From the NCBI RefSeq assembly GCF_007990755.1, contig NZ_BJXA01000002.1:310001-374000 (forward strand): 64,000 nt of DNA, written 5' to 3'. Both the position numbers and the translations under genes were made by a program. Shown piece by piece: positions 1 to 64,000 of the stretch. The stretch's first letter is position 1, and every line of letters starts with the position of its first letter. The notes under the pieces were generated by a model. The model was not told the DNA's origin. It did no database searches and worked only from the letters and a program-made list of their open reading frames with translations. The stretch is from Nocardia ninae NBRC 108245. Lineage in GTDB: Bacteria > Actinomycetota > Actinomycetes > Mycobacteriales > Mycobacteriaceae.

Positions 1-631
1 ACTCATACCAACTCCTGGCGCGATTCAGGGTTCGTTCGAGCGGGCTCGCGCCGGGGTGGCGCGGGTCGAGAAAAGCGAAGGCGCTCGGCGCATCCGGGAT
101 GGCGTGCAATGCGGCGAGCGTCTGGATCGTGCTTCGCTGGAGTCGGTGCTGCTGCTCGGGGCTTGCGTCGAAAAGCCAGTTGTCGCCGAAGGTGTAGGGC
201 ATGACATCCGGCGGCACCACCCCGTCGACGCGGTCCATCAGCAGGAAGGGCGTGCCGAGCACCTCGCCGGTCGGTTCGATGAACCGTACGCGCGGAACAG
301 GGACGTCGCTGGCCTCGGCCACGATGCGCATGACGTCGAACTGATCCTGCATGGCGTAGTGCTCGAGCACGGGGAAGTCGCCGGGGGCGGGCACCATTCG
401 AGCGATCAGGTCGGTGACCTGTGCGACGCCGGATTCGGTCCAGCTCAGCTGGAGCACCAGCGTCTCCGCCGACATACCGTTGCTGTCGATGCCGGACCGC
501 AGAGCGACCTTCGGATCGGCGGGCACCGGCAACCGGCCGGCGAGCCACTCGGTGAGGCGCGGGATCAGCGTGCTGGTTTCGCGGCTGCTGCGTTGCAGTC
601 GCATGCCCGGCTCGGCCGGTGGTGTTGACAT
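1..631 (-). CDS. Phosphotransferase family protein (APH-like), 3' end outside window
   Basis: This is the N-terminal 210 residues of an aminoglycoside-phosphotransferase-fold (kinase-like) protein. It reads off the left edge, so the catalytic HGDxxxxN and DxD loops are not in the window. The ATG at 631 is preceded by a GGGG-rich ribosome site. Visible features are an N-terminal LIPRLTEWLAGRLP helix, a central VLEHYAMQDQFDVMRIV stretch, VRFIEPTGEVLGTPFLLMDRVDG (the lobe-linking hinge typical of the family) and a LAALHAIP motif. Such proteins phosphorylate small hydroxylated molecules or resemble the kinase domain of ACAD10-type proteins. The substrate cannot be told from sequence. It lies apart from the biosynthetic cluster and nothing ties it to it. 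Confidence 0.75.
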   Translation of the reverse strand, partial: MSTPPAEPGMRLQRSSRETSTLIPRLTEWLAGRLPVPADPKVALRSGIDSNGMSAETLVLQLSWTESGVAQVTDLIARMVPAPGDFPVLEHYAMQDQFDVMRIVAEASDVPVPRVRFIEPTGEVLGTPFLLMDRVDGVVPPDVMPYTFGDNWLFDASPEQQHRLQRSTIQTLAALHAIPDAPSAFAFLDPRHPGASPLERTLNRARSWYE

Positions 632-785
632 TGGTCGCCCCTGACAAGATCGCGAACGGTAAGGCAACCTTCGGCCTGCCCGATCGCGAGTGTCAACAAG
701 CGTTCTCGATGAATGGGACCTGGTGCAGGCGGGCCGCGATCGCCTCGACCGGACCCGGCCTGCACTCAGTGCTTCGGCATAGGCG

Positions 786-968
786 CTACCGGCGACGGCG
801 CCAGTTCCACGAACGCGCCCCGGTGCCGACGCCGGCTAGGTGCAGTGCGACGAGCAGCAGTCCGAGGGTGGTGAGGGTGCCTGCGGTGATTTCGTCACCG
901 AGGCTGGCATCGGTCAGATCGAACAGCAAAGCGAGCCCGAACGCGACAGCGGCGGCAATGGCCATCAT
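786..968 (-). CDS. Small hydrophobic membrane protein
   Basis: This encodes 60 residues. An excellent AGGAGG ribosome site sits seven bases before the ATG. The protein has two hydrophobic stretches (about residues 2-18, IAAAVAFGLALLFDL, and 30-46, TLTTLGLLLVALHLAGV) separated by a short acidic loop. It ends in a very basic tail (RSWNWRRRR) that should stay cytoplasmic. No family is recognised. It is divergent from the cutinase-like gene and shares its upstream region. Size, start signal and hydrophobicity profile support a real protein; function is unknown. Confidence 0.6.
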   Translation of the reverse strand: MMAIAAAVAFGLALLFDLTDASLGDEITAGTLTTLGLLLVALHLAGVGTGARSWNWRRRR

Positions 969-1046
969 GGTGAACCTCCTGTAGTGCCAGGGAATTACCC
1001 GATGTTCGTCCGCGCAACCATTGCCGTTGCGGAATTCTCGAAGAAC

Positions 1047-1065
1047 TTCTTAACGACATTAAGAA
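1047..1065. promoter_or_regulatory. Inverted repeat in divergent promoter region
   Basis: TTCTTAA - CGACA - TTAAGAA is a perfect 7-bp inverted repeat with a 5-base spacer. It is flanked by two direct copies of AAGAAC (1041-1046 and 1061-1066). It lies between the divergent small membrane protein and the cutinase-like gene, in AT-richer sequence than its surroundings. It could be a regulator binding site for either promoter; no regulator can be named. Confidence 0.35.
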
Positions 1066-1154
1066 CGACACTGCGGACAATTCATGATTGGAGAATTTGA
1101 TTTAACGTGGTCGGCGGATCGCCCAGCCGAAGAGACCGTGTGCAGGAGTCAGTG

Positions 1155-3116
1155 ATGCGTTCGTCCAAGCGCTATGTGGTCACCACGCTGGTGACCGTCG
1201 GCGTTGCCGTGGGTTCGTCCGGTGTCACCGCGGTGGCACACGCCGAACCAGCTACGTGCGCAGCAACATTCAACCTGTTCATCCCCGGCACCTGGGAGAC
1301 CGACGAGGATGCCGACCCGGCGCGGCCCATCGGCATGCTCGCGCCGATCGCGGAGGCCATTCAGCGCCAGCAGGGTCCGAGGTCCGAGATCTACTTCACG
1401 CCATACATGGCTCGCGCCTTCGACAACGGCTACACCTACGCCGACAGCAAGAACACCGCGCTGGAGAATGCCACCGCCGCGCTGCGTAATTACGGAACCC
1501 GCTGCCCGACAGCACGTTTCACTATCAATGGGTACAGTCAGGGTGCCGATGCCGCAGGCGATCTGGCCGCCGCCATCGGCAACGATCGCGGTCCGGTGCC
1601 CGCCGATCGCGTCCTGGCCGTCGGCCTGCTCGCCGACCCCGGCGCGGGCACACCGGGCGAGATCGTCGTCGGGCCGGGAACAGCGGGCACGGGCATCGCC
1701 GACCCGCGGCCGCAAGGCATGGGTAAACTTTCCGGCCGGGTCACCTCGATCTGCGATCCGAAAGACCTGTACTGCTCGATCCAGAAGAGCGCCAACCCAC
1801 TGCTCGGCGCGCTGGGCTCGATCCTGAGCAAGGCCCTCAGCGGTGGTGCGCCGCCACCGGACGCGAATTTCCCGATCGGCGCCGCGCTGACCTCGGACTT
1901 CTCCAAGGCGGACCTGCCAGGACTGGCGACCGCCGTGGCCGGGCTGACCGCAGGCCTCGCTGCCCCCTCGGGGGTCGATCTGGCCCAGGTCCGCGGCAGT
2001 GCGGAAAAGTTGCTGGACACCCTCAATCCCCTGGTGGACCTGATCGATTCCGGCGCGGCCAACCCCGCTGCCACGGCCCAGCTGGTCGCCGCGCCGACCG
2101 GTACCGCCGAGCGCGACGCGGGGGAGGTGCTGACTCAGCTCGACCAGTCGGACCTGTCGGGCGCCGTCGCGGCCATGACCACGATCGCCGACACCGCGAC
2201 CGAACTGCTGGACAACGGCGTCGGCACCCTCCGGCCGAATTCCCCCAAAGCCCGCTCGCTGCGCGCCGCGGCCAAGTCGGTCCGGCGTGAGGTCGCGCCG
2301 CTGGCCGCCACCTCGCCCGAAACCCTCGGCGCCGCAACAAGAGTCCTCTCGCTGCTCAAACCCACCGTGCTGGTCGACCAGGCGCTCGACGTCGCCGCCG
2401 ACGTCACCACGTTCGACTTCCCCCGGATTCTCGACAACCTCATGCTGCTGCCGCAGAAGATTGTCGCGATGGACGCCGAGGGCGCCAACCAGGTCGCCGC
2501 CGAGCTGAACGATCAGCTGCAACCCTTGCTGAAACTTGTTGGGACGGTTGACCTGAAGTGGATCTCGCAGGTGCTGTCGGTGATCCCGGACGCGCAGGGC
2601 TTCACCGAGGTCGCGGCGCAGGTCACGTCGATCCTTTCCAACTTCGACATCACCCGGCTGGTGCAGATCATCGGCCGGATCCAGGACGTCGCGTGGTCGG
2701 TGCTGCAGAAGCTCGTGCCGCCGCCGGGGCAGGCGCCCGACCTGGCCGGCGCGGGCGTCGCCCTGTCCGGCCTGCTACCGATCGGAGCCGACTTGGCCTC
2801 GGCCACAGTCGATCTGCTGACCGGCAAGGCGCAGCAGGCCCCGCCGGTGGTGCTGGGCAGGCGGGCCGACACCCCGGCCAAGACCATCGCGGAGCCGGGC
2901 CCTGACCTCGACGACCTGACCGGCCCGCTCACCCGGATCACGACCTTTCACGACATCAACCTGGTCAACCTCATCGTCGACGGACTCAGTGCCGCGAACT
3001 TCGTCGCGTCCGGCGCGCACGTGAACTACGGGTCCCTGGTGGTCGACGGCGCCGGCCGCAACGCCGTGCAATGGCTCGGCGACTGGATGAACCAGCGGAT
3101 CGGCCACGTCAAGTGA
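1155..3116 (+). CDS. Secreted cutinase-family protein with long C-terminal extension
   Basis: This is a 653-residue exported serine esterase-like protein. The ATG at 1155 follows AGGAG at 1143-1147; an upstream in-frame start at 1107 has no ribosome site. Residues 1-30 form a Sec signal peptide ending AVAHA before a mature EPATC N terminus. The cutinase-type alpha/beta hydrolase domain spans about 31-240. Its nucleophile motif is GYSQG (Ser128), and later DP and DLYC segments supply the probable Asp and disulphide Cys. The remaining roughly 400 residues are mostly helical and Ala/Leu-rich with no catalytic motif. Cutinase-like proteins of mycolic-acid bacteria act outside the cell on lipid esters. 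The large tail may anchor the protein to the envelope, which is inference. It ends convergently with the next gene. Confidence 0.8.
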   Translation: MRSSKRYVVTTLVTVGVAVGSSGVTAVAHAEPATCAATFNLFIPGTWETDEDADPARPIGMLAPIAEAIQRQQGPRSEIYFTPYMARAFDNGYTYADSKNTALENATAALRNYGTRCPTARFTINGYSQGADAAGDLAAAIGNDRGPVPADRVLAVGLLADPGAGTPGEIVVGPGTAGTGIADPRPQGMGKLSGRVTSICDPKDLYCSIQKSANPLLGALGSILSKALSGGAPPPDANFPIGAALTSDFSKADLPGLATAVAGLTAGLAAPSGVDLAQVRGSAEKLLDTLNPLVDLIDSGAANPAATAQLVAAPTGTAERDAGEVLTQLDQSDLSGAVAAMTTIADTATELLDNGVGTLRPNSPKARSLRAAAKSVRREVAPLAATSPETLGAATRVLSLLKPTVLVDQALDVAADVTTFDFPRILDNLMLLPQKIVAMDAEGANQVAAELNDQLQPLLKLVGTVDLKWISQVLSVIPDAQGFTEVAAQVTSILSNFDITRLVQIIGRIQDVAWSVLQKLVPPPGQAPDLAGAGVALSGLLPIGADLASATVDLLTGKAQQAPPVVLGRRADTPAKTIAEPGPDLDDLTGPLTRITTFHDINLVNLIVDGLSAANFVASGAHVNYGSLVVDGAGRNAVQWLGDWMNQRIGHVK

Positions 3117-3161
3117 CACCCGAAAGTGGCTGCCGGACTGCGGGTTACCCCGCTGCGCCGA

Positions 3162-4427
3162 CTACCCGACGACCTGTCCCGGCTGCCTGCTCTCGAACGC
3201 GCCCGGCGCGAATCGCTGTGTGCCAGCTGATGTTCGGCGTTCCGCGGTGCGATCGGTCGCGTGCAGCAGGGACTTCGCGGGCTGCCAGAAGCGCAGCAGG
3301 GTCTGTTCGTCGGGGACGTCGGCCCCACGGGCGGTCGGCTCGCCCGCCGGTTCGCCGCTGTTGTCGCTGAGCCGCTGGGCCGCCAGCACCAGCTCGGCGA
3401 CCATCCGAATGTTCTCCTGGTCGTCTTCGATGACGCTGGTGTCGATCAGCTCGTCGACGGCGGTCGGCAGCGGCAGCACGTAACGGGCGACGATCTCGGC
3501 CGCGTCGTGGATCTCCATCCGCCGGCGGTGCAGCCGTTCCTGGGGCGAAACGTTCCAGTTGTCCGCCCATTTCAGCTGGAAGACGACCTGCGGCGCGGCG
3601 GCGGTCAGGTCCCGCCAGAGCGGATACACCCGGCGCGCGGCGCGCGATTCCCGATCCAATCGCAGCAGTTGCACCACGGCCTGTACCGAGGACGGCAGGA
3701 ACACCATGATCAGCGCGCTGAAGAAGAACAGCCCCGGCTCGCCGGTGGCGAAGCCCTCGGCCACCATGTTGTACGCGTTGTCGGTGAACGCGCTGCCCGC
3801 TCCGGCGGCGTCCAACGCCACCGAGACCGCGATGAGGCAGGCGGGCAGCGAGCTGGCGATACCGAAGATGACCAGGGCGGCCACCGTGAGCCGTTCCCGC
3901 AGCGTGGTCGTCCGCCACATTGTGCCCCTGGTTTTCAGCACGTAGTAGTAGGTCGAAACAATAACGGGCAGAGCGGAATACAGCCCGATGTAGACGCCGT
4001 AGCGCCAACCGCCGTACTCGGCGATGGACGACATCCCGTTGGCCCGGGCGGGCGCGCTCAGCAGCAGGAAGGCCAGGCCGATCGCGACCGACGTGCCGAT
4101 CACGACCTTGAACTGGATCCGGTACCGCACCGGCCCGTTCTCGTGCAGCAGCGCCATCCCGAGTCCGCAGGCCCAGGCCGTCACGGTCAGCCAATGCCAG
4201 GTGTCGAACACGGTGGGCAGGCCGCCGGGGACCAGCTTGGAGATCGGGCGCGCGAACAGCGGCTCACGCAGTATGGCCGCTGCCGCGTCGAAGCCCAACA
4301 GGATGTTGATCATGCGGCCGAACACCGAGGTGTGCAGGGTCAGCGAGAGCCGGATCACGGCGATGACCACGATGAACAACGTCGCTGAGACGGTGACTCC
4401 CGCGGGTAGGTGGTCGTGCGGCCACAT
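3162..4427 (-). CDS. MAB_1171c-type integral membrane protein
   Basis: This encodes 421 residues. The first about 260 contain six to eight hydrophobic segments (for example ATLFIVVIAVIRLSLTL, VVIGTSVAIGLAFLLLSAP and GLFFFSALIMVFLPSS). The C-terminal about 160 residues are soluble and carry LYPLWRDLT-like and LHRRRMEIHDA motifs seen in the MAB_1171c/DUF6545 family of actinobacteria. The ATG at 4427 is preceded by AAGGAG, which overlaps the stop of the protease gene, so the two are probably translated together. Family members are usually encoded beside an XRE regulator and an ImmA/IrrE-like protease, as here. Their biochemical role is not established, and the name putative transporter is only a label. 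Confidence 0.75.
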   Translation of the reverse strand: MWPHDHLPAGVTVSATLFIVVIAVIRLSLTLHTSVFGRMINILLGFDAAAAILREPLFARPISKLVPGGLPTVFDTWHWLTVTAWACGLGMALLHENGPVRYRIQFKVVIGTSVAIGLAFLLLSAPARANGMSSIAEYGGWRYGVYIGLYSALPVIVSTYYYVLKTRGTMWRTTTLRERLTVAALVIFGIASSLPACLIAVSVALDAAGAGSAFTDNAYNMVAEGFATGEPGLFFFSALIMVFLPSSVQAVVQLLRLDRESRAARRVYPLWRDLTAAAPQVVFQLKWADNWNVSPQERLHRRRMEIHDAAEIVARYVLPLPTAVDELIDTSVIEDDQENIRMVAELVLAAQRLSDNSGEPAGEPTARGADVPDEQTLLRFWQPAKSLLHATDRTAERRTSAGTQRFAPGAFESRQPGQVVG

Positions 4428-4430
4428 GCG

Positions 4431-4970
4431 TCACAACTCCTTCAACATCGGGTCGCGACGTGGTCCGACGGTCCTGGCACGGAAGCCGATCAGGGTCGCC
4501 AACAGTTCGGCTTCGTACTCTTCGATGGAGGCGTAACTCGATACTCCGCGCGCCGCGCGGACCGTGGTGAGGTCGATGTCGTGATTCAGCGCCACCCCGC
4601 TCGTCAGTGTCGACCATTCCACCGCGGAGATCGACGTGTCCTGTCCGTGGTCGAGCAACATATGGCTGACCTCATGCAAAGTTACGTGCAGTTCTACCGC
4701 CGGGTCGGCGGATTGCCGAAGAAAGATCACGTCGTAGTCCTTGCACGCCAACCACAGTCCGCACAATCCGACCGGCGCGGTCGTCGGCAGGAGTAATCGC
4801 ACGATCCGCCGCCCGCGCATGCGCTCGACGCACGCGATGAACTCCTCGATGGTCCAGTCCGCGGGCAGTTCGAGCCGGTCGACCACCGCTTGCAGGCGGG
4901 CGCGGGTGGAGATCTTTCCTCTAGGTTTCCAGGTGAGGGCGGCGACTTTGCGCCGGATCAGTTTCAACAT
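4431..4970 (-). CDS. ImmA/IrrE-like metallopeptidase-fold protein
   Basis: This encodes 179 residues with a zinc-metallopeptidase signature HEVSH at the centre of a LHVTLHEVSHMLLDHG helix (HExxH form). A downstream acidic segment, IEEYEAELLATLIG, supplies the expected third ligand region. It belongs with the ImmA/IrrE family, whose members cleave or activate XRE-type repressors. The start has a strong GAGGAGG ribosome site and overlaps the stop of a 43-residue ORF. Gene order (XRE, small ORFs, this gene, MAB_1171c protein) suggests one regulatory module in which this protein acts on the XRE protein. That relationship is inferred from the family, not visible here. Confidence 0.75.
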   Translation of the reverse strand: MLKLIRRKVAALTWKPRGKISTRARLQAVVDRLELPADWTIEEFIACVERMRGRRIVRLLLPTTAPVGLCGLWLACKDYDVIFLRQSADPAVELHVTLHEVSHMLLDHGQDTSISAVEWSTLTSGVALNHDIDLTTVRAARGVSSYASIEEYEAELLATLIGFRARTVGPRRDPMLKEL

Positions 4971-5095
4971 CGCACCTGCCTCCTCGTCCGAGTGAGGCGG
5001 CGCGCGTCGGTGATGTCCGGCTCGTCGGCATAACCGCTGGTCCGAGCTCTTACGCCCGCGTCGAGGCCGGTGGAATCGAGAACATATCCAATCAC
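4964..5095 (-). CDS. 43-residue small ORF coupled to protease gene
   Basis: A GTG start at 5095 sits just after a strong GGGGGGAGG ribosome site. The ORF runs 43 codons and ends inside the start region of the protease gene (ATGTTGA overlap). Its own start overlaps the stop of the upstream 51-residue ORF (GTGA). The peptide is polar, with an arginine-rich tail (RRLTRTRRQVRC), and has no recognised domain. The double overlap and ribosome site are what support translation. It could be a small protein or a translational-coupling ORF. Confidence 0.4.
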   Translation of the reverse strand: MIGYVLDSTGLDAGVRARTSGYADEPDITDARRLTRTRRQVRC

Positions 5096-5247
5096 GACTT
5101 CCTCCCCCCGAGCACCTGTGGAGATCTGATCTTGCTCACCGCGCGAACAGCGGCATCGTTGCCGCCGGCGCGGTGTCGTTCGCCGAAGTCATCCAGTTCA
5201 ACGGTTCGTTGAAGCCATCGGTTCAACGGGGGCACGACGTTATCCAT
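5092..5247 (-). CDS. 51-residue small ORF in XRE-protease operon
   Basis: The ATG at 5247 opens a 51-residue frame starting MDNVVPPLNRWLQRTVELDD and ending LGGRKS. Its stop overlaps the GTG of the next small ORF by four bases. The peptide has an amphipathic helix-like N-terminal half and a basic C-terminal half, and no recognised family. The ribosome site is weak. Support comes from its protein-like composition and tight overlap with a coupled downstream chain leading to the protease gene. It may be an antitoxin-like or adaptor peptide of the regulatory module, which is speculative. Confidence 0.4.
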   Translation of the reverse strand: MDNVVPPLNRWLQRTVELDDFGERHRAGGNDAAVRAVSKIRSPQVLGGRKS

Positions 5248-5675
5248 TGTTCCGAATTGTCTTCAGGGGCCAGCATGTCGACACGCGTCGACTCGTCGTC
5301 ATCGGCTTGCCGGGCTCGCCTATACCCTACCTGGCGCTGCGGTCCTGGGTAGGGGGTGTTTTTGGGACACGAATCGCGAACTATGCGTGTGACCTGCATG
5401 TATACCGGCGGACGGCAGTGCAAGATCGAACATAGGGGGAGGCGGGAATTCTGTTCCCCGCGGCTGCGCTCGCCCGCGCGCAGCAGTTTCGGCGACGGCG
5501 CCAACGCCCGGATGATCACAAGGGCGAACAGTACCCGTTCGCACGTCGAAAGATCCTGCTGTCGAACATGTTTCGGCGGGCCCCGCGCCACATCGATGGC
5601 GGCGGAGCCTGGCCAGGGCTTATCCGACGTATAGGAGCCGCGGTGCGTGCGTCCGCGGCCGGCTTCTTCGCAGGT
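5248..5675. other. Intergenic stretch below XRE gene, no supported gene
   Basis: This 428-base stretch lies between the XRE gene and the small-ORF/protease chain. A 122-codon minus-strand frame crosses it but overlaps the better-supported 51-residue ORF and has mixed codon use, so it is not called. CCCTACC (5325-5331) and GGTAGGG (5348-5354) form an inverted repeat with a 16-base loop. Nothing else convincing was seen. Confidence 0.5.
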
Positions 5676-6302
5676 TTACGTCTCCGGGGTGTCGTCTCGC
5701 TCGGATTCGTGCCCCGGATGTCCGGGGTCGGCGGTATTTTGCAGCGCCTGAAGCAGCCGATCGATCGCGGTCTTCGGGAAGACCAGCTGATACCCCTCGG
5801 TGTGGCTGCGTGCGCGCTTCAATTCGATGCCGAGCCGGTCGAGCTCGGTGACGAGATCGACGACCGACCGATGTTTGCGGGCCAGATTCTGCAGTGCGCT
5901 GACGCCGCTCTCGACGTCGTCGTCCACCACTGGTGCGGCGGGCGGCACGTCGGCGGGCGGCACGAGCGTGCCGCCGTGATACAGCGCCGCGGTCGCACTC
6001 CCGGCCGGCAAACCCAGGGCTTCGAGTGCTCGGTTGTACTTCGCCTCCGTGGTGGCGCTTATCGTGTCGACCTGCCCGCTTTCGATCCGGGACTGAACAT
6101 TCCGCGTAGGACCTCCCAGGTCATGGATGAGCTGGTGTGTTACCAGGTCATCAGGAAGATTTCGCTGCCGGAACGCTTTCAGCTGCCGTCCGAACCGCTG
6201 TCCAGCCGACTCGACTTTATTACGCTTCACGGTCTCGCTGGCGCCCAATTCGTCGCCCATGGGAAGCATCGTACCACTTGTTTGCGCAGAGCTGGTCATC
6301 AT
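5676..6302 (-). CDS. XRE-like helix-turn-helix regulator
   Basis: This encodes about 208 residues. The ATG at 6302 has an AGG-type ribosome site; a GTG three residues upstream and ATGs at 6299 and 6260 are alternatives. Residues about 30-95 hold an XRE-type DNA-binding domain (RFGRQLKAFRQRN, then LTxxL-like pairing and NVQSRIESGQ recognition helix, then YNRALEALGL). The C-terminal half is a VSALQNLARKHRSVVDLV helical region. It heads the minus-strand module with the ImmA-like protease and MAB_1171c protein. Family logic predicts a repressor whose activity the protease controls. It is divergent from the PKS and could influence the shared upstream region. Confidence 0.7.
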   Translation of the reverse strand: MMTSSAQTSGTMLPMGDELGASETVKRNKVESAGQRFGRQLKAFRQRNLPDDLVTHQLIHDLGGPTRNVQSRIESGQVDTISATTEAKYNRALEALGLPAGSATAALYHGGTLVPPADVPPAAPVVDDDVESGVSALQNLARKHRSVVDLVTELDRLGIELKRARSHTEGYQLVFPKTAIDRLLQALQNTADPGHPGHESERDDTPET

Positions 6303-6442
6303 GCACACCTACCGCCGCGCGGCTCGGTCTCGGTGCGCCGCAATAGTAAGACCGTGCCCTTACGGCACGTCCGGGCACCGAATACCGTCCACGGCGATGC
6401 GCATCGGCCGCGGTGTGGCGCACACGGATGCACACAGATGTA

Positions 6443-6471
6443 TTGACATGAGTGGTTGTGGTCGTTAAATT
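6443..6471 (+). promoter_or_regulatory. Candidate sigma-70-type promoter for PKS operon
   Basis: TTGACA (6443-6448), a 17-base spacer and TAAATT (6466-6471) form the best vegetative-type promoter seen in the window. Transcription would start near 6478, giving a leader of about 550 bases before the PKS start at 7031. Confidence 0.5.
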
Positions 6472-6849
6472 CTGTCCATGAGTGCGGATCTGGGCACTTG
6501 ACGTGAGGTGGGCACCGATCATGTGGACGTTCAGCGCGACGAGAACTACTCCCGATGACCTGATGCCTGCCTGCGCCGACCAGTCCAAACGCCTCATCGA
6601 CCACGACGCGTCGCATGCTCGGCGTCTTATCAGCTCGAGTCGACCATCGCACGATCGTGGATCGCGTGCTCACTTTGTTGTATTGAGTTCGGCCAACGAT
6701 GTCGGTGCCGCTGCTTGCCGCAGCCGACGGGATATGGCCGGCACGGGGTTCGGCAACGGCCGGGAATGCGAAACCGCCCGGTCGGTCACCGAAAGCCATT
6801 CGAATGGCGACCATCTCGTTGCAACAGTCATGTTCTTCGAGGGGGGAAC

Positions 6850-6951
6850 ATGACCGCCGGTGATCAATCAAGCCTGTCCGATATCGCCTCGCACACGGGA
6901 TCGATGCCGCCATCGCGCGCATCGCCACTGCCCAGCGGGTGGTCGATATAA
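6850..6951 (+). CDS. 33-residue upstream ORF in PKS leader
   Basis: The ATG at 6850 follows GAGGGGGGAAC, one of the strongest ribosome sites here. The 33-codon frame ends TAA at 6951, 79 bases before the PKS ATG. The peptide is Ser/Pro-rich (for example MPPSRASPLPSGWSI) with no known domain. It precedes a stable stem-loop, so it could be a leader peptide. Translation is inferred only from the ribosome site. Confidence 0.35.
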   Translation: MTAGDQSSLSDIASHTGSMPPSRASPLPSGWSI

Positions 6952-6962
6952 ATCCTGATCGG

Positions 6963-6993
6963 CTCGCGGGCAACAAATGGCGTTGCCCGCGAG
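6963..6993 (+). promoter_or_regulatory. 12-bp perfect stem-loop before PKS start
   Basis: CTCGCGGGCAAC (6963-6974), a 7-base loop and GTTGCCCGCGAG (6982-6993) form a perfect stem. There is no U-run after it, so it is not a standard terminator. It could be an RNA structure acting on translation or transcript stability, or a DNA operator. An upstream in-frame PKS ATG (6977) falls inside it, which argues for the start at 7031. Confidence 0.5.
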
Positions 6994-7030
6994 GTCGATA
7001 GTTGTGTGGTTACAAAACGAAGGTAATGCG

Positions 7031-10000
7031 ATGGAATCTGTGCACAGCTCCTCGATCGAGGCCGAGTCGACCGCGCACGAGGGCATAGCCGTCGTGGGAA
7101 TCGGTTGCCGGTTTCCAGGACAAATTTCCGATGTGGGCGACTTCTGGCAACTGCTGCTCGACGAGCGAGATGCGGTCCGCGAGGTCCCGGAGGACCGGTG
7201 GTCCGGCGCTGCCTTCTACGACCGCGATGCGGCAAGGCCCGGTCATCTGCGCACGCGATCGGGTGGATACCTCGACGACGTCAGTTCGTTCGACGCCCAA
7301 TTCTTCGGCATCACACCACACGAGGCCGCGCGGATAGACCCGCAGCAGCGCCTCTTCCTCGAAACGACCTGGGAAGCACTGCAGGACGCGGGCATCGTCC
7401 CGGAGCACCTGGCAGGCACCAAGACCGCCGTCTACGCGGGCGTCTCGGGCCACGACTACGGCATCATCCAGCTCAACCCGGAGAACCGCTACCTCATCGG
7501 TGGCCACACGATGACCGGTGTCACGAACTGCATCGTGGCCAACCGCGTCTCCTACCTGCTCGACCTGCGCGGCCCCAGCATGACCGTGGACACCGCATGC
7601 TCGTCCTCGCTCATCGCAATCCACCTGGCCTGCCGCAGCATTCGCACCGGTGAGGCGACGATGGCGATCGTCGGCGGTGTCAGCACGCTGCTCATCCCCG
7701 AGGCGACCATCGGATTCAGCCAGGGCACCTTCCTGTCGCCGGAGGGCCGGTCCAAGTCGTTCAGCGAGAACGCCGACGGCTACGTGCGCAGTGAGGGCTC
7801 GGGCACGATCGTGCTCAAGCCGCTGTCCGCGGCCATCGCCGACGGCGACCGCATCTACTCGGTGATCCGCGGCAGCGCGACGAACCAGGACGGCCGCACC
7901 AACGGCATCTCCGTGCCGAGCGAAGAAGCGCAGGCGCAGATGATCGAGGACGCCTGCCGCGACGCCGGTGTCGCGCCCGCCGACATCAGCTATGTCGAGG
8001 CGCACGGCACGGGCACCTCCGTCGGCGACCCGATCGAGGCCCGCGCGCTCGGCAAGGCCTTGGCGCCCGGACGTAATGGGCACGGCCCCTGCATCGTCGG
8101 CGCGGTGAAGTCGAACCTCGGCCACCTCGAGTCCGCGGCCGGTATCGCAGGCGTCATCAAGGCGTGTCTGGTGCTGTCCAACGGCGAGATTCCCGCGAAC
8201 CTGCACGCGGAGGTGCCGAACACCTCGATCCCGTTCGAGGAGTTGGGTCTGCAACTGGCTCAGTCCCGGCAGGCGTGGCCGAACGGGCGTCCGCGCCTGG
8301 CCGGTGTGAACTCCTTCGGGTTCGGTGGATCGAATGCCCACGTGATCCTGGAAGGCCCGCCGGAAGGCGTGGCGCAGGAGAACACGGACGCGGCAAACGC
8401 GAACGCGGACAAGATGACTGAGCGTTCGGCGACCGAAGCGGCCGAGCCGGTGCTGTTCGCGCTCAGCGCGAAGACCAAGGACGCGCTGCGCGCCTACGCC
8501 GACAGTTACGCCGACTTCCTGGCCGAGCCCACCACGAAGCTGTCCGCCATCGCGGCCACCCAGGCGAAGACGCGTGCGCACTACGACCACCGGCTCGCCA
8601 TGGTGTGTTCGTCCACCGACGAGCTACGCGACGCGCTGCGTGAGGTGGCGCGTGGCGCGGTGCCGGAGGTGCTGCGCACCGGCGTGAAGGCGCCGACCAT
8701 CTCGAACATCGCTTTCGTCTTCTCCGGCCAGGGCCCGCAGTGGTGGGGCATGGCGCGTGAGCTGCTCGCCACCAACGCGGTGTTCCGCCAGACGGTCGAG
8801 CGGATCGACGCCGAGCTGAGCAAGCACGCCGACTGGAGCGTCATCGAGGAGCTCGGCCGCGACGAGGCCGACAGCCGGATCGGGGAAACCTTCATCGCCC
8901 AGCCCGCCGTCTTCGCGGTGCAGCTCGGCTTGGCGGCCGTGTGGCAGAGCTGGGGTATCGTCCCCGCTGCCGTGGTCGGGCACAGCATCGGTGAAGTCGC
9001 CGCCGCCTGCGTGTCGGGGGCGTTGTCGTTCGAGGACGCGGTGCGAGTCATCTTCCACCGCAGCCGAGTCCAGCAGCAGGCCTCCGGCAAGGGCAAGATG
9101 CTCGCGGTCGGCCTGACGCACAGCGAGGTGGAGGAGCGGGTCGCCGGCTATCGCGGGCGGGTCGCCATCGCGGCGCTCAACGGCCCGCAGTCGGTGGCGC
9201 TGGCCGGTGATCCGGACGCGCTCGAGGAGATCGAGCGCGAGCTGAGCGCCGAGAAGATCTTCTGCCGCATGCTCCAGGTCAGCGTGGCCTTCCACAGCCA
9301 CCACATGGATCCGCTGCAGGACGAACTGGTCTCGTCGCTGGCCGGTCTCACCTCGGGCCCGGCGACCATCCCGATGTACTCCACGGTCTCCGCGGACATC
9401 GTGCCGACCGGTGGACTCGATGCCGAGTACTGGTGGCACAACGTGCGCGAGCCGGTGCGGTTCGCGCCGACCATCGATCGCCTGATCGAGGACGAGCACC
9501 TGGCGTTCGTGGAGCTGGGCCCGCACCCGATCCACGCGACCGCCATCTCGGAGCTGCTCGCGCAGCGCAACATCGAGGGCGTCGCCGTCGCCGTCGCCTC
9601 GCTGCATCGCAAGCAGAGCGATCGCGTCACCCTGCTGTCCTCGCTGGCCTCGTTGTATGCCGCCGGGTTCGACCCGGCGTGGGGCGCCCTGTTCGATGGG
9701 GCCGGCGAGCGGATACCGGTGCCGTTCTATCCGTGGCAGCGCGAAACCTATTGGGTGGAAACGCCTTCGGCCCGCGAGCGGCGCTTCCCGTCGCTGGCCC
9801 ATCCGCTGGTCGGTGATCAGGGCCGCGTCGCGGACGAGCCGGACAAGCATGTGTGGGAACTGGTGCTGGACCCGGCGGTGTACCCGTGGCTCGACGACCA
9901 CCGGGTGCAGGGCCCCATCGTCTTCCCCGGCGCCGCCTACCTGGACATGGTGCTCGGTTGCGCGGAAGACGCGTTCGGCCCGGGCCTGTACTCGCTCGAG

Positions 10001-13000
10001 GATGTCGAGTTCCGCCGCGCGCTGTTCGTCTTCGACGACCGCCCGGCCCCCGTCGTCCAGGTCGTGCTGACCCAGTCGATGCACTACTCGGTGTACAGCC
10101 GTCAGGACGGTGACAAGGACTGGACCCTGCACTCGGTCGGCACGCTGCGCCGCGGCGCCCCTGCCACCGAACTGCCGGTGCCGTTCGCCGAGCTCGAGGC
10201 GGAGTGCCCGCTCGAGATCGAACCCGCGAAGGTCTTCGCCAAGCTGCGCAACAACGGCCTGATGCTCGGCCCGACGTTCAAGGCGATCACCAAACTCGGG
10301 TACGCCGAACTGAAATCGCTCGGCCGGATCGACACCCCGGCGGCCCTCGAAGACGAGGCGCCCCGGCACGCGATCCATCCGGCGGTGCTCGACTCGTGCT
10401 TCCAGTCGCTGTCCATCTCGATGGGCAACGACCCGAACAACGAGGACAAGACGCTCTACCTGCCGGTCGAGGTGAAGCGGCTCAGCTTCTACGCCAAAGC
10501 CACCGGCCGGGTGTACTGCTACGGGCGCGCGCAGGTCAGCGACGACATTGCGTACTGCCACGGTGATCTGTGGATCGTCAACGAAGACGGAACGCTGGTA
10601 GCGGAACTCGAAGGCTTCCGCGGCAAGTCGATCACCACGACCACGGAGGACAGCGACGCGCTGCTGCAGTGGCTCTACGAGTTCCGCTGGCATCAGGCGC
10701 CGGTGCGCACCAAGACCCGCCTGCCCGCCGCGCTGCCCTCGGTCGAGGCGCTCGACACCGCCGTCGAGCCGCTGGTCGACGAGCTGCGGTACTGGTCGGT
10801 CAACCGCGAGTACCACGCGGGAACCGAAGCGGTGATGGACCGGCTCTGCATCGGGTACGTAACCGAGGCCTTCTACGAGCTCGGCATGGACCTCACCGTA
10901 GGCCGGCGTTTCACCGTCACCGAGCTCGCGGCCGAGATGGGCGTGCACGACAAGCACCACCGCTACCTCGCCCGCCTGCTGGAACTGCTGTCCCAGCACG
11001 GGATCACCGAAAAAGACGGTGACGCCTGGCGACTGCTGGTCGTGCCCGAGCGGTTCGACACCGCGGCCGAGCTCGCCCGGCTGAAGGACGAGCATTCCGA
11101 GTGCGAGCCCGAACTCGCCGTGCTCGGCCGCTGTGGCACGGACGTGGCGGCGGTGCTGCGCGATGACGTGAATCCGATCGAGCTGATCTTCCCCGAGGAC
11201 GAGTTCCAGTCGGTCGCCGACCTTTACGGTCCGTCGTTCTCGTTCGGCAAGGCCAACCGCATCGTCAGCCAGGTCGTCGCCGGGTGCGTGGCCGCGCTGC
11301 CGAGCGACCGGCCGATCCGGGTGCTCGAGATCGGCGCGGGCACGGGCGGCACCACCCCGTACGTCCTTTCCGAGCTGCCGCCGGAGCGTGCGGAATACGT
11401 GTACTCCGACATCACGCAGCTGTTCCTCGGCAAAGCGCGGCATCGGTTCAGCGAATACGACTTCATCGACTACCGGGTCCTCGACATCGAACGCGACATC
11501 GAGGGCCAGGGTTTCGACCCGCACTACTACGACATCGTGGTGGCCTCGAACGTCGTGCACGCCACCGAAAGCCTGACCGCCACCCTGGAAAACGTGCAGC
11601 GCCTGCTGACTTCGCAGGGTCTGCTGCTGGTCGTCGAGGCGACGGTGCCGCCGCACTGGGTCGACCTGACCTTCGGCATGACCGAGGGCTGGTGGAAGTT
11701 CAGCGACCACGACGTGCGGCCCGACTACCCGCTGATGCGGGAGGCGAAGTGGCGGGAGTTCCTGCCCAGCATCGGCTTCGAGGGCGTGCAGATCTTCTCC
11801 GATATGGCGACACCGGAGGAGACCGGCAACGCGGTGATCCTGGCGCGTACTCAGAGCATCGACCTCGAGCCGCACCAGCCGCGCATCGATCAGGCGCCCT
11901 GGGTGGTGCTCGCGGACGCGGACGGTGTCGGCGAACGCTACACCGCGCTGCTCGGCGAGGCAGGCTCGTCCGGCGTGCTCGTCACCCGCGGTGCCGAGTT
12001 CGAGCAGGTCGACGCCCGTACCTTCCGGGCCCGACCCACCAGCAGCGCGGATCTGCAGCGCGTGCTGGAGCAGGTGCGGGCCGACGCGGGTGACGTGGCC
12101 GGCGTGCTGCACCTGTGGAACCTGGATTTCGCGGGGACCGAGCTGACCACCGAGTTGCTTTCCGCGGTGGAGAGCGACGGCGCCTACAGCGTGATCGCGG
12201 CGGCCCAGGCCGTCGAGGAGCTGGACTGGGTGCAGGCCCCACGGCTGTGGGTGGCCACCTCGGGTGCCCACGTGCTGGATCGATCGGAACGTGTTGCGCT
12301 GAGCCAGGTGCCGAGCTGGGGCATCCTGCGGGTCACGTTGAGCGAGCACAGCAGTCTGCGTGCGAAGATCTTCGACTTCGATCCCACCGCGTCCGCCGAG
12401 CAGCGGGCCACTCAGCTCTTCGACGAGCTGCTGCACGTGGATGCGGCGGACGAGGAGATCGCCTTCCGCGGCGAGACCCGCTTCATCGACCGCCTCGAGC
12501 ATGTCTCGCTCGCCGAGTTCGAGGCCTCGGTCGCGACCCCGGCGAAGGTCTCGGACGAGACCCCGTTCGCGCTGGCGGTGCCCGCCGAGCCGGGGGTCGA
12601 GCAGCTGCGCTACGAAAGGCAGGAGCTGCCTGTCCTTTCCAGCGGCGAGATCACCATCCGGCCGCTGGCCACCGGTCTGAACTTCCGCGACATCATGCTG
12701 ACGCTCGGCCTGCTCTCGGCGGGTGCGACCTACGGCGGGTTCTACGACAACAACCTGGGCGTTGAGTGCGCGGGCATTGTCACCGAAGTCGGACCCGACG
12801 TGACCGGACTGGCGGTGGGCGACCGCGTGGTCGCCTTCGCTCGCGGCTGCTTCGGCAACCTGGTGGTCGCCGATGCCCGGCGGGTATACCCGGCACCGGC
12901 GAGCCTGTCGGATGTCGAGGCGGCGACGCTGCCGATGGCGTATCTCACCGCGTGGTACGCGCTGGTGGAAGTGGGCAGGCTGCGCCCGAGCGACCGGGTG

Positions 13001-15505
13001 CTGGTGCACGCGGCCGCCGGCGGCGTCGGTCTGGCCGCGGTGCACATCGCGCAGTCGTTCGGCGCGACGGTCGTCGCCACCGCGGGCAGCGAGGAGAAGC
13101 GGGATTACCTGCGCTCCTTGGGCATCGAGGATGTCTTCGACTCCCGGTCGCTCGACTTCGCCCAGGAGATCCGGCAGCGCTACGACGGCGTCGACATCGT
13201 GCTCAATTCGCTGCAGGGCGAGACGATTCCGAAGAGCCTCGAGCTGCTCCGCCCCCGCGGCCGCTTCCTCGAGATCGGCAAGAAGGACATCTACGACAAC
13301 TACAAGCTGGGTCTGAAGCCGTTCGGCAACAACCTGAGTTACTCGGCGATCGACATCGACCGGCTGCTCGGCGAGGACCCGGCGCTGTGCCGCGAGGCGA
13401 TGACCAAGGTGATCGAGGCGGTCAACGCGGGCACTCTGCCCGCGCTGCCGCACACCGATTTCGACGCGACCGAGGTGGCCGCGGCCTTCCGGTACATGGT
13501 CACCGCCAAGCAGATCGGCAAGATCGTCGTCGAGTACCAGCCCGACACCGAACTGCTGGTGCATCCGACGTCCGACGGCGCGGAGACCTTCGACGCCGAC
13601 GGCACGTACCTGATCACCGGTGGCTACAGCGGTTTCGGTCTGCGCACCGCCGAGTGGCTGGTCGAGAAGGGCGTCCGCACCGTAGTGCTGGTCGGCCGCC
13701 GCGGCCAGATCGACGAGGAGAACGCGGCGCCGATCGAGGCGATGCGGGCCCAGGGCGTCAACGTGGTGCTCGAACGGGCCGACGTGTCCATCGAGGCCGA
13801 GGTCGAGGGCCTGCTCGAGCGGATCGCACCGTTGCCGCCGCTGCGTGGGATCTACCACGCCGCAATGGTTCTCGCGGACGGACCGCTGGCGGGCATGACC
13901 GAGGAGCAGTTCCTGCGCACCGTGCAACCCAAGGTCGACGGCGCGTGGCACCTGCACAATCACACCCGCGACCTCGAGCTCGACGCGTTCGTCATGTACT
14001 CGTCGATGAGCTGGAACGTCGGCACCCCCGGCCAGGCGAACTACGCGGCGGCCAACGGGTTCCTGGAAGCCCTTGCCACGCACCGCCGTGAGCTCGGACT
14101 GCCTGCCCTGACCGTCAACTGGGGCGCTCTCGCCGAGGTCGGGTTCGTCGCACGCAACAAGCTCGACACGCTGGCCCGGCTCGGCTGGACGCCGATCCTG
14201 CCGGACCACGCGCTCGAGTTCGTCGGCCGGTGCCTGGCCCAAGGTGTCACCAGCACCAGCGTTTTCGGCGTCAACTGGGCGAAGATGAACCAGGTCATGC
14301 CGATCATCCGGAGCTCGCCGCGGCTGGCTCATCTGGCCATGGCCGACACCGTCGGCACCGCGAGCACCGGCGGCACCGAGGGCCTGCGCGCCGAACTGCT
14401 CGAACTGGAAGAGGACGCACGCCAGCCCCGGCTGGTGGAGGCGTTGTCGCAGCAGATCTCGCGGATCTTCGACATGCCGATCGACCGTCTCGCGCACGAT
14501 GTCGCGCTGACCGACCTCGGGATGGACTCGCTGATGGCGGGTCAGATCCGCAACGCGCTGGCCAAGCACCTCGATATCGACTTCCCGACCATGGGCCTGA
14601 TGCGCGGACCGACGCTCATCGAGCTGTCGAACGAGGTCCTCGCCCAGGTCTTCGGTGAGGCGACCGGTGTGCTGCCTGCAGTGGCGGAAAACGCAGGCCC
14701 GCAACGCTGGATCCACACGGTGAAGGGCCGGTCCAGCACCGCGTCGCTGCGGGTGTTCGCCCTGCCGTTCGTCGGTGGTGGTGCCTCGGTCTTCACGCCG
14801 TGGCCGAACTTCCTGCCGGACACCGTCGAGGTGGTGGGTATCCAGTACCCGGGCCGCGAGGATCGGGTCAACGAGGTCCCGATCGACGCCATGCCCGAGT
14901 TCATCGAGGAACTGGCCGACGCCATGCTGCCGCACCTGGATCGCACCTTCGCGATCTACGGGCACAGCATGGGCAGCCTGCTGGCCTACGAGCTCACCAA
15001 GTATCTCGAGCAGAACTACGCCGAGGTCCCGCTCAAGCTGATCATCGGTGGCTGGCCCTCACCCGCCCTGGTGGAAAGCTACGTGCGGAACCTGAAGCAC
15101 ATCCGCGACGGCTTCGACATGGATCGGGAATCCGACAGCCGGGTGCTGCAAGTGTTGCGCGACAACGAGCTGCTCACCATCCCGGTCGAGGACGAGGCCT
15201 CGGTGAAGCCGATGATGCCCGCGGTGCGGGCGGACCTGAAGATGCTGGGCGACTACCGCTTCGAACACGGTGTCGCGTTGCGGGCGCCGATCACGGTGCT
15301 GCGCGGTGCGGAGGACCACCTGTTCGAGGCCGACCAGCTGCAGGGCTGGGAGAAGTTGACCAGCGGCCGGTTCGAACTGAAGACCGTGCCCGGCGGCCAC
15401 CTGTTCATCCAGAACCCGAGTGCCCAGGTGATGCGGACGATCGCCGACGAACTGTCCGCCGACGACGCCTTCCCGTCCTTCACCAGCCTTTTCGAAGAGC
15501 GCTGA
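7031..15505 (+). CDS. Single-module fully reducing type I PKS (KS-AT-DH-cMT-ER-KR-ACP-TE)
   Basis: This is a 2824-residue polyketide synthase; GAAGG precedes the ATG at 7031. Approximate domains are KS 18-440 (Cys190 in DTACSSS, later EAHGTGT and KSNLGH), AT 557-857 (GHSIGE, Ser652; VAFHS, the malonyl-type pattern), DH 923-1207 (HRVQGPIVFP, His957), C-methyltransferase 1250-1600 (LEIGAGTGGTT), a linker or pseudo-KR, ER 1853-2170 (NFRDIML; AAAGGVGLAAV), KR 2190-2423 (TGGYSGFG; NYAAAN), ACP 2470-2543 (GMDSLM, Ser2500) and a thioesterase 2573-2816 (GHSMGS, Ser2646; final GGH). Every domain looks catalytically intact. The order equals that of fungal highly reducing synthases plus a TE, so iterative use giving a saturated, C-methylated acyl chain is likely (inference). 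It heads an operon reaching the LuxR gene. Confidence 0.93.
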   Translation: MESVHSSSIEAESTAHEGIAVVGIGCRFPGQISDVGDFWQLLLDERDAVREVPEDRWSGAAFYDRDAARPGHLRTRSGGYLDDVSSFDAQFFGITPHEAARIDPQQRLFLETTWEALQDAGIVPEHLAGTKTAVYAGVSGHDYGIIQLNPENRYLIGGHTMTGVTNCIVANRVSYLLDLRGPSMTVDTACSSSLIAIHLACRSIRTGEATMAIVGGVSTLLIPEATIGFSQGTFLSPEGRSKSFSENADGYVRSEGSGTIVLKPLSAAIADGDRIYSVIRGSATNQDGRTNGISVPSEEAQAQMIEDACRDAGVAPADISYVEAHGTGTSVGDPIEARALGKALAPGRNGHGPCIVGAVKSNLGHLESAAGIAGVIKACLVLSNGEIPANLHAEVPNTSIPFEELGLQLAQSRQAWPNGRPRLAGVNSFGFGGSNAHVILEGPPEGVAQENTDAANANADKMTERSATEAAEPVLFALSAKTKDALRAYADSYADFLAEPTTKLSAIAATQAKTRAHYDHRLAMVCSSTDELRDALREVARGAVPEVLRTGVKAPTISNIAFVFSGQGPQWWGMARELLATNAVFRQTVERIDAELSKHADWSVIEELGRDEADSRIGETFIAQPAVFAVQLGLAAVWQSWGIVPAAVVGHSIGEVAAACVSGALSFEDAVRVIFHRSRVQQQASGKGKMLAVGLTHSEVEERVAGYRGRVAIAALNGPQSVALAGDPDALEEIERELSAEKIFCRMLQVSVAFHSHHMDPLQDELVSSLAGLTSGPATIPMYSTVSADIVPTGGLDAEYWWHNVREPVRFAPTIDRLIEDEHLAFVELGPHPIHATAISELLAQRNIEGVAVAVASLHRKQSDRVTLLSSLASLYAAGFDPAWGALFDGAGERIPVPFYPWQRETYWVETPSARERRFPSLAHPLVGDQGRVADEPDKHVWELVLDPAVYPWLDDHRVQGPIVFPGAAYLDMVLGCAEDAFGPGLYSLEDVEFRRALFVFDDRPAPVVQVVLTQSMHYSVYSRQDGDKDWTLHSVGTLRRGAPATELPVPFAELEAECPLEIEPAKVFAKLRNNGLMLGPTFKAITKLGYAELKSLGRIDTPAALEDEAPRHAIHPAVLDSCFQSLSISMGNDPNNEDKTLYLPVEVKRLSFYAKATGRVYCYGRAQVSDDIAYCHGDLWIVNEDGTLVAELEGFRGKSITTTTEDSDALLQWLYEFRWHQAPVRTKTRLPAALPSVEALDTAVEPLVDELRYWSVNREYHAGTEAVMDRLCIGYVTEAFYELGMDLTVGRRFTVTELAAEMGVHDKHHRYLARLLELLSQHGITEKDGDAWRLLVVPERFDTAAELARLKDEHSECEPELAVLGRCGTDVAAVLRDDVNPIELIFPEDEFQSVADLYGPSFSFGKANRIVSQVVAGCVAALPSDRPIRVLEIGAGTGGTTPYVLSELPPERAEYVYSDITQLFLGKARHRFSEYDFIDYRVLDIERDIEGQGFDPHYYDIVVASNVVHATESLTATLENVQRLLTSQGLLLVVEATVPPHWVDLTFGMTEGWWKFSDHDVRPDYPLMREAKWREFLPSIGFEGVQIFSDMATPEETGNAVILARTQSIDLEPHQPRIDQAPWVVLADADGVGERYTALLGEAGSSGVLVTRGAEFEQVDARTFRARPTSSADLQRVLEQVRADAGDVAGVLHLWNLDFAGTELTTELLSAVESDGAYSVIAAAQAVEELDWVQAPRLWVATSGAHVLDRSERVALSQVPSWGILRVTLSEHSSLRAKIFDFDPTASAEQRATQLFDELLHVDAADEEIAFRGETRFIDRLEHVSLAEFEASVATPAKVSDETPFALAVPAEPGVEQLRYERQELPVLSSGEITIRPLATGLNFRDIMLTLGLLSAGATYGGFYDNNLGVECAGIVTEVGPDVTGLAVGDRVVAFARGCFGNLVVADARRVYPAPASLSDVEAATLPMAYLTAWYALVEVGRLRPSDRVLVHAAAGGVGLAAVHIAQSFGATVVATAGSEEKRDYLRSLGIEDVFDSRSLDFAQEIRQRYDGVDIVLNSLQGETIPKSLELLRPRGRFLEIGKKDIYDNYKLGLKPFGNNLSYSAIDIDRLLGEDPALCREAMTKVIEAVNAGTLPALPHTDFDATEVAAAFRYMVTAKQIGKIVVEYQPDTELLVHPTSDGAETFDADGTYLITGGYSGFGLRTAEWLVEKGVRTVVLVGRRGQIDEENAAPIEAMRAQGVNVVLERADVSIEAEVEGLLERIAPLPPLRGIYHAAMVLADGPLAGMTEEQFLRTVQPKVDGAWHLHNHTRDLELDAFVMYSSMSWNVGTPGQANYAAANGFLEALATHRRELGLPALTVNWGALAEVGFVARNKLDTLARLGWTPILPDHALEFVGRCLAQGVTSTSVFGVNWAKMNQVMPIIRSSPRLAHLAMADTVGTASTGGTEGLRAELLELEEDARQPRLVEALSQQISRIFDMPIDRLAHDVALTDLGMDSLMAGQIRNALAKHLDIDFPTMGLMRGPTLIELSNEVLAQVFGEATGVLPAVAENAGPQRWIHTVKGRSSTASLRVFALPFVGGGASVFTPWPNFLPDTVEVVGIQYPGREDRVNEVPIDAMPEFIEELADAMLPHLDRTFAIYGHSMGSLLAYELTKYLEQNYAEVPLKLIIGGWPSPALVESYVRNLKHIRDGFDMDRESDSRVLQVLRDNELLTIPVEDEASVKPMMPAVRADLKMLGDYRFEHGVALRAPITVLRGAEDHLFEADQLQGWEKLTSGRFELKTVPGGHLFIQNPSAQVMRTIADELSADDAFPSFTSLFEER

Positions 15506-15527
15506 CCAGCTCGAACGGAGTAGAACG

Positions 15528-17102
15528 ATGAAACCGATCGAACGTTACGACGTAGTGGTATGCGGCGGCGGACTGGCGGGGTTGACCCTGTCGCGCCAGC
15601 TCAAGCGGACCATGCCCGACCTGACGGTGCTGGTGCTGGAACGGACCACGGGCGACATCCCGGACGGGGCCTACAAAGTCGGTGAGGCGACCGTCGAAGG
15701 CGGCGCGCACTACTTCACCGAAAAGCTCGGCCTCACCGGGTATTTCAACAAGCAGCACCTGCACAAGCTCGGGCTGCGCCTGTTCTTCGGCGATCAGCAC
15801 GGCCCCTTCGAGAACCGGCCCGAGATCGGGGCGCGACGGTTCCCGCGGGTGCCGTCCTATCAGGTCGACCGCGGCATCTTCGAGCGGGATCTGCGGCGCG
15901 GCGCCAAGGACCTCGGCATCGATCTGATCGAGCAGGCCAAGGTGACCGAGATCGAGCTGGCCGACGGCGAGGACGATCATGTGGTCACCTACGAGGTGGC
16001 CGGCGAGGGGGAGCGTTCGGTGCGGACGCGCTTCGTCGCCGACGCCTCGGGTCGCGGAAAGCTGTTGCAGCGCAAGCTCGGCCTGAGCGCGCCGAGTCCG
16101 CACAAGATCAACGCGGCCTGGTGGCGCCTGCGCGGCGAATACGACGTCGAGGTGATGGCGGACGCCAAGAACCCGAACTGGTATCCGAAAACCCAAGAGC
16201 GCCGGTGGTTCTCCACCAATCACCTGATGGGCACCGGCTACTGGGTGTGGATGATCCCGCTGGCCTCCGGCAACACCAGCATCGGCATCGTGACCGACGA
16301 GCGCATCCATCCGTTCAAGACGTACTCGACGGAAACCAAAGCGAAGCAGTGGATCGCCGAGCACGAGCCGACGCTGGCGAAGTTCACCGAGAACGCCGAG
16401 CTGCTCGACTTCCTGGTGCTGCGCAACGCGAGTTACGCCTCGACGCAGGTGTTTTCGCACAACCGCTGGGCCTGTGTCGGTGAGGCGGCGGTCTTCCTGG
16501 ACGCGTTCTACAGTCCGGGCTCGGACTACATCGCCTACACCAACACCATCACGACGCGGATGATCGAACTCGACCGTAAGCGTGCGCTGACCCCCGACGT
16601 CGCGGAGACCTACAACAAGCTGCTGCTCGAGGATCTGTGGCCGAACTATCTGCAGATGTACAACGACAACTACCAGATCTTCGGGCACGCGCCCGCGATG
16701 TTCACCAAGGTCATGTGGGATACGTCGTTCTACTGGGCGTTGCCCTCGCAGATGTTGTTCCGTGACTTGCTCACCAGCACCGACGCGGCGGCGGAGTTCC
16801 ACCCCATCGCCCAGCGGTTCCTCGGCATCCAGACCCGCATGCAGGCGAATCTGCGTGCGTTCGCGGCACAGGCTCCGCAGCCGGACAAGTACCTGTTCGT
16901 CGAATACAGCAAGGTACCCATCTGCGCCCAGCTGCACCTGGATCTGCTCACCGACAAAACGCCGGAACAGACCTTCCGCGACATGCGCGGCAATGTCGAC
17001 CGGTTGGAAGCGTGGGCGGACTCGTTCGAGCAGGAAATCGCCGCGAAGGTGGACCTGCCTGCGCGGCCGGCCGAGCCGGCCCTGCAGGCCTCCGTCCAGT
17101 AA
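15528..17102 (+). CDS. FAD-dependent halogenase-like oxygenase 1
   Basis: This 524-residue flavoprotein starts 22 bases after the PKS. It has an N-terminal FAD-binding GGGLAG motif (13-18), KVGEATVE (50-57) in the GEATxP position of flavin halogenases, a lysine (Lys80 in HLHKLGLRLFF) that aligns with the catalytic lysine of RebH/PrnA, and WVWMIP (239-244), matching the WxWxIP halogenase motif. FADH2-dependent halogenases chlorinate or brominate electron-rich carbons through a lysine chloramine. Its place between the PKS and acyl-CoA synthetase suggests action on the polyketide or an ACP-bound intermediate (inference). Many sequences with this architecture are untested, so an oxygenase or reductase role remains possible. 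No flavin reductase partner is encoded nearby. Confidence 0.75.
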   Translation: MKPIERYDVVVCGGGLAGLTLSRQLKRTMPDLTVLVLERTTGDIPDGAYKVGEATVEGGAHYFTEKLGLTGYFNKQHLHKLGLRLFFGDQHGPFENRPEIGARRFPRVPSYQVDRGIFERDLRRGAKDLGIDLIEQAKVTEIELADGEDDHVVTYEVAGEGERSVRTRFVADASGRGKLLQRKLGLSAPSPHKINAAWWRLRGEYDVEVMADAKNPNWYPKTQERRWFSTNHLMGTGYWVWMIPLASGNTSIGIVTDERIHPFKTYSTETKAKQWIAEHEPTLAKFTENAELLDFLVLRNASYASTQVFSHNRWACVGEAAVFLDAFYSPGSDYIAYTNTITTRMIELDRKRALTPDVAETYNKLLLEDLWPNYLQMYNDNYQIFGHAPAMFTKVMWDTSFYWALPSQMLFRDLLTSTDAAAEFHPIAQRFLGIQTRMQANLRAFAAQAPQPDKYLFVEYSKVPICAQLHLDLLTDKTPEQTFRDMRGNVDRLEAWADSFEQEIAAKVDLPARPAEPALQASVQ

Positions 17103-17136
17103 CGCGTTCGTCCGACAACACCGCGGAGGCGGGAAT

Positions 17137-17277
17137 TTGACGCAATTCGAGGGCCGGGTCGCGATTGTCACCGGTGGCAGTCGCGGTCTCGGCAAGGCGC
17201 TGGGCCCGGAGAACTACTTTGCCGCCATGGCGGCAAGCGGTTCGCCGAGCGTGTCGAAACCATTGGAGGGCGCGTAG
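17137..17277 (+). pseudogene. Remnant of short-chain dehydrogenase/reductase
   Basis: A TTG at 17137 with GGAGG eight bases upstream opens a 46-codon frame. It begins LTQFEGRVAIVTGGSRGLGK, the textbook N terminus and TGxxxGxG cofactor loop of a FabG-like SDR. Directly after this it continues as unrelated sequence (ALGPENYFAAMAASG) and stops. The normal SDR is about 250 residues; the catalytic Ser-Tyr-Lys part is absent. An internal deletion has most likely removed a ketoreductase gene from the operon. The ribosome site is preserved, so a short peptide could still be made. Confidence 0.65.
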
Positions 17278-17313
17278 CGTGCGAGTTGCTCATTTCGCGA
17301 ACACGAGGTCACT

Positions 17314-19101
17314 GTGTCGCTGACCCACCGCATCCGGTCTTACGGAATCCTCACGCGAGGCCTGCTCGAAGGGGCAGGCTCGCACCGAACACTGGCATTC
17401 GAGCTCGAGCGCCGCAGCGGGCAGCCGGGTCAGGCGGCGCGTCCCTTCCTGCTCTACGGCGACCAGCAGTTCGATTACGCGCAGGCCAATCGCCTCGTCA
17501 ACCGGATCGCCCACGCGTATCGGGCCAACGGCCTGCGCAAGGGTGACGTGCTCGCGCTGCTGATGGAGAACCGCCCCGAGTTCGTCTGGCATTACCTGGC
17601 GGCCGGAAAGCTCGGCGTCGTGGTGGCTTTCGTCAACACGCGGGCCAGGGGAGACGGGCTCGTGCACGCACTCACGGTGTGCGGGGCCAGCCACGTGATC
17701 GTCGGTTCGGAGTGCCTGCCCGCGTTCCTTGCGGTGCGCGACCAGGTGCCCGACGCGCTGCTCGACCGCTGCCGGGTGGACGAGGATGTGAAGGTACCCG
17801 CGTCCGACGCAACGGGTCTGGCCCGATTCGAGCCGAGCGCGACATCCGACGATCCGGCGGAGACGACCCAGCACACCCTCGGCGACACCGGCGCGTACAT
17901 CTTCACCAGCGGCACCACCGGGCTGCCCAAGGCCGCGGTCATGAGCTACACCAGGTTGACGACCGTCGGACGGGTCACCGGCGCGCTGGCCTGGCGGCTC
18001 GAACCCGGCGACATCGTCTACAACTGCCTGCCGATGTTCCACACCAACGCCCTGGTGATCGCCCTGTCGGGTGTGCTCACGCACGGATCCACCTTGGCGC
18101 TCGGCCGGCGGTTCTCGGCAGGCACGTTCTGGCACGACATCCACCGTTTCGAAGCGACGGGCTTCAACTACATCGGCGAGATGTGCCGATACCTGGTCAA
18201 CACCCCACCGGACGACCGCGACCGCGGCCATCGGGTCCGGGTGATGGTCGGGCAAGGGTTGCAGTCCGATGTCTGGACCGCGATGCAGGAGCGGTTCGAG
18301 ATTCCGCGGATCGTCGAGATGTACGCGTCCACCGAGGGCAATATCGCCACCATCAACCTGGCGGGCACGGTCGGGTCGGTCGGCAAGCTGCGCCTCGGCG
18401 GCAAGCTGGCGAAGTGGGACTTCGAGCAGGACGACTTCGTCCGCGACAACGGGCGCCTGGTCGAGTGCGGGCCCGGCGACACCGGCGTGCTGCTGGGGCC
18501 GATTCGCAAGCGCACCCCCTTCGGCGGCTATCGGGACGAAAAGGCCACCCGCGCAAAGGTTGTCACGAACGCCTTCCGCGAGGGCGACGCGTTGTTCAAC
18601 ACCGGCGACGTGTTCCGGATCGACGCCGCGAAGAATCTGTTCTTCGTCGACCGGCTGGGTGACACCTTCCGCTACAAGGGCGAGAACGTGTCGACCACCG
18701 AGGTGCAGGAGCAACTCGTGCGGTTCCCGGACATCGCCGCCGCCAGCGTGTACGGCGTGCAGATCCCGGGCCGCGAGGGGCGGGCCGGCATGGCGGCGAT
18801 CGTGCTCGCCGACGGTGCGCGGTTCGACGGCGCGGCGCTCGCCGCGTACCTCGACGAGGCGTTACCCGCTTACGCACAGCCGATTTTCATTCGGGTGCGC
18901 GCGTCGCTGGAAACGACGGCGACCATGAAGCTGGCCAAACTCGCTTTGCAGCGTGAGGGTTTCGCGCCCCGCGAGGGGGAGGCCATCTTCGTGCGCGACG
19001 CGCGGGACCGCGCCTACGAGGAGCTCACGCAGGAGCGGTACGAGGCACTTGTCAGGGGACATCAGGGGGCTTCAACCCAGGAAAGAACCGAGGTGCCATG
19101 A
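17314..19101 (+). CDS. Very-long-chain acyl-CoA synthetase (FATP/FadD6-like)
   Basis: This is a 595-residue adenylate-forming enzyme; the GTG at 17314 follows GAGG. The AMP-binding P-loop is YIFTSGTTGLPKAA (about residue 190), followed by EMYASTEGN in the A5 position and NTGDVFRID with DRLGDTFRYKGENVSTTEVQ in the A7/A8 region. The pattern YIFTSGTTGLPK and lack of a FAAL insertion place it with the FATP/FadD6 branch that makes acyl-CoA. It overlaps the next gene by four bases (ATGA). In the cluster it could activate the acid released by the PKS thioesterase or an exogenous fatty acid (inference). Confidence 0.85.
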   Translation: MSLTHRIRSYGILTRGLLEGAGSHRTLAFELERRSGQPGQAARPFLLYGDQQFDYAQANRLVNRIAHAYRANGLRKGDVLALLMENRPEFVWHYLAAGKLGVVVAFVNTRARGDGLVHALTVCGASHVIVGSECLPAFLAVRDQVPDALLDRCRVDEDVKVPASDATGLARFEPSATSDDPAETTQHTLGDTGAYIFTSGTTGLPKAAVMSYTRLTTVGRVTGALAWRLEPGDIVYNCLPMFHTNALVIALSGVLTHGSTLALGRRFSAGTFWHDIHRFEATGFNYIGEMCRYLVNTPPDDRDRGHRVRVMVGQGLQSDVWTAMQERFEIPRIVEMYASTEGNIATINLAGTVGSVGKLRLGGKLAKWDFEQDDFVRDNGRLVECGPGDTGVLLGPIRKRTPFGGYRDEKATRAKVVTNAFREGDALFNTGDVFRIDAAKNLFFVDRLGDTFRYKGENVSTTEVQEQLVRFPDIAAASVYGVQIPGREGRAGMAAIVLADGARFDGAALAAYLDEALPAYAQPIFIRVRASLETTATMKLAKLALQREGFAPREGEAIFVRDARDRAYEELTQERYEALVRGHQGASTQERTEVP

Positions 19102-19916
19102 CATTAGAAGGAACCTTCGACTCGGCGGACGCGCCTGTCGCCGAGCCCATCGTTGTCCGGACGTCGGGGACCGGGCCGCCGGTTGTGCTGGTGCACGGCG
19201 GCATGCCCGCCCCGATGACCTGGGCCGCGCAGCAGGAACTCGAAGCCGCCTGGTCGCTGATCGTGCCGAACCGGCGCGGCTTCATGCCGAGCCCTGCCGC
19301 GCCGTCGCAGGATTTCCTCGCCGACGCAGACGATTTGGTGGAACTCATCACCGACGTGCCCGGCGGCGTGCACCTCGTCGGCTTCTCCTACGGCGGCCTC
19401 GGTGCGTACCTCGCGGCCGAGCGCCTGCCGCACCTGGTTCGCTCGCTGACCCTGATCGAGGCGCCGCTGTGGAACGCGGCGCCGGAGGACGAAGCCGTGC
19501 GGGCGCTGGCGGACCTGGCCGACCGCTTCGCCGCCGGCCCGGACGACGTCGCGGCCGAGGACGAGTTCCTCGCGCTGGCCGGGGTGAATCAGGAGATGCT
19601 GGCCGGGGTGAGCGACGACGTGCGCCAGGCGATCGAGCTGGGGCGCAAGCTGCGTTCCCCCTGGGAGGTCAAGCCCCGGTTCGAGGCGATCACCGACGCG
19701 GGCATCCCGACGCTGGTGTGCTCGGGTGAGCACAATCCCGCGCTCGAGCAGCTGTGCGATGCCCTCGCCAGACACCTTGGCGCACAACGGGTCCGGTTGC
19801 CCGGGGCCGAACATGCCGTGCAACATGCGCCCGGATTCAACACGATATTGGCAACATTTCTGACAGCCGCGGAACAGAGCCGTGGCAATGGAGCAGGAGG
19901 CACCGATGAGCGATGA
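19098..19916 (+). CDS. Alpha/beta hydrolase
   Basis: This is a 272-residue alpha/beta hydrolase-fold protein. Motifs are VVLVHGGM (oxyanion region), GFSYGG (nucleophile elbow, Ser about 97), a late CSGEHNP segment for the acid and GAEHAVQ for the catalytic His. Start and stop overlap neighbours on both sides (ATGA with the acyl-CoA synthetase, 11 bases with the thioesterase), so it is translationally coupled. It may hydrolyse an ester or thioester of the pathway. The exact substrate is not visible. Confidence 0.8.
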   Translation: MTLEGTFDSADAPVAEPIVVRTSGTGPPVVLVHGGMPAPMTWAAQQELEAAWSLIVPNRRGFMPSPAAPSQDFLADADDLVELITDVPGGVHLVGFSYGGLGAYLAAERLPHLVRSLTLIEAPLWNAAPEDEAVRALADLADRFAAGPDDVAAEDEFLALAGVNQEMLAGVSDDVRQAIELGRKLRSPWEVKPRFEAITDAGIPTLVCSGEHNPALEQLCDALARHLGAQRVRLPGAEHAVQHAPGFNTILATFLTAAEQSRGNGAGGTDER

Positions 19917-20382
19917 GGCGACGATCCACGGACACGACAAGGTCCTGGAACACACCATCGAGCTGTTTCGCAGCTTTACCCCGCCCGGCGTCACCCTCCA
20001 GCTGCCACCGCCTTCGGCGAAGGAAATGGACATGCAGTTCGAGGAGTACGTGCCCGGTCAGTCGCTGACCGCGACGGTGGTGGCGCCCCCTGCCTATGCG
20101 AATGCGGTGGGAATTCTGCAGGGCGGCTTCTTCTCCGCGATGTTCGACAACCTCATCGGCCCGCTGAGTTACCTGACCGCACGGGGGCCGACGACGTCGC
20201 TGGAGCTCGGCACGCACTTCATGCGCACGGTGGTCACCGGCGAGCGGCTGAAACTGACTGCCACCGTGCGGAAACCGGGACGATCGGTCATCTATCTCGC
20301 TGCGGACGCGCACAACAAGGACAACAAGCTGGTGGCCACGGCGGTGTCCACCGTGCAGGTGCTAGCCATGCCGAAGCAGTAG
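19906..20382 (+). CDS. PaaI-family hotdog thioesterase
   Basis: This encodes 158 residues from the ATG at 19906, which has AGGAGG at 19895-19900; an ATG 24 bases upstream lacks a site. The hotdog-fold motif NAVGILQGGFFSAMFDNLIGPLSY has the N-x-x-G-x-x-x-G-G helix start and an acidic residue on the hotdog helix. A later THFMRTVVTGERLKLTATV strand pair is typical of PaaI/YbgC acyl-CoA thioesterases. Likely roles are release of acyl-CoA or proofreading. A strong terminator follows immediately. Confidence 0.8.
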   Translation: MSDEATIHGHDKVLEHTIELFRSFTPPGVTLQLPPPSAKEMDMQFEEYVPGQSLTATVVAPPAYANAVGILQGGFFSAMFDNLIGPLSYLTARGPTTSLELGTHFMRTVVTGERLKLTATVRKPGRSVIYLAADAHNKDNKLVATAVSTVQVLAMPKQ

Positions 20383-20386
20383 CCGA

Positions 20387-20416
20387 GTGCCCACCTTCGC
20401 TGGCGAAGGTGGGCAC
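20387..20416 (+). terminator. Strong hairpin terminator
   Basis: GTGCCCACCTTCGC (20387-20400) and GCGAAGGTGGGCAC (20403-20416) form a perfect 14-bp stem with a two-base gap, followed by ATCTTTCC. It ends the PKS-thioesterase transcript or attenuates read-through into the antiporter and LuxR genes. A possible upstream antiporter start at 20387 lies inside this hairpin and is therefore unlikely. Confidence 0.7.
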
Positions 20417-20443
20417 ATCTTTCCCCCTCAGCGAGGTTTTACG

Positions 20444-21841
20444 ATGCCCTCTCTACTCGAAGTCACGACGCAGTTCTTTTTGCAGGTCGCCGTTATTCTC
20501 GTGGCCTGCCGCCTGCTCTGGCCGCTGTTCCGGCGGCTGGGTCAGGTCCAGGTGGTGGCGATCATGGCCGCCGGCTTCGTCTTGGGGCCATCGGTTTTGG
20601 GCGCGATCTGGCCGGCCGCGCAGGAATGGCTTTTCCCCACGACCTTGGCGGTGGGTACGGAGACGATCACTCATCCGAACCTGACCGCTATCTACGTCGT
20701 CGGCCAGCTCGGTCTCGTGCTGTACATGTTTCTGGTCGGTGCCTCGTTCAAGCTCGACATTCTCCGGTCGCATCTGGGCAAGGCAGGCGCCACTTCGGCC
20801 GCGGGTATCGGCGTTCCGCTGTTGCTCGGCGGCGTGCTCGGCGCGTGGATGGTGAGCCAGGGCGACTACTTCACGAGCAAGGTCGGCACCTGGCAAGGCG
20901 GGCTGTTCGTCGCGGCAGCCGTTGCCATCACGGCGTTTCCGATGCTGGCCTGGATCATCTACGACTCGGGTCTGCTGAACACCCGGCTCGGCACGATGTC
21001 GCTGTCGTGCGCGGCGGTCGACGACGCCTGTGCCTGGGTGCTGCTGGCCACGGTCATCGCCACCACCAAGGACAGCATGTCCGGCGCCGCGCTGGCGTTG
21101 GGTGGCGGTCTGGCCTATCTGATCTTCATGATCGTGGTCGGACGCCGCCTGCTGTTGCGGCTGAACACCTGGGTGCCGCGCTCGGGCGATCGTGAACACA
21201 GCGGTGGTCTCGCCGTCGGTCCGCTCACCGTCGTGCTGCTGGTCGTGCTGCTGGCGAGCTGGTTCACCGATTACGTCGGAATCTACTCCGTCTTCGGCGC
21301 TTTCGTGGCAGGCACGGTGATGCCGCGTGGCCAGTTGCTCGACACGATCCGTGAGCGTTTCGAACCCTTGGTCGCGTATCTGCTGCTGCCCGCCTTCTTC
21401 ATTTACTCAGGGCTCAACACCGAGCTCAGCCTGATCTTCGAGCCGAAGGTACTGCTGGTCGCGGTCATCGTGATGGTCGTGTCCTTCGCGGGCAAGTTCG
21501 GCGCGATCGGTCTGGTGGCGCGCTGGCAGGGGATGGGTTGGCGGGAAGCGGGCGCGATGGGCGCGCTCGCCAACGCGCGCGGCTTGATGGAGCTGATTCT
21601 GCTCAACATCGGTCTGGGCGCGGGCCTGATCACCGGCCAGCTCTACACGATTCTCGCCTTGATGACGATGGTCACGACCTTCGTGGCCACGCCGGTGATG
21701 CGAATGTTCGAACGCAGCGGCTGGAAGGAAGGTGTCGTCTTCGGACCCACCGGCGAAGAACCACTCCCCAAGGAGGAATCTCGAACGCCGGAGAAAGTGG
21801 TCGACATTTCCCGCGCACAAGTGGCTGATGGTCCGCCATGA
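20444..21841 (+). CDS. CPA2-type cation/proton antiporter
   Basis: This encodes 465 residues from the ATG at 20444 (GCGAGG upstream). It has about 12 hydrophobic segments, with the VLGPSVLGAIWP, AAVDDACAWVLLA (conserved DD-type acidic pair of proton-coupled antiporters) and ANARGLMELILLNIGL motifs of the Na+/H+ or K+/H+ exchanger family. The C-terminal 40 residues are hydrophilic. It exchanges monovalent cations for protons across the membrane. Antiporters are common in polyketide clusters, sometimes as resistance to ionophoric products; that role here is inference. It overlaps the LuxR gene by ATGA. Confidence 0.85.
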   Translation: MPSLLEVTTQFFLQVAVILVACRLLWPLFRRLGQVQVVAIMAAGFVLGPSVLGAIWPAAQEWLFPTTLAVGTETITHPNLTAIYVVGQLGLVLYMFLVGASFKLDILRSHLGKAGATSAAGIGVPLLLGGVLGAWMVSQGDYFTSKVGTWQGGLFVAAAVAITAFPMLAWIIYDSGLLNTRLGTMSLSCAAVDDACAWVLLATVIATTKDSMSGAALALGGGLAYLIFMIVVGRRLLLRLNTWVPRSGDREHSGGLAVGPLTVVLLVVLLASWFTDYVGIYSVFGAFVAGTVMPRGQLLDTIRERFEPLVAYLLLPAFFIYSGLNTELSLIFEPKVLLVAVIVMVVSFAGKFGAIGLVARWQGMGWREAGAMGALANARGLMELILLNIGLGAGLITGQLYTILALMTMVTTFVATPVMRMFERSGWKEGVVFGPTGEEPLPKEESRTPEKVVDISRAQVADGPP

Positions 21842-22560
21842 CGCTCGGGTTCAGATCGGATCAGGAAAACCAGCTGCACAACGGTCGTCGCCGCCGGGTC
21901 GGGATACGCACGCCTGCCGTGGTCCAGGAGCGGACCCTGCTGGTCGCCTCCGACTTTCCGTTCGCCCGAACGGATTTCGAGGACGCGGTCGCGGTGCACG
22001 ACGGTTTCGCACTGGCGGGCACCTGCGCCTGGCGCGAGGTGGTGGACCGGACCGCGCGCTGGCGCCCCGACGTGGTGCTGCTCGATGCCTCGGTGTCGCG
22101 CCTGGCCGGGCTCGCCCCGACGGTGACCCGGCTGCGCGAACTGCCGCATTCGCCGATGATCACGCTGTTGGTGGAGCACGGCGCCGCCAAGGCGGATGTC
22201 GACCTGGTCGACGCGGTGGTGGCGATGGAGCACGGCGCGGACGAGGTGCTCAAGGTGCTGGAGGTGCTGATCTCGGGGACGGTGCTCGCGATGGCACCGC
22301 AGCAGAGCCGGGTGCACGCCGGGGTCACCATGGATTACGAAGTGCGGCAGCGTCTTTCCACGCTGACCAAGCGAGAGCGGGAGATTCTGCGGCTGGTCGT
22401 CGACGGGCTGTCCAACCGGGAGGTCGGGTCCCGGTTGTTCATCAGCCCGGAAACGGTGAAGGAGTACGTCAGCCGCATTCTCGCGAAGCTCGAGGTGACC
22501 AGCCGGATCGAGGCGGCGGTGGCGGCCGTCCGCGCGGAGTTCGACAATGGCGACTGGTAG
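21838..22560 (+). CDS. LuxR/NarL-family response-regulator-like transcription factor
   Basis: This is a 240-residue regulator. The N-terminal about 150 residues resemble a receiver domain (RPDVVLLDAS, with Asp in the phospho-acceptor position, and ADEVLKVLEVLISG). The C-terminal LuxR helix-turn-helix spans about 170-235 (LTKREREILRLVVDGLSNRE and FISPETVKEYVSRILAKL). No histidine kinase lies beside it, so it may be an orphan regulator. It is the last gene of the first operon and probably controls the cluster (inference). Confidence 0.85.
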   Translation: MTLGFRSDQENQLHNGRRRRVGIRTPAVVQERTLLVASDFPFARTDFEDAVAVHDGFALAGTCAWREVVDRTARWRPDVVLLDASVSRLAGLAPTVTRLRELPHSPMITLLVEHGAAKADVDLVDAVVAMEHGADEVLKVLEVLISGTVLAMAPQQSRVHAGVTMDYEVRQRLSTLTKREREILRLVVDGLSNREVGSRLFISPETVKEYVSRILAKLEVTSRIEAAVAAVRAEFDNGDW

Positions 22561-22576
22561 CCGATCGGTGCGATCG

Positions 22577-23446
22577 CTACTGGCTCGTCTGCGCGACCGA
22601 GCGGATGGTGTCGGCCACCGCGGCCAGCGCCATCAGGCGTACCAGGTCGACGTCGGCCGCGACGGAACCCGTTGCGGCGGCGATGAATCCGTCGCCGTCG
22701 AAGCGGCCGTGCGGCGGGGTGAGGGCGCGCGACAATCCGTCGTGCGCGCCTTGCGCGACGATGTGACAGCCGATCTTGTCCAGCCGGGCGTTGGTGACCA
22801 CGACGCCGATCGTCGTGTGCATCCGCGCCGCAGGATCGACCAGGCCGCCGAGTTGGGTGACCGAGTCCAAGGAGATCTCGGCGAGGCCGTCGTCGATGTC
22901 ACCGAACGCGTTGACCACGCACAACGTGCCGACCACGAGGTCGTTCCAGCGTCGTTCGGTGTAGGCGAGGCCGCCGGGCTTGTGGTCGACCGGCCCGCGC
23001 CAGTGTGCGGTGTATGCACCCGCGCCCGCGCCGATGCGACCGGCGAGCACCTGCTCGCCGGTGCTGGCGCAGGCCGCGGTGTATCCGTGTTCGGCCGTCG
23101 GCCGCGCCTTCGGGTCGCCCACACTCAGATCGAACAGGGCGAGCGCGGGCACGATCGGCACCTTGCCGCCGGGAGTCGGTATGCCACGCCCGATTTCCTC
23201 GAGGTAGCGCATGACGCCGTCGGCGGACGCGAGACCGAAGGCCGAACCGCCGGTCAGCACGACCGCGTCGATGCACGGCACGGTTTTGTCCGGGGCGAGC
23301 ACATCCAATTCCCGGCTGGCCGGCGCACCGCCGCGCACCTCGCAGGACGCGACCGTGCCTTCCGGCAGGATGACGACAGTGCAGCCGGTTTCGCCGAGCG
23401 GATCGGTCCAATGGCCGACTTGAATGTTCGGAATGCCTATCGTCAT
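22577..23446 (-). CDS. P1-family (DmpA/BapA-like) peptidase
   Basis: This encodes 289 residues from the ATG at 23446, which has GAGGTGG five bases upstream. It carries P1-family features: an N-terminal PNIQVGHWTD, VVLTGGSAFGLASADGVMRYLEE, the glycine-rich GRIGAGAGAYTAHW segment and IGVVVTNARLDKI, close to the autoproteolytic Asn/Ser region of DmpA. Family members are self-processing N-terminal-nucleophile hydrolases that remove D-Ala, beta-Ala or other unusual N-terminal residues from amides. It follows the NRDE-like gene in the PanC operon, so it could release or recycle a beta-alanyl-type amide (inference). It is convergent with the LuxR gene. Confidence 0.8.
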   Translation of the reverse strand: MTIGIPNIQVGHWTDPLGETGCTVVILPEGTVASCEVRGGAPASRELDVLAPDKTVPCIDAVVLTGGSAFGLASADGVMRYLEEIGRGIPTPGGKVPIVPALALFDLSVGDPKARPTAEHGYTAACASTGEQVLAGRIGAGAGAYTAHWRGPVDHKPGGLAYTERRWNDLVVGTLCVVNAFGDIDDGLAEISLDSVTQLGGLVDPAARMHTTIGVVVTNARLDKIGCHIVAQGAHDGLSRALTPPHGRFDGDGFIAAATGSVAADVDLVRLMALAAVADTIRSVAQTSQ

Positions 23447-23458
23447 ACCCACCTCGGC

Positions 23459-24442
23459 TCAGGAATTCTCGTTCGCGATCACGACGAAGAAGTCGTCGGT
23501 AGTCGTGGGGAAGCCCATTTTGTGCACATCGGTCGGCAATGGCTGATAGTCGAACAATTGCCGCTCGTTGTATGCAAACAACTCCGCCCCGGTCCTTCCG
23601 GCAGAATATATCGTGACGCTCTTGGTCCACGCCACTTGGCTCGGATCGGTCACTGGTCGAAGTGCGACATTTTTGTATCGGTCCGCGTCGTCGGTGTCGC
23701 GATAGGGCGGCCGAATGGCGGAATGGCGGTTGGCGAGCCAACTTTCGTCCGCGTAGCCGGGGGCATCGGCGTCGGTTCCCGCGAAAACGGACACCCACGG
23801 ACCCCACGAGGGCAGGTTCTCCGTCGGAGCCGCCACGCCCTCCGCGCGGCTTTGCAGATGTTTACCGAATTCATCATCGGCCGCGGCGCCGGTTTCGGTC
23901 AGTACATGCGGGCGGTCGGCGGTCAACGACGTAGCCGCCACGGTATCGCGGCCGTCGAACGTGACCACGAACGCAGTATTCGCGTCGGCTATCACCAGGT
24001 GGAATCCGGGCATCCGCGGGGCGCCGTCCACAGCGGGCAGCAAGCGGGACTCCAACAGCTGAACGGCGTCTCGCGCCGAATCGGCAGTCACACAATCCAG
24101 CGGAAGCCCGCTCGCCGAGACGAATTCGTCCCCGGTCGCGACGTCGGCGAAAATTCGGCAATAGACGCCGGTACCACGGTGGAAAGCGAGCCACGATCCG
24201 CCATCGATATCGAGGCCGCCGACGACCTCGGCCGGCACCGGGGTGCCCGCGTCACGGATCGTGAATACCCGGTCGCGCAGACCGGGGTTCGCGAACCAGT
24301 GCGGTCCATACGAAAAGCGGTGTGCCAGCCCGAGTTTGCGGGCCGCTTCGTAACCGTGCGGGCGATGTATCGACTGGTCGCGGGACTCGATGGCGACGAA
24401 TCTCCCGTTTCGGCTGTCGAGGAGGAACAGGCAGGTGCTCAT
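23459..24442 (-). CDS. NRDE/TANGO2-like protein
   Basis: This is a 327-residue soluble protein. The N terminus MSTCLFLLDSRNGRF and the ESRDQSIHRP motif match the positions of MCxL and NRDE in the NRDE/TANGO2 family, followed by GGSWLAFHRGTG in place of GGTWLG. The first Cys is at position 4 rather than 2, and NRDE is degraded to SRDQ, so this is a divergent member or a relative with an Ntn-hydrolase fold. No enzyme activity is established for the family, although human TANGO2 has been linked to CoA and vitamin B5 metabolism. It lies between PanC and a P1 peptidase. Confidence 0.5.
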   Translation of the reverse strand: MSTCLFLLDSRNGRFVAIESRDQSIHRPHGYEAARKLGLAHRFSYGPHWFANPGLRDRVFTIRDAGTPVPAEVVGGLDIDGGSWLAFHRGTGVYCRIFADVATGDEFVSASGLPLDCVTADSARDAVQLLESRLLPAVDGAPRMPGFHLVIADANTAFVVTFDGRDTVAATSLTADRPHVLTETGAAADDEFGKHLQSRAEGVAAPTENLPSWGPWVSVFAGTDADAPGYADESWLANRHSAIRPPYRDTDDADRYKNVALRPVTDPSQVAWTKSVTIYSAGRTGAELFAYNERQLFDYQPLPTDVHKMGFPTTTDDFFVVIANENS

Positions 24443-24464
24443 GGTATTTCCGTCTCACGTCTCG

Positions 24465-25337
24465 TTAGGTCAGGGTCAACGAAATGTTGTCGATCAGCCT
24501 GGTGCTGCCGACGTGCGCCGCGACCAATAGCCGGGCGGGGCCCGAGGTGGGCGCGGGTCCGAGCTCGGTATCGCGCAATTCGAGGTACTCGACCTCGACT
24601 CGGGCTTGGGCATCGAGGATCGCGCGGGCCGCGGCGAGCACAGCTTCGGCTCCCGACTCACCCGCCCGTGCGCCGGCCCGCAATGCCTCCGGCAGTGCGA
24701 TGGCGGCTTGCCGCTCGTCCGGATCGAGGTACCGATTGCGGGAGGACAGTGCCAGACCGTCCGCCTCGCGCACGGTCGGGACGCCGACGATCCGGATGCC
24801 GAAGTTCAGGTCCCGGACCATCTGCTGGATCAATATCAGCTGCTGGTAGTCCTTTTCGCCGAAGAACGCGACGGTCGGCCCGGCGATCTGCAGGAGCTTC
24901 GCCACCACGGTCAACATCCCGCCGAAGAGCGCGGGCCGGGTGGCGCCGCAGAGTTCGGCGCCGAGCGGGCCCGGCAGCACGGTGGTCCGGCGGCCGTCCG
25001 GATACATGTCCGCGGGGGAGGGTGCGAAGACCAAGGGCACACCGGCTTCGCGGAGCAGTGCGAGATCGGCCTCCAGCGTTCGTGGATAGCGGTCGAGATC
25101 CTCGTTTGCCCCGAATTGTAATGGGTTGACAAAGATCGAAACAATGACCTCGGATTTGCTTTCCTGCGCTTGTTCGACCAAAGCGAGATGGCCGTCGTGC
25201 AGTGCTCCCATTGTGGGCACGAGAGCGACATCTCGACCACTCGCGCGCAGCTCGCGAGATACCTCGGACATGGTTATCGGATCATGATGAACAGTCAATG
25301 CGCCATCTGCATAATTGCTGACGCGCGGTCTCTCCAA
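24465..25337 (-). CDS. panC: Pantothenate synthetase-like amide ligase
   Basis: This 290-residue PanC homologue has a TTG start at 25337 preceded by AGGAGGGGAG; a longer in-frame ATG start at 25448 has no such site. PanC condenses pantoate and beta-alanine with ATP through a pantoyl-adenylate. Conserved parts are [11 protein letters not shown] (HxGH), [35 protein letters not shown] (KMSKS-like) and a final STRLIDN. The normally invariant RPGHFxG segment reads TRPALFGG, so the conserved His is lost, suggesting altered acid or amine specificity. It is divergent from the SnoaL-halogenase operon and is probably a cluster-specific paralogue rather than the housekeeping gene, which is usually with panB/panD. 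Confidence 0.85.
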
Positions 25338-25503
25338 CGATTCTCCCCTCCTGTTAGTTTCGGACGCCCTCGGTCGGTGCGACGGAGGTATGGGTGAACC
25401 ACTTCGACCGTACCCGAACCGTGCCGACAACGCAGCTGTATAACGCACCCTGATTGGTTTGTTGATGAATCATCATTCGGTCATCCGGACAACTCGAAAA
25501 CTG

Positions 25504-25541
25504 TTGCAGCCCATGCGCGGACCGTGCTAGTGTTTGCAAAC
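25504..25541 (+). promoter_or_regulatory. Candidate promoter and palindromic operator of SnoaL-halogenase operon
   Basis: TTGCAG (25504-25509), an 18-base spacer and TAGTGT (25528-25533) resemble a sigma-70-type promoter. They are followed at the expected start site by the perfect palindrome GTTTGCAAAC (25532-25541). The rest of the 280-base PanC/SnoaL divergent region is AT-richer and shows no gene. Confidence 0.4.
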
Positions 25542-25617
25542 GGAACAAAAACTATCGGCGGCCCAGGGGAGGGCCAGGCGGCCCGGCTGTCTCCTCGCGG
25601 GAATTAGGCGGGTACTC

Positions 25618-26055
25618 ATGGTCACTCCAGTCAATACAAATGTCGGTGCATCGGTGGGCGATAATGTCGCCGATCTCGGTCCGGCCGAAATCGAATTCCT
25701 CCAGTGGCGCGCGCTGAGCGCCGGCGAAGGTGCCGAGTTCTACGACAGCGTCCTGGCCGACGATGCCGTGCTGGCGGTCCCGTCCCCGCATGCGTCGCTC
25801 TCGCGGCAGATCGCGCTGAACGCGGTCGCCGGAGCGCCTGCGATCGAGACGTACCAGATACTCGAATTCCACGAGCGCCCATTAGGCGCCGATGCCCACA
25901 TAGTTTTCTATGAGATGTATCAGAAACGCGTGGGTCTCGACGGTATCTATGCCGCTATTTCTACAGTGTATATCAAGCGTGACAATCGCTGGCTCATGCA
26001 ATATCATCAACAAACTCCGCTGCGCAGGGAATCCGGCAAGGGGGCTCAGGCATGA
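25618..26055 (+). CDS. SnoaL/NTF2-like protein
   Basis: This 145-residue protein starts at ATG 25618 with AGGCGGG upstream. The pattern of an N-terminal FLQWRALSAGEGAEFYDSVLADDAVLAVP helix pair, a short SRQIALNAVAGA helix, then antiparallel strands (HIVFYEMYQKR, AAISTVYIKRDNRWLMQYHQQTP) fits an NTF2-like/DUF4440 cone fold. Such proteins act as cyclases, isomerases or binding proteins. No catalytic residue can be assigned. It overlaps the second halogenase by ATGA, so the two are coupled. Confidence 0.65.
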   Translation: MVTPVNTNVGASVGDNVADLGPAEIEFLQWRALSAGEGAEFYDSVLADDAVLAVPSPHASLSRQIALNAVAGAPAIETYQILEFHERPLGADAHIVFYEMYQKRVGLDGIYAAISTVYIKRDNRWLMQYHQQTPLRRESGKGAQA

Positions 26056-27644
26056 GTCACAAATTCGACGTGCTGATATTGGGCTCGGCGCTTTCCGGTA
26101 GCTCGCTGTCACTGTGTCTCCAAGCCTCGGGTCTGAGCACCTGCATGGTCGATCCAAAACCGCATCCCAAATTCGCCATCGGTGAATCGACCATTCCGAA
26201 CACCTCGAAGCTCTACAAACTGATGAGCATCAAATACGGTGTGCCCGAGCTGGCCGTGCTCTCGTCGTTCGACAATCTCATCGGGTCGGTCGGCACCTGT
26301 GGCATGAAGAACAACTTCGGCTTCGTTTATCACGAGCCGGGCACCATTGCGCAGAAAGTGCATCAGTTCCCGCTGTCCGAAATCGTGGAAACCGAGTCGC
26401 ACCTGTTCCGGCAGGATGTCGACCACTGGCTCGCGCTGCGCGCCCGCGATTACGGTGCCGTGCTATTGGAAGGGGTCGGCACCCGCAAGCTGGATATCAC
26501 CGACGCGGATGTGTACTTCGAAGGCGACGACGGGACCCGGATCACCGCCGAGTACGTCGTCGACGCGGGCGGCCGCAATTCACCGCTGGCGGCGCAACTG
26601 GGACTGCGCACCACCGAGGGGCTGCGCGCCTGGTCGAAGTCCATCTTCACGCACATGAGCGGCGTTCTCCCGTTCGACGACATCACCGAAGTGCACGGCC
26701 CGCGGCAGTGGCACACCGGCACGCTGCATCACGTCTTCGACGGCGGTTGGATGTGGGTGATCCCCTTCGACAACACCGAGAAATCATCCAATCCGCTGTG
26801 CAGCGTCGGCATCGTCTGGCGCATCGATGACGGCGACGAGAAGCCGCACCCGAATCCCGAGCAGGCCTTCGCCGATTTCCTGCAGACGTATCCGGAGATC
26901 GGCAAGCAGTTCGCGCACGCGCGCAACGAGCGCGAATGGGTGAGCGCGGGCCGGCTGCAATACTCGTCGACACAAACGGTCGGCGACCGGTGGTGCCTCA
27001 CCTCCAACGCCGCGGGCTTCATCGATCCGCTGTTCTCCCGTGGCATGCAGAACACGGCGGTCGTGGTGGATCGGCTGGCCGAGCGGCTCATCGAACAATT
27101 CGAGGGCGGCTTCACGCCGCGCACGTTCGACGACATCGAGCAGATGCAGGCCAGCCTGATCGAGGAGAACGATTTCATCGTCGGCAACGCCTTCCGTTCC
27201 TTCACCGATTATCGGCTCTGGAACGCCTGGTTCCGGGTCTGGCAGGTGAATCAGGTGACGGGCACCATGCGCACCGAAGCCAGATTGCGCCGGGTCGCCG
27301 ATCAAGCCGCGGCCCGCGCCGCCGGGCAGGGCGCGTTACCGAAGACCGCCTCGGCGCCGGGCGCCGGGCTGGACGGTTTCATCGACGCGTTCTACCAGAA
27401 GTCCGATCAGATCATGGAGTCCTACTGGCGCAAGGACATCAGTCTCGAAGCGGCGGTCGCGGAGTTCGGCACGCTGTTCGCCGACGTCGACTTCGTCCCG
27501 CCGTCGTTCGGACTGACGGATATGTCGCAGCCGTACTTCGACATCGACATGGACAAGGTGGCCAGCGCGATCGAGTGGGCGCGCACCGCTCGGCCCGGCA
27601 TTCGCGAGCTCTATCTCGGCGGCCTGCCCGCCTCGGAGAGTTAG
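26052..27644 (+). CDS. FAD-dependent halogenase 2
   Basis: This is a 530-residue flavin-dependent halogenase-family enzyme. Motifs are an N-terminal GSALSG in the FAD loop (the canonical GxGxxG has Ala for its second Gly), the exact GESTIP box (44-49) of aryl and aliphatic halogenases, a lysine (Lys86 in GMKNNFGFVY) in the catalytic-lysine position, DAGGRNSPLA and WMWVIP (233-238), the WxWxIP motif. It should use FADH2, oxygen and chloride or bromide. It differs clearly from the first halogenase and lies beside a SnoaL-like protein and a TauD oxygenase. The substrate could be an ACP-bound or free intermediate. FADH2 must come from a reductase encoded elsewhere. Confidence 0.8.
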   Translation: MSHKFDVLILGSALSGSSLSLCLQASGLSTCMVDPKPHPKFAIGESTIPNTSKLYKLMSIKYGVPELAVLSSFDNLIGSVGTCGMKNNFGFVYHEPGTIAQKVHQFPLSEIVETESHLFRQDVDHWLALRARDYGAVLLEGVGTRKLDITDADVYFEGDDGTRITAEYVVDAGGRNSPLAAQLGLRTTEGLRAWSKSIFTHMSGVLPFDDITEVHGPRQWHTGTLHHVFDGGWMWVIPFDNTEKSSNPLCSVGIVWRIDDGDEKPHPNPEQAFADFLQTYPEIGKQFAHARNEREWVSAGRLQYSSTQTVGDRWCLTSNAAGFIDPLFSRGMQNTAVVVDRLAERLIEQFEGGFTPRTFDDIEQMQASLIEENDFIVGNAFRSFTDYRLWNAWFRVWQVNQVTGTMRTEARLRRVADQAAARAAGQGALPKTASAPGAGLDGFIDAFYQKSDQIMESYWRKDISLEAAVAEFGTLFADVDFVPPSFGLTDMSQPYFDIDMDKVASAIEWARTARPGIRELYLGGLPASES

Positions 27645-28928
27645 GTGGATATGAAGGGGGTAGCCATCTCGTCCTACAGCGACCGGGTAGCGGCGGCCGT
27701 CTCCGGTTCGCTGAACGGACTGCTCAGATTCGACCGCTCCATGGTGACGTCGCTGGACGGCCTCGAACACGACGAGGCCGAGCAGCCGATCGTCGTCATG
27801 CTGCGCGCCTACCTCTATCTGCTCGGTGGCGTCCGGCCGCCGGTGGAGGTGGTCGACGCGCTGCGCAAGATCGACGCCGGCACGCTGTCCGCCCTGGAAG
27901 CCGCCCACCTCGACGCGATCCGGCACCTGCTGCACGGCGCGTACGGCGCGGCAGGCGACACCCTGCTCGACATTTCCCGGCAGTTCCCGACCGACGAATT
28001 GGCCTTGGCCGCAGGGCATCAAGTCGATTTCCTGACCGGCGCGACGGAGACGCTGCTGTCGCGCCTGTCCAGCAGCCCGCTGTTGACCGAGGGCGCGACC
28101 GAGACCTACCCGTACCTGCTGGCAATGCTCGCCTTCGCCTACGGCGAGAACCACGAGTTCGCCAAGGCGTACGAGGCGGGTAGCCGTGCGCTGTCGCTGG
28201 CCCCGCAGGACAACCCGTGGGCGGTGCACGCCTGCGCGCACGCGCTGTTCGAGAGTCGCGACCACGGCGCCGTCTCGGAGCTGCTGTCCGCCACGCGCGG
28301 CCGGTGGAACTCGGAAAGTTGCCTGCTGCGTACACATCTCAGCTGGCATCACGCGTTGAACTCGATGGCCGAGTCCGACCACGACGCGCTGACCGGCCTC
28401 ACCGGCGATGTCACCGCCGTGCTGGCCACCGAGTGCTCGGCCATGCAATTCTGTGATGCGGTCTCCCTGCTGTGGCGTCTGCGGCTTGCGAGCATTGTCG
28501 GGCCGGACGATTTCGCCGCGGTCGCGGACAAGGCACTGGATATCCGCGGTGCGTCGAACTCGGCCTTCGTCGATCTGCACGTGCTGCTGGCGATCATCGG
28601 CGCCGATCGGCACGAGCTGGCCATGCGGCTGGCGCAAGAAATCGGCGCGGACGCCACGGATATGGCGGCGCACCTGACCGGAACCCGCCGCACCGCGGTC
28701 GGCGTGGCCGAGAGTTTCCTCTATTACTGCCAATCGAACCCGGAACAAGCAGTGCGACGCTTGATTTCGGTGCTGCCCGCCGTGGTGGGTATGGGCGGCA
28801 GCATGGTGCAACGCGATCTCGCGCTGGAACTTCTGGTCACCTGCACGCACGGCCGAGGATTGGATGTGACCGTCCCGGCCGGAGTCGGCATCGATAGACG
28901 TCCACTGGTGACGTATCTCCGCTCGTGA
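27645..28928 (+). CDS. TTC38-like tetratricopeptide repeat protein
   Basis: This 427-residue soluble helical protein has a GTG start directly after the halogenase stop; ATG at 27651 is an alternative. Repeated helix pairs include DELALAAGHQVDFLTG, YPYLLAMLAFAYGENHEFAKAY, and DNPWAVHACAHALFESRD, which closely matches the DxWAxHAxAH signature of the TTC38 family. The C-terminal part continues the repeats. TTC38 proteins have no defined reaction, and bacterial homologues often accompany biosynthetic genes. It ends in a GTGA overlap with the TauD gene, so it is part of the same translational unit. It might scaffold the halogenase or oxygenase. Confidence 0.65.
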   Translation: MDMKGVAISSYSDRVAAAVSGSLNGLLRFDRSMVTSLDGLEHDEAEQPIVVMLRAYLYLLGGVRPPVEVVDALRKIDAGTLSALEAAHLDAIRHLLHGAYGAAGDTLLDISRQFPTDELALAAGHQVDFLTGATETLLSRLSSSPLLTEGATETYPYLLAMLAFAYGENHEFAKAYEAGSRALSLAPQDNPWAVHACAHALFESRDHGAVSELLSATRGRWNSESCLLRTHLSWHHALNSMAESDHDALTGLTGDVTAVLATECSAMQFCDAVSLLWRLRLASIVGPDDFAAVADKALDIRGASNSAFVDLHVLLAIIGADRHELAMRLAQEIGADATDMAAHLTGTRRTAVGVAESFLYYCQSNPEQAVRRLISVLPAVVGMGGSMVQRDLALELLVTCTHGRGLDVTVPAGVGIDRRPLVTYLRS

Positions 28929-29959
28929 AGGGAATGATCGACATGGATACCGATTCGTATCCCCTCTGCACCGACCTCATCACCGGCCCGGCTGCCTGGA
29001 AGAGCAGCGACTTCACCGATCCCGCCCAGTGGACGACGCCGCTGACCTCCGACGATATCGGCGAACTGTTCGCGGCGCTGCAACACGCCAGGCAGACGGG
29101 CAAAGAGCTCGGTAGCATTACCCGCGAAGACTTTCCGCTCGACGGCCTCGCGCAGAAGCTGAAAGCCGTTTCCCACGAACTCACTTCGCAGAGCGGGCTG
29201 GCGGTGCTCAGCGGTTTTCCCATTGACTCCGACATTCCGCGCGCCGATATCGAGCTCATGTACTGGGGTTTGTGCGCCCATCTCGGGCCCGCGGTGACGC
29301 AGAACGCGCGCGGCGAAATCATGGTGCCGGTCAAGAACTATGGCAACGGTGGACTGTTGAACGCGGCGACCCGTGGTTACCAGACCAACGAGGCGCTGCC
29401 GTTCCACACCGACAGCTCCGACATCGTCGGCCTGCTGTGCCTGCAATCCGCGGGCGAGGGTGGATTGAGCAGCATCACCAGCTCGATGACCATTCACAAT
29501 GAGCTGCTGCGCAATCACCGAGAACTGCTCGGCCTCTACTACGCCGGTTTCTATTACGATCGGCGCGACGAGCAGCTCGACGGCGAGGTGCCGTACTACC
29601 GCAATGCCGTCTTCGCCTGGCACGAGGGCAGGCTCACCTGTCGCTATTACGTGCGGCACTTCATCGAGTCCGCGCACGAGCGATTCGACCTGGAGCTGTC
29701 GCCGGTGGAACGATTGGCGCTCAAAACATTCGAGGAGATCGCCGACCGGCCGGAAAACAAGATCACCATGCGGATCAATCCCGGCGATATCCAGTTCTTG
29801 AACAACAATGTCGTGGTGCACGCCCGTACCGCATTCGTCGATGCCGACGAGATCAATCGTGAACTACTGCGGGTCTGGCTGAACCCGTTCGACGCGCCCA
29901 CCCCGCCGCCGGGGCATGCGGCGTTCCGAGAAGGTATGCCGCAGAAGCAGATTCGCTGA
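28925..29959 (+). CDS. TauD/TfdA-family Fe(II)/2-oxoglutarate oxygenase
   Basis: This is a 344-residue non-haem iron oxygenase. Iron ligands are visible as His161 and Asp163 in FHTDSSD and the distal His299 in NNVVVHARTAF. Arg316 in LLRVWLN should bind 2-oxoglutarate. Because the Asp is present it should hydroxylate or desaturate rather than halogenate. The fold segment VLSGFPIDSDIPRADIELMYWGLCAHLG is typical of TauD-like proteins acting on amino-acid or acyl substrates. The GTG start overlaps the repeat-protein stop. It probably tailors the amino-acid-derived or polyketide portion (inference). Confidence 0.85.
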   Translation: MKGMIDMDTDSYPLCTDLITGPAAWKSSDFTDPAQWTTPLTSDDIGELFAALQHARQTGKELGSITREDFPLDGLAQKLKAVSHELTSQSGLAVLSGFPIDSDIPRADIELMYWGLCAHLGPAVTQNARGEIMVPVKNYGNGGLLNAATRGYQTNEALPFHTDSSDIVGLLCLQSAGEGGLSSITSSMTIHNELLRNHRELLGLYYAGFYYDRRDEQLDGEVPYYRNAVFAWHEGRLTCRYYVRHFIESAHERFDLELSPVERLALKTFEEIADRPENKITMRINPGDIQFLNNNVVVHARTAFVDADEINRELLRVWLNPFDAPTPPPGHAAFREGMPQKQIR

Positions 29960-30086
29960 CCGTCGACGACACGCGTGGCATGCCTTGCGTGTTCGGCTTC
30001 CGAAAGAGGTCCGTAGTGCTAAATTCTAGTCTCGCCACTGGATTCCAGTTTCGCAATATTGCTGTTCGCACCGTGGGGAGCGTAAT

Positions 30087-31649
30087 TTGAGGCGCGTACG
30101 TCCGATTGCTGTTGTCGCGCTGGCCCTGGTGGTCGCGGTGTCGAGTGCCTGCGGGACCGGCGGTGAGGTCGGCCCTGATGGGACCGACGGAAGCCAGTCG
30201 ACCCAGTCCGCGACCCCACCGGACGATCAGTTGAATTTGAACGGCACGGTGAACGTTCGATTCGCGCTGGAGCCGGCCAGCCTGAACACCTTCACCACGG
30301 CCGGTGTCGCACTCGACCAGGTGCTGCTCGACAACGTCTACCAGGGCCTGGTCGCGGTCGACACCAACGCCAAGGATCAGCTCGTGCCGTCGCTGGCGAC
30401 CTCGTGGGAGCAGTCGTCCGACGGCCTGACCTATACCTTCCGCCTGGTGCAGAACGCGAAGTTCCACGACGGCTCGCCGTTGACGTCGGCGGACGTCGTG
30501 TGGTCGCTGCAGCAGGTGATCGCGCCGGGCTCGAAGTCGTTGCGCGCGCAGGACTTCAAGTCGGTGGCCGACGTTTCCGCGGCCGACCCGGCCACCGTGA
30601 CGATCCGGCTGAAGCAGCGCGACACGACCCTGCTGTGGAACCTGGCCCATCGCGGCGGCATCGTCTACAAGAGCGGTACCGACTTCGCCACCCTCGACGG
30701 TGCGGAGAACGGTTCCGGGCCGTTCCGGGTGACGCAGTGGAATCGCGGCTCCACCCTCACGCTGTCGCGGTGGGACGACTACCGCGGTCCCGCGCCGAAG
30801 GTGGCAAAGGTGGTGTTCCACTACATCATCGAGCCCAACACCGCGAACAACGCCGAACTGACCGGGCAGATCGATATCTTGACCGCGTCCGATCCCACAC
30901 TGCTGCAAGCGTTCCGCGGCCAGGAGGACAAGTTCAGCGTGCTGCGCGGCACCAGCACCGACGAATACACCCTCGCGTTCAACGAGGCCAATCCGGTACT
31001 GGCGAATCCTGATGTGCGCCATGCCATTCGGCAGGCGCTGGACAAGGACGCCATCATCAAGACGTTCGGCGCCGGCATCCGCATCGGCGGCCCGGTGCCG
31101 CCGCAGGATCCCTGGTACGAGGACCTGACCTCGCTGGACCAGTACAACCCGGAGAACGCGCGCAAGCTGCTCGCCGCCGCAGGCTACGGCAACGGTCTGC
31201 AACTGACCGTGGAGTACCCGAATCACTACATCCCCGCGCTCAGCGACATCCTCGTGTCCAACCTCAAGGACGTCGGCATCACGCTGAACGTCCGGGTGGT
31301 GGAGTTCCAGACCTGGCTGTCGAAGGTGTACAAGAACCACGATTACGAGCTGAGCGTGGTGATCCACGCCGAAGCCCGCGACATCGGCAACTACGCCCGC
31401 CCCGAGTACTACTTCGGCTACGACAACAAGCAGGTGCAGCAGCTGTACCGCGACGCGCTGACCGCGGAGACCGAAGACGCACGGAACGACCTGCTGCGCA
31501 AGATGACTCGGCAGATCGCCGAGGACGCGCCGTGTGACTGGCTGTTCCTCGTCGAGCTGAACACGGTGGTGCGCAAGGGCATCTACGGCGTCCCGCAGCA
31601 CGAGACCAACAACCGGTTCCCGCTGAGTAAGCTGGCGGTCGCCAAGTGA
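30087..31649 (+). CDS. Oligopeptide-type ABC transporter substrate-binding lipoprotein
   Basis: This 520-residue family 5 solute-binding protein has a TTG start at 30087 with GGGGAG upstream. The signal peptide has a lipobox ending VSSAC (Cys22), so it is anchored outside the membrane. The SBP_bac_5 signature region is LATSWEQSSDGLTYTFRL, then KFHDGSPLTSADVVWSL, with a late NPDVRHAIRQALDKD. It feeds the two permeases and two ATPases that follow. Substrates of the family are peptides, nickel chelates or similar. In a biosynthetic cluster it may take up a precursor or the product. A small palindrome (ACTGGATTCCAGT, 30037-30049) sits upstream and could mark an internal promoter. Confidence 0.9.
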   Translation: MRRVRPIAVVALALVVAVSSACGTGGEVGPDGTDGSQSTQSATPPDDQLNLNGTVNVRFALEPASLNTFTTAGVALDQVLLDNVYQGLVAVDTNAKDQLVPSLATSWEQSSDGLTYTFRLVQNAKFHDGSPLTSADVVWSLQQVIAPGSKSLRAQDFKSVADVSAADPATVTIRLKQRDTTLLWNLAHRGGIVYKSGTDFATLDGAENGSGPFRVTQWNRGSTLTLSRWDDYRGPAPKVAKVVFHYIIEPNTANNAELTGQIDILTASDPTLLQAFRGQEDKFSVLRGTSTDEYTLAFNEANPVLANPDVRHAIRQALDKDAIIKTFGAGIRIGGPVPPQDPWYEDLTSLDQYNPENARKLLAAAGYGNGLQLTVEYPNHYIPALSDILVSNLKDVGITLNVRVVEFQTWLSKVYKNHDYELSVVIHAEARDIGNYARPEYYFGYDNKQVQQLYRDALTAETEDARNDLLRKMTRQIAEDAPCDWLFLVELNTVVRKGIYGVPQHETNNRFPLSKLAVAK

Positions 31650-31659
31650 CGGAGGTGTT

Positions 31660-32610
31660 TTGCTCTGGTATCTGATCCGGCGAGCCGGGCTGCTCCTGCT
31701 GTCGCTCGCGGTGGCGAGTGTGCTCATCTTCGCGATGCTGCGGCTGCTGCCCGGCGACGTCGCGGCCACCGTCGCGGGCATCCAGGCGACGCCGGAGCAG
31801 ATCGCCGCCCTGCGCGCGGACCTCGGCCTGAACAGGTCGCTGCCCGAACAGTATCTGTCCTGGATCGGCGGGGTCTTCCACGGTGATTTCGGGCATTCCC
31901 AGCTGAACGGCACCTCGGTGGGGGCCGAGCTGGGCGAGAAGCTCGCCGTCACCGCGCCGTTGATCATCGGATCGCTGCTGATCGCCCTCGGTCTCGCGGT
32001 GCCGCTCGGCACCTGGGCCGCGGTCCGCCATCGCACCAAGACCGGCGAGGCGGCCAACGCGTTGTCCCAGCTCGGGACCGCGGTGCCGGGTCTGTGGCTG
32101 GCGATGCTGCTGATCCTGGTCTTCGCGGTGGAGCTGCAAGTGCTTCCGGCACAAGGCTTTCCGGTCAACCGGTGGGAGCAGCCCGACGACGCGGTGCGCA
32201 GCCTGATCCTGCCGTGTGTGACCCTCGGCCTGTCCGAAGGCGCGGTGCTGTTCCGCTTCGCGCGCTCGGCCATTCTGGGGGTGCTGTACTCGGAGTATCT
32301 GCGTACCGCGCGTGCCAAGGGCATGACCCGGACGCAGGCGTTGGTGCGGCACGGTTTCCGCAACGCCGCGCCCTCGGTGGTCTCGATCCTCGGGTTGCAG
32401 TTCGCAGTCCTGATCGTCGGGGCCGTGGTGATCGAGCGGGTGTTCACCCTGCCGGGTGTGGGCAGCATGCTGCTGTCTGACGTGGCGAACCGGGATCTGG
32501 TGAAGGTCCAGGGCGAGGTGCTGTTGATCGTCTCCGCGGTGCTGGTACTCGGCTTCGTCGTCGATATCGTGCACCGGCTCATCGACCCCCGGCTGGAGGC
32601 CAGGCTGTGA
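31660..32610 (+). CDS. ABC transporter permease (DppB-like)
   Basis: This 316-residue integral membrane protein has a TTG start 10 bases after the binding protein stop, close to GGAGG. Six hydrophobic spans are visible, starting LWYLIRRAGLLLLSLAVASVLIF. The DppB-type N terminus with RLLPGD and the cytoplasmic EYLRTARAKGMTRTQALVRHGFRNA loop (EAA motif) contact the ATPases. It forms the transport channel with the next permease; the two genes overlap by GTGA. Confidence 0.9.
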   Translation: MLWYLIRRAGLLLLSLAVASVLIFAMLRLLPGDVAATVAGIQATPEQIAALRADLGLNRSLPEQYLSWIGGVFHGDFGHSQLNGTSVGAELGEKLAVTAPLIIGSLLIALGLAVPLGTWAAVRHRTKTGEAANALSQLGTAVPGLWLAMLLILVFAVELQVLPAQGFPVNRWEQPDDAVRSLILPCVTLGLSEGAVLFRFARSAILGVLYSEYLRTARAKGMTRTQALVRHGFRNAAPSVVSILGLQFAVLIVGAVVIERVFTLPGVGSMLLSDVANRDLVKVQGEVLLIVSAVLVLGFVVDIVHRLIDPRLEARL

Positions 32611-33503
32611 TCCACGCCGTCAACCGGCCCAAATGGGCGCGCAGGCGCCGCGCCCTGCAGGTGATGGGCGCCGCGCTGATCCGAAGGCCCAGTGGGGTTT
32701 TCGGGCTGATCATGGTGGGCACGCTGGTGATCGCCAGCCTGGTGTCGCTGTTCTGGACCCCTTACGATCCGCAAGCCACCAATCCCGGCCGGGCCTGGTT
32801 ACTGCCGTTCAGCAACGGCCATCTGCTCGGCACCGACCGGGTCGGGCACGACGTCTTCAGCCAGGTGCTGGCCGGCGCGTGGCAGACGCTCGCGGTGGCC
32901 TTGGTGGTCGCGGCGATCGCGGGCGTGCTCGGACTGATCCTGGCGCTGGCCACCCAGCTGACCCCGCACCTGGTCGGCTCGGTGGTGGTGCAGCTGATCG
33001 ACATCATGATCGCGTTCCCTGCGCTGCTGCTGGCAATGGTGCTGGCGGCGGTCTACGGCGGCTCGATGATGACGGTGGCGGTCGCCATCGGCATCAGCTC
33101 GGGCGTCGCGGTGGCCCGGGTCGCGCGGGCCGAGGTGGCCCGCGTGCTGACCAGTGATTTCGTGCTGGCCGCGCGGGCGTCCGGGGCATCCACCGCTCGG
33201 ATCGTGCGCAAACACCTGCTGCCCGCCATCGCGCCGACACTGATCGTGCAGCTGTCCTGGGTGATGGCCTTGGCGGTGCTCGCCGAGGCGGCCCTGACCT
33301 ACCTCGGCTACGGCAGTTCACCGTCGGCGCCGTCCTGGGGCGGCATCCTGCGCGCGCAACAGGACTACATCAAGGTGCGGCCACTGCTGGTGGTGTGGCC
33401 GGGCTTGGCGGTGGCGCTCACCGTGCTCGGCTTCAATCTGCTCGGTGACGCGCTGCGCAGCGTCACCGATCCGCGGCTGCGCAAGGGGGTGCCGGTGCGA
33501 TGA
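32607..33503 (+). CDS. ABC transporter permease (DppC-like)
   Basis: This is a 298-residue second permease subunit. It has a long cytoplasmic N terminus, then FGLIMVGTLVIASLVSLF, a GTDRVGHDVFSQVLAGA motif characteristic of DppC/OppC, further spans and an EAA-type loop (VLAARASGASTARIVRKHLLP). The GTG start overlaps the previous gene and the stop overlaps the ATPase start, so the transporter genes form one coupled block. Confidence 0.9.
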   Translation: MIHAVNRPKWARRRRALQVMGAALIRRPSGVFGLIMVGTLVIASLVSLFWTPYDPQATNPGRAWLLPFSNGHLLGTDRVGHDVFSQVLAGAWQTLAVALVVAAIAGVLGLILALATQLTPHLVGSVVVQLIDIMIAFPALLLAMVLAAVYGGSMMTVAVAIGISSGVAVARVARAEVARVLTSDFVLAARASGASTARIVRKHLLPAIAPTLIVQLSWVMALAVLAEAALTYLGYGSSPSAPSWGGILRAQQDYIKVRPLLVVWPGLAVALTVLGFNLLGDALRSVTDPRLRKGVPVR

Positions 33504-34333
33504 CGCTACTGAAGGTGACCGACCTGACGGTCGAGATCGGCGAGCAGGTCCTGCTCGACCAGGTCGATCTGACCATGGACGCCGGTGCGCGCCTCGGCCT
33601 GATCGGCGTCTCCGGATCCGGGAAATCCCTGCTGGCACTGGCGATCATGGGCCTGCTGCCGGAGGAGGCGCGGGTGCGCGGCAGCATCACCCTGGACGGT
33701 GTCGAGCTGATCGGCCGCAGCGACCGGCAGCTGTCGAAGGTCCGCGGCAGCCGGATGGCCATGGTGTTCCAGGAACCGCTGTCGGCGCTGAATCCGCTGA
33801 TGCGGGTGGGCAGGCAGATCGCGGAACCACTGCGGCTACACCAGGGGATGGGGCGTCGGCAGGCCCAGGCCGCGGCGACCGAACTGGCGGCCCGGGTGGG
33901 GCTGCCGGATCCCGCGCACACCGTGCGCGCCTTTCCGCATCAGCTCTCCGGCGGGCAGCGGCAGCGGGTCGGCATCGCGATGGCGCTGGCCGCCCGGCCC
34001 GCGCTGTTGATCGCCGACGAGCCGACGACGGCGTTGGATGTCACGGTGCAGGCCGAAATCCTGGCGCTGCTCCAGGATTTGGTGTCCGAGGAGGGTTCGG
34101 CGCTGCTGTTCGTCACGCACGATCTCGCGGTGCTCGCGCAGATGACGCAGCGCGTGGTGGTGCTGGGTCAGGGGCGCGTCCTCGAGGACGGCGACCTGGG
34201 GGAGATCCTGCGCGGGTCGACCCATCCCTATCTACAAACGCTGTTGGAGCTGGCGCGGGCCTCCTCGTTCCGCCGTGGCTCCGGCGCGACGCGACTGGGC
34301 GTCGACAGCGACTCGGCGGAGGTGGTGTCGTGA
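33500..34333 (+). CDS. ABC transporter ATPase (DppD-like)
   Basis: This is a 277-residue nucleotide-binding subunit. Walker A is GVSGSGKS, the Q-loop lies in MVFQEPLSALNP, the ABC signature is LSGGQRQRV, Walker B is LLIADEPTTALD and the switch His is in FVTHDLAVLA. The extended C terminus (HPYLQTLLELA) is typical of oligopeptide transporter ATPases. It partners the DppF-like subunit, with which it overlaps by GTGA. Confidence 0.9.
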   Translation: MTLLKVTDLTVEIGEQVLLDQVDLTMDAGARLGLIGVSGSGKSLLALAIMGLLPEEARVRGSITLDGVELIGRSDRQLSKVRGSRMAMVFQEPLSALNPLMRVGRQIAEPLRLHQGMGRRQAQAAATELAARVGLPDPAHTVRAFPHQLSGGQRQRVGIAMALAARPALLIADEPTTALDVTVQAEILALLQDLVSEEGSALLFVTHDLAVLAQMTQRVVVLGQGRVLEDGDLGEILRGSTHPYLQTLLELARASSFRRGSGATRLGVDSDSAEVVS

Positions 34334-35103
34334 TCCTGCTCGAGGCCGAGGGATTGAGCCGGTCGTTCCGGTTGCCGCGCACCAGCCTGCTGCACCGCGC
34401 ACCGCAGCGGCACGCGGTGCGCGACGTCGACCTGACGCTCGCGGAGGGCAGTCATCTCGGCATCGTCGGCGAATCCGGCTCCGGCAAGTCGACTTTGCTG
34501 CGTCTGCTGCTCGCCCTCGACCGACCCGATCGAGGCGTGGTCCGGTATCAGGGCAAGCCGGTGACCGGTCGCGATCTGGCGTGGTTCCGCAGGGAAGTCC
34601 AAGTGGTGCTCCAGGATCCGCTGAGCTCGCTGGATCCGCGGATGATCGTCGGCGACTCGATCGCCGAACCCCTGGAATGCCTGCGGATACCGGGTAACCA
34701 CGACTATCGGGTGGCCGAGCTGCTGGTGGCGGTCGGACTGGAACCCGATGCGACAGCGCGCTATCCGCACGAATTCTCCGGCGGACAGCGCCAGCGCATC
34801 GCGATCGCCCGCGCGCTCGCGCCGAATCCGAAGGTGCTCGTCGGCGACGAACCGTTCTCCGCGCTGGACGCGCCGACCCGCGCCCAGATCATCGAGCTGC
34901 TGCGCGATCTGGTGCAGCGATTCGGGCTGTCGCTGATCCTGGTGTCCCACGACGTGGGTGTCGTGCAGCAGCTGTGCGACCAGCTGCTGGTGATGAAGGA
35001 CGGGACCATCGTCGAGCGCGGCACCGCGGCGGCGGTACTGGAGAATCCCCAGCACCCCTACACACAAGCCCTGCTCGACGCGGTGCCCATGCTGCCGTTC
35101 TGA
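34330..35103 (+). CDS. ABC transporter ATPase (DppF-like)
   Basis: This is a 257-residue nucleotide-binding subunit with a GTG start at 34330 overlapping the preceding stop. Motifs are Walker A GESGSGKST, Q-loop VVLQDPLSSLDP, signature FSGGQRQRI, Walker B VLVGDEPFSALD, switch LVSHDVGVVQ and the family C terminus NPQHPYTQALLDAVP. It completes the five-gene importer. It ends 18 bases from the convergent P450 gene. Confidence 0.9.
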   Translation: MILLEAEGLSRSFRLPRTSLLHRAPQRHAVRDVDLTLAEGSHLGIVGESGSGKSTLLRLLLALDRPDRGVVRYQGKPVTGRDLAWFRREVQVVLQDPLSSLDPRMIVGDSIAEPLECLRIPGNHDYRVAELLVAVGLEPDATARYPHEFSGGQRQRIAIARALAPNPKVLVGDEPFSALDAPTRAQIIELLRDLVQRFGLSLILVSHDVGVVQQLCDQLLVMKDGTIVERGTAAAVLENPQHPYTQALLDAVPMLPF

Positions 35104-35121
35104 GCCGAACCTGTTCTGCTG

Positions 35122-36435
35122 TCAGTTGTCCAACGCGGTGACCACGAGACGCGCGCCGCGCGCGGGCACGTTGGTGATGTTGCGGACGCGCCCACGCTCG
35201 GGCGCGCCCGGCAGCGCAAGCTGGTAGCGGGTGAGTACCGCCCGCAGCACCACGGCGCCCTCCATCAGCGAGAAGCCCGCGCCGATGCAGCGGCGCACAC
35301 CACCGCCGAACGGCAGCCACGTATTCGGCGCGACCGTGCCTTCGAGGAAGCGCTCGGGCCGGAAGCGTTCCGGTGCAGGATGATTGGCCGGATTCTGGTG
35401 GGCGAGCACGATCGACGTCGACACCCGGGTGCCACGCGGCAGCGGGACGCCGCCGATCGTCATGTCCTTGGTGAGCTGGCGCTGCACCCGGCCTATCACC
35501 ATCCGGTGGCGCAGCGCCTCTTTGACCACCGCCTCCAGATACTTGTCGTCCCCGTCGCGGGCGGCCTGCCTGGCCCGATCCTGAACCTCCGGGGCGGCGG
35601 CCAATTCGTGCAGCGCCCAGGACAGCGCCGACGCGGTGGTCTCGTGGCCCGCCAGCAGCAGCGTGACGAGTTGGTCGCGCAGTTCCGCATCGCTGAGCGG
35701 CGCCGTGCCGGGATCGTCGCCGGAGCCGACCGCCAGCAGCCGGGACAACACATCGGCGTGCTGATCGATCTCCGGATGCGCTCGGCGACGGGCGATTTCG
35801 GCATAGAGCAGCTCGTCGACCGCGGTGAGCGCGTCGCGCATCCGCCGCCACGGCCCGAAGCGCCGCAGCAACGGCCACTTCCAGCCGAGCAGCACCACCG
35901 GGCTCATGTCGGTGATCCGGCGCAGCTGCGGGGTCAGCTCGGCCCGGCGCTGCTCGTCGGCGACACCGAAGACCACCTGCGTGATCACGTCGAGCGTCAA
36001 ATCCTCCATCCGGCTGAGGATGTGCTCTGTCGAACCGGCGGTCCACCGCTCCACCTGAGTCTTGGTGATGTCCTCGACCAGGGCGCGGTAGCCGTTGAGG
36101 GCCGCGCCGGCGAAGGCGGGCATCAGCAGCCTGCGGGCCCGGGCGTGTTCGCTGTCGTCGGTGAGCAGCACCGAGTGCTCGCCCATGATCATCGACAGCT
36201 CCCGATAGGCCTCGCCCGCATGCAGATCCGCCGGACCGGCGGTGAAGATCTCCTTGATGTGGTCGGGTCGGGAGAACACCACGATGCGCTCCGGATACGG
36301 CGGCAGCAGCCGCACCGTGAAGACATCACCGAAGCGGCGCGCCTGCGCACCGAGGAACTGGGCGTGCCGCTTGGTGTGCAGCACGGTCTGTAGTAGCCGC
36401 GGTAACCGGGGGGCCGGTGGGTATGCGCCGGTCAT
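35122..36435 (-). CDS. Cytochrome P450 monooxygenase 1
   Basis: This is a 437-residue P450. The I-helix oxygen motif is LLAGHETTASALSW, the K-helix is VVKEALRHR and the haem loop FGGGVRRCIGAGF carries the thiolate Cys. The N-terminal FGDVFTVRLLP segment and the R-residue after FGGG resemble class II-like bacterial P450s (CYP110/CYP102 side of the family). The ATG at 36435 overlaps the MFS stop by four bases and has GGAAAGGA upstream. It is the last gene of the minus-strand block. It should oxidise an aliphatic or aromatic intermediate. No ferredoxin gene is nearby. Confidence 0.9.
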   Translation of the reverse strand: MTGAYPPAPRLPRLLQTVLHTKRHAQFLGAQARRFGDVFTVRLLPPYPERIVVFSRPDHIKEIFTAGPADLHAGEAYRELSMIMGEHSVLLTDDSEHARARRLLMPAFAGAALNGYRALVEDITKTQVERWTAGSTEHILSRMEDLTLDVITQVVFGVADEQRRAELTPQLRRITDMSPVVLLGWKWPLLRRFGPWRRMRDALTAVDELLYAEIARRRAHPEIDQHADVLSRLLAVGSGDDPGTAPLSDAELRDQLVTLLLAGHETTASALSWALHELAAAPEVQDRARQAARDGDDKYLEAVVKEALRHRMVIGRVQRQLTKDMTIGGVPLPRGTRVSTSIVLAHQNPANHPAPERFRPERFLEGTVAPNTWLPFGGGVRRCIGAGFSLMEGAVVLRAVLTRYQLALPGAPERGRVRNITNVPARGARLVVTALDN

Positions 36436-37631
36436 GGGGTGGTCCTTTCCGCCGGGTCGTGCTGGATCCGCTCCGCCGCCGTCGCGCGCCGCGCCAGGCC
36501 CTCGATGACGAGGAAGGCGACCGCACTGAGTGCCGCGGCGGCGATCGGGAGCGCGAAGGGGCTGAACAGGGACAGCGTCACGCCACCGGCGATGCTGCCG
36601 AGGGTGACGCCCAAATAGGTCGACGAGGAGTTGAGTGCCAGCACCTGGGTCGCCGAATCCGGTGCGGCGTCGAGCAGCATTGTCTGCATGGCGGGTGCGT
36701 TCCAGTAGAGCGCCAGCGACCACACCAGCGTCAGCGCCACCAGCACCGGCATCGGGATGGGCGCGAACATCGTCAGGATCGAGAAGACGACCATGGTGCC
36801 GAGGAACAGGCCGAACCCGATGCGCAGCGCGGCCGACGCGCCCTTCTTGTCCACGAAGATGCCGCCGACCACCGAGCCGATCAGGCCCGCTATGCCGGCC
36901 ACCGCGAACAGCAGACCACGTTGGCGCAGGGAGGTATTCGAGAAGTCGGCCGCGAACGGCCCGAAATAGGTGAACATCATCAGCGCGCCGCCGAGCAGGA
37001 TGGTGTTGCCCAGCAGGACGGTGAGCACCGGCCTGCTGGACAGTGCCGTGAGATGCGTTCGGGCCGAGACTATTTCGCCCGGCGCGCGCAGATACTTGCG
37101 GACACCGAACAGCAGCGCCATCGACAGCACGCTCAACCCGGCGAAGACGACGAAGTTGCCGCGCCACCCGAAGACGCTGGCGATCAGCGTGCCGAAGGGC
37201 ACCCCGAGCGCGAGCGCGCCGACGATGCCGGAGGACACGATGCCGATGTAGGCGCTGCGCTTCTCCGGCGGCGCCAGCGTCGGCGCGAGCGCGAACATGG
37301 CGGGCAGGCAGGCGGCCGCGGCACCGGCCGCCAGCACTCGCAGCACCATCAGCACCCAGAACGTATCGACCATGGCGGACAGCAGATTCGCGAGGGTGAA
37401 GACGATCGAGGCGATGACGAAAACGCTGAGCCTGGTGCGCCGCGCCGACGCGAACGCGATCAGCGGCGCGCCGATCACCAGCACCAACGAGTAGGCCGAA
37501 ACCAGCTGTCCCGCCGTGGATTCCGAGACGCCGAGGTCGGCGGCCAGTTCGGGGAGCACGCCCGCGATCATGTAATCGTCGGTGTAGAAGACGAATACGG
37601 CGAAGGTGATCGCTATCAACCAGAACGGCAT
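36432..37631 (-). CDS. MFS drug/product efflux transporter
   Basis: This 399-residue membrane protein has 12 predicted spans and starts at ATG 37631 with GGAGG six bases upstream. It shows the DHA1-type features: an N-terminal YTDDYMIAGVLPELAADLG stretch, the loop 2-3 region ASARRTRLSVF, and GIVSSGIVGALALGVPFGTLIA in span 5 (motif C-like for antiporters). It is likely the product exporter and self-resistance gene of the cluster. It overlaps the P450 downstream. Confidence 0.85.
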   Translation of the reverse strand: MPFWLIAITFAVFVFYTDDYMIAGVLPELAADLGVSESTAGQLVSAYSLVLVIGAPLIAFASARRTRLSVFVIASIVFTLANLLSAMVDTFWVLMVLRVLAAGAAAACLPAMFALAPTLAPPEKRSAYIGIVSSGIVGALALGVPFGTLIASVFGWRGNFVVFAGLSVLSMALLFGVRKYLRAPGEIVSARTHLTALSSRPVLTVLLGNTILLGGALMMFTYFGPFAADFSNTSLRQRGLLFAVAGIAGLIGSVVGGIFVDKKGASAALRIGFGLFLGTMVVFSILTMFAPIPMPVLVALTLVWSLALYWNAPAMQTMLLDAAPDSATQVLALNSSSTYLGVTLGSIAGGVTLSLFSPFALPIAAAALSAVAFLVIEGLARRATAAERIQHDPAERTTP

Positions 37632-37654
37632 CGGGCCTCCAGTGGGACGAGTGG

Positions 37655-38608
37655 TCAGGGAATGAGGTAGTCCACGGCGATCTGCTGCGGGTCGATGCGC
37701 AGCGACTGCTGCCTCATTGTCGATCGATCGAAGGTTCCGGTGGCGTAGATCGCCGCCCAGTCCCGGTGATACAGCGGATCGCCATCCCACGGCCGCCATG
37801 CGGTGTGCGGCGTCAGCGTGACGCGGCCCTTGTCGATCCAGGGCCGCAGCAGCTCGGCCCGGTCGTCGGTCTCGACGTCGCTGGTGAGCCGGCCGGTGCC
37901 GTCGGCCAGCCAGCGCAGCAGCGCGTCGCAGTCGACCGGGGACGAGCGCGCCGGGTTGATCAGATGCCCGTCGAGGCGGAGCCTGCGCAGCAGCGCGTCG
38001 TCCACGAAGTTCACCACCTCCGGTATGCCGGGCAGCGCGACGACCATCAGATGCGCGAACCGGTTCGGCAGATGCTCGAGCGGGGTGGCCGCCACACTCC
38101 CGAACGGATGCGCGGTCCGGCACCGCGGCCGGACTACGGTCACCCTTGCGCCGAGCCCGGTCAAGGTCTCCGCGATGGTGCGGCCGAACGCGCCGTAGCC
38201 GACCACGAGGGCGTTGCGCCGGTGAAAAGGCTTGGGCGCGTCATCGATCGGGTCCTCTGCGCAGTGCAGGACGTGCTGGGTGATGACGTACTCCGACAGC
38301 GACGGCGCGTAGGCTCTTGCGCTTCTGGTCACGAGGTTGTTGCGCGCGAGCGTGGGGATGTGCGGATAGTTCGGCCCGGACGACACCAGGTGCACCCAGG
38401 AACCTCTTGTCATGGCGGAGGTTTCGGCGAGCTCCTCGTCGGTGAGGTCGTGCGCCGCGAGGGCGACCATCCGGTGGCCGAGTGGGGTCCCCGGCGCCAC
38501 CGGCTCGACCCGCACCGGGTGGGCCCGCAACGCACCGGCCACGGTGACCGGATCGGTCGAGGTCCCCATGCAGTAGAGCGTCGACGGGTCGACGGTGACG
38601 GCGCGCAT
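37655..38608 (-). CDS. D-isomer-specific 2-hydroxyacid dehydrogenase-like protein
   Basis: This is a 317-residue NAD(P)-binding protein. The Rossmann motif is VVGYGAFGRTIAETL (GxGxxG), followed by VVALPGIPEVVNFVDDALL, HLINPARSSPVDCDALL and VTLTPHTAW, the usual order of the cofactor domain of 2-hydroxyacid dehydrogenases with the catalytic His near the end. The N-terminal substrate domain is short and divergent. It could reduce the 2-keto (or imine) product of the arginine oxidase in the same operon (inference). The ATG shares one base with the preceding P450 stop. Confidence 0.75.
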   Translation of the reverse strand: MRAVTVDPSTLYCMGTSTDPVTVAGALRAHPVRVEPVAPGTPLGHRMVALAAHDLTDEELAETSAMTRGSWVHLVSSGPNYPHIPTLARNNLVTRSARAYAPSLSEYVITQHVLHCAEDPIDDAPKPFHRRNALVVGYGAFGRTIAETLTGLGARVTVVRPRCRTAHPFGSVAATPLEHLPNRFAHLMVVALPGIPEVVNFVDDALLRRLRLDGHLINPARSSPVDCDALLRWLADGTGRLTSDVETDDRAELLRPWIDKGRVTLTPHTAWRPWDGDPLYHRDWAAIYATGTFDRSTMRQQSLRIDPQQIAVDYLIP

Positions 38609-39912
38609 CAGCTGGTCAACGCCAGCGGAGCCCGGATATGTCCGTGTAGGACAATGGAATCCCGCCATTGGCGGCCCGGTAGCAGTCTGGCGTTCGGATA
38701 GGCGGACAGGAAGCTGCCGACCGCCACCTGCCCCTGGACCTTCGCCAAGGAGGCACCGAGGCAGCGGTGCACGCCGGTGGAGAAGCTCATGCTCGTCCGG
38801 GTGGCGACATTGGCCACGTCGAGCCTGCCCGGGTTCGGGTAGGCGCGGGTGTCGTAGTTGATCGCGCCAACCCAGATCAGCGCCCCGGTGCCGGGCGCGA
38901 CGACCCGATCGCCGATCTTGGTCTCCACCCGCGCGGTGCGGTGCGTCAGCTGGATGGGGGAGTCGTAGCGCAGCAGCTCCTCGAACCACGGGTCGGTCAG
39001 CCTGCCGTCGGCGAGCACCTCGGTGCCGAGGCCGTGTTCCAGCACGGTGACAATGGAGTTCGCGATGAAGCTGACCGTGGTTTCGAAGCCGGCCGCGAAG
39101 ACGAAGCCCACCAGGGTGAGCATCTCCCCGAAGGTGAGCTCGTCCGCGAGGTGCATCCGCACGCAGTCCTTCAGGAAGCCGTCCTGGAGCTGATCGGGAT
39201 CCTTTTTGCAGTCCGCGACGAAGGCGGTGAACTTGCGCGCCTCGGTCATGCCGCGTCGGTACTCCGGAAAGGTGATGCCGACGTCGAGCAGTTTGGCCCC
39301 GTGCCCGCCGAGCGAGTCGAGCATGTCGTCGCCCAGATCGGGGATGCCGAGGAAGTCGGAGATGACCCGGATGGGGATCTTGCGGGCGAAATCGGCGACC
39401 AGGTCGATGGTGTCGCGGCCGTCCAGTTCGGCGAGCACCGTCTCGGTGTGCTTGGTGATGACGTCGATCGATCCGGTCACCGCGCGATGGGTGAACATCG
39501 GGAAGACCAGTTTTCGCAACCGGGTGTGCTCGGGCGGGTCCATGAAGACCAGGGCGGGGGCGTCGAGGGCAATGGGCACTGAGCGCTGGGTCAGCCACCG
39601 GTAGAACCCGGCGGTCGGCGGCAGCGCCACGGGCTGGTCCGCGGACCAGTCGTTGCTCCGCAGGATTTCTTCGCTCTCCTCGTAACCGGTCACCACCAGC
39701 CCGGCGGCGCTGTCGTGCACGCCGGCGTCCGCGCCGATCTTAGTGAGAATGGCCCGGTAGGGATCGCCCTTCTCCGGTGGCCGGAGAAAGAGCCTGCCGA
39801 CGTCGTTCTCGTCACCGAGCATCGAGTCGGGCAGCAGCCGCAGCGGACCGTGTAGCAGGAACCAGCGAATCGGATCAGTGACCACCGAGCTCACGGAGGA
39901 CAACGTCGACAC
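38608..39912 (-). CDS. Cytochrome P450 monooxygenase 2
   Basis: This is a 434-residue actinobacterial-type P450. Motifs are FMDPPEHTRLRKLVFPMFT (C-helix), FAAGFETTVSFI (I-helix oxygen motif with intact acid-alcohol Glu-Thr), EELLRYDSPIQLTHR (K-helix ExxR) and FSTGVHRCLGASLA (haem Cys). It resembles CYP107/CYP105-like enzymes that tailor natural products. It overlaps the GNAT gene by 38 bases if the GTG at 39912 is used; an internal GTG is possible. It is clearly distinct from the other P450 in the operon. Confidence 0.88.
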   Translation of the reverse strand: MSTLSSVSSVVTDPIRWFLLHGPLRLLPDSMLGDENDVGRLFLRPPEKGDPYRAILTKIGADAGVHDSAAGLVVTGYEESEEILRSNDWSADQPVALPPTAGFYRWLTQRSVPIALDAPALVFMDPPEHTRLRKLVFPMFTHRAVTGSIDVITKHTETVLAELDGRDTIDLVADFARKIPIRVISDFLGIPDLGDDMLDSLGGHGAKLLDVGITFPEYRRGMTEARKFTAFVADCKKDPDQLQDGFLKDCVRMHLADELTFGEMLTLVGFVFAAGFETTVSFIANSIVTVLEHGLGTEVLADGRLTDPWFEELLRYDSPIQLTHRTARVETKIGDRVVAPGTGALIWVGAINYDTRAYPNPGRLDVANVATRTSMSFSTGVHRCLGASLAKVQGQVAVGSFLSAYPNARLLPGRQWRDSIVLHGHIRAPLALTS

Positions 39913-40552
39913 CCCCTTGGCGTTTCATTGCGGCGTAGAAGTTTTCGCGTTCGAAGCGGAACAGCGCGGCTTGCTTGTGCGGTAGATCGATCTCGCCGAG
40001 TTCGTGGCCGTCCACGATCTTGCACACATTCCGGTCCAGCGTGCGGACCAGCTGATTGGATGCGGTCGGATCCGAGACGACGCCGGTGCAGTCCGGGTAG
40101 GTCTCGAAGACACCGGCGATGAGCGCGACCCAGAACGGCAGGGCGTACCCGAAATAGTCGGGCTCGCCGATGCAGCCGTGCATGCCCATATCGCGGTCCG
40201 GCGTGTCGTAGTAGTCGGCGACCGTGTCGAGCGCGACGCGGTACAGCTCGACATAGCCGCCGCGCTGCCCGTCCTGTCCGACGAGGAAGGGCCGAGTCTT
40301 GTTGTCGGAGAACTGGAACTCGATCTCGGCCTGCCAGCCGTCGCGGTCCCAGTCCTTGTGCATCGCGAACTGCACGTGTGGCTGCGCCATCCAGTGCACC
40401 ACCTGGTCGATCTCAGCGGCGGTGGTCGGGGTGACCGGCGTGAGCTCCCACGGTGGCGGGAGCGTCGGCACCTTCCATTCCTGAAAGGCGAAGTCGGTCA
40501 GCGGTTTCCCGTAGCGCCGGGACCGATCGATGGGCTGTCGCTTACTCGCCAC
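39875..40552 (-). CDS. IucB/MbtK-like GNAT acyltransferase
   Basis: This 225-residue protein has a GTG start immediately after the ATP-grasp stop. The fold and motifs match siderophore N-acyltransferases: EIEFQFSDNKTRPFLVG, GGYVELYRVALDTVADYY, a DMGMHGCIG acyl-CoA loop, then GVVSDPTASNQLVRTLDRN and LPHKQAALFRFERENFY. These enzymes transfer acyl groups from CoA or ACP to side-chain amines or hydroxylamines of ornithine and lysine derivatives. Next to a ureohydrolase that could free a delta-amine, this suggests acylation of an arginine/ornithine-type side chain (inference). Confidence 0.82.
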   Translation of the reverse strand: MASKRQPIDRSRRYGKPLTDFAFQEWKVPTLPPPWELTPVTPTTAAEIDQVVHWMAQPHVQFAMHKDWDRDGWQAEIEFQFSDNKTRPFLVGQDGQRGGYVELYRVALDTVADYYDTPDRDMGMHGCIGEPDYFGYALPFWVALIAGVFETYPDCTGVVSDPTASNQLVRTLDRNVCKIVDGHELGEIDLPHKQAALFRFERENFYAAMKRQGGVDVVLRELGGH

Positions 40553-41698
40553 TCATTGCACCTCGTTCGCGACCGCCAGCAGCTCGAGTGCGGCCAGCAC
40601 GGCCTCCGTGCGGCCGGTGAGCCGGGCCCGTCCGCCCAGGGTGATCCGATCGAAGGTCGCCTCGACGCCGAGGTGGCCGATGCGGTCGGCCCCGGCGACC
40701 GGGCGGCCGACGTGCCACAGCCACCCGCCCGAGACCTCGGGATCCACCTTCGGCTCGGACCAGTCGAGCCCCGCCTGGATCCGGAGGTTGAGCAGTTCCA
40801 GATCGATGCCGGTGATCACCCTGGATTGGAACGGGACCTCGCCGCCGGACGCTCGCGCGCACACCTCGCTGACCACGACATCTTCGAAAGTGTCACCGCT
40901 GGAGAGGTATTCGACATGGGCGGTGAAGATTCCGTCGAGGCCCAGCGCGGTGCAAGTCCGCACGGCCAGCTCTGCCAGCCGCGCCTCCGTCGCCGGGGCG
41001 ACGCGCGCGGAACCCGAGGGGCCGCCCTTGGTGAGGTCCAGCAGCGAACGGATGTAGAGCCCGGAAAACAGATGTGTCACAGTGCCGTTCGCGATGAGCA
41101 CCTCGGAGTGGAACTGCGGGCCTTCGAGCAGCCGTTCGACCGTGCCGTCGCCGAGGGCGGCGGTGTCGACGTTGTCGAACCGTTCGATCCGGATCCCGCG
41201 CAGGTTCGCCTCCGCGGCCGGCTTGACGATGACCAGTTCGTCATCGTCGAATCCGGTGCAGCCGCCCGCCTTTTCGACGCTGCCGCCGGTCACGATCAGC
41301 GTCTCCGGCACCGGGATGCCCGCGGCCTCCAACGTCCGGCGCATGACGCCCTTGTGCCGGTAGTTCTCCAGGGAGCCGACGGGAATCGGGGAGCTCAGGC
41401 CGAACTCATCGCACAGCTGCGCGGCCAGGCCGAGCAGGTACTCGTCATTGGTGACGATCGCGGTGGTCCCGGCGGGGATCAGTGACCGCCATGCGTCGAT
41501 CTCGGCGATGTGTTCCTCGCCGAGCCCCTCCAGTGCCACATCGGCATCGCGGACCAGGGGCACCTCCCCGGTCCGGAGTATCCGCAGTTCGGCGCCGGAC
41601 GCCGTGACGGCGGAACCGAATTCGGTCAGCCCGACACTGCCGAGCGACTGCTTCGCCTGCAACAGCACCACCGTTGCGCGATCACCTGATGACAACAC
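40553..41698 (-). CDS. ATP-grasp carboxylate-amine ligase
   Basis: This is a 381-residue ATP-grasp protein. An N-terminal lid domain precedes ENYRHKGVMRRTLEAAGIPVPE (A-loop lysine), then DDELVIVKPAAEANLRGI (second lysine), VERLLEGPQFHSEVLI, DGIFTAHVEYLSSG and VSEVCARASGGEVPF, which carries the Mg-binding acidic and Asn-like positions. Such enzymes join a carboxylate to an amine via an acyl phosphate. It lies between the arginine oxidase and the GNAT with overlapping ends. A similar ATP-grasp gene works with an arginine oxidase in indolmycin biosynthesis, so a condensation involving the arginine-derived unit is plausible. Confidence 0.82.
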   Translation of the reverse strand: MLSSGDRATVVLLQAKQSLGSVGLTEFGSAVTASGAELRILRTGEVPLVRDADVALEGLGEEHIAEIDAWRSLIPAGTTAIVTNDEYLLGLAAQLCDEFGLSSPIPVGSLENYRHKGVMRRTLEAAGIPVPETLIVTGGSVEKAGGCTGFDDDELVIVKPAAEANLRGIRIERFDNVDTAALGDGTVERLLEGPQFHSEVLIANGTVTHLFSGLYIRSLLDLTKGGPSGSARVAPATEARLAELAVRTCTALGLDGIFTAHVEYLSSGDTFEDVVVSEVCARASGGEVPFQSRVITGIDLELLNLRIQAGLDWSEPKVDPEVSGGWLWHVGRPVAGADRIGHLGVEATFDRITLGGRARLTGRTEAVLAALELLAVANEVQ

Positions 41699-42800
41699 GC
41701 CTCCAAGCCTCGAGGTGCTGGTCGACGCGCTGGCAACCGGTGACGACGGAGTCCGGATCGCGCGCCAGCGATATACGGATCAGATCGGTGCCGAGGTGCG
41801 GCTGCGCCCAGTAAAAAAGCTCGCCGGGCAGCACGTGCACGCCGACCTCGCCCAGCTCAGCGTACAACGCGCTGGCCGCGACGCCTTCGGGAAGTCGGAA
41901 GGTGTCGACCGAGATCCGGGAGTCCGGGTAGGCGGGTGTCAGCTTGATGTTGTTGCGCGCCAAGCGCCGATTGCTCTGAATGCCGTCGCGCAGTAGGTCG
42001 TAGCCGCCGTGCACGCCGTCGTCGGCGAACAATTCGACCACCCGCAGGATGAACGGCGACGCCGAAAGCATGTGGTCGGAGTACATCCGGGCCAGGGGGA
42101 GCGGATTGCCGACGTTCCAGTTCAGGAACCCCGCCTTCAATTCCTGTAGGGGCCAGAGCTTTCCGGTGTCCTCGATGATCACCCAGTCGAGGTCGTAGCG
42201 CGCGAGCACGGCGTACATGTCGTACTGCGCCCGCAGATCCTGTGCCCGGAAACAAGAGTCGATGACGAGCACGGTGTCGCGGTCGGCGCAGGCGGCCGCG
42301 ATCCGGTGCAACCGGTCCTGGTCGATCACGGTGCCGGTCGGATTGTTCGGCGAGACGGTGAACAGCACCCCGTGCGCGGGCGGCAGGTGCTCCAACGGCC
42401 CGGTCGCCAACTCGGCTTCGGCGACCGACCGAATGTCGAGCCCGTGGCCGGCCAGCAGGTCGTGCAGGTTGTCGAAGGTCGGCTCGACCATCACCACCGG
42501 CCGGTCGGCGAGGCGGATCGCCTTGCCGATCATGTCGATGGCGGTCGAGGAGGAGTAGCAGCTGCGGAAGTCGACGCTGTCGGCGAGCGCGCCGTGCTGG
42601 CCGATCGAGGACAGGAACGCGTTGCGCGAACTCTTCTCCACCACGTCCACCGGCAGCTTGCGCGTCTGCGCGAAGATCTCCGCGAAGCCGGCGACGATCT
42701 CGGTTTGACTGGGCGACAGCGACATTCGCGGGTGCCCGTCGGACAGGTTGACACCGTCGACGAGCGCCCTGACTTCCAGATCGGTGATGTTATCGGGCAT
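41682..42800 (-). CDS. PLP-dependent L-arginine oxidase/hydroxylase (MppP/Ind4/RohP-like)
   Basis: This is a 372-residue fold-type I PLP enzyme, taken from the ATG at 42800 with AGGATGG upstream (an ATG four codons earlier has no spacing). It resembles the O2-using arginine oxidases rather than ordinary aminotransferases: an N-terminal NLSDGHPR like the NxADGHAR of MppP, CYSSS, EPTFDNLHDLLAGHGLD, SPNNPTG, DSCFR, EDTGKLWPLQELKAGFL with the Schiff-base Lys214, YSDHMLSASP and FYWAQPHLGTDLIRISLAR. MppP, EndP, Ind4 and RohP convert arginine with PLP and O2 to hydroxylated or unsaturated 2-keto/imino products. It likely starts the arginine branch of this cluster. The family match is from memory, without alignment. 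Confidence 0.8.
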   Translation of the reverse strand: MPDNITDLEVRALVDGVNLSDGHPRMSLSPSQTEIVAGFAEIFAQTRKLPVDVVEKSSRNAFLSSIGQHGALADSVDFRSCYSSSTAIDMIGKAIRLADRPVVMVEPTFDNLHDLLAGHGLDIRSVAEAELATGPLEHLPPAHGVLFTVSPNNPTGTVIDQDRLHRIAAACADRDTVLVIDSCFRAQDLRAQYDMYAVLARYDLDWVIIEDTGKLWPLQELKAGFLNWNVGNPLPLARMYSDHMLSASPFILRVVELFADDGVHGGYDLLRDGIQSNRRLARNNIKLTPAYPDSRISVDTFRLPEGVAASALYAELGEVGVHVLPGELFYWAQPHLGTDLIRISLARDPDSVVTGCQRVDQHLEAWRRVVIR

Positions 42801-43773
42801 GCAGACGACCATCCTGTTGCGTCGTGGTCCGCCGGGCGGCAGCGGCGAGGGTCATGATTTCGAAGATCACCGCGACACCGAGGTGCGCGGTGATATCGGC
42901 GGTGTCGTACGGCGGCGAGATCTCGACCAGCGACACGGTGCGAATGTCCGGCAGGTCGAGTTCGCGCAGCAGCCGTAACGCGAAGGCCGAAGAGGGCCCA
43001 CCGACTTCCGGCGTTCCGGTACCCGGCGCGCACGAGGGATCGACGAAGTCGATATCGAAGGTCAGTGCGACCGGATTCGTACCGACCTTGTCGCGGACGA
43101 TCCGGCCCAGCTCCCGGCAGCCGAGCTCGATCGCCTCGTCGCTGTGGATCACGGTGAAGCCCAGCCCGTCGTCGGCCAGGTCTTCCCGTGGCACGCTGCC
43201 GCGCATGCCGATCTGGATGCTGGTCGTCGGATCGATCAGACCTTCTTCGGCCGCCCGGCGATACACCGTGCCGTGAAAGTGCTTGACTCCGAAGTAGTCG
43301 TCGAGCACGTCCCGGTGCGCGTCGAGCTGCACGAGCGACAGCGGCCCGTGTTTCTTTGCGGCCGCGCGTAATTCGGCGATCGCCAGGCTGTGGTCACCGC
43401 CGACGAGGATCGGCAGCGCGCCGATCCCGTGCACGGCGTCGACGCTTTTCTCGATCAGCTCGAGCGTTTGCAGGTGGTAGCCGGGCACGATGTGCACGTC
43501 GCCGCCGTCGACGACGGTGAGCAGATCGGTGATGACCAGCCCGCGCTCCCGGCTGCCCAGCCGGGCGAGGGTGCTCGCCGAGCGGACGGCCTCGGGTCCG
43601 AAGCGCGCGCCGCTGCGGTAGCCGGTGGCGCCGTCGATGGGCACGCCGAGAATGACGGCGTCGACACCGTCGTGCTCGGTCAGCTCCCGAACCGGCCGGT
43701 AGGGGAGCCGGAAGAAGGTCCGCGGTCCCGAACTCAGCCGGGAGACCGCCTGGCTGTCGGTGTAATCGGTCAT
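42790..43773 (-). CDS. Ureohydrolase (agmatinase/guanidinobutyrase-like)
   Basis: This is a 327-residue arginase-superfamily enzyme. The binuclear manganese motifs are intact: GGDHS, DAHRDVLDD, HFHGTVYRRA and TFDIDFVDPSCAPGTGTPEVGG. The SHGT-type loop and length favour the agmatinase/guanidinobutyrase branch, which removes urea from guanidino compounds. Placed between a methyltransferase and an arginine oxidase, it should hydrolyse an oxidised or methylated arginine derivative to the corresponding delta-amino compound (inference). It overlaps the methyltransferase by ATGA and the oxidase start by about 11 bases. Confidence 0.88.
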   Translation of the reverse strand: MTDYTDSQAVSRLSSGPRTFFRLPYRPVRELTEHDGVDAVILGVPIDGATGYRSGARFGPEAVRSASTLARLGSRERGLVITDLLTVVDGGDVHIVPGYHLQTLELIEKSVDAVHGIGALPILVGGDHSLAIAELRAAAKKHGPLSLVQLDAHRDVLDDYFGVKHFHGTVYRRAAEEGLIDPTTSIQIGMRGSVPREDLADDGLGFTVIHSDEAIELGCRELGRIVRDKVGTNPVALTFDIDFVDPSCAPGTGTPEVGGPSSAFALRLLRELDLPDIRTVSLVEISPPYDTADITAHLGVAVIFEIMTLAAAARRTTTQQDGRLHAR

Positions 43774-44780
43774 GCTTCGGTTTCCTTGGACCGCAACAGC
43801 ATTGCGGTCACGATCCCGGTTTCGTCGAGGCCGGGAGTGTCGACATCCTCCACGACCACCTCGAGGCCCTCGCTGGCGTACAGGTCCGCCCAGTACTGCT
43901 TGGGTGCCAGGCGCTGGTCGGTGAACGGGTGCAGCAGGAAGTAGTGGTTGTAGTAGTTGGTGCGGTGCGGGTCCTTCATCTTCTCCGCATCGTCCCAGCA
44001 GTAATCGATGTCGATGACCAGGAGTTCGAGGCCGGGGTTGTTGTCGAACAGCGTCCGGAGGAACTTCCGCACCCCCGCTTCGCCGCCCTGGCCCAGGATT
44101 TCGTGGATGACGAAGCTGATGATGCCGAAGTCGTAGTGGGATTCGGTCTGCTCGAGATGGCCGATCGCATCCGCATTGACGATGTCGATCCGGTCGGCGT
44201 GCGCGGACCCGGACACGAACTCTGTCGCGGCCGCGGCGCCCTCGGGGCTCGGCTCGATGCCGGTGAGCCGCATCTCCGCGTACTTGTCGGCGAGGGTGGT
44301 CAAGAAGATGCCGCTGCCGCAACCGAGATCGATGCCGCTGCGATAGCTCTTGCCGCGCTGGTCGAGTACCCGGTACATGAGCGGGATGGCGTCGTGCACG
44401 CTGATCGCGCAGCTGCCGACGCCGACCATGCGGCCGTCGCGCGGTACTGCGGCGGGCGAGGTGAAGCCCTGCCCGATCTCCAAGAAGGTGCGACCGTAGC
44501 CGCCGATCATCATCTGGTACCAGCCGCGGGCTTCCCAGATCTGCACGAGCTTGTCGGTGGCCCGATCATTGTCGGTGTAGCCGGCCGTGCGCAGGAACAG
44601 GTGCAGGGCCTCGACGCGCTCGGGTGTGGTGATGACCGATTCCAGCGCCTTACGGGCCGAAATTCCATTGACCACAATTTGTTCCAGGATGCCGTGCTCG
44701 ATCAAGTTGTACAGCACTGCCGACTGCACGTATCCGCTGAACGGCTCCAGCGCTTCGATCAGGCGGTTCCGGGTAAGCAT
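43770..44780 (-). CDS. SAM-dependent methyltransferase
   Basis: This encodes 336 residues from the ATG at 44780, ten bases after AGAGAGG (an ATG at 44789 is too close to it). The N-terminal 100 residues form a winged-helix-like dimerisation region (SGYVQSAVLYNLIEHGILEQIV, TPERVEALHLFLRTAGY). The Rossmann domain starts with SGIDLGCGSGIFLTTLADKY (SAM motif I), then IEPSPEG and YDFGIISFVIHEILG. This architecture fits O-methyltransferases and the alpha-keto acid C-methyltransferases such as MppJ and MrsA. Next to an arginine oxidase, beta-methylation of a 2-ketoarginine is an attractive guess. It could instead be the O-methyltransferase missing from the hydroxymalonyl set. Confidence 0.8.
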   Translation of the reverse strand: MLTRNRLIEALEPFSGYVQSAVLYNLIEHGILEQIVVNGISARKALESVITTPERVEALHLFLRTAGYTDNDRATDKLVQIWEARGWYQMMIGGYGRTFLEIGQGFTSPAAVPRDGRMVGVGSCAISVHDAIPLMYRVLDQRGKSYRSGIDLGCGSGIFLTTLADKYAEMRLTGIEPSPEGAAAATEFVSGSAHADRIDIVNADAIGHLEQTESHYDFGIISFVIHEILGQGGEAGVRKFLRTLFDNNPGLELLVIDIDYCWDDAEKMKDPHRTNYYNHYFLLHPFTDQRLAPKQYWADLYASEGLEVVVEDVDTPGLDETGIVTAMLLRSKETEA

Positions 44781-44817
44781 GGTGTTCATACCTCTCTTTC
44801 GGGACTTTCTCCGCCTG

Positions 44818-46044
44818 TCAGCCAGCGGCGAGCCGATCGGGGTCGCCGACGAAAGCAAGCTCGTATTTGTTCTGCCGATAGCCGTACGCCCCCGAGGAAA
44901 GGTTCGTGAACAACGTCCAGTCGGACAGCTGTGGCGCGGCGGGGATCAGGCCGTGCTGGGTGGTTCTGCCGGGTTTGGGGCAGATGAGATCGAGGCCGGC
45001 GATCTGCGCGAGCAGGGTAGACGCGCCCTCGATGCGCTCGGTGAAATTGCCGATGCCCTGCAGCAGCATGGCGCGGTCGGCGGCCCAGAAACCGTAGCGA
45101 TCGTCGAATGCCGCCGACTCGATCGCGGCGGTGAAATCACGCTGGGTGCTCGCGGCGAACCGACGAAGCTTCGCCAGGATCACGCCGGGCTCTTTGACGG
45201 AGGTCTGTCCGCCGTCGAGCACCCGCTCGGCCAGCGTGTAATACATCTCGGCCTTGGCCGCCATCCGTCCCAGCGCCTGGATCCAGGCGGGGTGGGTCAT
45301 GCCGGTCCTGGCGCGCAATGTATTGCACTGTGCCACCGAACCATCGATGAATACATGGGAGTTGGGGACGAACGCGTGGTCCAGCTCGATGATCGCGTCT
45401 TGTTCGTCGAGCGCGTCGATCGATTCGTCCGGAATCTCGTGTGCGGCACGGAAGCCGGCCCGGGAGTGCACCGTCACCCCGGCGCTGTCCGGTGCGATCG
45501 CGACACACAGCGCGGTGCGGTCCTCGGCCTCGGTGAGCATGCGGTAGGGGTAGATCAGCAGCACATCGGCGTAGAGCGCCAGGGTGGCCAGCTGTTTGAA
45601 GCCGCTCAGGTAGATACCGTCGGCGTCGCGGGCCACCACCTGGAGCAGCCGATCCTCGGCGATCCGCCCGCGTTCGGAGATGTCGGAGATCGCATGCGTG
45701 AGAATCGAATTCTCGGCCCGGCACTGCCGGTGGAACTCCCGCAACTGTTCGGCGCCGTCGCCGAAGTGGTCCGCGTTGGCGGCCCAGGCGGACACGATGC
45801 CGGCCAGGAAGTCGGGGCTGCGCCCGAGCAGGCCGCCGCTGTGCGTCGCGAACCGGCGCAACTGCCCGGCGTGCTCCAGGAACTGTTCGTGGGTTTCCGG
45901 CGGCGTCCAAATGCAGTCCCAGAATAATTTCAATTCCGGATTGGTGCGCAGGCCGTCCAGGGTTTTGGCGAATGGGGTACTCATCCGGTCCGCGAATGCG
46001 ACCGAATGATTTTCGGCCGAGCGGCTGATCTGCTGAGTTTCCAA
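44818..46044 (-). CDS. HpaB-family FADH2-dependent oxygenase
   Basis: This is a 408-residue acyl-CoA-dehydrogenase-fold flavin monooxygenase of the 4-hydroxyphenylacetate 3-hydroxylase (HpaB) type. Visible parts are THSGGLLGRSPDFLAGIVSAWA, DISERGRIAEDRLLQVVARD, GIYLSGFKQLATLALYADVLLI and VPNSHVFIDGSVAQCN. Members hydroxylate aromatic carbons or nitrogens with reduced FAD supplied by a separate reductase. It is the first gene of the ten-gene minus-strand block and probably carries its promoter upstream (46179-46206). With the GNAT and ureohydrolase in the same operon, N-hydroxylation of an amine is one possibility, aromatic hydroxylation another. Confidence 0.8.
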   Translation of the reverse strand: METQQISRSAENHSVAFADRMSTPFAKTLDGLRTNPELKLFWDCIWTPPETHEQFLEHAGQLRRFATHSGGLLGRSPDFLAGIVSAWAANADHFGDGAEQLREFHRQCRAENSILTHAISDISERGRIAEDRLLQVVARDADGIYLSGFKQLATLALYADVLLIYPYRMLTEAEDRTALCVAIAPDSAGVTVHSRAGFRAAHEIPDESIDALDEQDAIIELDHAFVPNSHVFIDGSVAQCNTLRARTGMTHPAWIQALGRMAAKAEMYYTLAERVLDGGQTSVKEPGVILAKLRRFAASTQRDFTAAIESAAFDDRYGFWAADRAMLLQGIGNFTERIEGASTLLAQIAGLDLICPKPGRTTQHGLIPAAPQLSDWTLFTNLSSGAYGYRQNKYELAFVGDPDRLAAG

Positions 46045-46150
46045 TGGACGTCCTTGCCTTTAGATCTAATGCACAGCCCCACCGTTCACAAGGCGGACAA
46101 CCCGTAGCCTGCCCCCGAACTTCAAGATAGTCGACCGGTCGTTGGGTAAC

Positions 46151-46209
46151 CATTTGATGCCCATGTGACGCTTATCACATTGTACCATTTCATGATCCCT
46201 CATCAAATG
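46151..46209 (-). promoter_or_regulatory. Candidate promoter and operator of HpaB operon
   Basis: On the minus strand TTGATG (46206-46201), a 16-base spacer and TACAAT (46184-46179) form a plausible sigma-70-type promoter. The -35 lies in CATCAAATG (46201-46209), whose inverse CATTTGATG recurs at 46151-46159, about 50 bases away. The arms would suit a dimeric or looping regulator. Confidence 0.4.
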
Positions 46210-46250
46210 AGCGCCGTGGCTATCTTATCGGCATTGAACAGGCAATATGT

Positions 46251-46319
46251 AAACCCCCCGATCGGGGGGTTTCGAATTCGCCGATAGCCCCCTTTTCGGG
46301 GGGTTGCGGATTCTCCGCA
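46251..46319. repeat. Three tandem hairpins
   Basis: Hairpin 1 is AAACCCCCC-GATC-GGGGGGTTT (46251-46272, perfect 22-bp palindrome). Hairpin 2 is CCCCC-TTTTC-GGGGGG (46288-46303). Hairpin 3 is TGCGGA-TTC-TCCGCA (46305-46319). They lie between the two divergent candidate promoters, so neither predicted main transcript would contain them. They may be bidirectional terminators or an insulator, or a DNA-level binding site. Confidence 0.6.
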
Positions 46320-46414
46320 GTTGACGAGAATGAAGCCTGGCCGGATGTGAAACATCCTGTGCCGCAATGGTCTCGCATCTCTGTGCCCGGTGGTGGAATA
46401 TGCTGGAAACAGCG

Positions 46415-46444
46415 TTGCGAGGGGGGTTGTGTCGGTGCTAGATT
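46415..46444 (+). promoter_or_regulatory. Candidate promoter of second PKS operon
   Basis: TTGCGA (46415-46420), an 18-base spacer and TAGATT (46439-46444) resemble the TTGCAG/TAGTGT candidate at 25504 in both sequence and spacing. It would give a leader of about 95 bases before the PKS start. Confidence 0.35.
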
Positions 46445-46547
46445 CGGGGCCACCGGGGGCTGAGCTCTCCCTGTTTCGGGTATTCGGTGAAAGCTCTCGA
46501 AGAATTAGAACAATTCAGGCCATGACCCCGATGTCCGAAGGGCGGTA

Positions 46548-49500
46548 TTGGTGGAGACGAATCGGGTCGGGTCCGGTGCCTTCGATCGAACGGCGATCGA
46601 GGAATGGGTGGCAGCGAAGATAAGCCAGATCATCGGAGCGGATCCGCAGGCGATCGACCGGACCACCACTTTCGCCGCCTACGGGTTGACGTCGTCGGAC
46701 GCGGTCGGCCTCTCGGGTGAACTGGAGGAATGGCTCGGGTGCAAACTCCCCGAGACCCTGCTGTACGAGCATCCGACGCTGGAGACATTGAGCGCGGCAC
46801 TGGTCGGCGAGACCGCCGCGACCGGCAGCATCGCCGAATCGAACATGCCCGACCCGGAGCCCGCCGCCGACGATGACACCGTGTGCATCGCGGGCATGGC
46901 GTGCCGATTCCCCGGCGGCGCGAACTCGCCACAGTTGTTCTGGCGCAACCTGGCCGACGGCATCGACACCGCCACCGACGTGCCGCCGCAGCGCTGGGAC
47001 GCGCAGCGCTACTTCGATCCCGATCCGTACGCTCCCGGAACGGCTTACACAACGCGCGGCGCCTTCGTGGACGACCTCGCCGGCTTCGACGCCCGGTTCT
47101 TCGGCATCTCGCCCCGCGAGGCCCTGCGGATGGATCCGCAACAGCGCATGCTGCTGGAGACCGTGTGGGCGGCGTTCGAGGATGCCGCCATCCCCGCCGA
47201 CCAGCTCCGCGGTACGCGCACCGGTGTATTCGTCGGCATGATGGCGGACAGTCGCTACGGGAACGTGCTGATCGACCATGGCGGCCGGGCGGAGCTCGAC
47301 GACCCGTATCTGGGTCTGGGCAGCGCGTCCAGCGTGATGGCCGGTCGGCTGTCCTACCTGCTCGATCTGCACGGGCCGAGCTTGGTCGTCGACACGGCCT
47401 GCTCGTCGTCGCTGGTCGCATTGCACTTGGCGGTCAACAGCATTCGCAACGGCGAGTGCGATCGCGCGGTCGTGGCGGGCGTCAGCGCGACTGTGCACCC
47501 CGACACCTTCCTGCAGGCCTGCAAGATGCGAATGCTCGCCGCCGACGGCCGCTGTAAAACCTTCGACGCCGCGGCCGATGGGTTCCTGCTCGGCGAGGGC
47601 TGTGGCGCGGTCGTCGTCGAACGGCTCGCCGATGCCCGCGCCCGCGGGCATCAGGTGCTGGCGGTGGTGCGCGGGTCGGCGGTCAACCAGGACGGCATGA
47701 GCAACGGACTGACCGCGCCCAACCGCGCGGCACAGGTTGCCGTGATTCGCGCGGCGCACCGAAGTGCCGGAATCAGCGCCGACAACATCGACTATGTCGA
47801 GGCGCACGGCTCCGGGACGCAGCTCGGCGACGCGATCGAGATCGGTGCGCTGACCGAGGTTTTCGGGGCCGCACGGCCGGAAGACCAGCCACTGTACGTG
47901 GGTGCGGTGAAGACCAATATCGGACATCTGACCGGCGCGGCCGGGATAGCCGGATTGATCAAAACCGTGCTGGCGCTGAACCGCCGCACGATCCCGCGGA
48001 ATCTGCATCTGCGCGAGCCGAATCCGGCGATCGACTGGGCCGCCAGCCCGGTTCGCCTGCCGCACGAGAACATTCGCTGGCCGCACGCGGACCTTCGGAC
48101 GCCCACCGCCGGTATCAGTTCGTTCGGCTGGTCGGGTACCAACGCCCACGTGGTGCTGGCCGCCCCGCCGGTCGCCACGGTCGAGCAGGAATCCGCCGAC
48201 GAGCAGCGCTGGCATATCCTGCCGCTGTCGGGGCGCTCGCCCGAGACGCTGATCGCCACCGCGCACACGACAGCGGAATACCTGCACAGCAACCCGCGAC
48301 TCGCTCCGGCGGCCGTGGCCGCCACCTTGCAGACCGGGCGCAGCCCCATGCCGTGCCGCACGGCCATCGCCTTCCGGACCCTGCTCGACGCCGCCGAGGC
48401 GCTCGACGAGGTCGGGCGCCGGGTACCGGTGCAGACGGCGCCGTCCGGCAGGCAGCCGACCGTGCGATTCGTGTTGCCGGGCACCGGCGATCAGTTCCCC
48501 GGCCTGGGACGCGACCTCTACCGCACGCAACCGGCATTCCGCGAGGCGATAGACCACTGTGCCGAAGTGGCGGCCGAATCGCTGGGTATGGACCTGCGCA
48601 CCGCCCTGTACCCGGAGGCGGCACCGGCCGCGTCGGACCCCTTCGCCGCGCTGCGACGGGACACCACCACCGGCCCCGGCGAGCTGGTGACCCGCATCGA
48701 CCTGGCCCACGCGGTCATCTTCGCGTTGAACTACGCGGCAGCACGACTGTGGCACAGCTACGGCATCGAGCCGAGCGGCCTGCTCGGCTACAGCCTCGGC
48801 GAGTACTCCGCCGCCTGTCTCGCAGGCGTTTTCGATGTCGAGGCCGTGCTGCCACTGGTCGTGCGACGTGCCCAGCTCGTCGCGGCGGCCGAACCCGGCG
48901 CCATGCTGACCGTGGCGACCGCCGCGGACCGCATCGCCGAGTACCTCGGCCCGGACCTGTCCTGTGCCGCCGTCAACAGCCCCACCACGGTGGTGGTCGC
49001 CGGTACCGAAGCCGCGATCGCCGAGCTGGAGCAACGCCTCGAAACCGCCGAGATCGCCGCGCGCCGGGTGCCGACCACCCGGGCCATGCATTCCCACCTG
49101 CTGAATCCGTTGCGCGAGCGTTTGGTCGAACTGTTCGACGGCGTCGAGCTGCGCGCCCCGCGAATTCCGTTCGTGTCCAACCTGACCGGCGGCTGGATCA
49201 GTGACGACCAAGCGCGCGACCCGCAGTACTGGGCCGAGCACATGTGCGCGACGGTCTCGTTCGCCGACGGCGTGGACACCCTGGCAGGCTCGGACCCGTG
49301 TGTGCTGGTCGACCTCGGCGCCGGTCACCTCGCCAGCCTGGCCAGCCAGACGCTGATGCAGACCGGTGGCACCGCGGCGCTGCCCACGCTGCGGGGCTCC
49401 TCGGTGCGCGAGCCGGACCAGATGATCGTTGCCCGCACGCTCGGCAGGCTTTGGGCCGCCGGGGTCGACGTGGACTGGGCCCGCGCCGGCTCGGCCGGAA

Positions 49501-51425
49501 CCACGCTGTCGTTGCCGACGTATTCGTTTCAGCACGAACAGTTTTGGCCCACACCCCAGAAAAGCACTGTCCCGGCCCGGGCTGTCGCGGCGACCGTCAG
49601 GGCGGCCACCGAAGTCTTCGAACCTCAGTGGGTCGCGGTGCCCGCGTCGGATGCCGCAGACCGGCACGGTCCCTACCTGGTCTTCACCGACCCCGAAACA
49701 TGCAGCGCCGAGCTGGCCGGGTACCTGGCGAAGGCGCTCGACGGTGCCGACTGGGTAACCGTCACGCCCGGAACCGGATTCGAGGCGACCACCGCCGACG
49801 AGTACCGCATCCGGCCCGGCGAGCGGGCGGACTACGCCGAACTGGTCACGGCACTCGAAGAACGAAACCTGCTGCCGCGCACCGTGGTCCACTTGTGGTC
49901 CGTGAACGGTAAAAACACCGACCCAGCAAGCACCGACAGCGTGACCGCGCATCGCCGCCTCGGTTACGACAGTCTGCTGGCGCTGGCCGGACAGCTGGGT
50001 CGCCGCTGCGTCGACGGCTGCCGCGTCCTGGTGGTCACCGACCACGCCCAGCTGGTCGACGCCGAAGACGACCTGCATCCCGGAAAGACCACGGTGGCAG
50101 GCCCCGTGTTGACCACGAGCCAGGAATACCCGGGCTTGGCGGTACGCACGTTCGATGTGGTCACTCCCGTCGATGACGCGGAAAACTCGTGGGACGAGCT
50201 CACCGCCGCTGTGCTCACCGAAATGCAGTGGCCTGGCGCCGATCTCGCGATCGCCCGGCGCGGTAGGCGACGCTTGGTGAAACGCTTCAGACCGCTCACC
50301 CTCGACGCACCGGCGCCTTACGTGCGCGACGGCGGCGTCTATGTGATCACCGGCGGCACGGGAAGCATCGGCCTCCAGGCGGCGGCGCACCTGTCCGCCG
50401 CAGCCGCCGGCGTCAAACTGGTGCTGCTGGCCAGGACGCCGCTGCCGGACCTGGACGACGCGAAATCCGTTGCGCAGGCGGACGACAAATTGCGCGCCCG
50501 AGCGACCGCGGTCCGTGCGCTGGCCGACGCCGGTGCCGAGGTGCAGGTACTGACCTGCGATATCGGCGACCGCGCTGCCACCACCGCCGCAATGGCCGAG
50601 GTCCGCACTCGATTCGGTGCGATCGATGGCGTGATCCACGCCGCGGGCGTGCTGTCCCCGGACGCGTTCACCACCATCGAGGACACGTCGCCGGAGATCA
50701 GCGCCGCGCATTTCCGCGCCAAGATCGACGGCACGCTCGCGCTGGCCGACGCACTGCGCGGCGAGCGCCCCGATTTCGTGGTCCTACTGTCCTCGATGTC
50801 GGCGGTCCTCGGTGGCATCGGTTTCACCGCCTACGCGGCCGCCAACGCGTTCCAGGACCAATTCGTCGCGGTGCGCGGCCTGCCCGGCGGATCCGCGTGG
50901 CGTTCCGCGTGCTGGGACACCTGGCAGGACACGGTCCATTCCGGCGAAAACCCGGGTGTCGCAGACTCACTGGACAAATATTCGTTCGCCGCCTCGGACG
51001 CACTCGCCGTGCTGGACCGGCTGATCGCGGGCGGCCCGCGCCGCGCGGTCGTCTCCGCCGGACAGTTGCACGAACGCATCGCGGCCTGGGTCGGCGGCAA
51101 CGACCCGCTCACGGAATCCGCCACTTCGCCGGAACCGGGCTCAGCGGAGGTCAGCACGGCACCGCCCAGCCGAACCATCGAGGACTACCAACGCCGCCTC
51201 GCGGAACTCTGGCAGGAGGCGCTCGGCGTCGACCACGTCGGCCTGCACGAGAACTTCTTCGAGTCCGGCGGCAATTCACTGGTCGGTCTGCAACTGATCA
51301 ACTCGATCAAGAAACAGTTCCGCGCGGTCATCCCGACCGTGGCGCTGTTCGAGGCGCCGACGATCGCCGATATGGCCGATTACCTGATCACGGCGGCCGC
51401 GCCCGAAAGGAAGTCACGGACATGA
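46548..51425 (+). CDS. Type I PKS, ACP-KS-AT-KR-ACP
   Basis: This is a 1625-residue synthase with a TTG start at 46548 after AAGGGCGG (GTG at 46551 is an alternative). Domains are an N-terminal carrier (10-90; Ser49 in YGLTSSD), KS 110-535 (Cys285 in DTACSSS, EAHGSGT, KTNIGHL), AT 640-988 (GYSLGE with Ser749; RAMHS in place of the usual HAFHS or YASHS), a structural linker, KR 1263-1472 ([14 protein letters not shown] and AYAAANAF) and a C-terminal carrier (Ser1577 in GGNSL). There is no DH, ER or TE. The N-terminal carrier should be loaded by the fatty-acyl-AMP ligase in the same operon. The KS then extends once, probably with hydroxymalonyl-ACP from the downstream genes. Release must be by a trans enzyme. 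Confidence 0.92.
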
Positions 51426-52264
51426 AACTTGTCGGAGTCGTCGGGGCCGGCGTGATGGGTTCTGGTCTCGCGCAAGCCCTTGCGGCACATGGATACTCCG
51501 TGGTGCTGGTGGACCGCGCCCAAGCCCAGCTGGACCGGGCGGCGGACGAGGTCGTCCGGTACGCCCGCACCGGGCGCCTGTTCGGCCACGACACCGAGAA
51601 GTACGGCGACCTGACCCAGCGGGTGAGCTACACGACCGAGCTCGGCGACCTCGGCGCCGCGGAGTTCGTCATCGAGAACATCACCGAGAACTGGTCGCTC
51701 AAGGCCGAGATCTATCCGCGATTGGACGAGATCTGCCCGCCCGAAACGGTTTTCGCGGCCAACACGTCGTGTATTCCGATCACCAAGATCGCCGGGGCCA
51801 CCCGGCGCCCCGATCGGGTACTCGGCATGCACTTCATGAACCCGGTGCCGATGAAGTCCACCGTCGAGGTGATCCGCGGCTGGCATACCTCCGAGGCCAC
51901 CATCGCCACCGCGATGGAGCTGCTCGAAGGCCTGGAGAAGCGCGGCATCGTCGTCAACGACATGCCGGGCTTCGTCTCCAATCGGGTGCTGATGCTGATG
52001 GTCAACGAGGCGATCTTCTTGCTCCAGGACGGTGTGGCCGGGGCGGCCGAGGTCGACGAGATCTTCCGGTCCTGCTTCGGGCACGCGTCGGGTCCGCTGG
52101 AGACCGCGGATCTCATCGGGCTCGACACCATCCTGTACAGCATCGAGGGTCTCCAGGAGTTCTACGGAGACAGCAAGTATCGGCCGTGCCCGCTGCTCCG
52201 CAAGATGGTCGACGCCGGACTACACGGCCGGAAAACCGGTCAGGGCTTCTTCTCGTACTCGTGA
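51422..52264 (+). CDS. 3-hydroxyacyl-CoA dehydrogenase-like enzyme (FkbK-like)
   Basis: This 280-residue protein overlaps the PKS stop by ATGA. The NAD loop is [21 protein letters not shown], with [29 protein letters not shown] (catalytic region), [19 protein letters not shown] and a helical C-terminal domain ending [12 protein letters not shown]. In methoxymalonyl-ACP and hydroxymalonyl-ACP pathways this enzyme oxidises glyceryl-ACP at C2/C3 (FkbK, ZmaG type). Its position directly before an ACP, an acyl-ACP dehydrogenase and an FkbH-like gene makes that assignment strong. Confidence 0.88.
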
Positions 52265-52309
52265 GAGCGACCCCGAACCCTTTGCCCCCGTTACCGACAG
52301 GACGCAGTT

Positions 52310-52573
52310 ATGTTCTCCGACGCCCGTTCCGAAATCCGTGAATTCGTCGCCAAGCGATTCCCCGACGGCCGGCTCGAAGACGATCACGACATCTTCGAAA
52401 GCGGCTTCGTCAACTCGCTTTTCGCGATGGAACTGGTCATGTTCATCGAGCAGCACCTCGGCGACCGCATCCCCAACGACGAGCTGATGCTGGACAACTT
52501 CCGGACGGTGAACGTGATGACCGACCTGGTCGGCAGGCTCAGCGGCGGTGGCGCGGCCACCGAGGTGGCGTGA
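52310..52573 (+). CDS. Discrete acyl carrier protein (FkbJ-like)
   Basis: This is an 87-residue carrier protein. The phosphopantetheine site is ESGFVNSLFAMEL, with Ser36 preceded by Asn instead of the usual Asp, as often seen in glyceryl/hydroxymalonyl carriers. It carries the glyceryl unit made by the FkbH-like enzyme while the two dehydrogenases oxidise it. The stop overlaps the acyl-ACP dehydrogenase start (GTGA). Confidence 0.9.
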   Translation: MFSDARSEIREFVAKRFPDGRLEDDHDIFESGFVNSLFAMELVMFIEQHLGDRIPNDELMLDNFRTVNVMTDLVGRLSGGGAATEVA

Positions 52574-53727
52574 TGCCGGTGCAGGCGGAGTCCGGCGTCG
52601 GCGCGTGGTCGCGGGCCGAGATCGCCGCGTTCGTGGACAAGGTGGTCGCGCCGCGGGCCGCCGAGTTCGATCGGACGGCCCGGATCGACCCGAGCATCAT
52701 TGCCGAGTTCGCCGCTCGGGGCCTGTGGGGTGCGGTGCTGTCGGAGGCGGACGGCGGCACCGGCGCGGGCATGACCACTCTCGCGGAGGTGCACGAGGAG
52801 GTGGGCCGCGGCTGTTCGTCCATGCGCAGCCTGCTGACCGTGCACTCGATGGCGCTGTACGCGCTGGACCGCTGGGGGACCGAGACGGCCAAGGAGCGGT
52901 GGAAGGCCGACCTCGTCGCCGGTAACGCGCTCGGCGCGTTCTGCCTCACCGAGCCGGAAGCCGGTAGCGACTTCGCCGCGCTACAGGCCTCGGCCCGGCG
53001 CACCGACGACGGGTGGGTGCTCGACGGCCACAAACTCTGGGTCACCGGCGGTCAGCTCGCCGACGTGTTGCTCGTCTTCGCGCGCACCGCGGTGGGCCCG
53101 GCTGCCTTCGTGGTGGAGGCGGCGAACCCAGGCATCAGCCGAATCCCGGTGCGCGACATCACCGGAACCCGCGGCAGCCAGGTCGCCGAGATCGTCTTCG
53201 ACAACTGCGAAGTCGGCGCCGACGCGCTCATCGGCCCCGAGGGCATGGGGCTGGCCATCGCGACCGGCGTGCTCGATATCGGGCGCTTCAGTGTCGCCGC
53301 GGGGTGCGTCGGCATCCTGCAAGCGTGTCTGAATGCCTGCGTGAGTTACGCCAATACGCGCCATCAGGGCGGCGCGCTGCTGCGCGAACACCAGCTCGTG
53401 CAGCAGATGATCGCCACCATCGCTACCAACACCCGGGCGGCGCGGCTGCTGGTCTGGCAGGCCGCGCGGCTCAAGGACACCGGCAGCCCCGACACGATCA
53501 TGGCGACCTGTATCGCCAAACAGTTCGCCGCCACCGCGGCGGCGGCCGCGGCCAACGACGCGGTCCAATTGCACGGTGCGCGTGGCTGTACCGACGAATA
53601 TCCGGTCGGCCGCTACTTACGCGATGCCAAGGTCATGGAAATCATCGAGGGCAGCACACAGCTGCAACACATCCTCATCGCCGCCGACGCGTGCCGAAAT
53701 CAGGCGCGCGTCATCCCCATCGACTGA
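52570..53727 (+). CDS. Acyl-CoA/acyl-ACP dehydrogenase (FkbI-like)
   Basis: This is a 385-residue flavoprotein. Acyl-CoA dehydrogenase signatures are FCLTEPEAGSDFAALQ and the C-terminal ARGCTDEYPVGRYLRDAKVMEIIEGSTQLQ, which contains the catalytic Glu. In extender pathways of this type it converts the aldehyde/hydroxy intermediate on the ACP to the 2-hydroxymalonyl stage (FkbI, ZmaE). The context (carrier upstream, FkbH-like downstream) supports this over fatty acid beta-oxidation. Confidence 0.88.
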   Translation: MMPVQAESGVGAWSRAEIAAFVDKVVAPRAAEFDRTARIDPSIIAEFAARGLWGAVLSEADGGTGAGMTTLAEVHEEVGRGCSSMRSLLTVHSMALYALDRWGTETAKERWKADLVAGNALGAFCLTEPEAGSDFAALQASARRTDDGWVLDGHKLWVTGGQLADVLLVFARTAVGPAAFVVEAANPGISRIPVRDITGTRGSQVAEIVFDNCEVGADALIGPEGMGLAIATGVLDIGRFSVAAGCVGILQACLNACVSYANTRHQGGALLREHQLVQQMIATIATNTRAARLLVWQAARLKDTGSPDTIMATCIAKQFAATAAAAAANDAVQLHGARGCTDEYPVGRYLRDAKVMEIIEGSTQLQHILIAADACRNQARVIPID

Positions 53728-53764
53728 GGCACGACCGGAACTGCGCAGAGGCTAAGGAAATTCG

Positions 53765-54832
53765 ATGAACTCGGATGTCGGTAAGCGTCCCCGCCAGATC
53801 AAGTGCGTGGTCTGGGATCTGGACCATACCCTGTGGGACGGTGTCCTGCTGGAGAACGCCACGGTCACCGATCTCAAGGCCGGGATCCGGGAAACCATTG
53901 CCACGCTGGACGAACGCGGGATCCTGCACTCGGTCGCCAGTCGCAACGATCCGGAGATCGCGCTGGCCAAGCTCACCGAGCTGGGGATCGCCGAATATTT
54001 CCTGTACCCGCAGATCGGGTGGGACAACAAGTCCGCCTCGGTCGCGGCGATCGCCGAGCGGCTCAATATCGGGATCGACACGCTCGCCTTCGTCGACGAT
54101 CAGGAGCTCGAACGCGATGAGGTCCGGTTCGCCCATCCCGAGGTGCTCTGCATCGACGCCGTGGATGCGATGTCCCTGGTGGACCGGCCGGAATTCCAGC
54201 CGAAGCACGTGACCGCGGACTCGCGGATGCGCCGCCAGATGTACCGGGCGAGCATCGAGCGGACCACTGCGGAGGAACGGTTCTCCGGCACCAATGAGCA
54301 GTTCCTGGCCACCCTCGGTATGCGTTTCGCGATCAGTCCGGCCCGCGCCACCGACATCGGCCGGGCCGAGGAACTCGTCGTCCGGACCAATCAGCTGAAC
54401 TCGACGGGAATCATGTACTCGGCGCAAGAGCTTGCCGCCCTTGCCGAGTCCGACGACCACCTGCTGTTGATGGCCGAACTGGAAGACAAGTACGGGACCT
54501 ACGGGCAGATCGGTCTCGCGCTGGTGGAGCGCGGTGCCACGCAGTGGCGGCTGAAGCTGCTGCTCATGTCGTGCCGGGTGATCTCGCGCGGTGTCGGGAC
54601 GGTGCTGCTCAACCATGTGGTGCGGCTGGCCCAGGTCGAAGGTGCGCGGCTGGTTGCCGAATTCGTGCCCACCGATCGGAACCGAATCATGTACATCACT
54701 TACCGATTCGCCAATTTCGAGGAGATCGGCGAGGAGGACGGCGTCACGCTGCTGGGCGCTTCGACCACACCGCCACCGCATCCGCCGGACTATCTGACGG
54801 TAGAAACGGCCACCACGGCGGCCCGACTATGA
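53765..54832 (+). CDS. fkbH: FkbH-like glyceryl-ACP synthase (HAD superfamily)
   Basis: This 355-residue enzyme captures 1,3-bisphosphoglycerate, dephosphorylates it and attaches the glyceryl group to the discrete ACP. The HAD motif I is VVWDLDHTLWDGVL (nucleophile Asp and general acid Asp), followed by SVASRND (motif II), WDNKSASVAAIAERL (motif III Lys) and LAFVDDQELERDEVRF (motif IV acids). The C-terminal half is the GNAT-like domain typical of the family (VRTNQLNSTGIMYSAQEL). It completes the hydroxymalonyl-ACP set. No dedicated FkbG-type O-methyltransferase is adjacent. Confidence 0.92.
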   Translation: MNSDVGKRPRQIKCVVWDLDHTLWDGVLLENATVTDLKAGIRETIATLDERGILHSVASRNDPEIALAKLTELGIAEYFLYPQIGWDNKSASVAAIAERLNIGIDTLAFVDDQELERDEVRFAHPEVLCIDAVDAMSLVDRPEFQPKHVTADSRMRRQMYRASIERTTAEERFSGTNEQFLATLGMRFAISPARATDIGRAEELVVRTNQLNSTGIMYSAQELAALAESDDHLLLMAELEDKYGTYGQIGLALVERGATQWRLKLLLMSCRVISRGVGTVLLNHVVRLAQVEGARLVAEFVPTDRNRIMYITYRFANFEEIGEEDGVTLLGASTTPPPHPPDYLTVETATTAARL

Positions 54833-55587
54833 ATGCTCCCACCATCGATACGCGCAAATGGATGCCGTACCCGCCGATCGGCGGCGCGGCGACGACCCTG
54901 TACTGCCTGCCGCACGCCGGGGCGGGGGCCTCGACCTACCTGCCGTGGCGCAAACTGCTGCACCCCGATATCGACGTGGTGCCGCTGCAGCCGCCGGGGC
55001 GCGAAATGCGCATGCGGGACGAGCCTTTCGAGCACCTGACCCCGCTGCTGGACGACCTGCTCGCGGCAATGGAGGGTGCGTGGCGGGCACCGTTCGTGCT
55101 GTTCGGGCACAGCTTGGGCGCGCTCATCGCCTACGAATTGGCGCGTCGGCTCTCCGCGGGCGCGGGGCCGCGGCCGGCGCGGCTGATCGTGTCCGGACGC
55201 CGTGGGCCGCAACATCCTTCGCGGTTGCCGTGGATCCGATTCGCCTCGGACGAGATGCTGCTGGATATCGTGCGGATGCTCGGCGGCACCCCGGCGGAGG
55301 TGCTCGCCGACGAGCAGATGCGGGAGTCGGTCCTGACGCTGACGCGGGCGGATCTGGGGGTCGACCAGACGTATGTGTATCGGCCGGACCCGCCGCTCGA
55401 TATCCCGATCACCGTGCTGAGCGGCAGCGCCGATCCGCACGTCAACGCGACCGAGCTCGAGCAGTGGCACGAGTGCGGCTCGGCCGGGGTCGACATCCGG
55501 ATGGTGCCCGGCGGGCACTTCTTCCCGATCTCGCACCGCGACGCCGCACTGCGTCACGTCCGGGACTGTGTGGTGGGGTCGCCATGA
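54829..55587 (+). CDS. Type II thioesterase
   Basis: This 252-residue alpha/beta hydrolase of the RifR/GrsT class overlaps the FkbH-like gene by ATGA. It shows CLPHAGAGASTYLPWRKLL, PLQPPGREMRM, FVLFGHSLGALIAYELARR (nucleophile Ser about 96), an Asp-containing SGSADPHV and MVPGGHFF (catalytic His). Such enzymes clear mis-primed carriers. Because the neighbouring PKS lacks its own thioesterase, it could also take part in release (inference). Confidence 0.88.
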   Translation: MNAPTIDTRKWMPYPPIGGAATTLYCLPHAGAGASTYLPWRKLLHPDIDVVPLQPPGREMRMRDEPFEHLTPLLDDLLAAMEGAWRAPFVLFGHSLGALIAYELARRLSAGAGPRPARLIVSGRRGPQHPSRLPWIRFASDEMLLDIVRMLGGTPAEVLADEQMRESVLTLTRADLGVDQTYVYRPDPPLDIPITVLSGSADPHVNATELEQWHECGSAGVDIRMVPGGHFFPISHRDAALRHVRDCVVGSP

Positions 55588-56321
55588 TCGGTGGCACCGT
55601 CTTGCGGCGGACGATCGCCTCCGACGAGGTCGAACTGTGGTGGGTGCGGCTGACGGGTGAGCACTCCGCCGAGGATCGCCGGGTGTTGTCCGCCGGGGAG
55701 TTCGTGCGCAGCACCCGGTTCGACACCGCCGAGTTCACGGCCGACTTCATTCGTACCCGAGCCGCGCTGCGGCGGGTGCTTTCGGCCTATACGGGCAGTC
55801 TCCCCGAGGACCTCGTCTTCGCTACCGGACGTCACGGGAAGCCGGAATTGGCCGACAGTACAACGGCATTCAATCTCACACACACCCACGGGCTCGCTGT
55901 CGTCGCTGTAGCAGGGGCGGGATCGATCGGCGTCGACGTCGAGTCGGTCGACACCGATTTCGACCTGGACGGGCTGGCGCCACGGGTGCTCACAACGCGC
56001 GAAGCCGCCGGGGTAGGCACCGATCGGCGGCGATTTCTGCACCACTGGGTGGCTAAGGAGAGCTACCTGAAGTGGTTGGGTAGCGGACTGACGGTGTCGC
56101 CCGACGCGATCGAGTTGCGCGCCGATCATCAAGGCCGTGCCGTCATCGCGGCCGTCGATGGCGACCTGCCGACGGCGTACGTCCAGCATTTCGGCCTGAA
56201 CTCGTGGCACGCCGGTGCCTTCGTCGGCGATCACCCCGAACCTCGTTTCACGCTGCGCCCGGCCGAATCGGTCTGTGTCGCAGCGAATCTCCGTCGCCGG
56301 ACCTCAGGAGTGCAAGCATGA
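55584..56321 (+). CDS. Sfp-type 4'-phosphopantetheinyl transferase
   Basis: This 245-residue enzyme activates carrier proteins. Motifs are RHGKPEL, FNLTHTHGLAVVAV, GSIGVDVESVDTD (Mg-binding acids) and HHWVAKESYLKWLGSGL (W..KE signature). It overlaps both neighbours by four bases, so it is made together with the PKS and carrier it should modify. Confidence 0.9.
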   Translation: MIGGTVLRRTIASDEVELWWVRLTGEHSAEDRRVLSAGEFVRSTRFDTAEFTADFIRTRAALRRVLSAYTGSLPEDLVFATGRHGKPELADSTTAFNLTHTHGLAVVAVAGAGSIGVDVESVDTDFDLDGLAPRVLTTREAAGVGTDRRRFLHHWVAKESYLKWLGSGLTVSPDAIELRADHQGRAVIAAVDGDLPTAYVQHFGLNSWHAGAFVGDHPEPRFTLRPAESVCVAANLRRRTSGVQA

Positions 56322-58033
56322 CAACCAATTCCCCGGTCGAACCGGCCACCCTCGTCGAGCTGCTGACCATGCGCGCCGCCGCCACGCCGGACGAGGTGCG
56401 TTTCCGTCACCTGGGCGACGGTGACGAGGTCACCGCGACACTGACCTTGCCGGAGCTCGACCGCAGCGCCCGTGCCGTCGCCGCGCATCTGGCGGGGATC
56501 ACGCAGCCGGGGGAGCGGGCGCTGCTGCTCTATGCCCCCGGCCTGGAATTCGTTGTCGCGTATTACGGATGCCTCTATGCCGGTGTGATCGCGGTGCCGG
56601 TGGCGCCGCCGCAGCCGAACAAGCTGGCGGACAGCCTGGCGCGACTGGCTTCCATCACCGCCAATTCCGGTGCACGGCTGCTGCTCACCGGTGCCGAGAT
56701 CGAGCCGCTGCTCACCCCGGTGCTGGCCGAGGCCGATGGCTTCGCGGGGCTGCGCACCGTGATCACCGACCGCATCGATCTCGCCGAGGCGGACGGTTAC
56801 CGCGATCCGGGCGTCACGGCGGACAGCGTTGCACACCTGCAGTATTCGTCCGGGTCGACCGGGGAACCGAAGGGAGTCGTGCTCACGCACCGCAACGTCC
56901 TCGCCAACCTGCGGCTGGTCACCGATGAGATCGGCGCCGGTGTCGGGGTGGCCTGGTTGCCGACCTTCCACGACATGGGTTTGCTCAGCATGGTCACCTA
57001 TCCGGTGTACAGCGGCTCGACCGTGATCAGTATGTCGCCCTTGGCATTTGTGCAGCGGCCCGCACGCTGGATCGCGGCGATGTCCCGGTTCGGGGCCACG
57101 CACACCGTCGCCCCGAACTTCTCCTTCGGGCTCGCCGTGCGGCGGGTGCCTGCCGAGCAGGTCGGCAATTACGACCTGTCACCGCTGCGGGTGGCGCTCT
57201 GCGGTGCGGAACCCGTGCGTGCGGAGACCATGGCCACCTTCGCGGACCACTTCCGCGCGGCAGGCTTCGACGCACACAGCCTGTTCCCGTGCTACGGCCT
57301 CGCCGAGGCGACGCTGCTGGTGACCGGCGGCCCGGCCGGCAGCGGACTCACCACGGTCGAGGTCGACCCGACCGCGCTGGCCAAGGGGCGGGTGGAGCCG
57401 GTGGGCGGCGGTGGCCGCCGGTTGGTGGCCAGTGGTCAGCTCAACGATGCCTACGAACTCGTCCTCGCCGACACCGAGACGCTGACGCCGCTGCCGGAAG
57501 GTCAGGTCGGCGAGATCTGCCTGCGCGGCGACAGCATCGGCAAGGGGTACTGGGACGCACCGGAGGCGGTGGCCGCCACCTTCGCCGCCACCGTCACCGG
57601 TCGCACCGGGCACTTCCTGCGCACCGGTGATCTCGGCTTCGTGCACGAGGGACAGCTGTACGTCACCGGGCGCAGCAAAGACCTCATCATCGTGGACGGC
57701 TACAACCACTACCCGTCCGATATCGAAGCCTCCGCGATGTACTCGCATCCGGCACTGCGCCCCGACCGCTGCGTGGCGTTCCAGGTGCTGGACAGCGACG
57801 AACCCGCTCTGGTCGTGGTCGCCGAGGTGAACCGCGGCGAGAACCCCGACGCTACCGCCAAGGACGAGATCGTCACGGCCGTGCGTCGAGCGGTCGGTGA
57901 GCATCACGGATTGCGGCTCAACGACGTGGTGCTGGTGACGACCGGCTCGGTGCCGCTGACCTCCAGTGGCAAGATCCGCCGCTACGCGGTCCGCGAGCAG
58001 TATCGAGACGGTGCGCTGACCGTGCTGCCCTGA
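56318..58033 (+). CDS. Fatty-acyl-AMP ligase (FAAL)
   Basis: This is a 571-residue adenylate-forming enzyme of the FAAL branch. P-loop LQYSSGSTGEPKGVVLTHRN, WLPTFHDMGLLSM and the RPARWIAAMSRFGATHTVAPNF region are typical. LFPCYGLAEATLLVTGG and FLRTGDLGFVHEGQLYVTGRSKDLIIVDGYNHYPSDIE, the latter with the FAAL-type hinge, support it. FAALs load fatty acids onto carriers instead of CoA. It is the last gene of the operon and most probably primes the N-terminal carrier of the ACP-KS-AT-KR-ACP synthase. The chain length is unknown. The acid could come from the reducing PKS. Confidence 0.9.
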   Translation: MTTNSPVEPATLVELLTMRAAATPDEVRFRHLGDGDEVTATLTLPELDRSARAVAAHLAGITQPGERALLLYAPGLEFVVAYYGCLYAGVIAVPVAPPQPNKLADSLARLASITANSGARLLLTGAEIEPLLTPVLAEADGFAGLRTVITDRIDLAEADGYRDPGVTADSVAHLQYSSGSTGEPKGVVLTHRNVLANLRLVTDEIGAGVGVAWLPTFHDMGLLSMVTYPVYSGSTVISMSPLAFVQRPARWIAAMSRFGATHTVAPNFSFGLAVRRVPAEQVGNYDLSPLRVALCGAEPVRAETMATFADHFRAAGFDAHSLFPCYGLAEATLLVTGGPAGSGLTTVEVDPTALAKGRVEPVGGGGRRLVASGQLNDAYELVLADTETLTPLPEGQVGEICLRGDSIGKGYWDAPEAVAATFAATVTGRTGHFLRTGDLGFVHEGQLYVTGRSKDLIIVDGYNHYPSDIEASAMYSHPALRPDRCVAFQVLDSDEPALVVVAEVNRGENPDATAKDEIVTAVRRAVGEHHGLRLNDVVLVTTGSVPLTSSGKIRRYAVREQYRDGALTVLP

Positions 58034-58103
58034 TCACGTTCGTGGCCGCCGCGGCTTCCGGTCTGGGCTGTTTCACCTGTGCCGGACAGGGAACGCAGTA
58101 CCG

Positions 58104-59537
58104 ATGAAGGACGAGTTGGAACGCGAAAGTAAATGGGAAGTCGACCCGGCCTGCACGCTGCCGACGCTCGATGATCTCGTCCCCGAGAGCAGGGTCGAGA
58201 TAACACAGGTCGAGCTGACGAGCACGTACTTCGACACCCCGGACCACGACCTGCTCGCCCAGAACGTCACCTTGCGCCGCCGTGCGGGGGCCGACGAGTC
58301 CGGCTGGCAGCTGAAGGTCCCGCAGGCGGACGGCCGCGTCGAACTGACCGCCGCGCTGTCCGACGACCTGCCGCGTGAACTCGCCGAGCTGGTCACCGGC
58401 GTCGCGCTGGGCAAGGAACTGGCCCCGGTCACCACGATTCATACCGTGCGCACACGGCATCGCGTCTTCGGCGCGGACGGCGAACTGGTCGCCGAGGTCG
58501 ATGACGACACGGTGCACACGACGCCCGCCGAGCAGGATGCGGACCCCCTCGACTGGCGTGAGATCGAGATCGAACTCGGCCCGCAAACCGACACCGCCCC
58601 AACAGTATTGGTGGATCGCCTGATCCAGGCGGGCGCACGGCCGTCGACGTATCCGTCCAAGCTGTCTCGGGTGCTGCCCGCGCGGTCCGGGCCGAAGATC
58701 AGTACCGATGCCGAACGCGCGATCTACGACTACATGACGGCCCAGATCGACACGATGTTCGCCGGCGACATCGCGCTGCGCCGCGGCGAGAACCCGATCC
58801 ACGACACCCGGGTCGCGTCCCGGCGCCTGCGCAGCACGCTGCGCGTATTCGGCAAGTTGTTGGACACCTCGGCGATCGCCGACATCGAGGACGAGCTGAA
58901 GTGGTACGCGGGCCTGCTCGGCGAGGTACGTGACTGCCAGGTGCAACGCCGCCACCTCGCCGACAAGATCAGCGAACTACCCCTCGAACTCGTGCTCGGC
59001 CCGGTTGCCACGCGCATCGACACCACCCTGCTCAGCAAGCAGCTCACCAGCCGCAAGGAGCTCGCCGAGGCCATGAACTCCCCGCGCTACCTGACACTCC
59101 TTGCGACGCTGCGCGAATGGAAGTCGAATCCGCCCCTCGGCCCGCGGATCAAGGGTCGAAAGCTGGTCCAGCGCGCCGACCGTGCCGCCCGCAAAGCCGA
59201 TCGCCGCCTCGCGGCCGCGCTCGAGGATCAGCGCGACGAGTCCTTGCACCGCGCTCGCAAGGCCGCCAAACGCGCCCGCTACGCCGCCGAACTACACGCA
59301 CCGGTCCGCGAACGCGCCCAGGCGAAGTCGAATATCAAGCATTACAAGCAAATCCAACGTGTGCTCGGCGACCACAACGACAGCGTCGTCTCCGCTGCCT
59401 TCCTCTGGCGCACCGCGACCGCGGCGGGCACCGCGGCCGATGAGAACGGCTTCACCTTCGGCCTGCTGTACGCCAACGAGAAGCACGCGGCGGCCGACGC
59501 ACGAGAAAAGATCGCCGAGATCGCTGCTGCCAGGTAA
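58104..59537 (+). CDS. CYTH and CHAD domain protein
   Basis: This is a 477-residue protein. The N-terminal CYTH domain (1-195) has the ExExK signature as ERESK (6-10) and strands such as TYFDTPDHDLLAQNVTLRRR. The C-terminal CHAD domain (215-470) has conserved histidine/basic helices (NPIHDTRVASRRLRSTLRVF, ESLHRARKAAKRARYAAEL). CYTH enzymes hydrolyse triphosphates such as inorganic triphosphate; CHAD domains bind polyphosphate. This looks like ordinary chromosomal metabolism and marks the right side of the cluster. Confidence 0.9.
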   Translation: MKDELERESKWEVDPACTLPTLDDLVPESRVEITQVELTSTYFDTPDHDLLAQNVTLRRRAGADESGWQLKVPQADGRVELTAALSDDLPRELAELVTGVALGKELAPVTTIHTVRTRHRVFGADGELVAEVDDDTVHTTPAEQDADPLDWREIEIELGPQTDTAPTVLVDRLIQAGARPSTYPSKLSRVLPARSGPKISTDAERAIYDYMTAQIDTMFAGDIALRRGENPIHDTRVASRRLRSTLRVFGKLLDTSAIADIEDELKWYAGLLGEVRDCQVQRRHLADKISELPLELVLGPVATRIDTTLLSKQLTSRKELAEAMNSPRYLTLLATLREWKSNPPLGPRIKGRKLVQRADRAARKADRRLAAALEDQRDESLHRARKAAKRARYAAELHAPVRERAQAKSNIKHYKQIQRVLGDHNDSVVSAAFLWRTATAAGTAADENGFTFGLLYANEKHAAADAREKIAEIAAAR

Positions 59538-59568
59538 AGAGGCGGCCCCTGTGAACTCCTGTGGTGCT

Positions 59569-60453
59569 TCAAGACTCGCGGGAGGTGGGGATGTCGAGGA
59601 TGCCGAGGAAGGCGCTGGCGGCCGGGGTGCGGGTGGCGGCGTTCCAGATGACGTACTCGACTCGTGTTGGCGCGTCTGTGATTTCGATCGTGACGACGTC
59701 GGTGAGACGGGGGGCATAGGCGGCGGGCAGCATGGCGATGGCCAGTCCGGGGGCGACCAGCCGGGTGATGTAGTCGGCGGTGGTGACCTCGAAGGCGACG
59801 TCGCGGGTGAGGCCGGCCGCGGCGAAGGCTTGGTCGGATTGGCTGCGGCCCGCGGTGCCGGCCGGCAGGTCCACGAAGACTTCGGTGGCGAGCCTGCGCA
59901 GGTCGGCGGTGGGCTCGGCGGCGAGGGCGTGGTCGGGGGCGACGACGGCCACCAGCCGGTCGCGGGCCAGTTCGTGCACCGCGACGCCGTGCGGGCGTGC
60001 GGTGGTCGGCAGTCCGAGGAAGGCGACGTCGAGCGTGCCGTGCTCGACCTGGTCGATCAGGTCGTCGCTGGCGCCGACCCGCAAACTGATGCGCACGTGT
60101 GGGTAGCGCGCACGGAAGTCGCGCAGGGCCTCGGGAATATCGACCGCGGCGACGGTAGGGATCAGACCGACCGCTAGGCGGCCGCGGATCTCGCCGACGG
60201 CAGCGGCCACCTCGGCGGCCGCCCGGTCGGCGGCGTCCAGGCATTGGCGGGCCGCGGGCAGGAACGCCGCCCCGGCCGGGGTCAGCCGCACCCGGCGGCT
60301 GGTGCGCTCGAACAGTCGTGCGCCGAGTTCCTTTTCCAGCCGGGCGATTTGGTGGCTGAGCGCCGACTGAACCACCAGGCAGCGCTCGGCGGCCCGGGTG
60401 AAGCTGTTCGTCTCGGCGACGGCGAGGACGTAGCGCATCTGCTGGAGCTCCAT
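59569..60453 (-). CDS. LysR-family transcriptional regulator
   Basis: This is a 294-residue regulator. The N-terminal winged HTH is MRYVLAVAETNSFTRAAERC and SALSHQIARLEKELGARLFERTSR, followed by a linker helix and a periplasmic-binding-like effector domain (GRLAVGLIPTVAAVDIP, VAFLGLPTTA). It is divergent from the secreted propeller-like protein, which it may control from the 111-base space between them. It is a local regulator with no sign of a link to the cluster. Confidence 0.88.
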   Translation of the reverse strand: MELQQMRYVLAVAETNSFTRAAERCLVVQSALSHQIARLEKELGARLFERTSRRVRLTPAGAAFLPAARQCLDAADRAAAEVAAAVGEIRGRLAVGLIPTVAAVDIPEALRDFRARYPHVRISLRVGASDDLIDQVEHGTLDVAFLGLPTTARPHGVAVHELARDRLVAVVAPDHALAAEPTADLRRLATEVFVDLPAGTAGRSQSDQAFAAAGLTRDVAFEVTTADYITRLVAPGLAIAMLPAAYAPRLTDVVTIEITDAPTRVEYVIWNAATRTPAASAFLGILDIPTSRES

Positions 60454-60564
60454 GGATCAATCTTGACTGGATATCAATCGGATGACAAACATGCATTGGA
60501 CTCATGGATCGTCGTCCAGCCAGACTGAGCGTATGAAAAGTGCAGCAGCGCAGGAGGTTCTGGG

Positions 60565-61500
60565 ATGAGACGGATGATCGGCATCGCGGTGGCGCTGGCC
60601 TGCGTCGGGGCGCTCGCCCCCGCGCCTGAGGCGACCGCCCGAGAACCGTTGTTTCCCATCACGATCGACCTACCGGCGGGGTTCCGGCCGGAGGGCATCG
60701 CGATCGGGCCGTGGCCGGTGGCCTATATCGGGTCGATGGCAGACGGCGCCATCTATCGAGCCGACCTGGTGACCGGCCAGGGAGCCGTGCTGAGTCCCGG
60801 ACGGGGTACGCAGGCCCTCGGTCTCCAACTCGACGACCGCGGCAGGCTTTTCGTCGCAGGCGGCACCGGGGGTGACGCCCGCATAGTGGACGCCGCCACC
60901 GGCGCGGTGCTGGCACGTTACCAATTCGCCACGCCGCCGGATACTTTCGTCAACGACGTGGTGCTGACGCCCTCAGGCGCGTGGTTCACCGACTCGCGCG
61001 CACCGGTGCTCTACCACCTGCCGATCGGCCCGGACGGCGCCTTGCCGTCACCGGATGCGGTGGTGCGTGTCCCGCTGACCGGCGATATCGCCTATGTCCC
61101 AGAAGAATTCAACGCCAACGGTATTGTGCGTACTCCGGACGGCACGGCCCTGATCATCGTGCAGTCGGTGACCGGCCACCTGTTCCGGGCCGACCCGGCG
61201 ACCGGCGTCACCCGGCGTGTGGATCTCGGCGCCGAGTCGGTACCCCACGGCGACGGCATGCTGCTGCGCGGCAACAGTCTGCTCGTCGTACAGAACCGGC
61301 AGAACGCGATCGCCGTCATCGACCTCGACCCCGCCGGAACGAGCGGCACCGTCCAACAGCGACTCACGGATCCCCGCTTCGACGTGCCCGCCACCGTCGC
61401 CGCGTTCGGCGACCGCCTCTATCTGCCGAACGCCCGCTTCGACACGCCGCCGGAGCCGACCACGCCGTACACCGCCGTCGCGGTCGGCGATCCCTGGTAG
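60565..61500 (+). CDS. Secreted SMP-30/gluconolactonase-like beta-propeller protein
   Basis: This is a 311-residue exported protein with AGGAGG eight bases before the ATG. A signal peptide (about 1-25, ending EATA) precedes repeated propeller blades: FRPEGIAIGPWPVAYIGSMADGAIYRAD, ALGLQLDDRGRLFVAGGTG, VNDVVLTPSGAWFTDSRAP and FNANGIVRTPDGTALIIVQSV, with N/D residues where SMP-30 proteins bind Ca2+. It may be a lactonase or a non-enzymatic propeller outside the cell. Confidence 0.75.
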   Translation: MRRMIGIAVALACVGALAPAPEATAREPLFPITIDLPAGFRPEGIAIGPWPVAYIGSMADGAIYRADLVTGQGAVLSPGRGTQALGLQLDDRGRLFVAGGTGGDARIVDAATGAVLARYQFATPPDTFVNDVVLTPSGAWFTDSRAPVLYHLPIGPDGALPSPDAVVRVPLTGDIAYVPEEFNANGIVRTPDGTALIIVQSVTGHLFRADPATGVTRRVDLGAESVPHGDGMLLRGNSLLVVQNRQNAIAVIDLDPAGTSGTVQQRLTDPRFDVPATVAAFGDRLYLPNARFDTPPEPTTPYTAVAVGDPW

Positions 61501-61508
61501 CGGGCGCT

Positions 61509-62129
61509 TTACCCGGTGGTCTTCAGCTGACCGGTGTACGCGTCGACCTGCACCTCGTAGTCGTCATCGGTGGCGCCGGGCTGCTGGACATCGAACTCGT
61601 ACTGCGCCGAGTTGTCCTTGCCCTCGATCTTCCACTTCTCGATCGCGCCGGGGCGGGCCTTCGAGGCGGTGGCCATCGCGTCGTTCAGCGGCACCGCCCG
61701 GTCGTAGTCGACCGCCTTGCGGGTCCGTTCGGTGCCGCGCTCGTCCGCGTCCAGATTTTCCTTGTGCTCGGAGATGACCGCGCCGGAATCGGCGGCCAGC
61801 TGCACGGTGTATTTCTCCGTGTCGGAGAGCAGTTCCACCTTGTACACGTAGGTATTCCGGGTGTTGACGCCCTCGCGCTCCAGTTCGAGTTTCGACAGCG
61901 TGCCGTCGAAGTTCTTCTTGCCGGCGTTGAGGGCGTCGGTGGGGCTCACCGGGAACGAGTGGTGCGCCAGGTCGACCGGGGCCGCATCCGGCGCGTGGGA
62001 CGCGGTCGAACTACCGATCACCGACACCGCGGTGGTGGGATCGGCCGAGTCCTGTCCTGAGTCGTTACCGCACGACGCCGCTGCTACCGCCGCAGCGACC
62101 ACCATCGGCGTGATCAGTACCGCTTTCAT
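61509..62129 (-). CDS. PepSY-domain lipoprotein
   Basis: This 206-residue protein starts at ATG 62129 with AGAGGA upstream. The signal peptide ends with lipobox AAASC (Cys20). Two PepSY-like units follow: TDALNAGKKNFDGTLSKLELERE with VYKVELLSDTEKYTVQLAADSGAVI, and LNDAMATASKARPGAIEKWKIEG with YEFDVQQPG and YEVQVDAYTGQL. PepSY domains are thought to inhibit proteases or bind ligands at the cell surface. It is convergent with the propeller gene. Confidence 0.85.
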   Translation of the reverse strand: MKAVLITPMVVAAAVAAASCGNDSGQDSADPTTAVSVIGSSTASHAPDAAPVDLAHHSFPVSPTDALNAGKKNFDGTLSKLELEREGVNTRNTYVYKVELLSDTEKYTVQLAADSGAVISEHKENLDADERGTERTRKAVDYDRAVPLNDAMATASKARPGAIEKWKIEGKDNSAQYEFDVQQPGATDDDYEVQVDAYTGQLKTTG

Positions 62130-62438
62130 CGCTATTCCTCTCTGTCGAACAAGCCAACTTCGGAATGCGCGCAGCAATCGTCGGCGACGCCGCGACAGGG
62201 CCGGTATGCCCCGGGTATGCGGGCGCTAAACAATCGGGTCGAACGCGAGCGGCCGCGTCTGCCTGCCGAGCAGCGCGCCGGGTGCTTATCCGACAAGCGT
62301 TGATATTCATATCATCGTTCGACCGACGCCGAGGCGGCGGTTCCGGCGCTATTCTTACCTCAATTGATCATGCCCGGTGGGCGGGTGGCTCCCTCGGTGA
62401 GCCGCATATTCAATTCGAGTTCAGCAAGGAGCATGCCG
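62130..62438. other. Divergent intergenic region
   Basis: This 309-base stretch between the PepSY lipoprotein and the aminotransferase-like gene has no ORF of merit. It contains an inverted repeat TGATAT-TC-ATATCA (62301-62314), a candidate operator. Nothing else was recognised. Confidence 0.5.
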
Positions 62439-64000
62439 ATGTCGACCGGTGTAGCTCCGGAGGACTCGCAAGACGCACGGCAGAAAATTCCGGCCACCTT
62501 TACTGATAATCCCGAACGGGCGCGCGAGATATTGGCCGAGCGGGTCGCGGCCATGGCGCCGAACATGGTGCTGGCCAGCACCTATGTGCCGCCCGACGGG
62601 GCCGTGGCGGCGTATCTGCTGCATCGGCTGCTCAGTCGAGGCGATAACACCGGGGTCGCATGGCATTCGGTGTTCGTGAATTCCGGCGTCGAGGCGCTCG
62701 GTACGGTCGTGAAGTACTTGCGCAACAGGCACAATCGCGCGGGAAGCGCCGGCTCGTGCCGCATTCTGGTATTGGATCCGACCGGCACCGCGCGCTATGT
62801 GTTCGGGCACGCGGTCCCCGGCCTGCCCGAGCTCGTCGCCGACGGCATGGCGATCGTCGGCACCGTCGATGAGTTTCTGCACCGGATCGACCCGGGTTGG
62901 TCGGCATATGTAGTGGTCGTCGACGGTCTTGTGCTGGATGGGCTGGCACCGGTGCATAGCGCGATCGAGGTCGCGCGTGCGCGCGGTGCCGCGGTGGCGT
63001 GGGGCCTGCTCGGCGACGCGACCGCCCTGGAAACGCTGCGCGGCTCGGTGGCCGCCGCCGACCTGGTGTTCCTGGGTGAGGTGGCTGTCGACAATGAGAT
63101 GCCCTGCGGCACTGTGTCGTTCACCCGCGACATGTTCGCGCTCTGGAACAACACGATGGACAGCATCGCGCACGTGTCGACCTTCGGCGGCAACGGCCTG
63201 GCCATGCATATGATGTGCGAGACATTGACGCGGTGGCGGCCGACGGATCGGCACGAACGCGCGGCGATACACCGCATGCGGCACAACAGATTCACCCGCA
63301 GTGCCCGCCTGCGCATGCACAGCAACACCTGGCAGACCCGGTCGATCGATCTGGCGGCCATCAATATGACCTTCGACCGCGCCGAGGGCGTCACGTACCG
63401 GCACGGCACGCGCACCTATACCGACCTCGCATCCGGCACCGGCCCCGCGTTCCGCGGGCACAACGTGCAGTCGCCCGAGGTCATCCGAGCAGCGGGCTCG
63501 TCCGGCGACGAAACATCAAGGCTGGAAGCCGTATTGGCACGCCTCACCGGCTTGCCGATAATGCTGCCCGCGGTGAGCGGGCAGAGCGCGGTCGACAACG
63601 CGATACTCGCCGCGCTGTGCTGCAAGCCCGGCCGCGCGACCGTACTCACCTGTCGGGGCAACTATTCCGGCAAGGGCCCGATGTCGCTGGCGTTGAGCAG
63701 GACGAGTTCGTTCTTCCGGGACCGCGATGAGCACGCCTTCAGCCCATATCCGGTCGAGGTGATCGAGGTCGATCTCGCGGACATCGACGGGCTGCGGCAG
63801 GCGCTGCGGCGCAATGACATCGCCTTGGTCTGGCTGGAACTCGTGCAAGGCTACGACTGTGTCGAGATACCGCGCGAGGTACTCGACGAGATCGAACACC
63901 GGCGCGCGACAGCAGGATTCCTGGTCGGGGTCGACGAGGTCTTCACCGGCTACTGGCGCTGCGACCTCGACAACTTCCTTACCTGTACCGGTCGCGGCTT
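62439..64000 (+). CDS. Tandem class III aminotransferase-like protein, 3' end outside window
   Basis: At least 520 residues are present, running off the right edge. The ATG at 62439 is seven bases after AAGGAG. Residues about 40-265 are a shortened class III aminotransferase fold: VFVNSGVEALGTVVKYLR (NSGxEAN helix), then ADLVFLGEVAVDNEMPCGTVSF and HVSTFGGNGLAMHMM. Glu214 stands where the PLP lysine (LGK) should be. A second, normal-looking domain starts about 310 (RAEGVTYRHGTRTYTDLASG, SGQSAVDNAILAAL, GNYSGKGPMSLALS) and reaches GVDEVFTGYWR (Asp499, PLP ring contact) at the edge. Its own lysine lies outside. The first half probably has a structural role. No other function is claimed. Confidence 0.75.
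   Translation, partial: MSTGVAPEDSQDARQKIPATFTDNPERAREILAERVAAMAPNMVLASTYVPPDGAVAAYLLHRLLSRGDNTGVAWHSVFVNSGVEALGTVVKYLRNRHNRAGSAGSCRILVLDPTGTARYVFGHAVPGLPELVADGMAIVGTVDEFLHRIDPGWSAYVVVVDGLVLDGLAPVHSAIEVARARGAAVAWGLLGDATALETLRGSVAAADLVFLGEVAVDNEMPCGTVSFTRDMFALWNNTMDSIAHVSTFGGNGLAMHMMCETLTRWRPTDRHERAAIHRMRHNRFTRSARLRMHSNTWQTRSIDLAAINMTFDRAEGVTYRHGTRTYTDLASGTGPAFRGHNVQSPEVIRAAGSSGDETSRLEAVLARLTGLPIMLPAVSGQSAVDNAILAALCCKPGRATVLTCRGNYSGKGPMSLALSRTSSFFRDRDEHAFSPYPVEVIEVDLADIDGLRQALRRNDIALVWLELVQGYDCVEIPREVLDEIEHRRATAGFLVGVDEVFTGYWRCDLDNFLTCTGRG

Follow-up and report, generated by a model that had tools for sequence, protein, structure and literature searches.

The window analysed here, a 64,000-nucleotide stretch of the Nocardia ninae genome, contains five same-strand gene runs. 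The initial annotation had described a large hybrid biosynthetic cluster with gene overlaps and no NRPS. Overlaps occur at 18 of the 32 same-strand junctions under the ORF starts adopted here, a count that may be inflated because several starts are longest-ORF or estimated ones, and Pfam revealed no condensation or adenylation module among the genes scanned. Pfam, NCBIfam and PDB sequence searches recovered every gene class listed, but the list was incomplete, having omitted a relative of 2-ketoarginine methyltransferase, an acyl-CoA synthetase, thioesterases, a PPTase, a LuxR regulator and the S58 and u23459 genes. One simple test found no operator shared across the five units. Of the proposed bounds, 6443–58033, the right edge is retained, because the next gene after ~58033, encoding a CHAD protein, is shared in the stretches seen only with G127, a close neighbour whose cluster proteins are 93–100% identical. 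The left edge should move to ~3162, because the minus-strand genes for a DUF6545/MAB_1171c-like membrane protein (3162–4427) and an M78/IrrE-like protein (4431–4970; Pfam/NCBIfam, with the MAB_1171c and M78 matches below cut-off) travel with the highly reducing PKS (hrPKS) in other genomes. This pair adjoins the hrPKS in G127, G041, G032, G030 and G062, and further hrPKS copies in G136, G018, G000b, G041b and G127b. The window also holds a class III aminotransferase gene at 62364, outside the conserved part.

Block A, on the plus strand, begins with the hrPKS, an iterative-type enzyme with the order KS-AT-DH-cMT-ER-KR-ACP-TE (6977–15505; Pfam, active-site motifs). Its VAFHSH AT motif, which we take to be malonyl-type, occurs in 18 of 19 hrPKS copies, the remaining copy not being covered there. 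FDH1 (15528–17102; Pfam, PDB search), a flavin-dependent halogenase/monooxygenase-like protein, has the WxWxIP motif in 19/19 copies and is only distantly halogenase-like, with a best PDB match of 65 bits. A long-chain acyl-CoA synthetase (17314–19101; NCBIfam PRK08279, 653.6 bits against a cut-off of 625), an alpha/beta hydrolase (19098–19916; Pfam) and a 4HBT hotdog thioesterase (19882–20382; Pfam) follow. A CPA2 cation/proton antiporter (20387–21841) and a LuxR-type regulator (21838–22560), both assigned by Pfam, are encoded further along the same strand.

Block B comprises three minus-strand genes, for an S58/P1-family peptidase (22577–23452; Pfam), the u23459 protein (23459–24442; Pfam scan) and a PanC paralogue (24465–25448; NCBIfam panC, 291.9 bits, cut-off 212.75), and three plus-strand genes, for a DUF4440-like protein (25534–26055; Pfam 23.7 bits, just under the cut-off of 25.2), the phenol-type flavin-dependent halogenase FDH2 (26052–27644; Pfam, PDB search) and the TPR-like protein u27645 (27645–28928; weak TPR match only), the last found in 12 of 150 genus genomes. 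Both FDH1 and FDH2 are flavoproteins of the Trp-halogenase/CmlS superfamily, and FDH2 is clearly halogenase-like, its best PDB match being tetracycline 7-halogenase (366.9 bits), followed by PltM (303 bits). Block T, also on the plus strand, encodes a TauD/TfdA dioxygenase (28925–29959; Pfam), in which two motif segments are kept wherever covered, and an Opp/Nik-type ABC importer with an SBP_bac_5 protein, two permeases and two ATPases (30087–35103; Pfam, NCBIfam).

The PanC paralogue forms a group apart from housekeeping-type PanC, and all 11 genomes that carry it retain a housekeeping-type copy too. In 11/11 copies, Leu, Cys and Gly replace the residues corresponding to M. tuberculosis His135, Glu128 and Ala137, while HxGH, the pantoate-binding Gln72 and Gln164, Lys160 and the adenylate residues are kept; position 135 is His in 27/27 housekeeping-type and 4/4 third-type PanC copies examined. 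PMC9780415 describes His135 as contacting the beta-alanine carboxylate. Judged from these substitutions, the cluster copy appears to have been adapted to a different function, either as a ligase for another amine or as a resistant duplicate, and it presents a single clear predicted substrate change. As a neofunctionalised ligase it would form pantoyl-adenylate and join it to an amine lacking the beta-alanine carboxylate, candidates being a beta-alanyl amide and an amine produced by the cluster itself, to give a pantothenamide-type CoA antimetabolite within or beside a lipid–arginine product; we regard this specific outcome as unlikely. N. tenerifensis has both this cluster and this PanC variant, and the genome compared presumably comes from the type strain that produces dehydropropylpantothenamide. 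Production of this pantothenic-acid amide by N. tenerifensis is stated in PMC11364655, and the cluster would become a candidate source of the compound if the ligase reading were true. Self-resistance, in which the changed copy would let the cell survive inhibition of pantothenate synthetase by the product, is quite unlikely: it fits a separate group that retains the pantoate and adenylate residues beside a housekeeping-type copy, but losing the His135 contact described in PMC9780415 should weaken the normal reaction, and G062 and G090 carry the biosynthetic core without the cluster PanC.

That core, block C, starts with a minus-strand run encoding P450a (35122 to ~36411; Pfam, haem motifs; missing from this position in N. 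pseudobrasiliensis), an MFS exporter (36432 to ~37650; Pfam), a 2-hydroxyacid dehydrogenase-like protein (37655 to ~38620; Pfam, dehydrogenase motifs), P450b (38608–39912; Pfam, haem motifs) and an MbtK-like GNAT N-acyltransferase (39875–40552; Pfam Acetyltransf_8, PDB search). The best PDB match of the GNAT is Rv1347c/MbtK (E 1.3e-21, 80 bits), with a weaker likeness to SidF; MbtK transfers acyl chains onto an amine of lysine. The adjoining ATP-grasp ligase (40553–41698) is assigned on weak matches: Pfam gave none and NCBIfam PRK02186 (E 6.6e-8) is far below cut-off, while the top five PDB matches of a low-confidence structure model are all ATP-grasp proteins, including PylC and RimK, and plasmid relatives carry ATP-grasp annotation. 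The initial annotation had amide formation rest on unusual ligases. The putative ATP-grasp enzyme keeps part of that proposal, but because the GNAT is closest to the mycobactin acyltransferase MbtK, the chemistry is probably less exotic, with the PKS chain passed to an amine by the MbtK-like enzyme in addition to ATP-grasp ligation.

Resemblance of the GNAT to the siderophore enzymes MbtK and, weakly, SidF could also point to a metallophore, in which the Opp/Nik-type transporter would take back an acylated, hydroxylated arginine-derived unit once it has bound a metal; the solute-binding protein of this transporter shows similarity to NikA and, among others, to CntA, which binds opine metallophores. 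The best match of that protein is, however, GsiB (glutathione), with all scores far below cut-off; the genes scanned include no ornithine/lysine-type N-hydroxylase, and at the N. harenae locus, where the core is intact, no importer genes were detected. We consider a metallophore very unlikely.

The same run continues with a PLP/O2-dependent arginine oxidase of the MppP type (41682–42812; TIGR04462, 230 bits, below the cut-off of 450), whose best PDB match is MppP (248.6 bits) and whose N-terminal NLSDGHPR segment and PLP-site motifs are intact in 10/10 orthologues. Next come a ureohydrolase (42790–43773; Pfam, PDB) closest to guanidinobutyrase and proclavaminate amidinohydrolase, with the metal motifs GGDHS, DAHRD and DIDFVDP in 10 of 11 matches (the odd one is probably an unrelated G104 gene), the 2-ketoarginine methyltransferase relative (43770–44858; TIGR04543, 249.7 bits, below the cut-off of 425) and an HpaB-family FADH2 monooxygenase (44818–46044; Pfam, PDB search) with GRSPDF and THAISD segments in 10/10. 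The methyltransferase shares 32% identity with a Streptomyces plasmid protein annotated as 2-ketoarginine methyltransferase, and related methyltransferases lie within ~6 kb of an ATP-grasp gene at two of the three plasmid loci inspected, of nine records. What had been called an arginine-oxidation block is thus more fully described as one for arginine oxidation, C-methylation and urea removal. Substrates may differ from those of the named families, since the MppP and methyltransferase scores fall well below the equivalog cut-offs. Pfam found neither a second class I/II aminotransferase nor an acetoacetate-decarboxylase family member among the genes called, and the core PLP enzyme scores 25.4 bits against the methylarginine aminotransferase model TIGR04544 (cut-off 350); without a second class I/II aminotransferase, 3-methylarginine itself is not expected. 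The MppP-like enzyme and the methyltransferase relative would also suit a core whose sole output is an unusual amino acid, enduracididine or 3-methylarginine, destined for an NRPS encoded at another genomic site, but we judge this highly improbable. No other enduracididine enzyme was detected in the region, the ureohydrolase would remove the guanidine, and the 20-kb stretches of ten further MppP loci, drawn from 394 genomes at class level, contain no methyltransferase, ureohydrolase, HpaB, GNAT or ATP-grasp partner.

The remainder of the core lies on the plus strand. PKS2 (46548–51425; Pfam, with two PP-binding stretches, and NCBIfam) is Pks13-like, ACP-KS-AT-KR-ACP, with an atypical GYSLG AT motif in 10/10; in NCBIfam it aligns to Pks13 from position 17, that is, over the ACP plus KS, and an N-terminal ACP plus KS is the FAAL-fed arrangement. 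Adjacent are FkbK (51422–52264), a 3-hydroxyacyl-CoA dehydrogenase, the FkbJ ACP (52310–52573; also by its ACP motif) and FkbI (52570–53727), an acyl-CoA dehydrogenase, all assigned by Pfam and NCBIfam, and FkbH (53765–54832; Pfam, FkbH motif and NCBIfam, 273.9 bits against a curated cut-off of 146.65). These four genes make up the hydroxymalonyl-ACP set, with no FkbG-type O-methyltransferase in the FkbK/J/I/H run, and the PKS2 extender would most likely be hydroxymalonyl. A type II thioesterase (~54820–55587; Pfam), a PPTase (~55584–56321; Pfam) and a fatty acyl-AMP ligase (FAAL, 56204–58033; Pfam, NCBIfam; true start probably near 56318) complete the region.

Core C, that is, the arginine block together with the FAAL/hydroxymalonyl PKS, is present in 11 of 150 same-genus genomes, including N. 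brasiliensis, N. tenerifensis and N. pseudobrasiliensis. Block A occurs in 17 of the 150, namely all 11 core carriers and 6 others (marker in 11/11 versus 6/139), and the block B marker in 10/11 versus 2/139. Collapsed to lineages, the C–A association is 6/6 versus 5/138 (Fisher 4e-8), a value that allows for relatedness only by crude lineage collapse. In the window and in six further genomes a single contig holds the whole region (without S58 in N. colli), and contig boundaries break it into pieces in another two; within the limits that these boundaries set, the carriers share the same core order, apart from N. pseudobrasiliensis, which lacks P450a there. A large NRPS-free hybrid region is therefore conserved as a unit, but the blocks also occur apart, so the region is a stack of sub-clusters rather than one indivisible cluster.

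This modularity bears on whether two or three independent clusters merely share a neighbourhood, with only location and perhaps regulation in common: the products would then be a methylated polyketide from A, a halogenated polyketide from A+B and, separately, a lipid–arginine compound from C. Block A occurs without C in 6 genomes, and of 11 additional FDH1/hrPKS loci from the genus the 10 inspected all lack the arginine core, which indicates that A has its own product. G113 and G086 combine the hrPKS with halogenase/PanC genes without the arginine core, N. harenae has C without the halogenase/transport block, N. pseudobrasiliensis has its hrPKS block on another contig, unlinked to the core, and each PKS has its own thioesterase. 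Against independence, A is somewhere in the genome of 11/11 C carriers and the blocks adjoin in distant species, and the N. pseudobrasiliensis arrangement also fits supply in trans. We consider independent clusters possible but doubtful.

Our best explanation, held tentatively, is a modular Nocardia biosynthetic supercluster in which the lipid–arginine route of core C is joined to blocks A and B. Family-level gene identities, conserved motifs, synteny, co-occurrence and the PanC substitutions were observed directly, and from them we infer all reactions, all substrates and the link between A and C. The FAAL would adenylate a fatty acid and load the N-terminal ACP of the Pks13-like PKS, which would add one extender and reduce it to a 2,3-dihydroxyacyl-ACP. 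Alongside this, the MppP-like oxidase would convert arginine to a 2-keto (possibly 4-hydroxy) acid, the methyltransferase would place a C3 methyl on this keto acid and the ureohydrolase would take off urea to leave a free amine. The MbtK-like GNAT could then move the acyl chain from the ACP to that or a related amine, and the ATP-grasp ligase could form a second amide or a ring, with HpaB, the P450s and the hydroxyacid dehydrogenase as predicted tailoring enzymes and the MFS protein as exporter. The block A hrPKS would supply a C-methylated reduced chain, released by its own TE, that either serves as the FAAL starter or is attached separately. Block B would halogenate a phenol-like or enol-like position, and its changed PanC would provide a pantoate-type amide or self-protection. 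A point against this explanation is that FDH2 resembles phenol halogenases, yet no phenol source is evident. Block A loci without C, the MppP and methyltransferase scores under their cut-offs, the lack of a second class I/II aminotransferase and of a shared operator in the one simple test, the atypical PKS2 AT motif and the weak ATP-grasp matches also count against it.

Searches of the open-access literature brought to light no characterised cluster with the same gene set, in line with the initial annotation. This is apparently an uncharacterised, conserved NRPS-free cluster common to a few Nocardia species, in a genus with pathogenic members, and it appears to join a fatty chain to an arginine-made piece. 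The suggested route, from arginine oxidation, C-methylation and urea removal to MbtK-like acyl transfer, is checkable enzyme by enzyme, and the region shows that such clusters are built from movable sub-clusters.

Several parts have known counterparts from which they differ. The arginine oxidase homologue shares the N-terminal DGH segment and PLP-site motifs of MppP (PDB 5dj1) from the enduracididine pathway, but reaches 230 bits against a 450-bit cut-off and is accompanied by a methyltransferase and a ureohydrolase instead of further enduracididine enzymes. MppP works with MppQ (an aminotransferase) and MppR (acetoacetate-decarboxylase-like), and Pfam scans of the genes called found no partner of either type. 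As in the 3-methylarginine (MrsA/MrsB) pathway, a 2-ketoarginine methyltransferase relative lies near a PLP enzyme, but that enzyme is of the MppP type, not a methylarginine aminotransferase, and a ureohydrolase sits between them. Among the CtcP/PltM phenol halogenases, FDH2 aligns to CtcP over nearly its whole length (367 bits), but no phenol source is evident in the Nocardia cluster. The cluster PanC exceeds the equivalog cut-off and keeps the pantoate/adenylate residues of pantothenate synthetase in 11/11 copies, but differs at all three positions described above. Zwittermicin biosynthesis also uses a hydroxymalonyl-ACP set; here its four genes form one run and FkbH exceeds its cut-off, but the only recipient would be one Pks13-like module whose AT is atypical, and the run has no O-methyltransferase. 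In mycobactin lipid transfer, MbtM is the FAAL and MbtK the acyltransferase; a FAAL, an ACP and an MbtK-like GNAT likewise stand together in the Nocardia cluster, but here the chain is PKS-extended, with no NRPS and no salicylate genes seen.

All of the gene classes listed in the initial annotation were found in the window by Pfam, NCBIfam and comparison with solved structures, genes having been called from ORFs and codon-position GC in the Nocardia ninae genome (9.70 Mb, 204 contigs). The five blocks described there correspond to five same-strand units, hrPKS to LuxR (plus), PanC to S58 (minus), DUF4440 to OppF (plus), HpaB to P450a (minus) and PKS2 to FAAL (plus), and the reported lack of an NRPS was borne out, as condensation and adenylation modules were not found among the genes scanned. 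The claim of gene overlaps held in part: judged from the ORF starts adopted, neighbouring genes overlap at 18 of 32 same-strand junctions, but several of these starts, that of FAAL above all, are probably too early. One gene missing from the list, at 43770-44858, encodes a relative of the 2-ketoarginine methyltransferases (TIGR04543, 249.7 bits against a cut-off of 425). A search for an operator common to the five units revealed conserved stretches and no common motif, and the single operator pattern tried gave 23 matches versus 28.3 expected from shuffles, i.e. no enrichment. Between the divergent HpaB and PKS2 genes lie two similar, hairpin-forming 30-base repeats (46252-46317), with a perfect CCCCCCGATCGGGGGG palindrome, and this region is partly conserved in orthologous promoters.

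Comparison of the window genes with the stretches around the ATP-grasp gene in 10 other carriers (with extra contigs for G030 and G129) revealed a modular organization. The order hrPKS, halogenase/PanC, Opp, arginine block, FAAL runs along a single contig in the close neighbour G127, in N. colli (G041), where S58 was not found, and in genomes G032, G143, G029 and G031. For G029 and G031 the compared stretch ends within the hrPKS, and for G143 it clips this gene slightly. G030 and G129 have the pieces too, divided by contig ends. An insert separates OppF from P450a in G143, G029 and G031. In the N. brasiliensis group (loci L031-L033 of G031, L025-L026 of G143) it spans about 5 kb and, by reading of the translations, carries an Hsp20-like gene and a gene for a 650-670-residue, probably membrane-anchored protein. 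The N. harenae (G062) stretch gave no match for PanC, u23459, DUF4440, FDH2, u27645, TauD or the Opp genes, and that of N. pseudobrasiliensis (G090) none for hrPKS, FDH1, ACSL, 4HBT, PanC or P450a; the CPA2 match of N. pseudobrasiliensis is only 41% identical, and this genome has an hrPKS-FDH1-ACSL-4HBT locus on another contig.

Among 150 same-genus genomes, the source counted, the arginine-block ATP-grasp gene occurs in 11, the hrPKS-linked, halogenase-like FDH1 in 17 (E <= 1e-100) and u27645 in 12; all 11 core genomes and all 12 with u27645 fall within the 17, and 10 of the 11 also have u27645. The core is associated with the hrPKS block (11/11 versus 6/139, Fisher p 8e-13), also when close species are collapsed to single lineages, still treated as independent (6/6 versus 5/138, p 4e-8). 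Of the 21 places that FDH1 occupies in the genus, 10 belong to core-type clusters. Among the 11 further loci, the core was absent at all 10 that were inspected (the second copy of G129 was left out); near the one in G104 lies a ureohydrolase-like match of 56% identity. Two genomes, G113 and G086, combine the hrPKS with PanC, S58, u23459, DUF4440, FDH2, u27645 and CPA2, with TauD, Opp and the arginine core absent. The idea that the whole is a single indivisible cluster was therefore rejected, on the 17 versus 11 distribution and the core-free FDH1 loci. In an FDH1 tree of 20 rows, nine of ten core-type copies form one clade (100/100); the N. harenae copy lies outside with weak placement, so the blocks may have been joined once or twice.

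Several further features were seen around the hrPKS block. N. ninae itself has a second hrPKS-FDH1-4HBT locus (L068, G000:C22:1-20000, about 5800-16900), with hrPKS and FDH1 about 74% identical to those of the window and no arginine core. DUF6545 and M78/IrrE-like proteins (3162-6308 region) accompany several linked and free hrPKS copies; with the adjoining ORF at 5676-6308, which has a weak HTH_31 match, they are possibly regulators of this block. The gene at 1107-3116, beside the cluster, encodes a protein of 669 residues whose N-terminal domain is cutinase-like; among the stretches compared, it recurs solely by the cluster of G127, the closest neighbour genome.

Beyond the genus, where few first-look candidates were scored per genome in partial genome samples, the ATP-grasp profile had no match in the other 395 of 396 sampled phylum genomes (E <= 1e-15), and HpaB none in the other 393 of 394 class genomes (E <= 1e-50). 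MppP-like genes occur in 10 other genomes of 394, and the 20-kb stretches around them lack the methyltransferase, ureohydrolase, HpaB, GNAT and ATP-grasp genes (E <= 1e-6). An ATP-grasp alignment scan of 84,980 species genomes gave 8 loci, every one in Nocardia, although it rested on two peptide patterns and may miss distant relatives. The named carriers are N. suismassiliense, N. brasiliensis (two strains), N. vulneris, N. colli, N. harenae, N. pseudobrasiliensis and N. tenerifensis. A plasmid-borne cluster was considered and rejected, the two proteins searched having only relatives of <60% identity on plasmids.

Three lines of evidence speak for assigning the putative ligase to the ATP-grasp family: a weak match to a family model, relatives on plasmids and a fold predicted with low confidence. 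It has no Pfam match, and its family profile gave no match among PDB sequences. The AlphaFold model has a mean pLDDT of 51, so its top five fold matches (query TM 0.25-0.36) support only the label 'ATP-grasp'.

The relationships of the core enzymes would fit a lipid-arginine pathway, which we infer from sequence. FAAL and the N-terminus of PKS2, which aligns with Pks13, suggest that a fatty acid is loaded onto the first ACP of PKS2. An FkbH/I/J/K set without a methyltransferase points to hydroxymalonyl-ACP, and the set present here, which lacks one, suggests this extender. In all 10 PKS2 orthologues the acyltransferase has GYSLG (protein positions 745-753) instead of the usual GHSxG, perhaps tied to an ACP-bound extender. 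The best solved relative of the MppP-like enzyme is MppP (248.6 bits), an O2-using arginine oxidase that gives 2-keto products (PMC7497351), and its NLSDGHPR, CYSSS and EDTGKLWP motifs are kept in 10/10 orthologues. The ureohydrolase is closest to guanidinobutyrase and proclavaminate amidinohydrolase, both acting on guanidino acids, the GNAT to Rv1347c/MbtK and FDH2 to the phenol halogenases CtcP and PltM. The pairing of a ureohydrolase with an ATP-grasp ligase might also hint at D-cycloserine-like logic. The keto-acid methyltransferases listed in the literature include MrsA, the methyltransferase of the P. syringae 3-methylarginine cluster (PMC10502145). Of nine records of plasmid methyltransferase relatives, three loci were inspected; two have an ATP-grasp gene within about 6 kb, and at one a neighbour is annotated as beta-methylarginine aminotransferase. 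A pathway making an unusual amino acid for an NRPS was rejected on sub-cut-off family scores and the partnerless MppP loci elsewhere.

The PanC paralogue of the cluster is distinct from the housekeeping enzyme. A search of 27 genomes showed a single PanC in each of the ten comparison genomes and in G062, G018, G087 and G104, two copies in G113, G086, G090 and G136, and three in each of the nine genomes with the full cluster. By reading of translations, the housekeeping gene of N. ninae (contig C9) adjoins PanD-like and type III pantothenate-kinase-like genes; this context comes from N. ninae alone, and 'housekeeping-type' elsewhere is by similarity. A third type, found in 11/27 genomes, lies in N. 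ninae within a PEP-mutase-like phosphonate cluster on C52. By the same kind of reading, that locus (L128, G000:C52:39001-59000, about 1-10900) holds PEP-mutase-like, phosphonopyruvate-decarboxylase-like, AMP-ligase, ACP, aminotransferase and ABC genes besides the divergent PanC, and the translations at L130 of N. pseudobrasiliensis suggest a similar arrangement. In a tree of 42 rows (11 cluster, 27 housekeeping-type and four of the 11 third-type copies) the three groups stand apart (cluster 93/88 and housekeeping 91/87, just under the strict threshold; third 100/100). Numbered by alignment to the M. tuberculosis chain, cluster PanC has Leu at His135 in 11/11 copies, a residue that is His in 27/27 housekeeping-type and 4/4 third-type copies; Gly for Ala137 is equally exclusive, and the Cys that replaces Glu128 also occurs in the third type. 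All 11 keep Pro38, Met40, His44, His47, Asn69, Gln72, Phe157, Lys160, Asp161, Gln164 and Arg198. His135 and Arg198 contact the beta-alanine carboxylate (PMC9780415), and His135 and Glu128 are among the active-site residues (PMC11317409). We read these substitutions as pointing to a changed amine site in cluster PanC. N. tenerifensis NBRC 101015, whose genome was analysed, is presumably the same type strain as IFM 10554T. The latter makes dehydropropylpantothenamide, observed only in co-culture with animal cells, and the section on this compound names no gene cluster (PMC11364655). The cluster might be a candidate source of it, but the compound still contains beta-alanine and the same N. tenerifensis genome has a third PanC.

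A literature search, mostly outside subscription journals, found no described cluster with this gene set, and the portions covered of two Nocardia reviews (PMC11364655, PMC11762266), a genus-wide cluster survey (PMC7413640), a seven-strain survey (PMC4035055) and a report on another Nocardia cluster (PMC13061610) do not describe it; the seven-strain survey lists N. brasiliensis-specific PKS clusters (Komaki 2014). The individual parts are known and their combination appears to be new, while the kind under which the cluster is filed, NRPS-free PKS-amino-acid hybrid clusters, is itself known.
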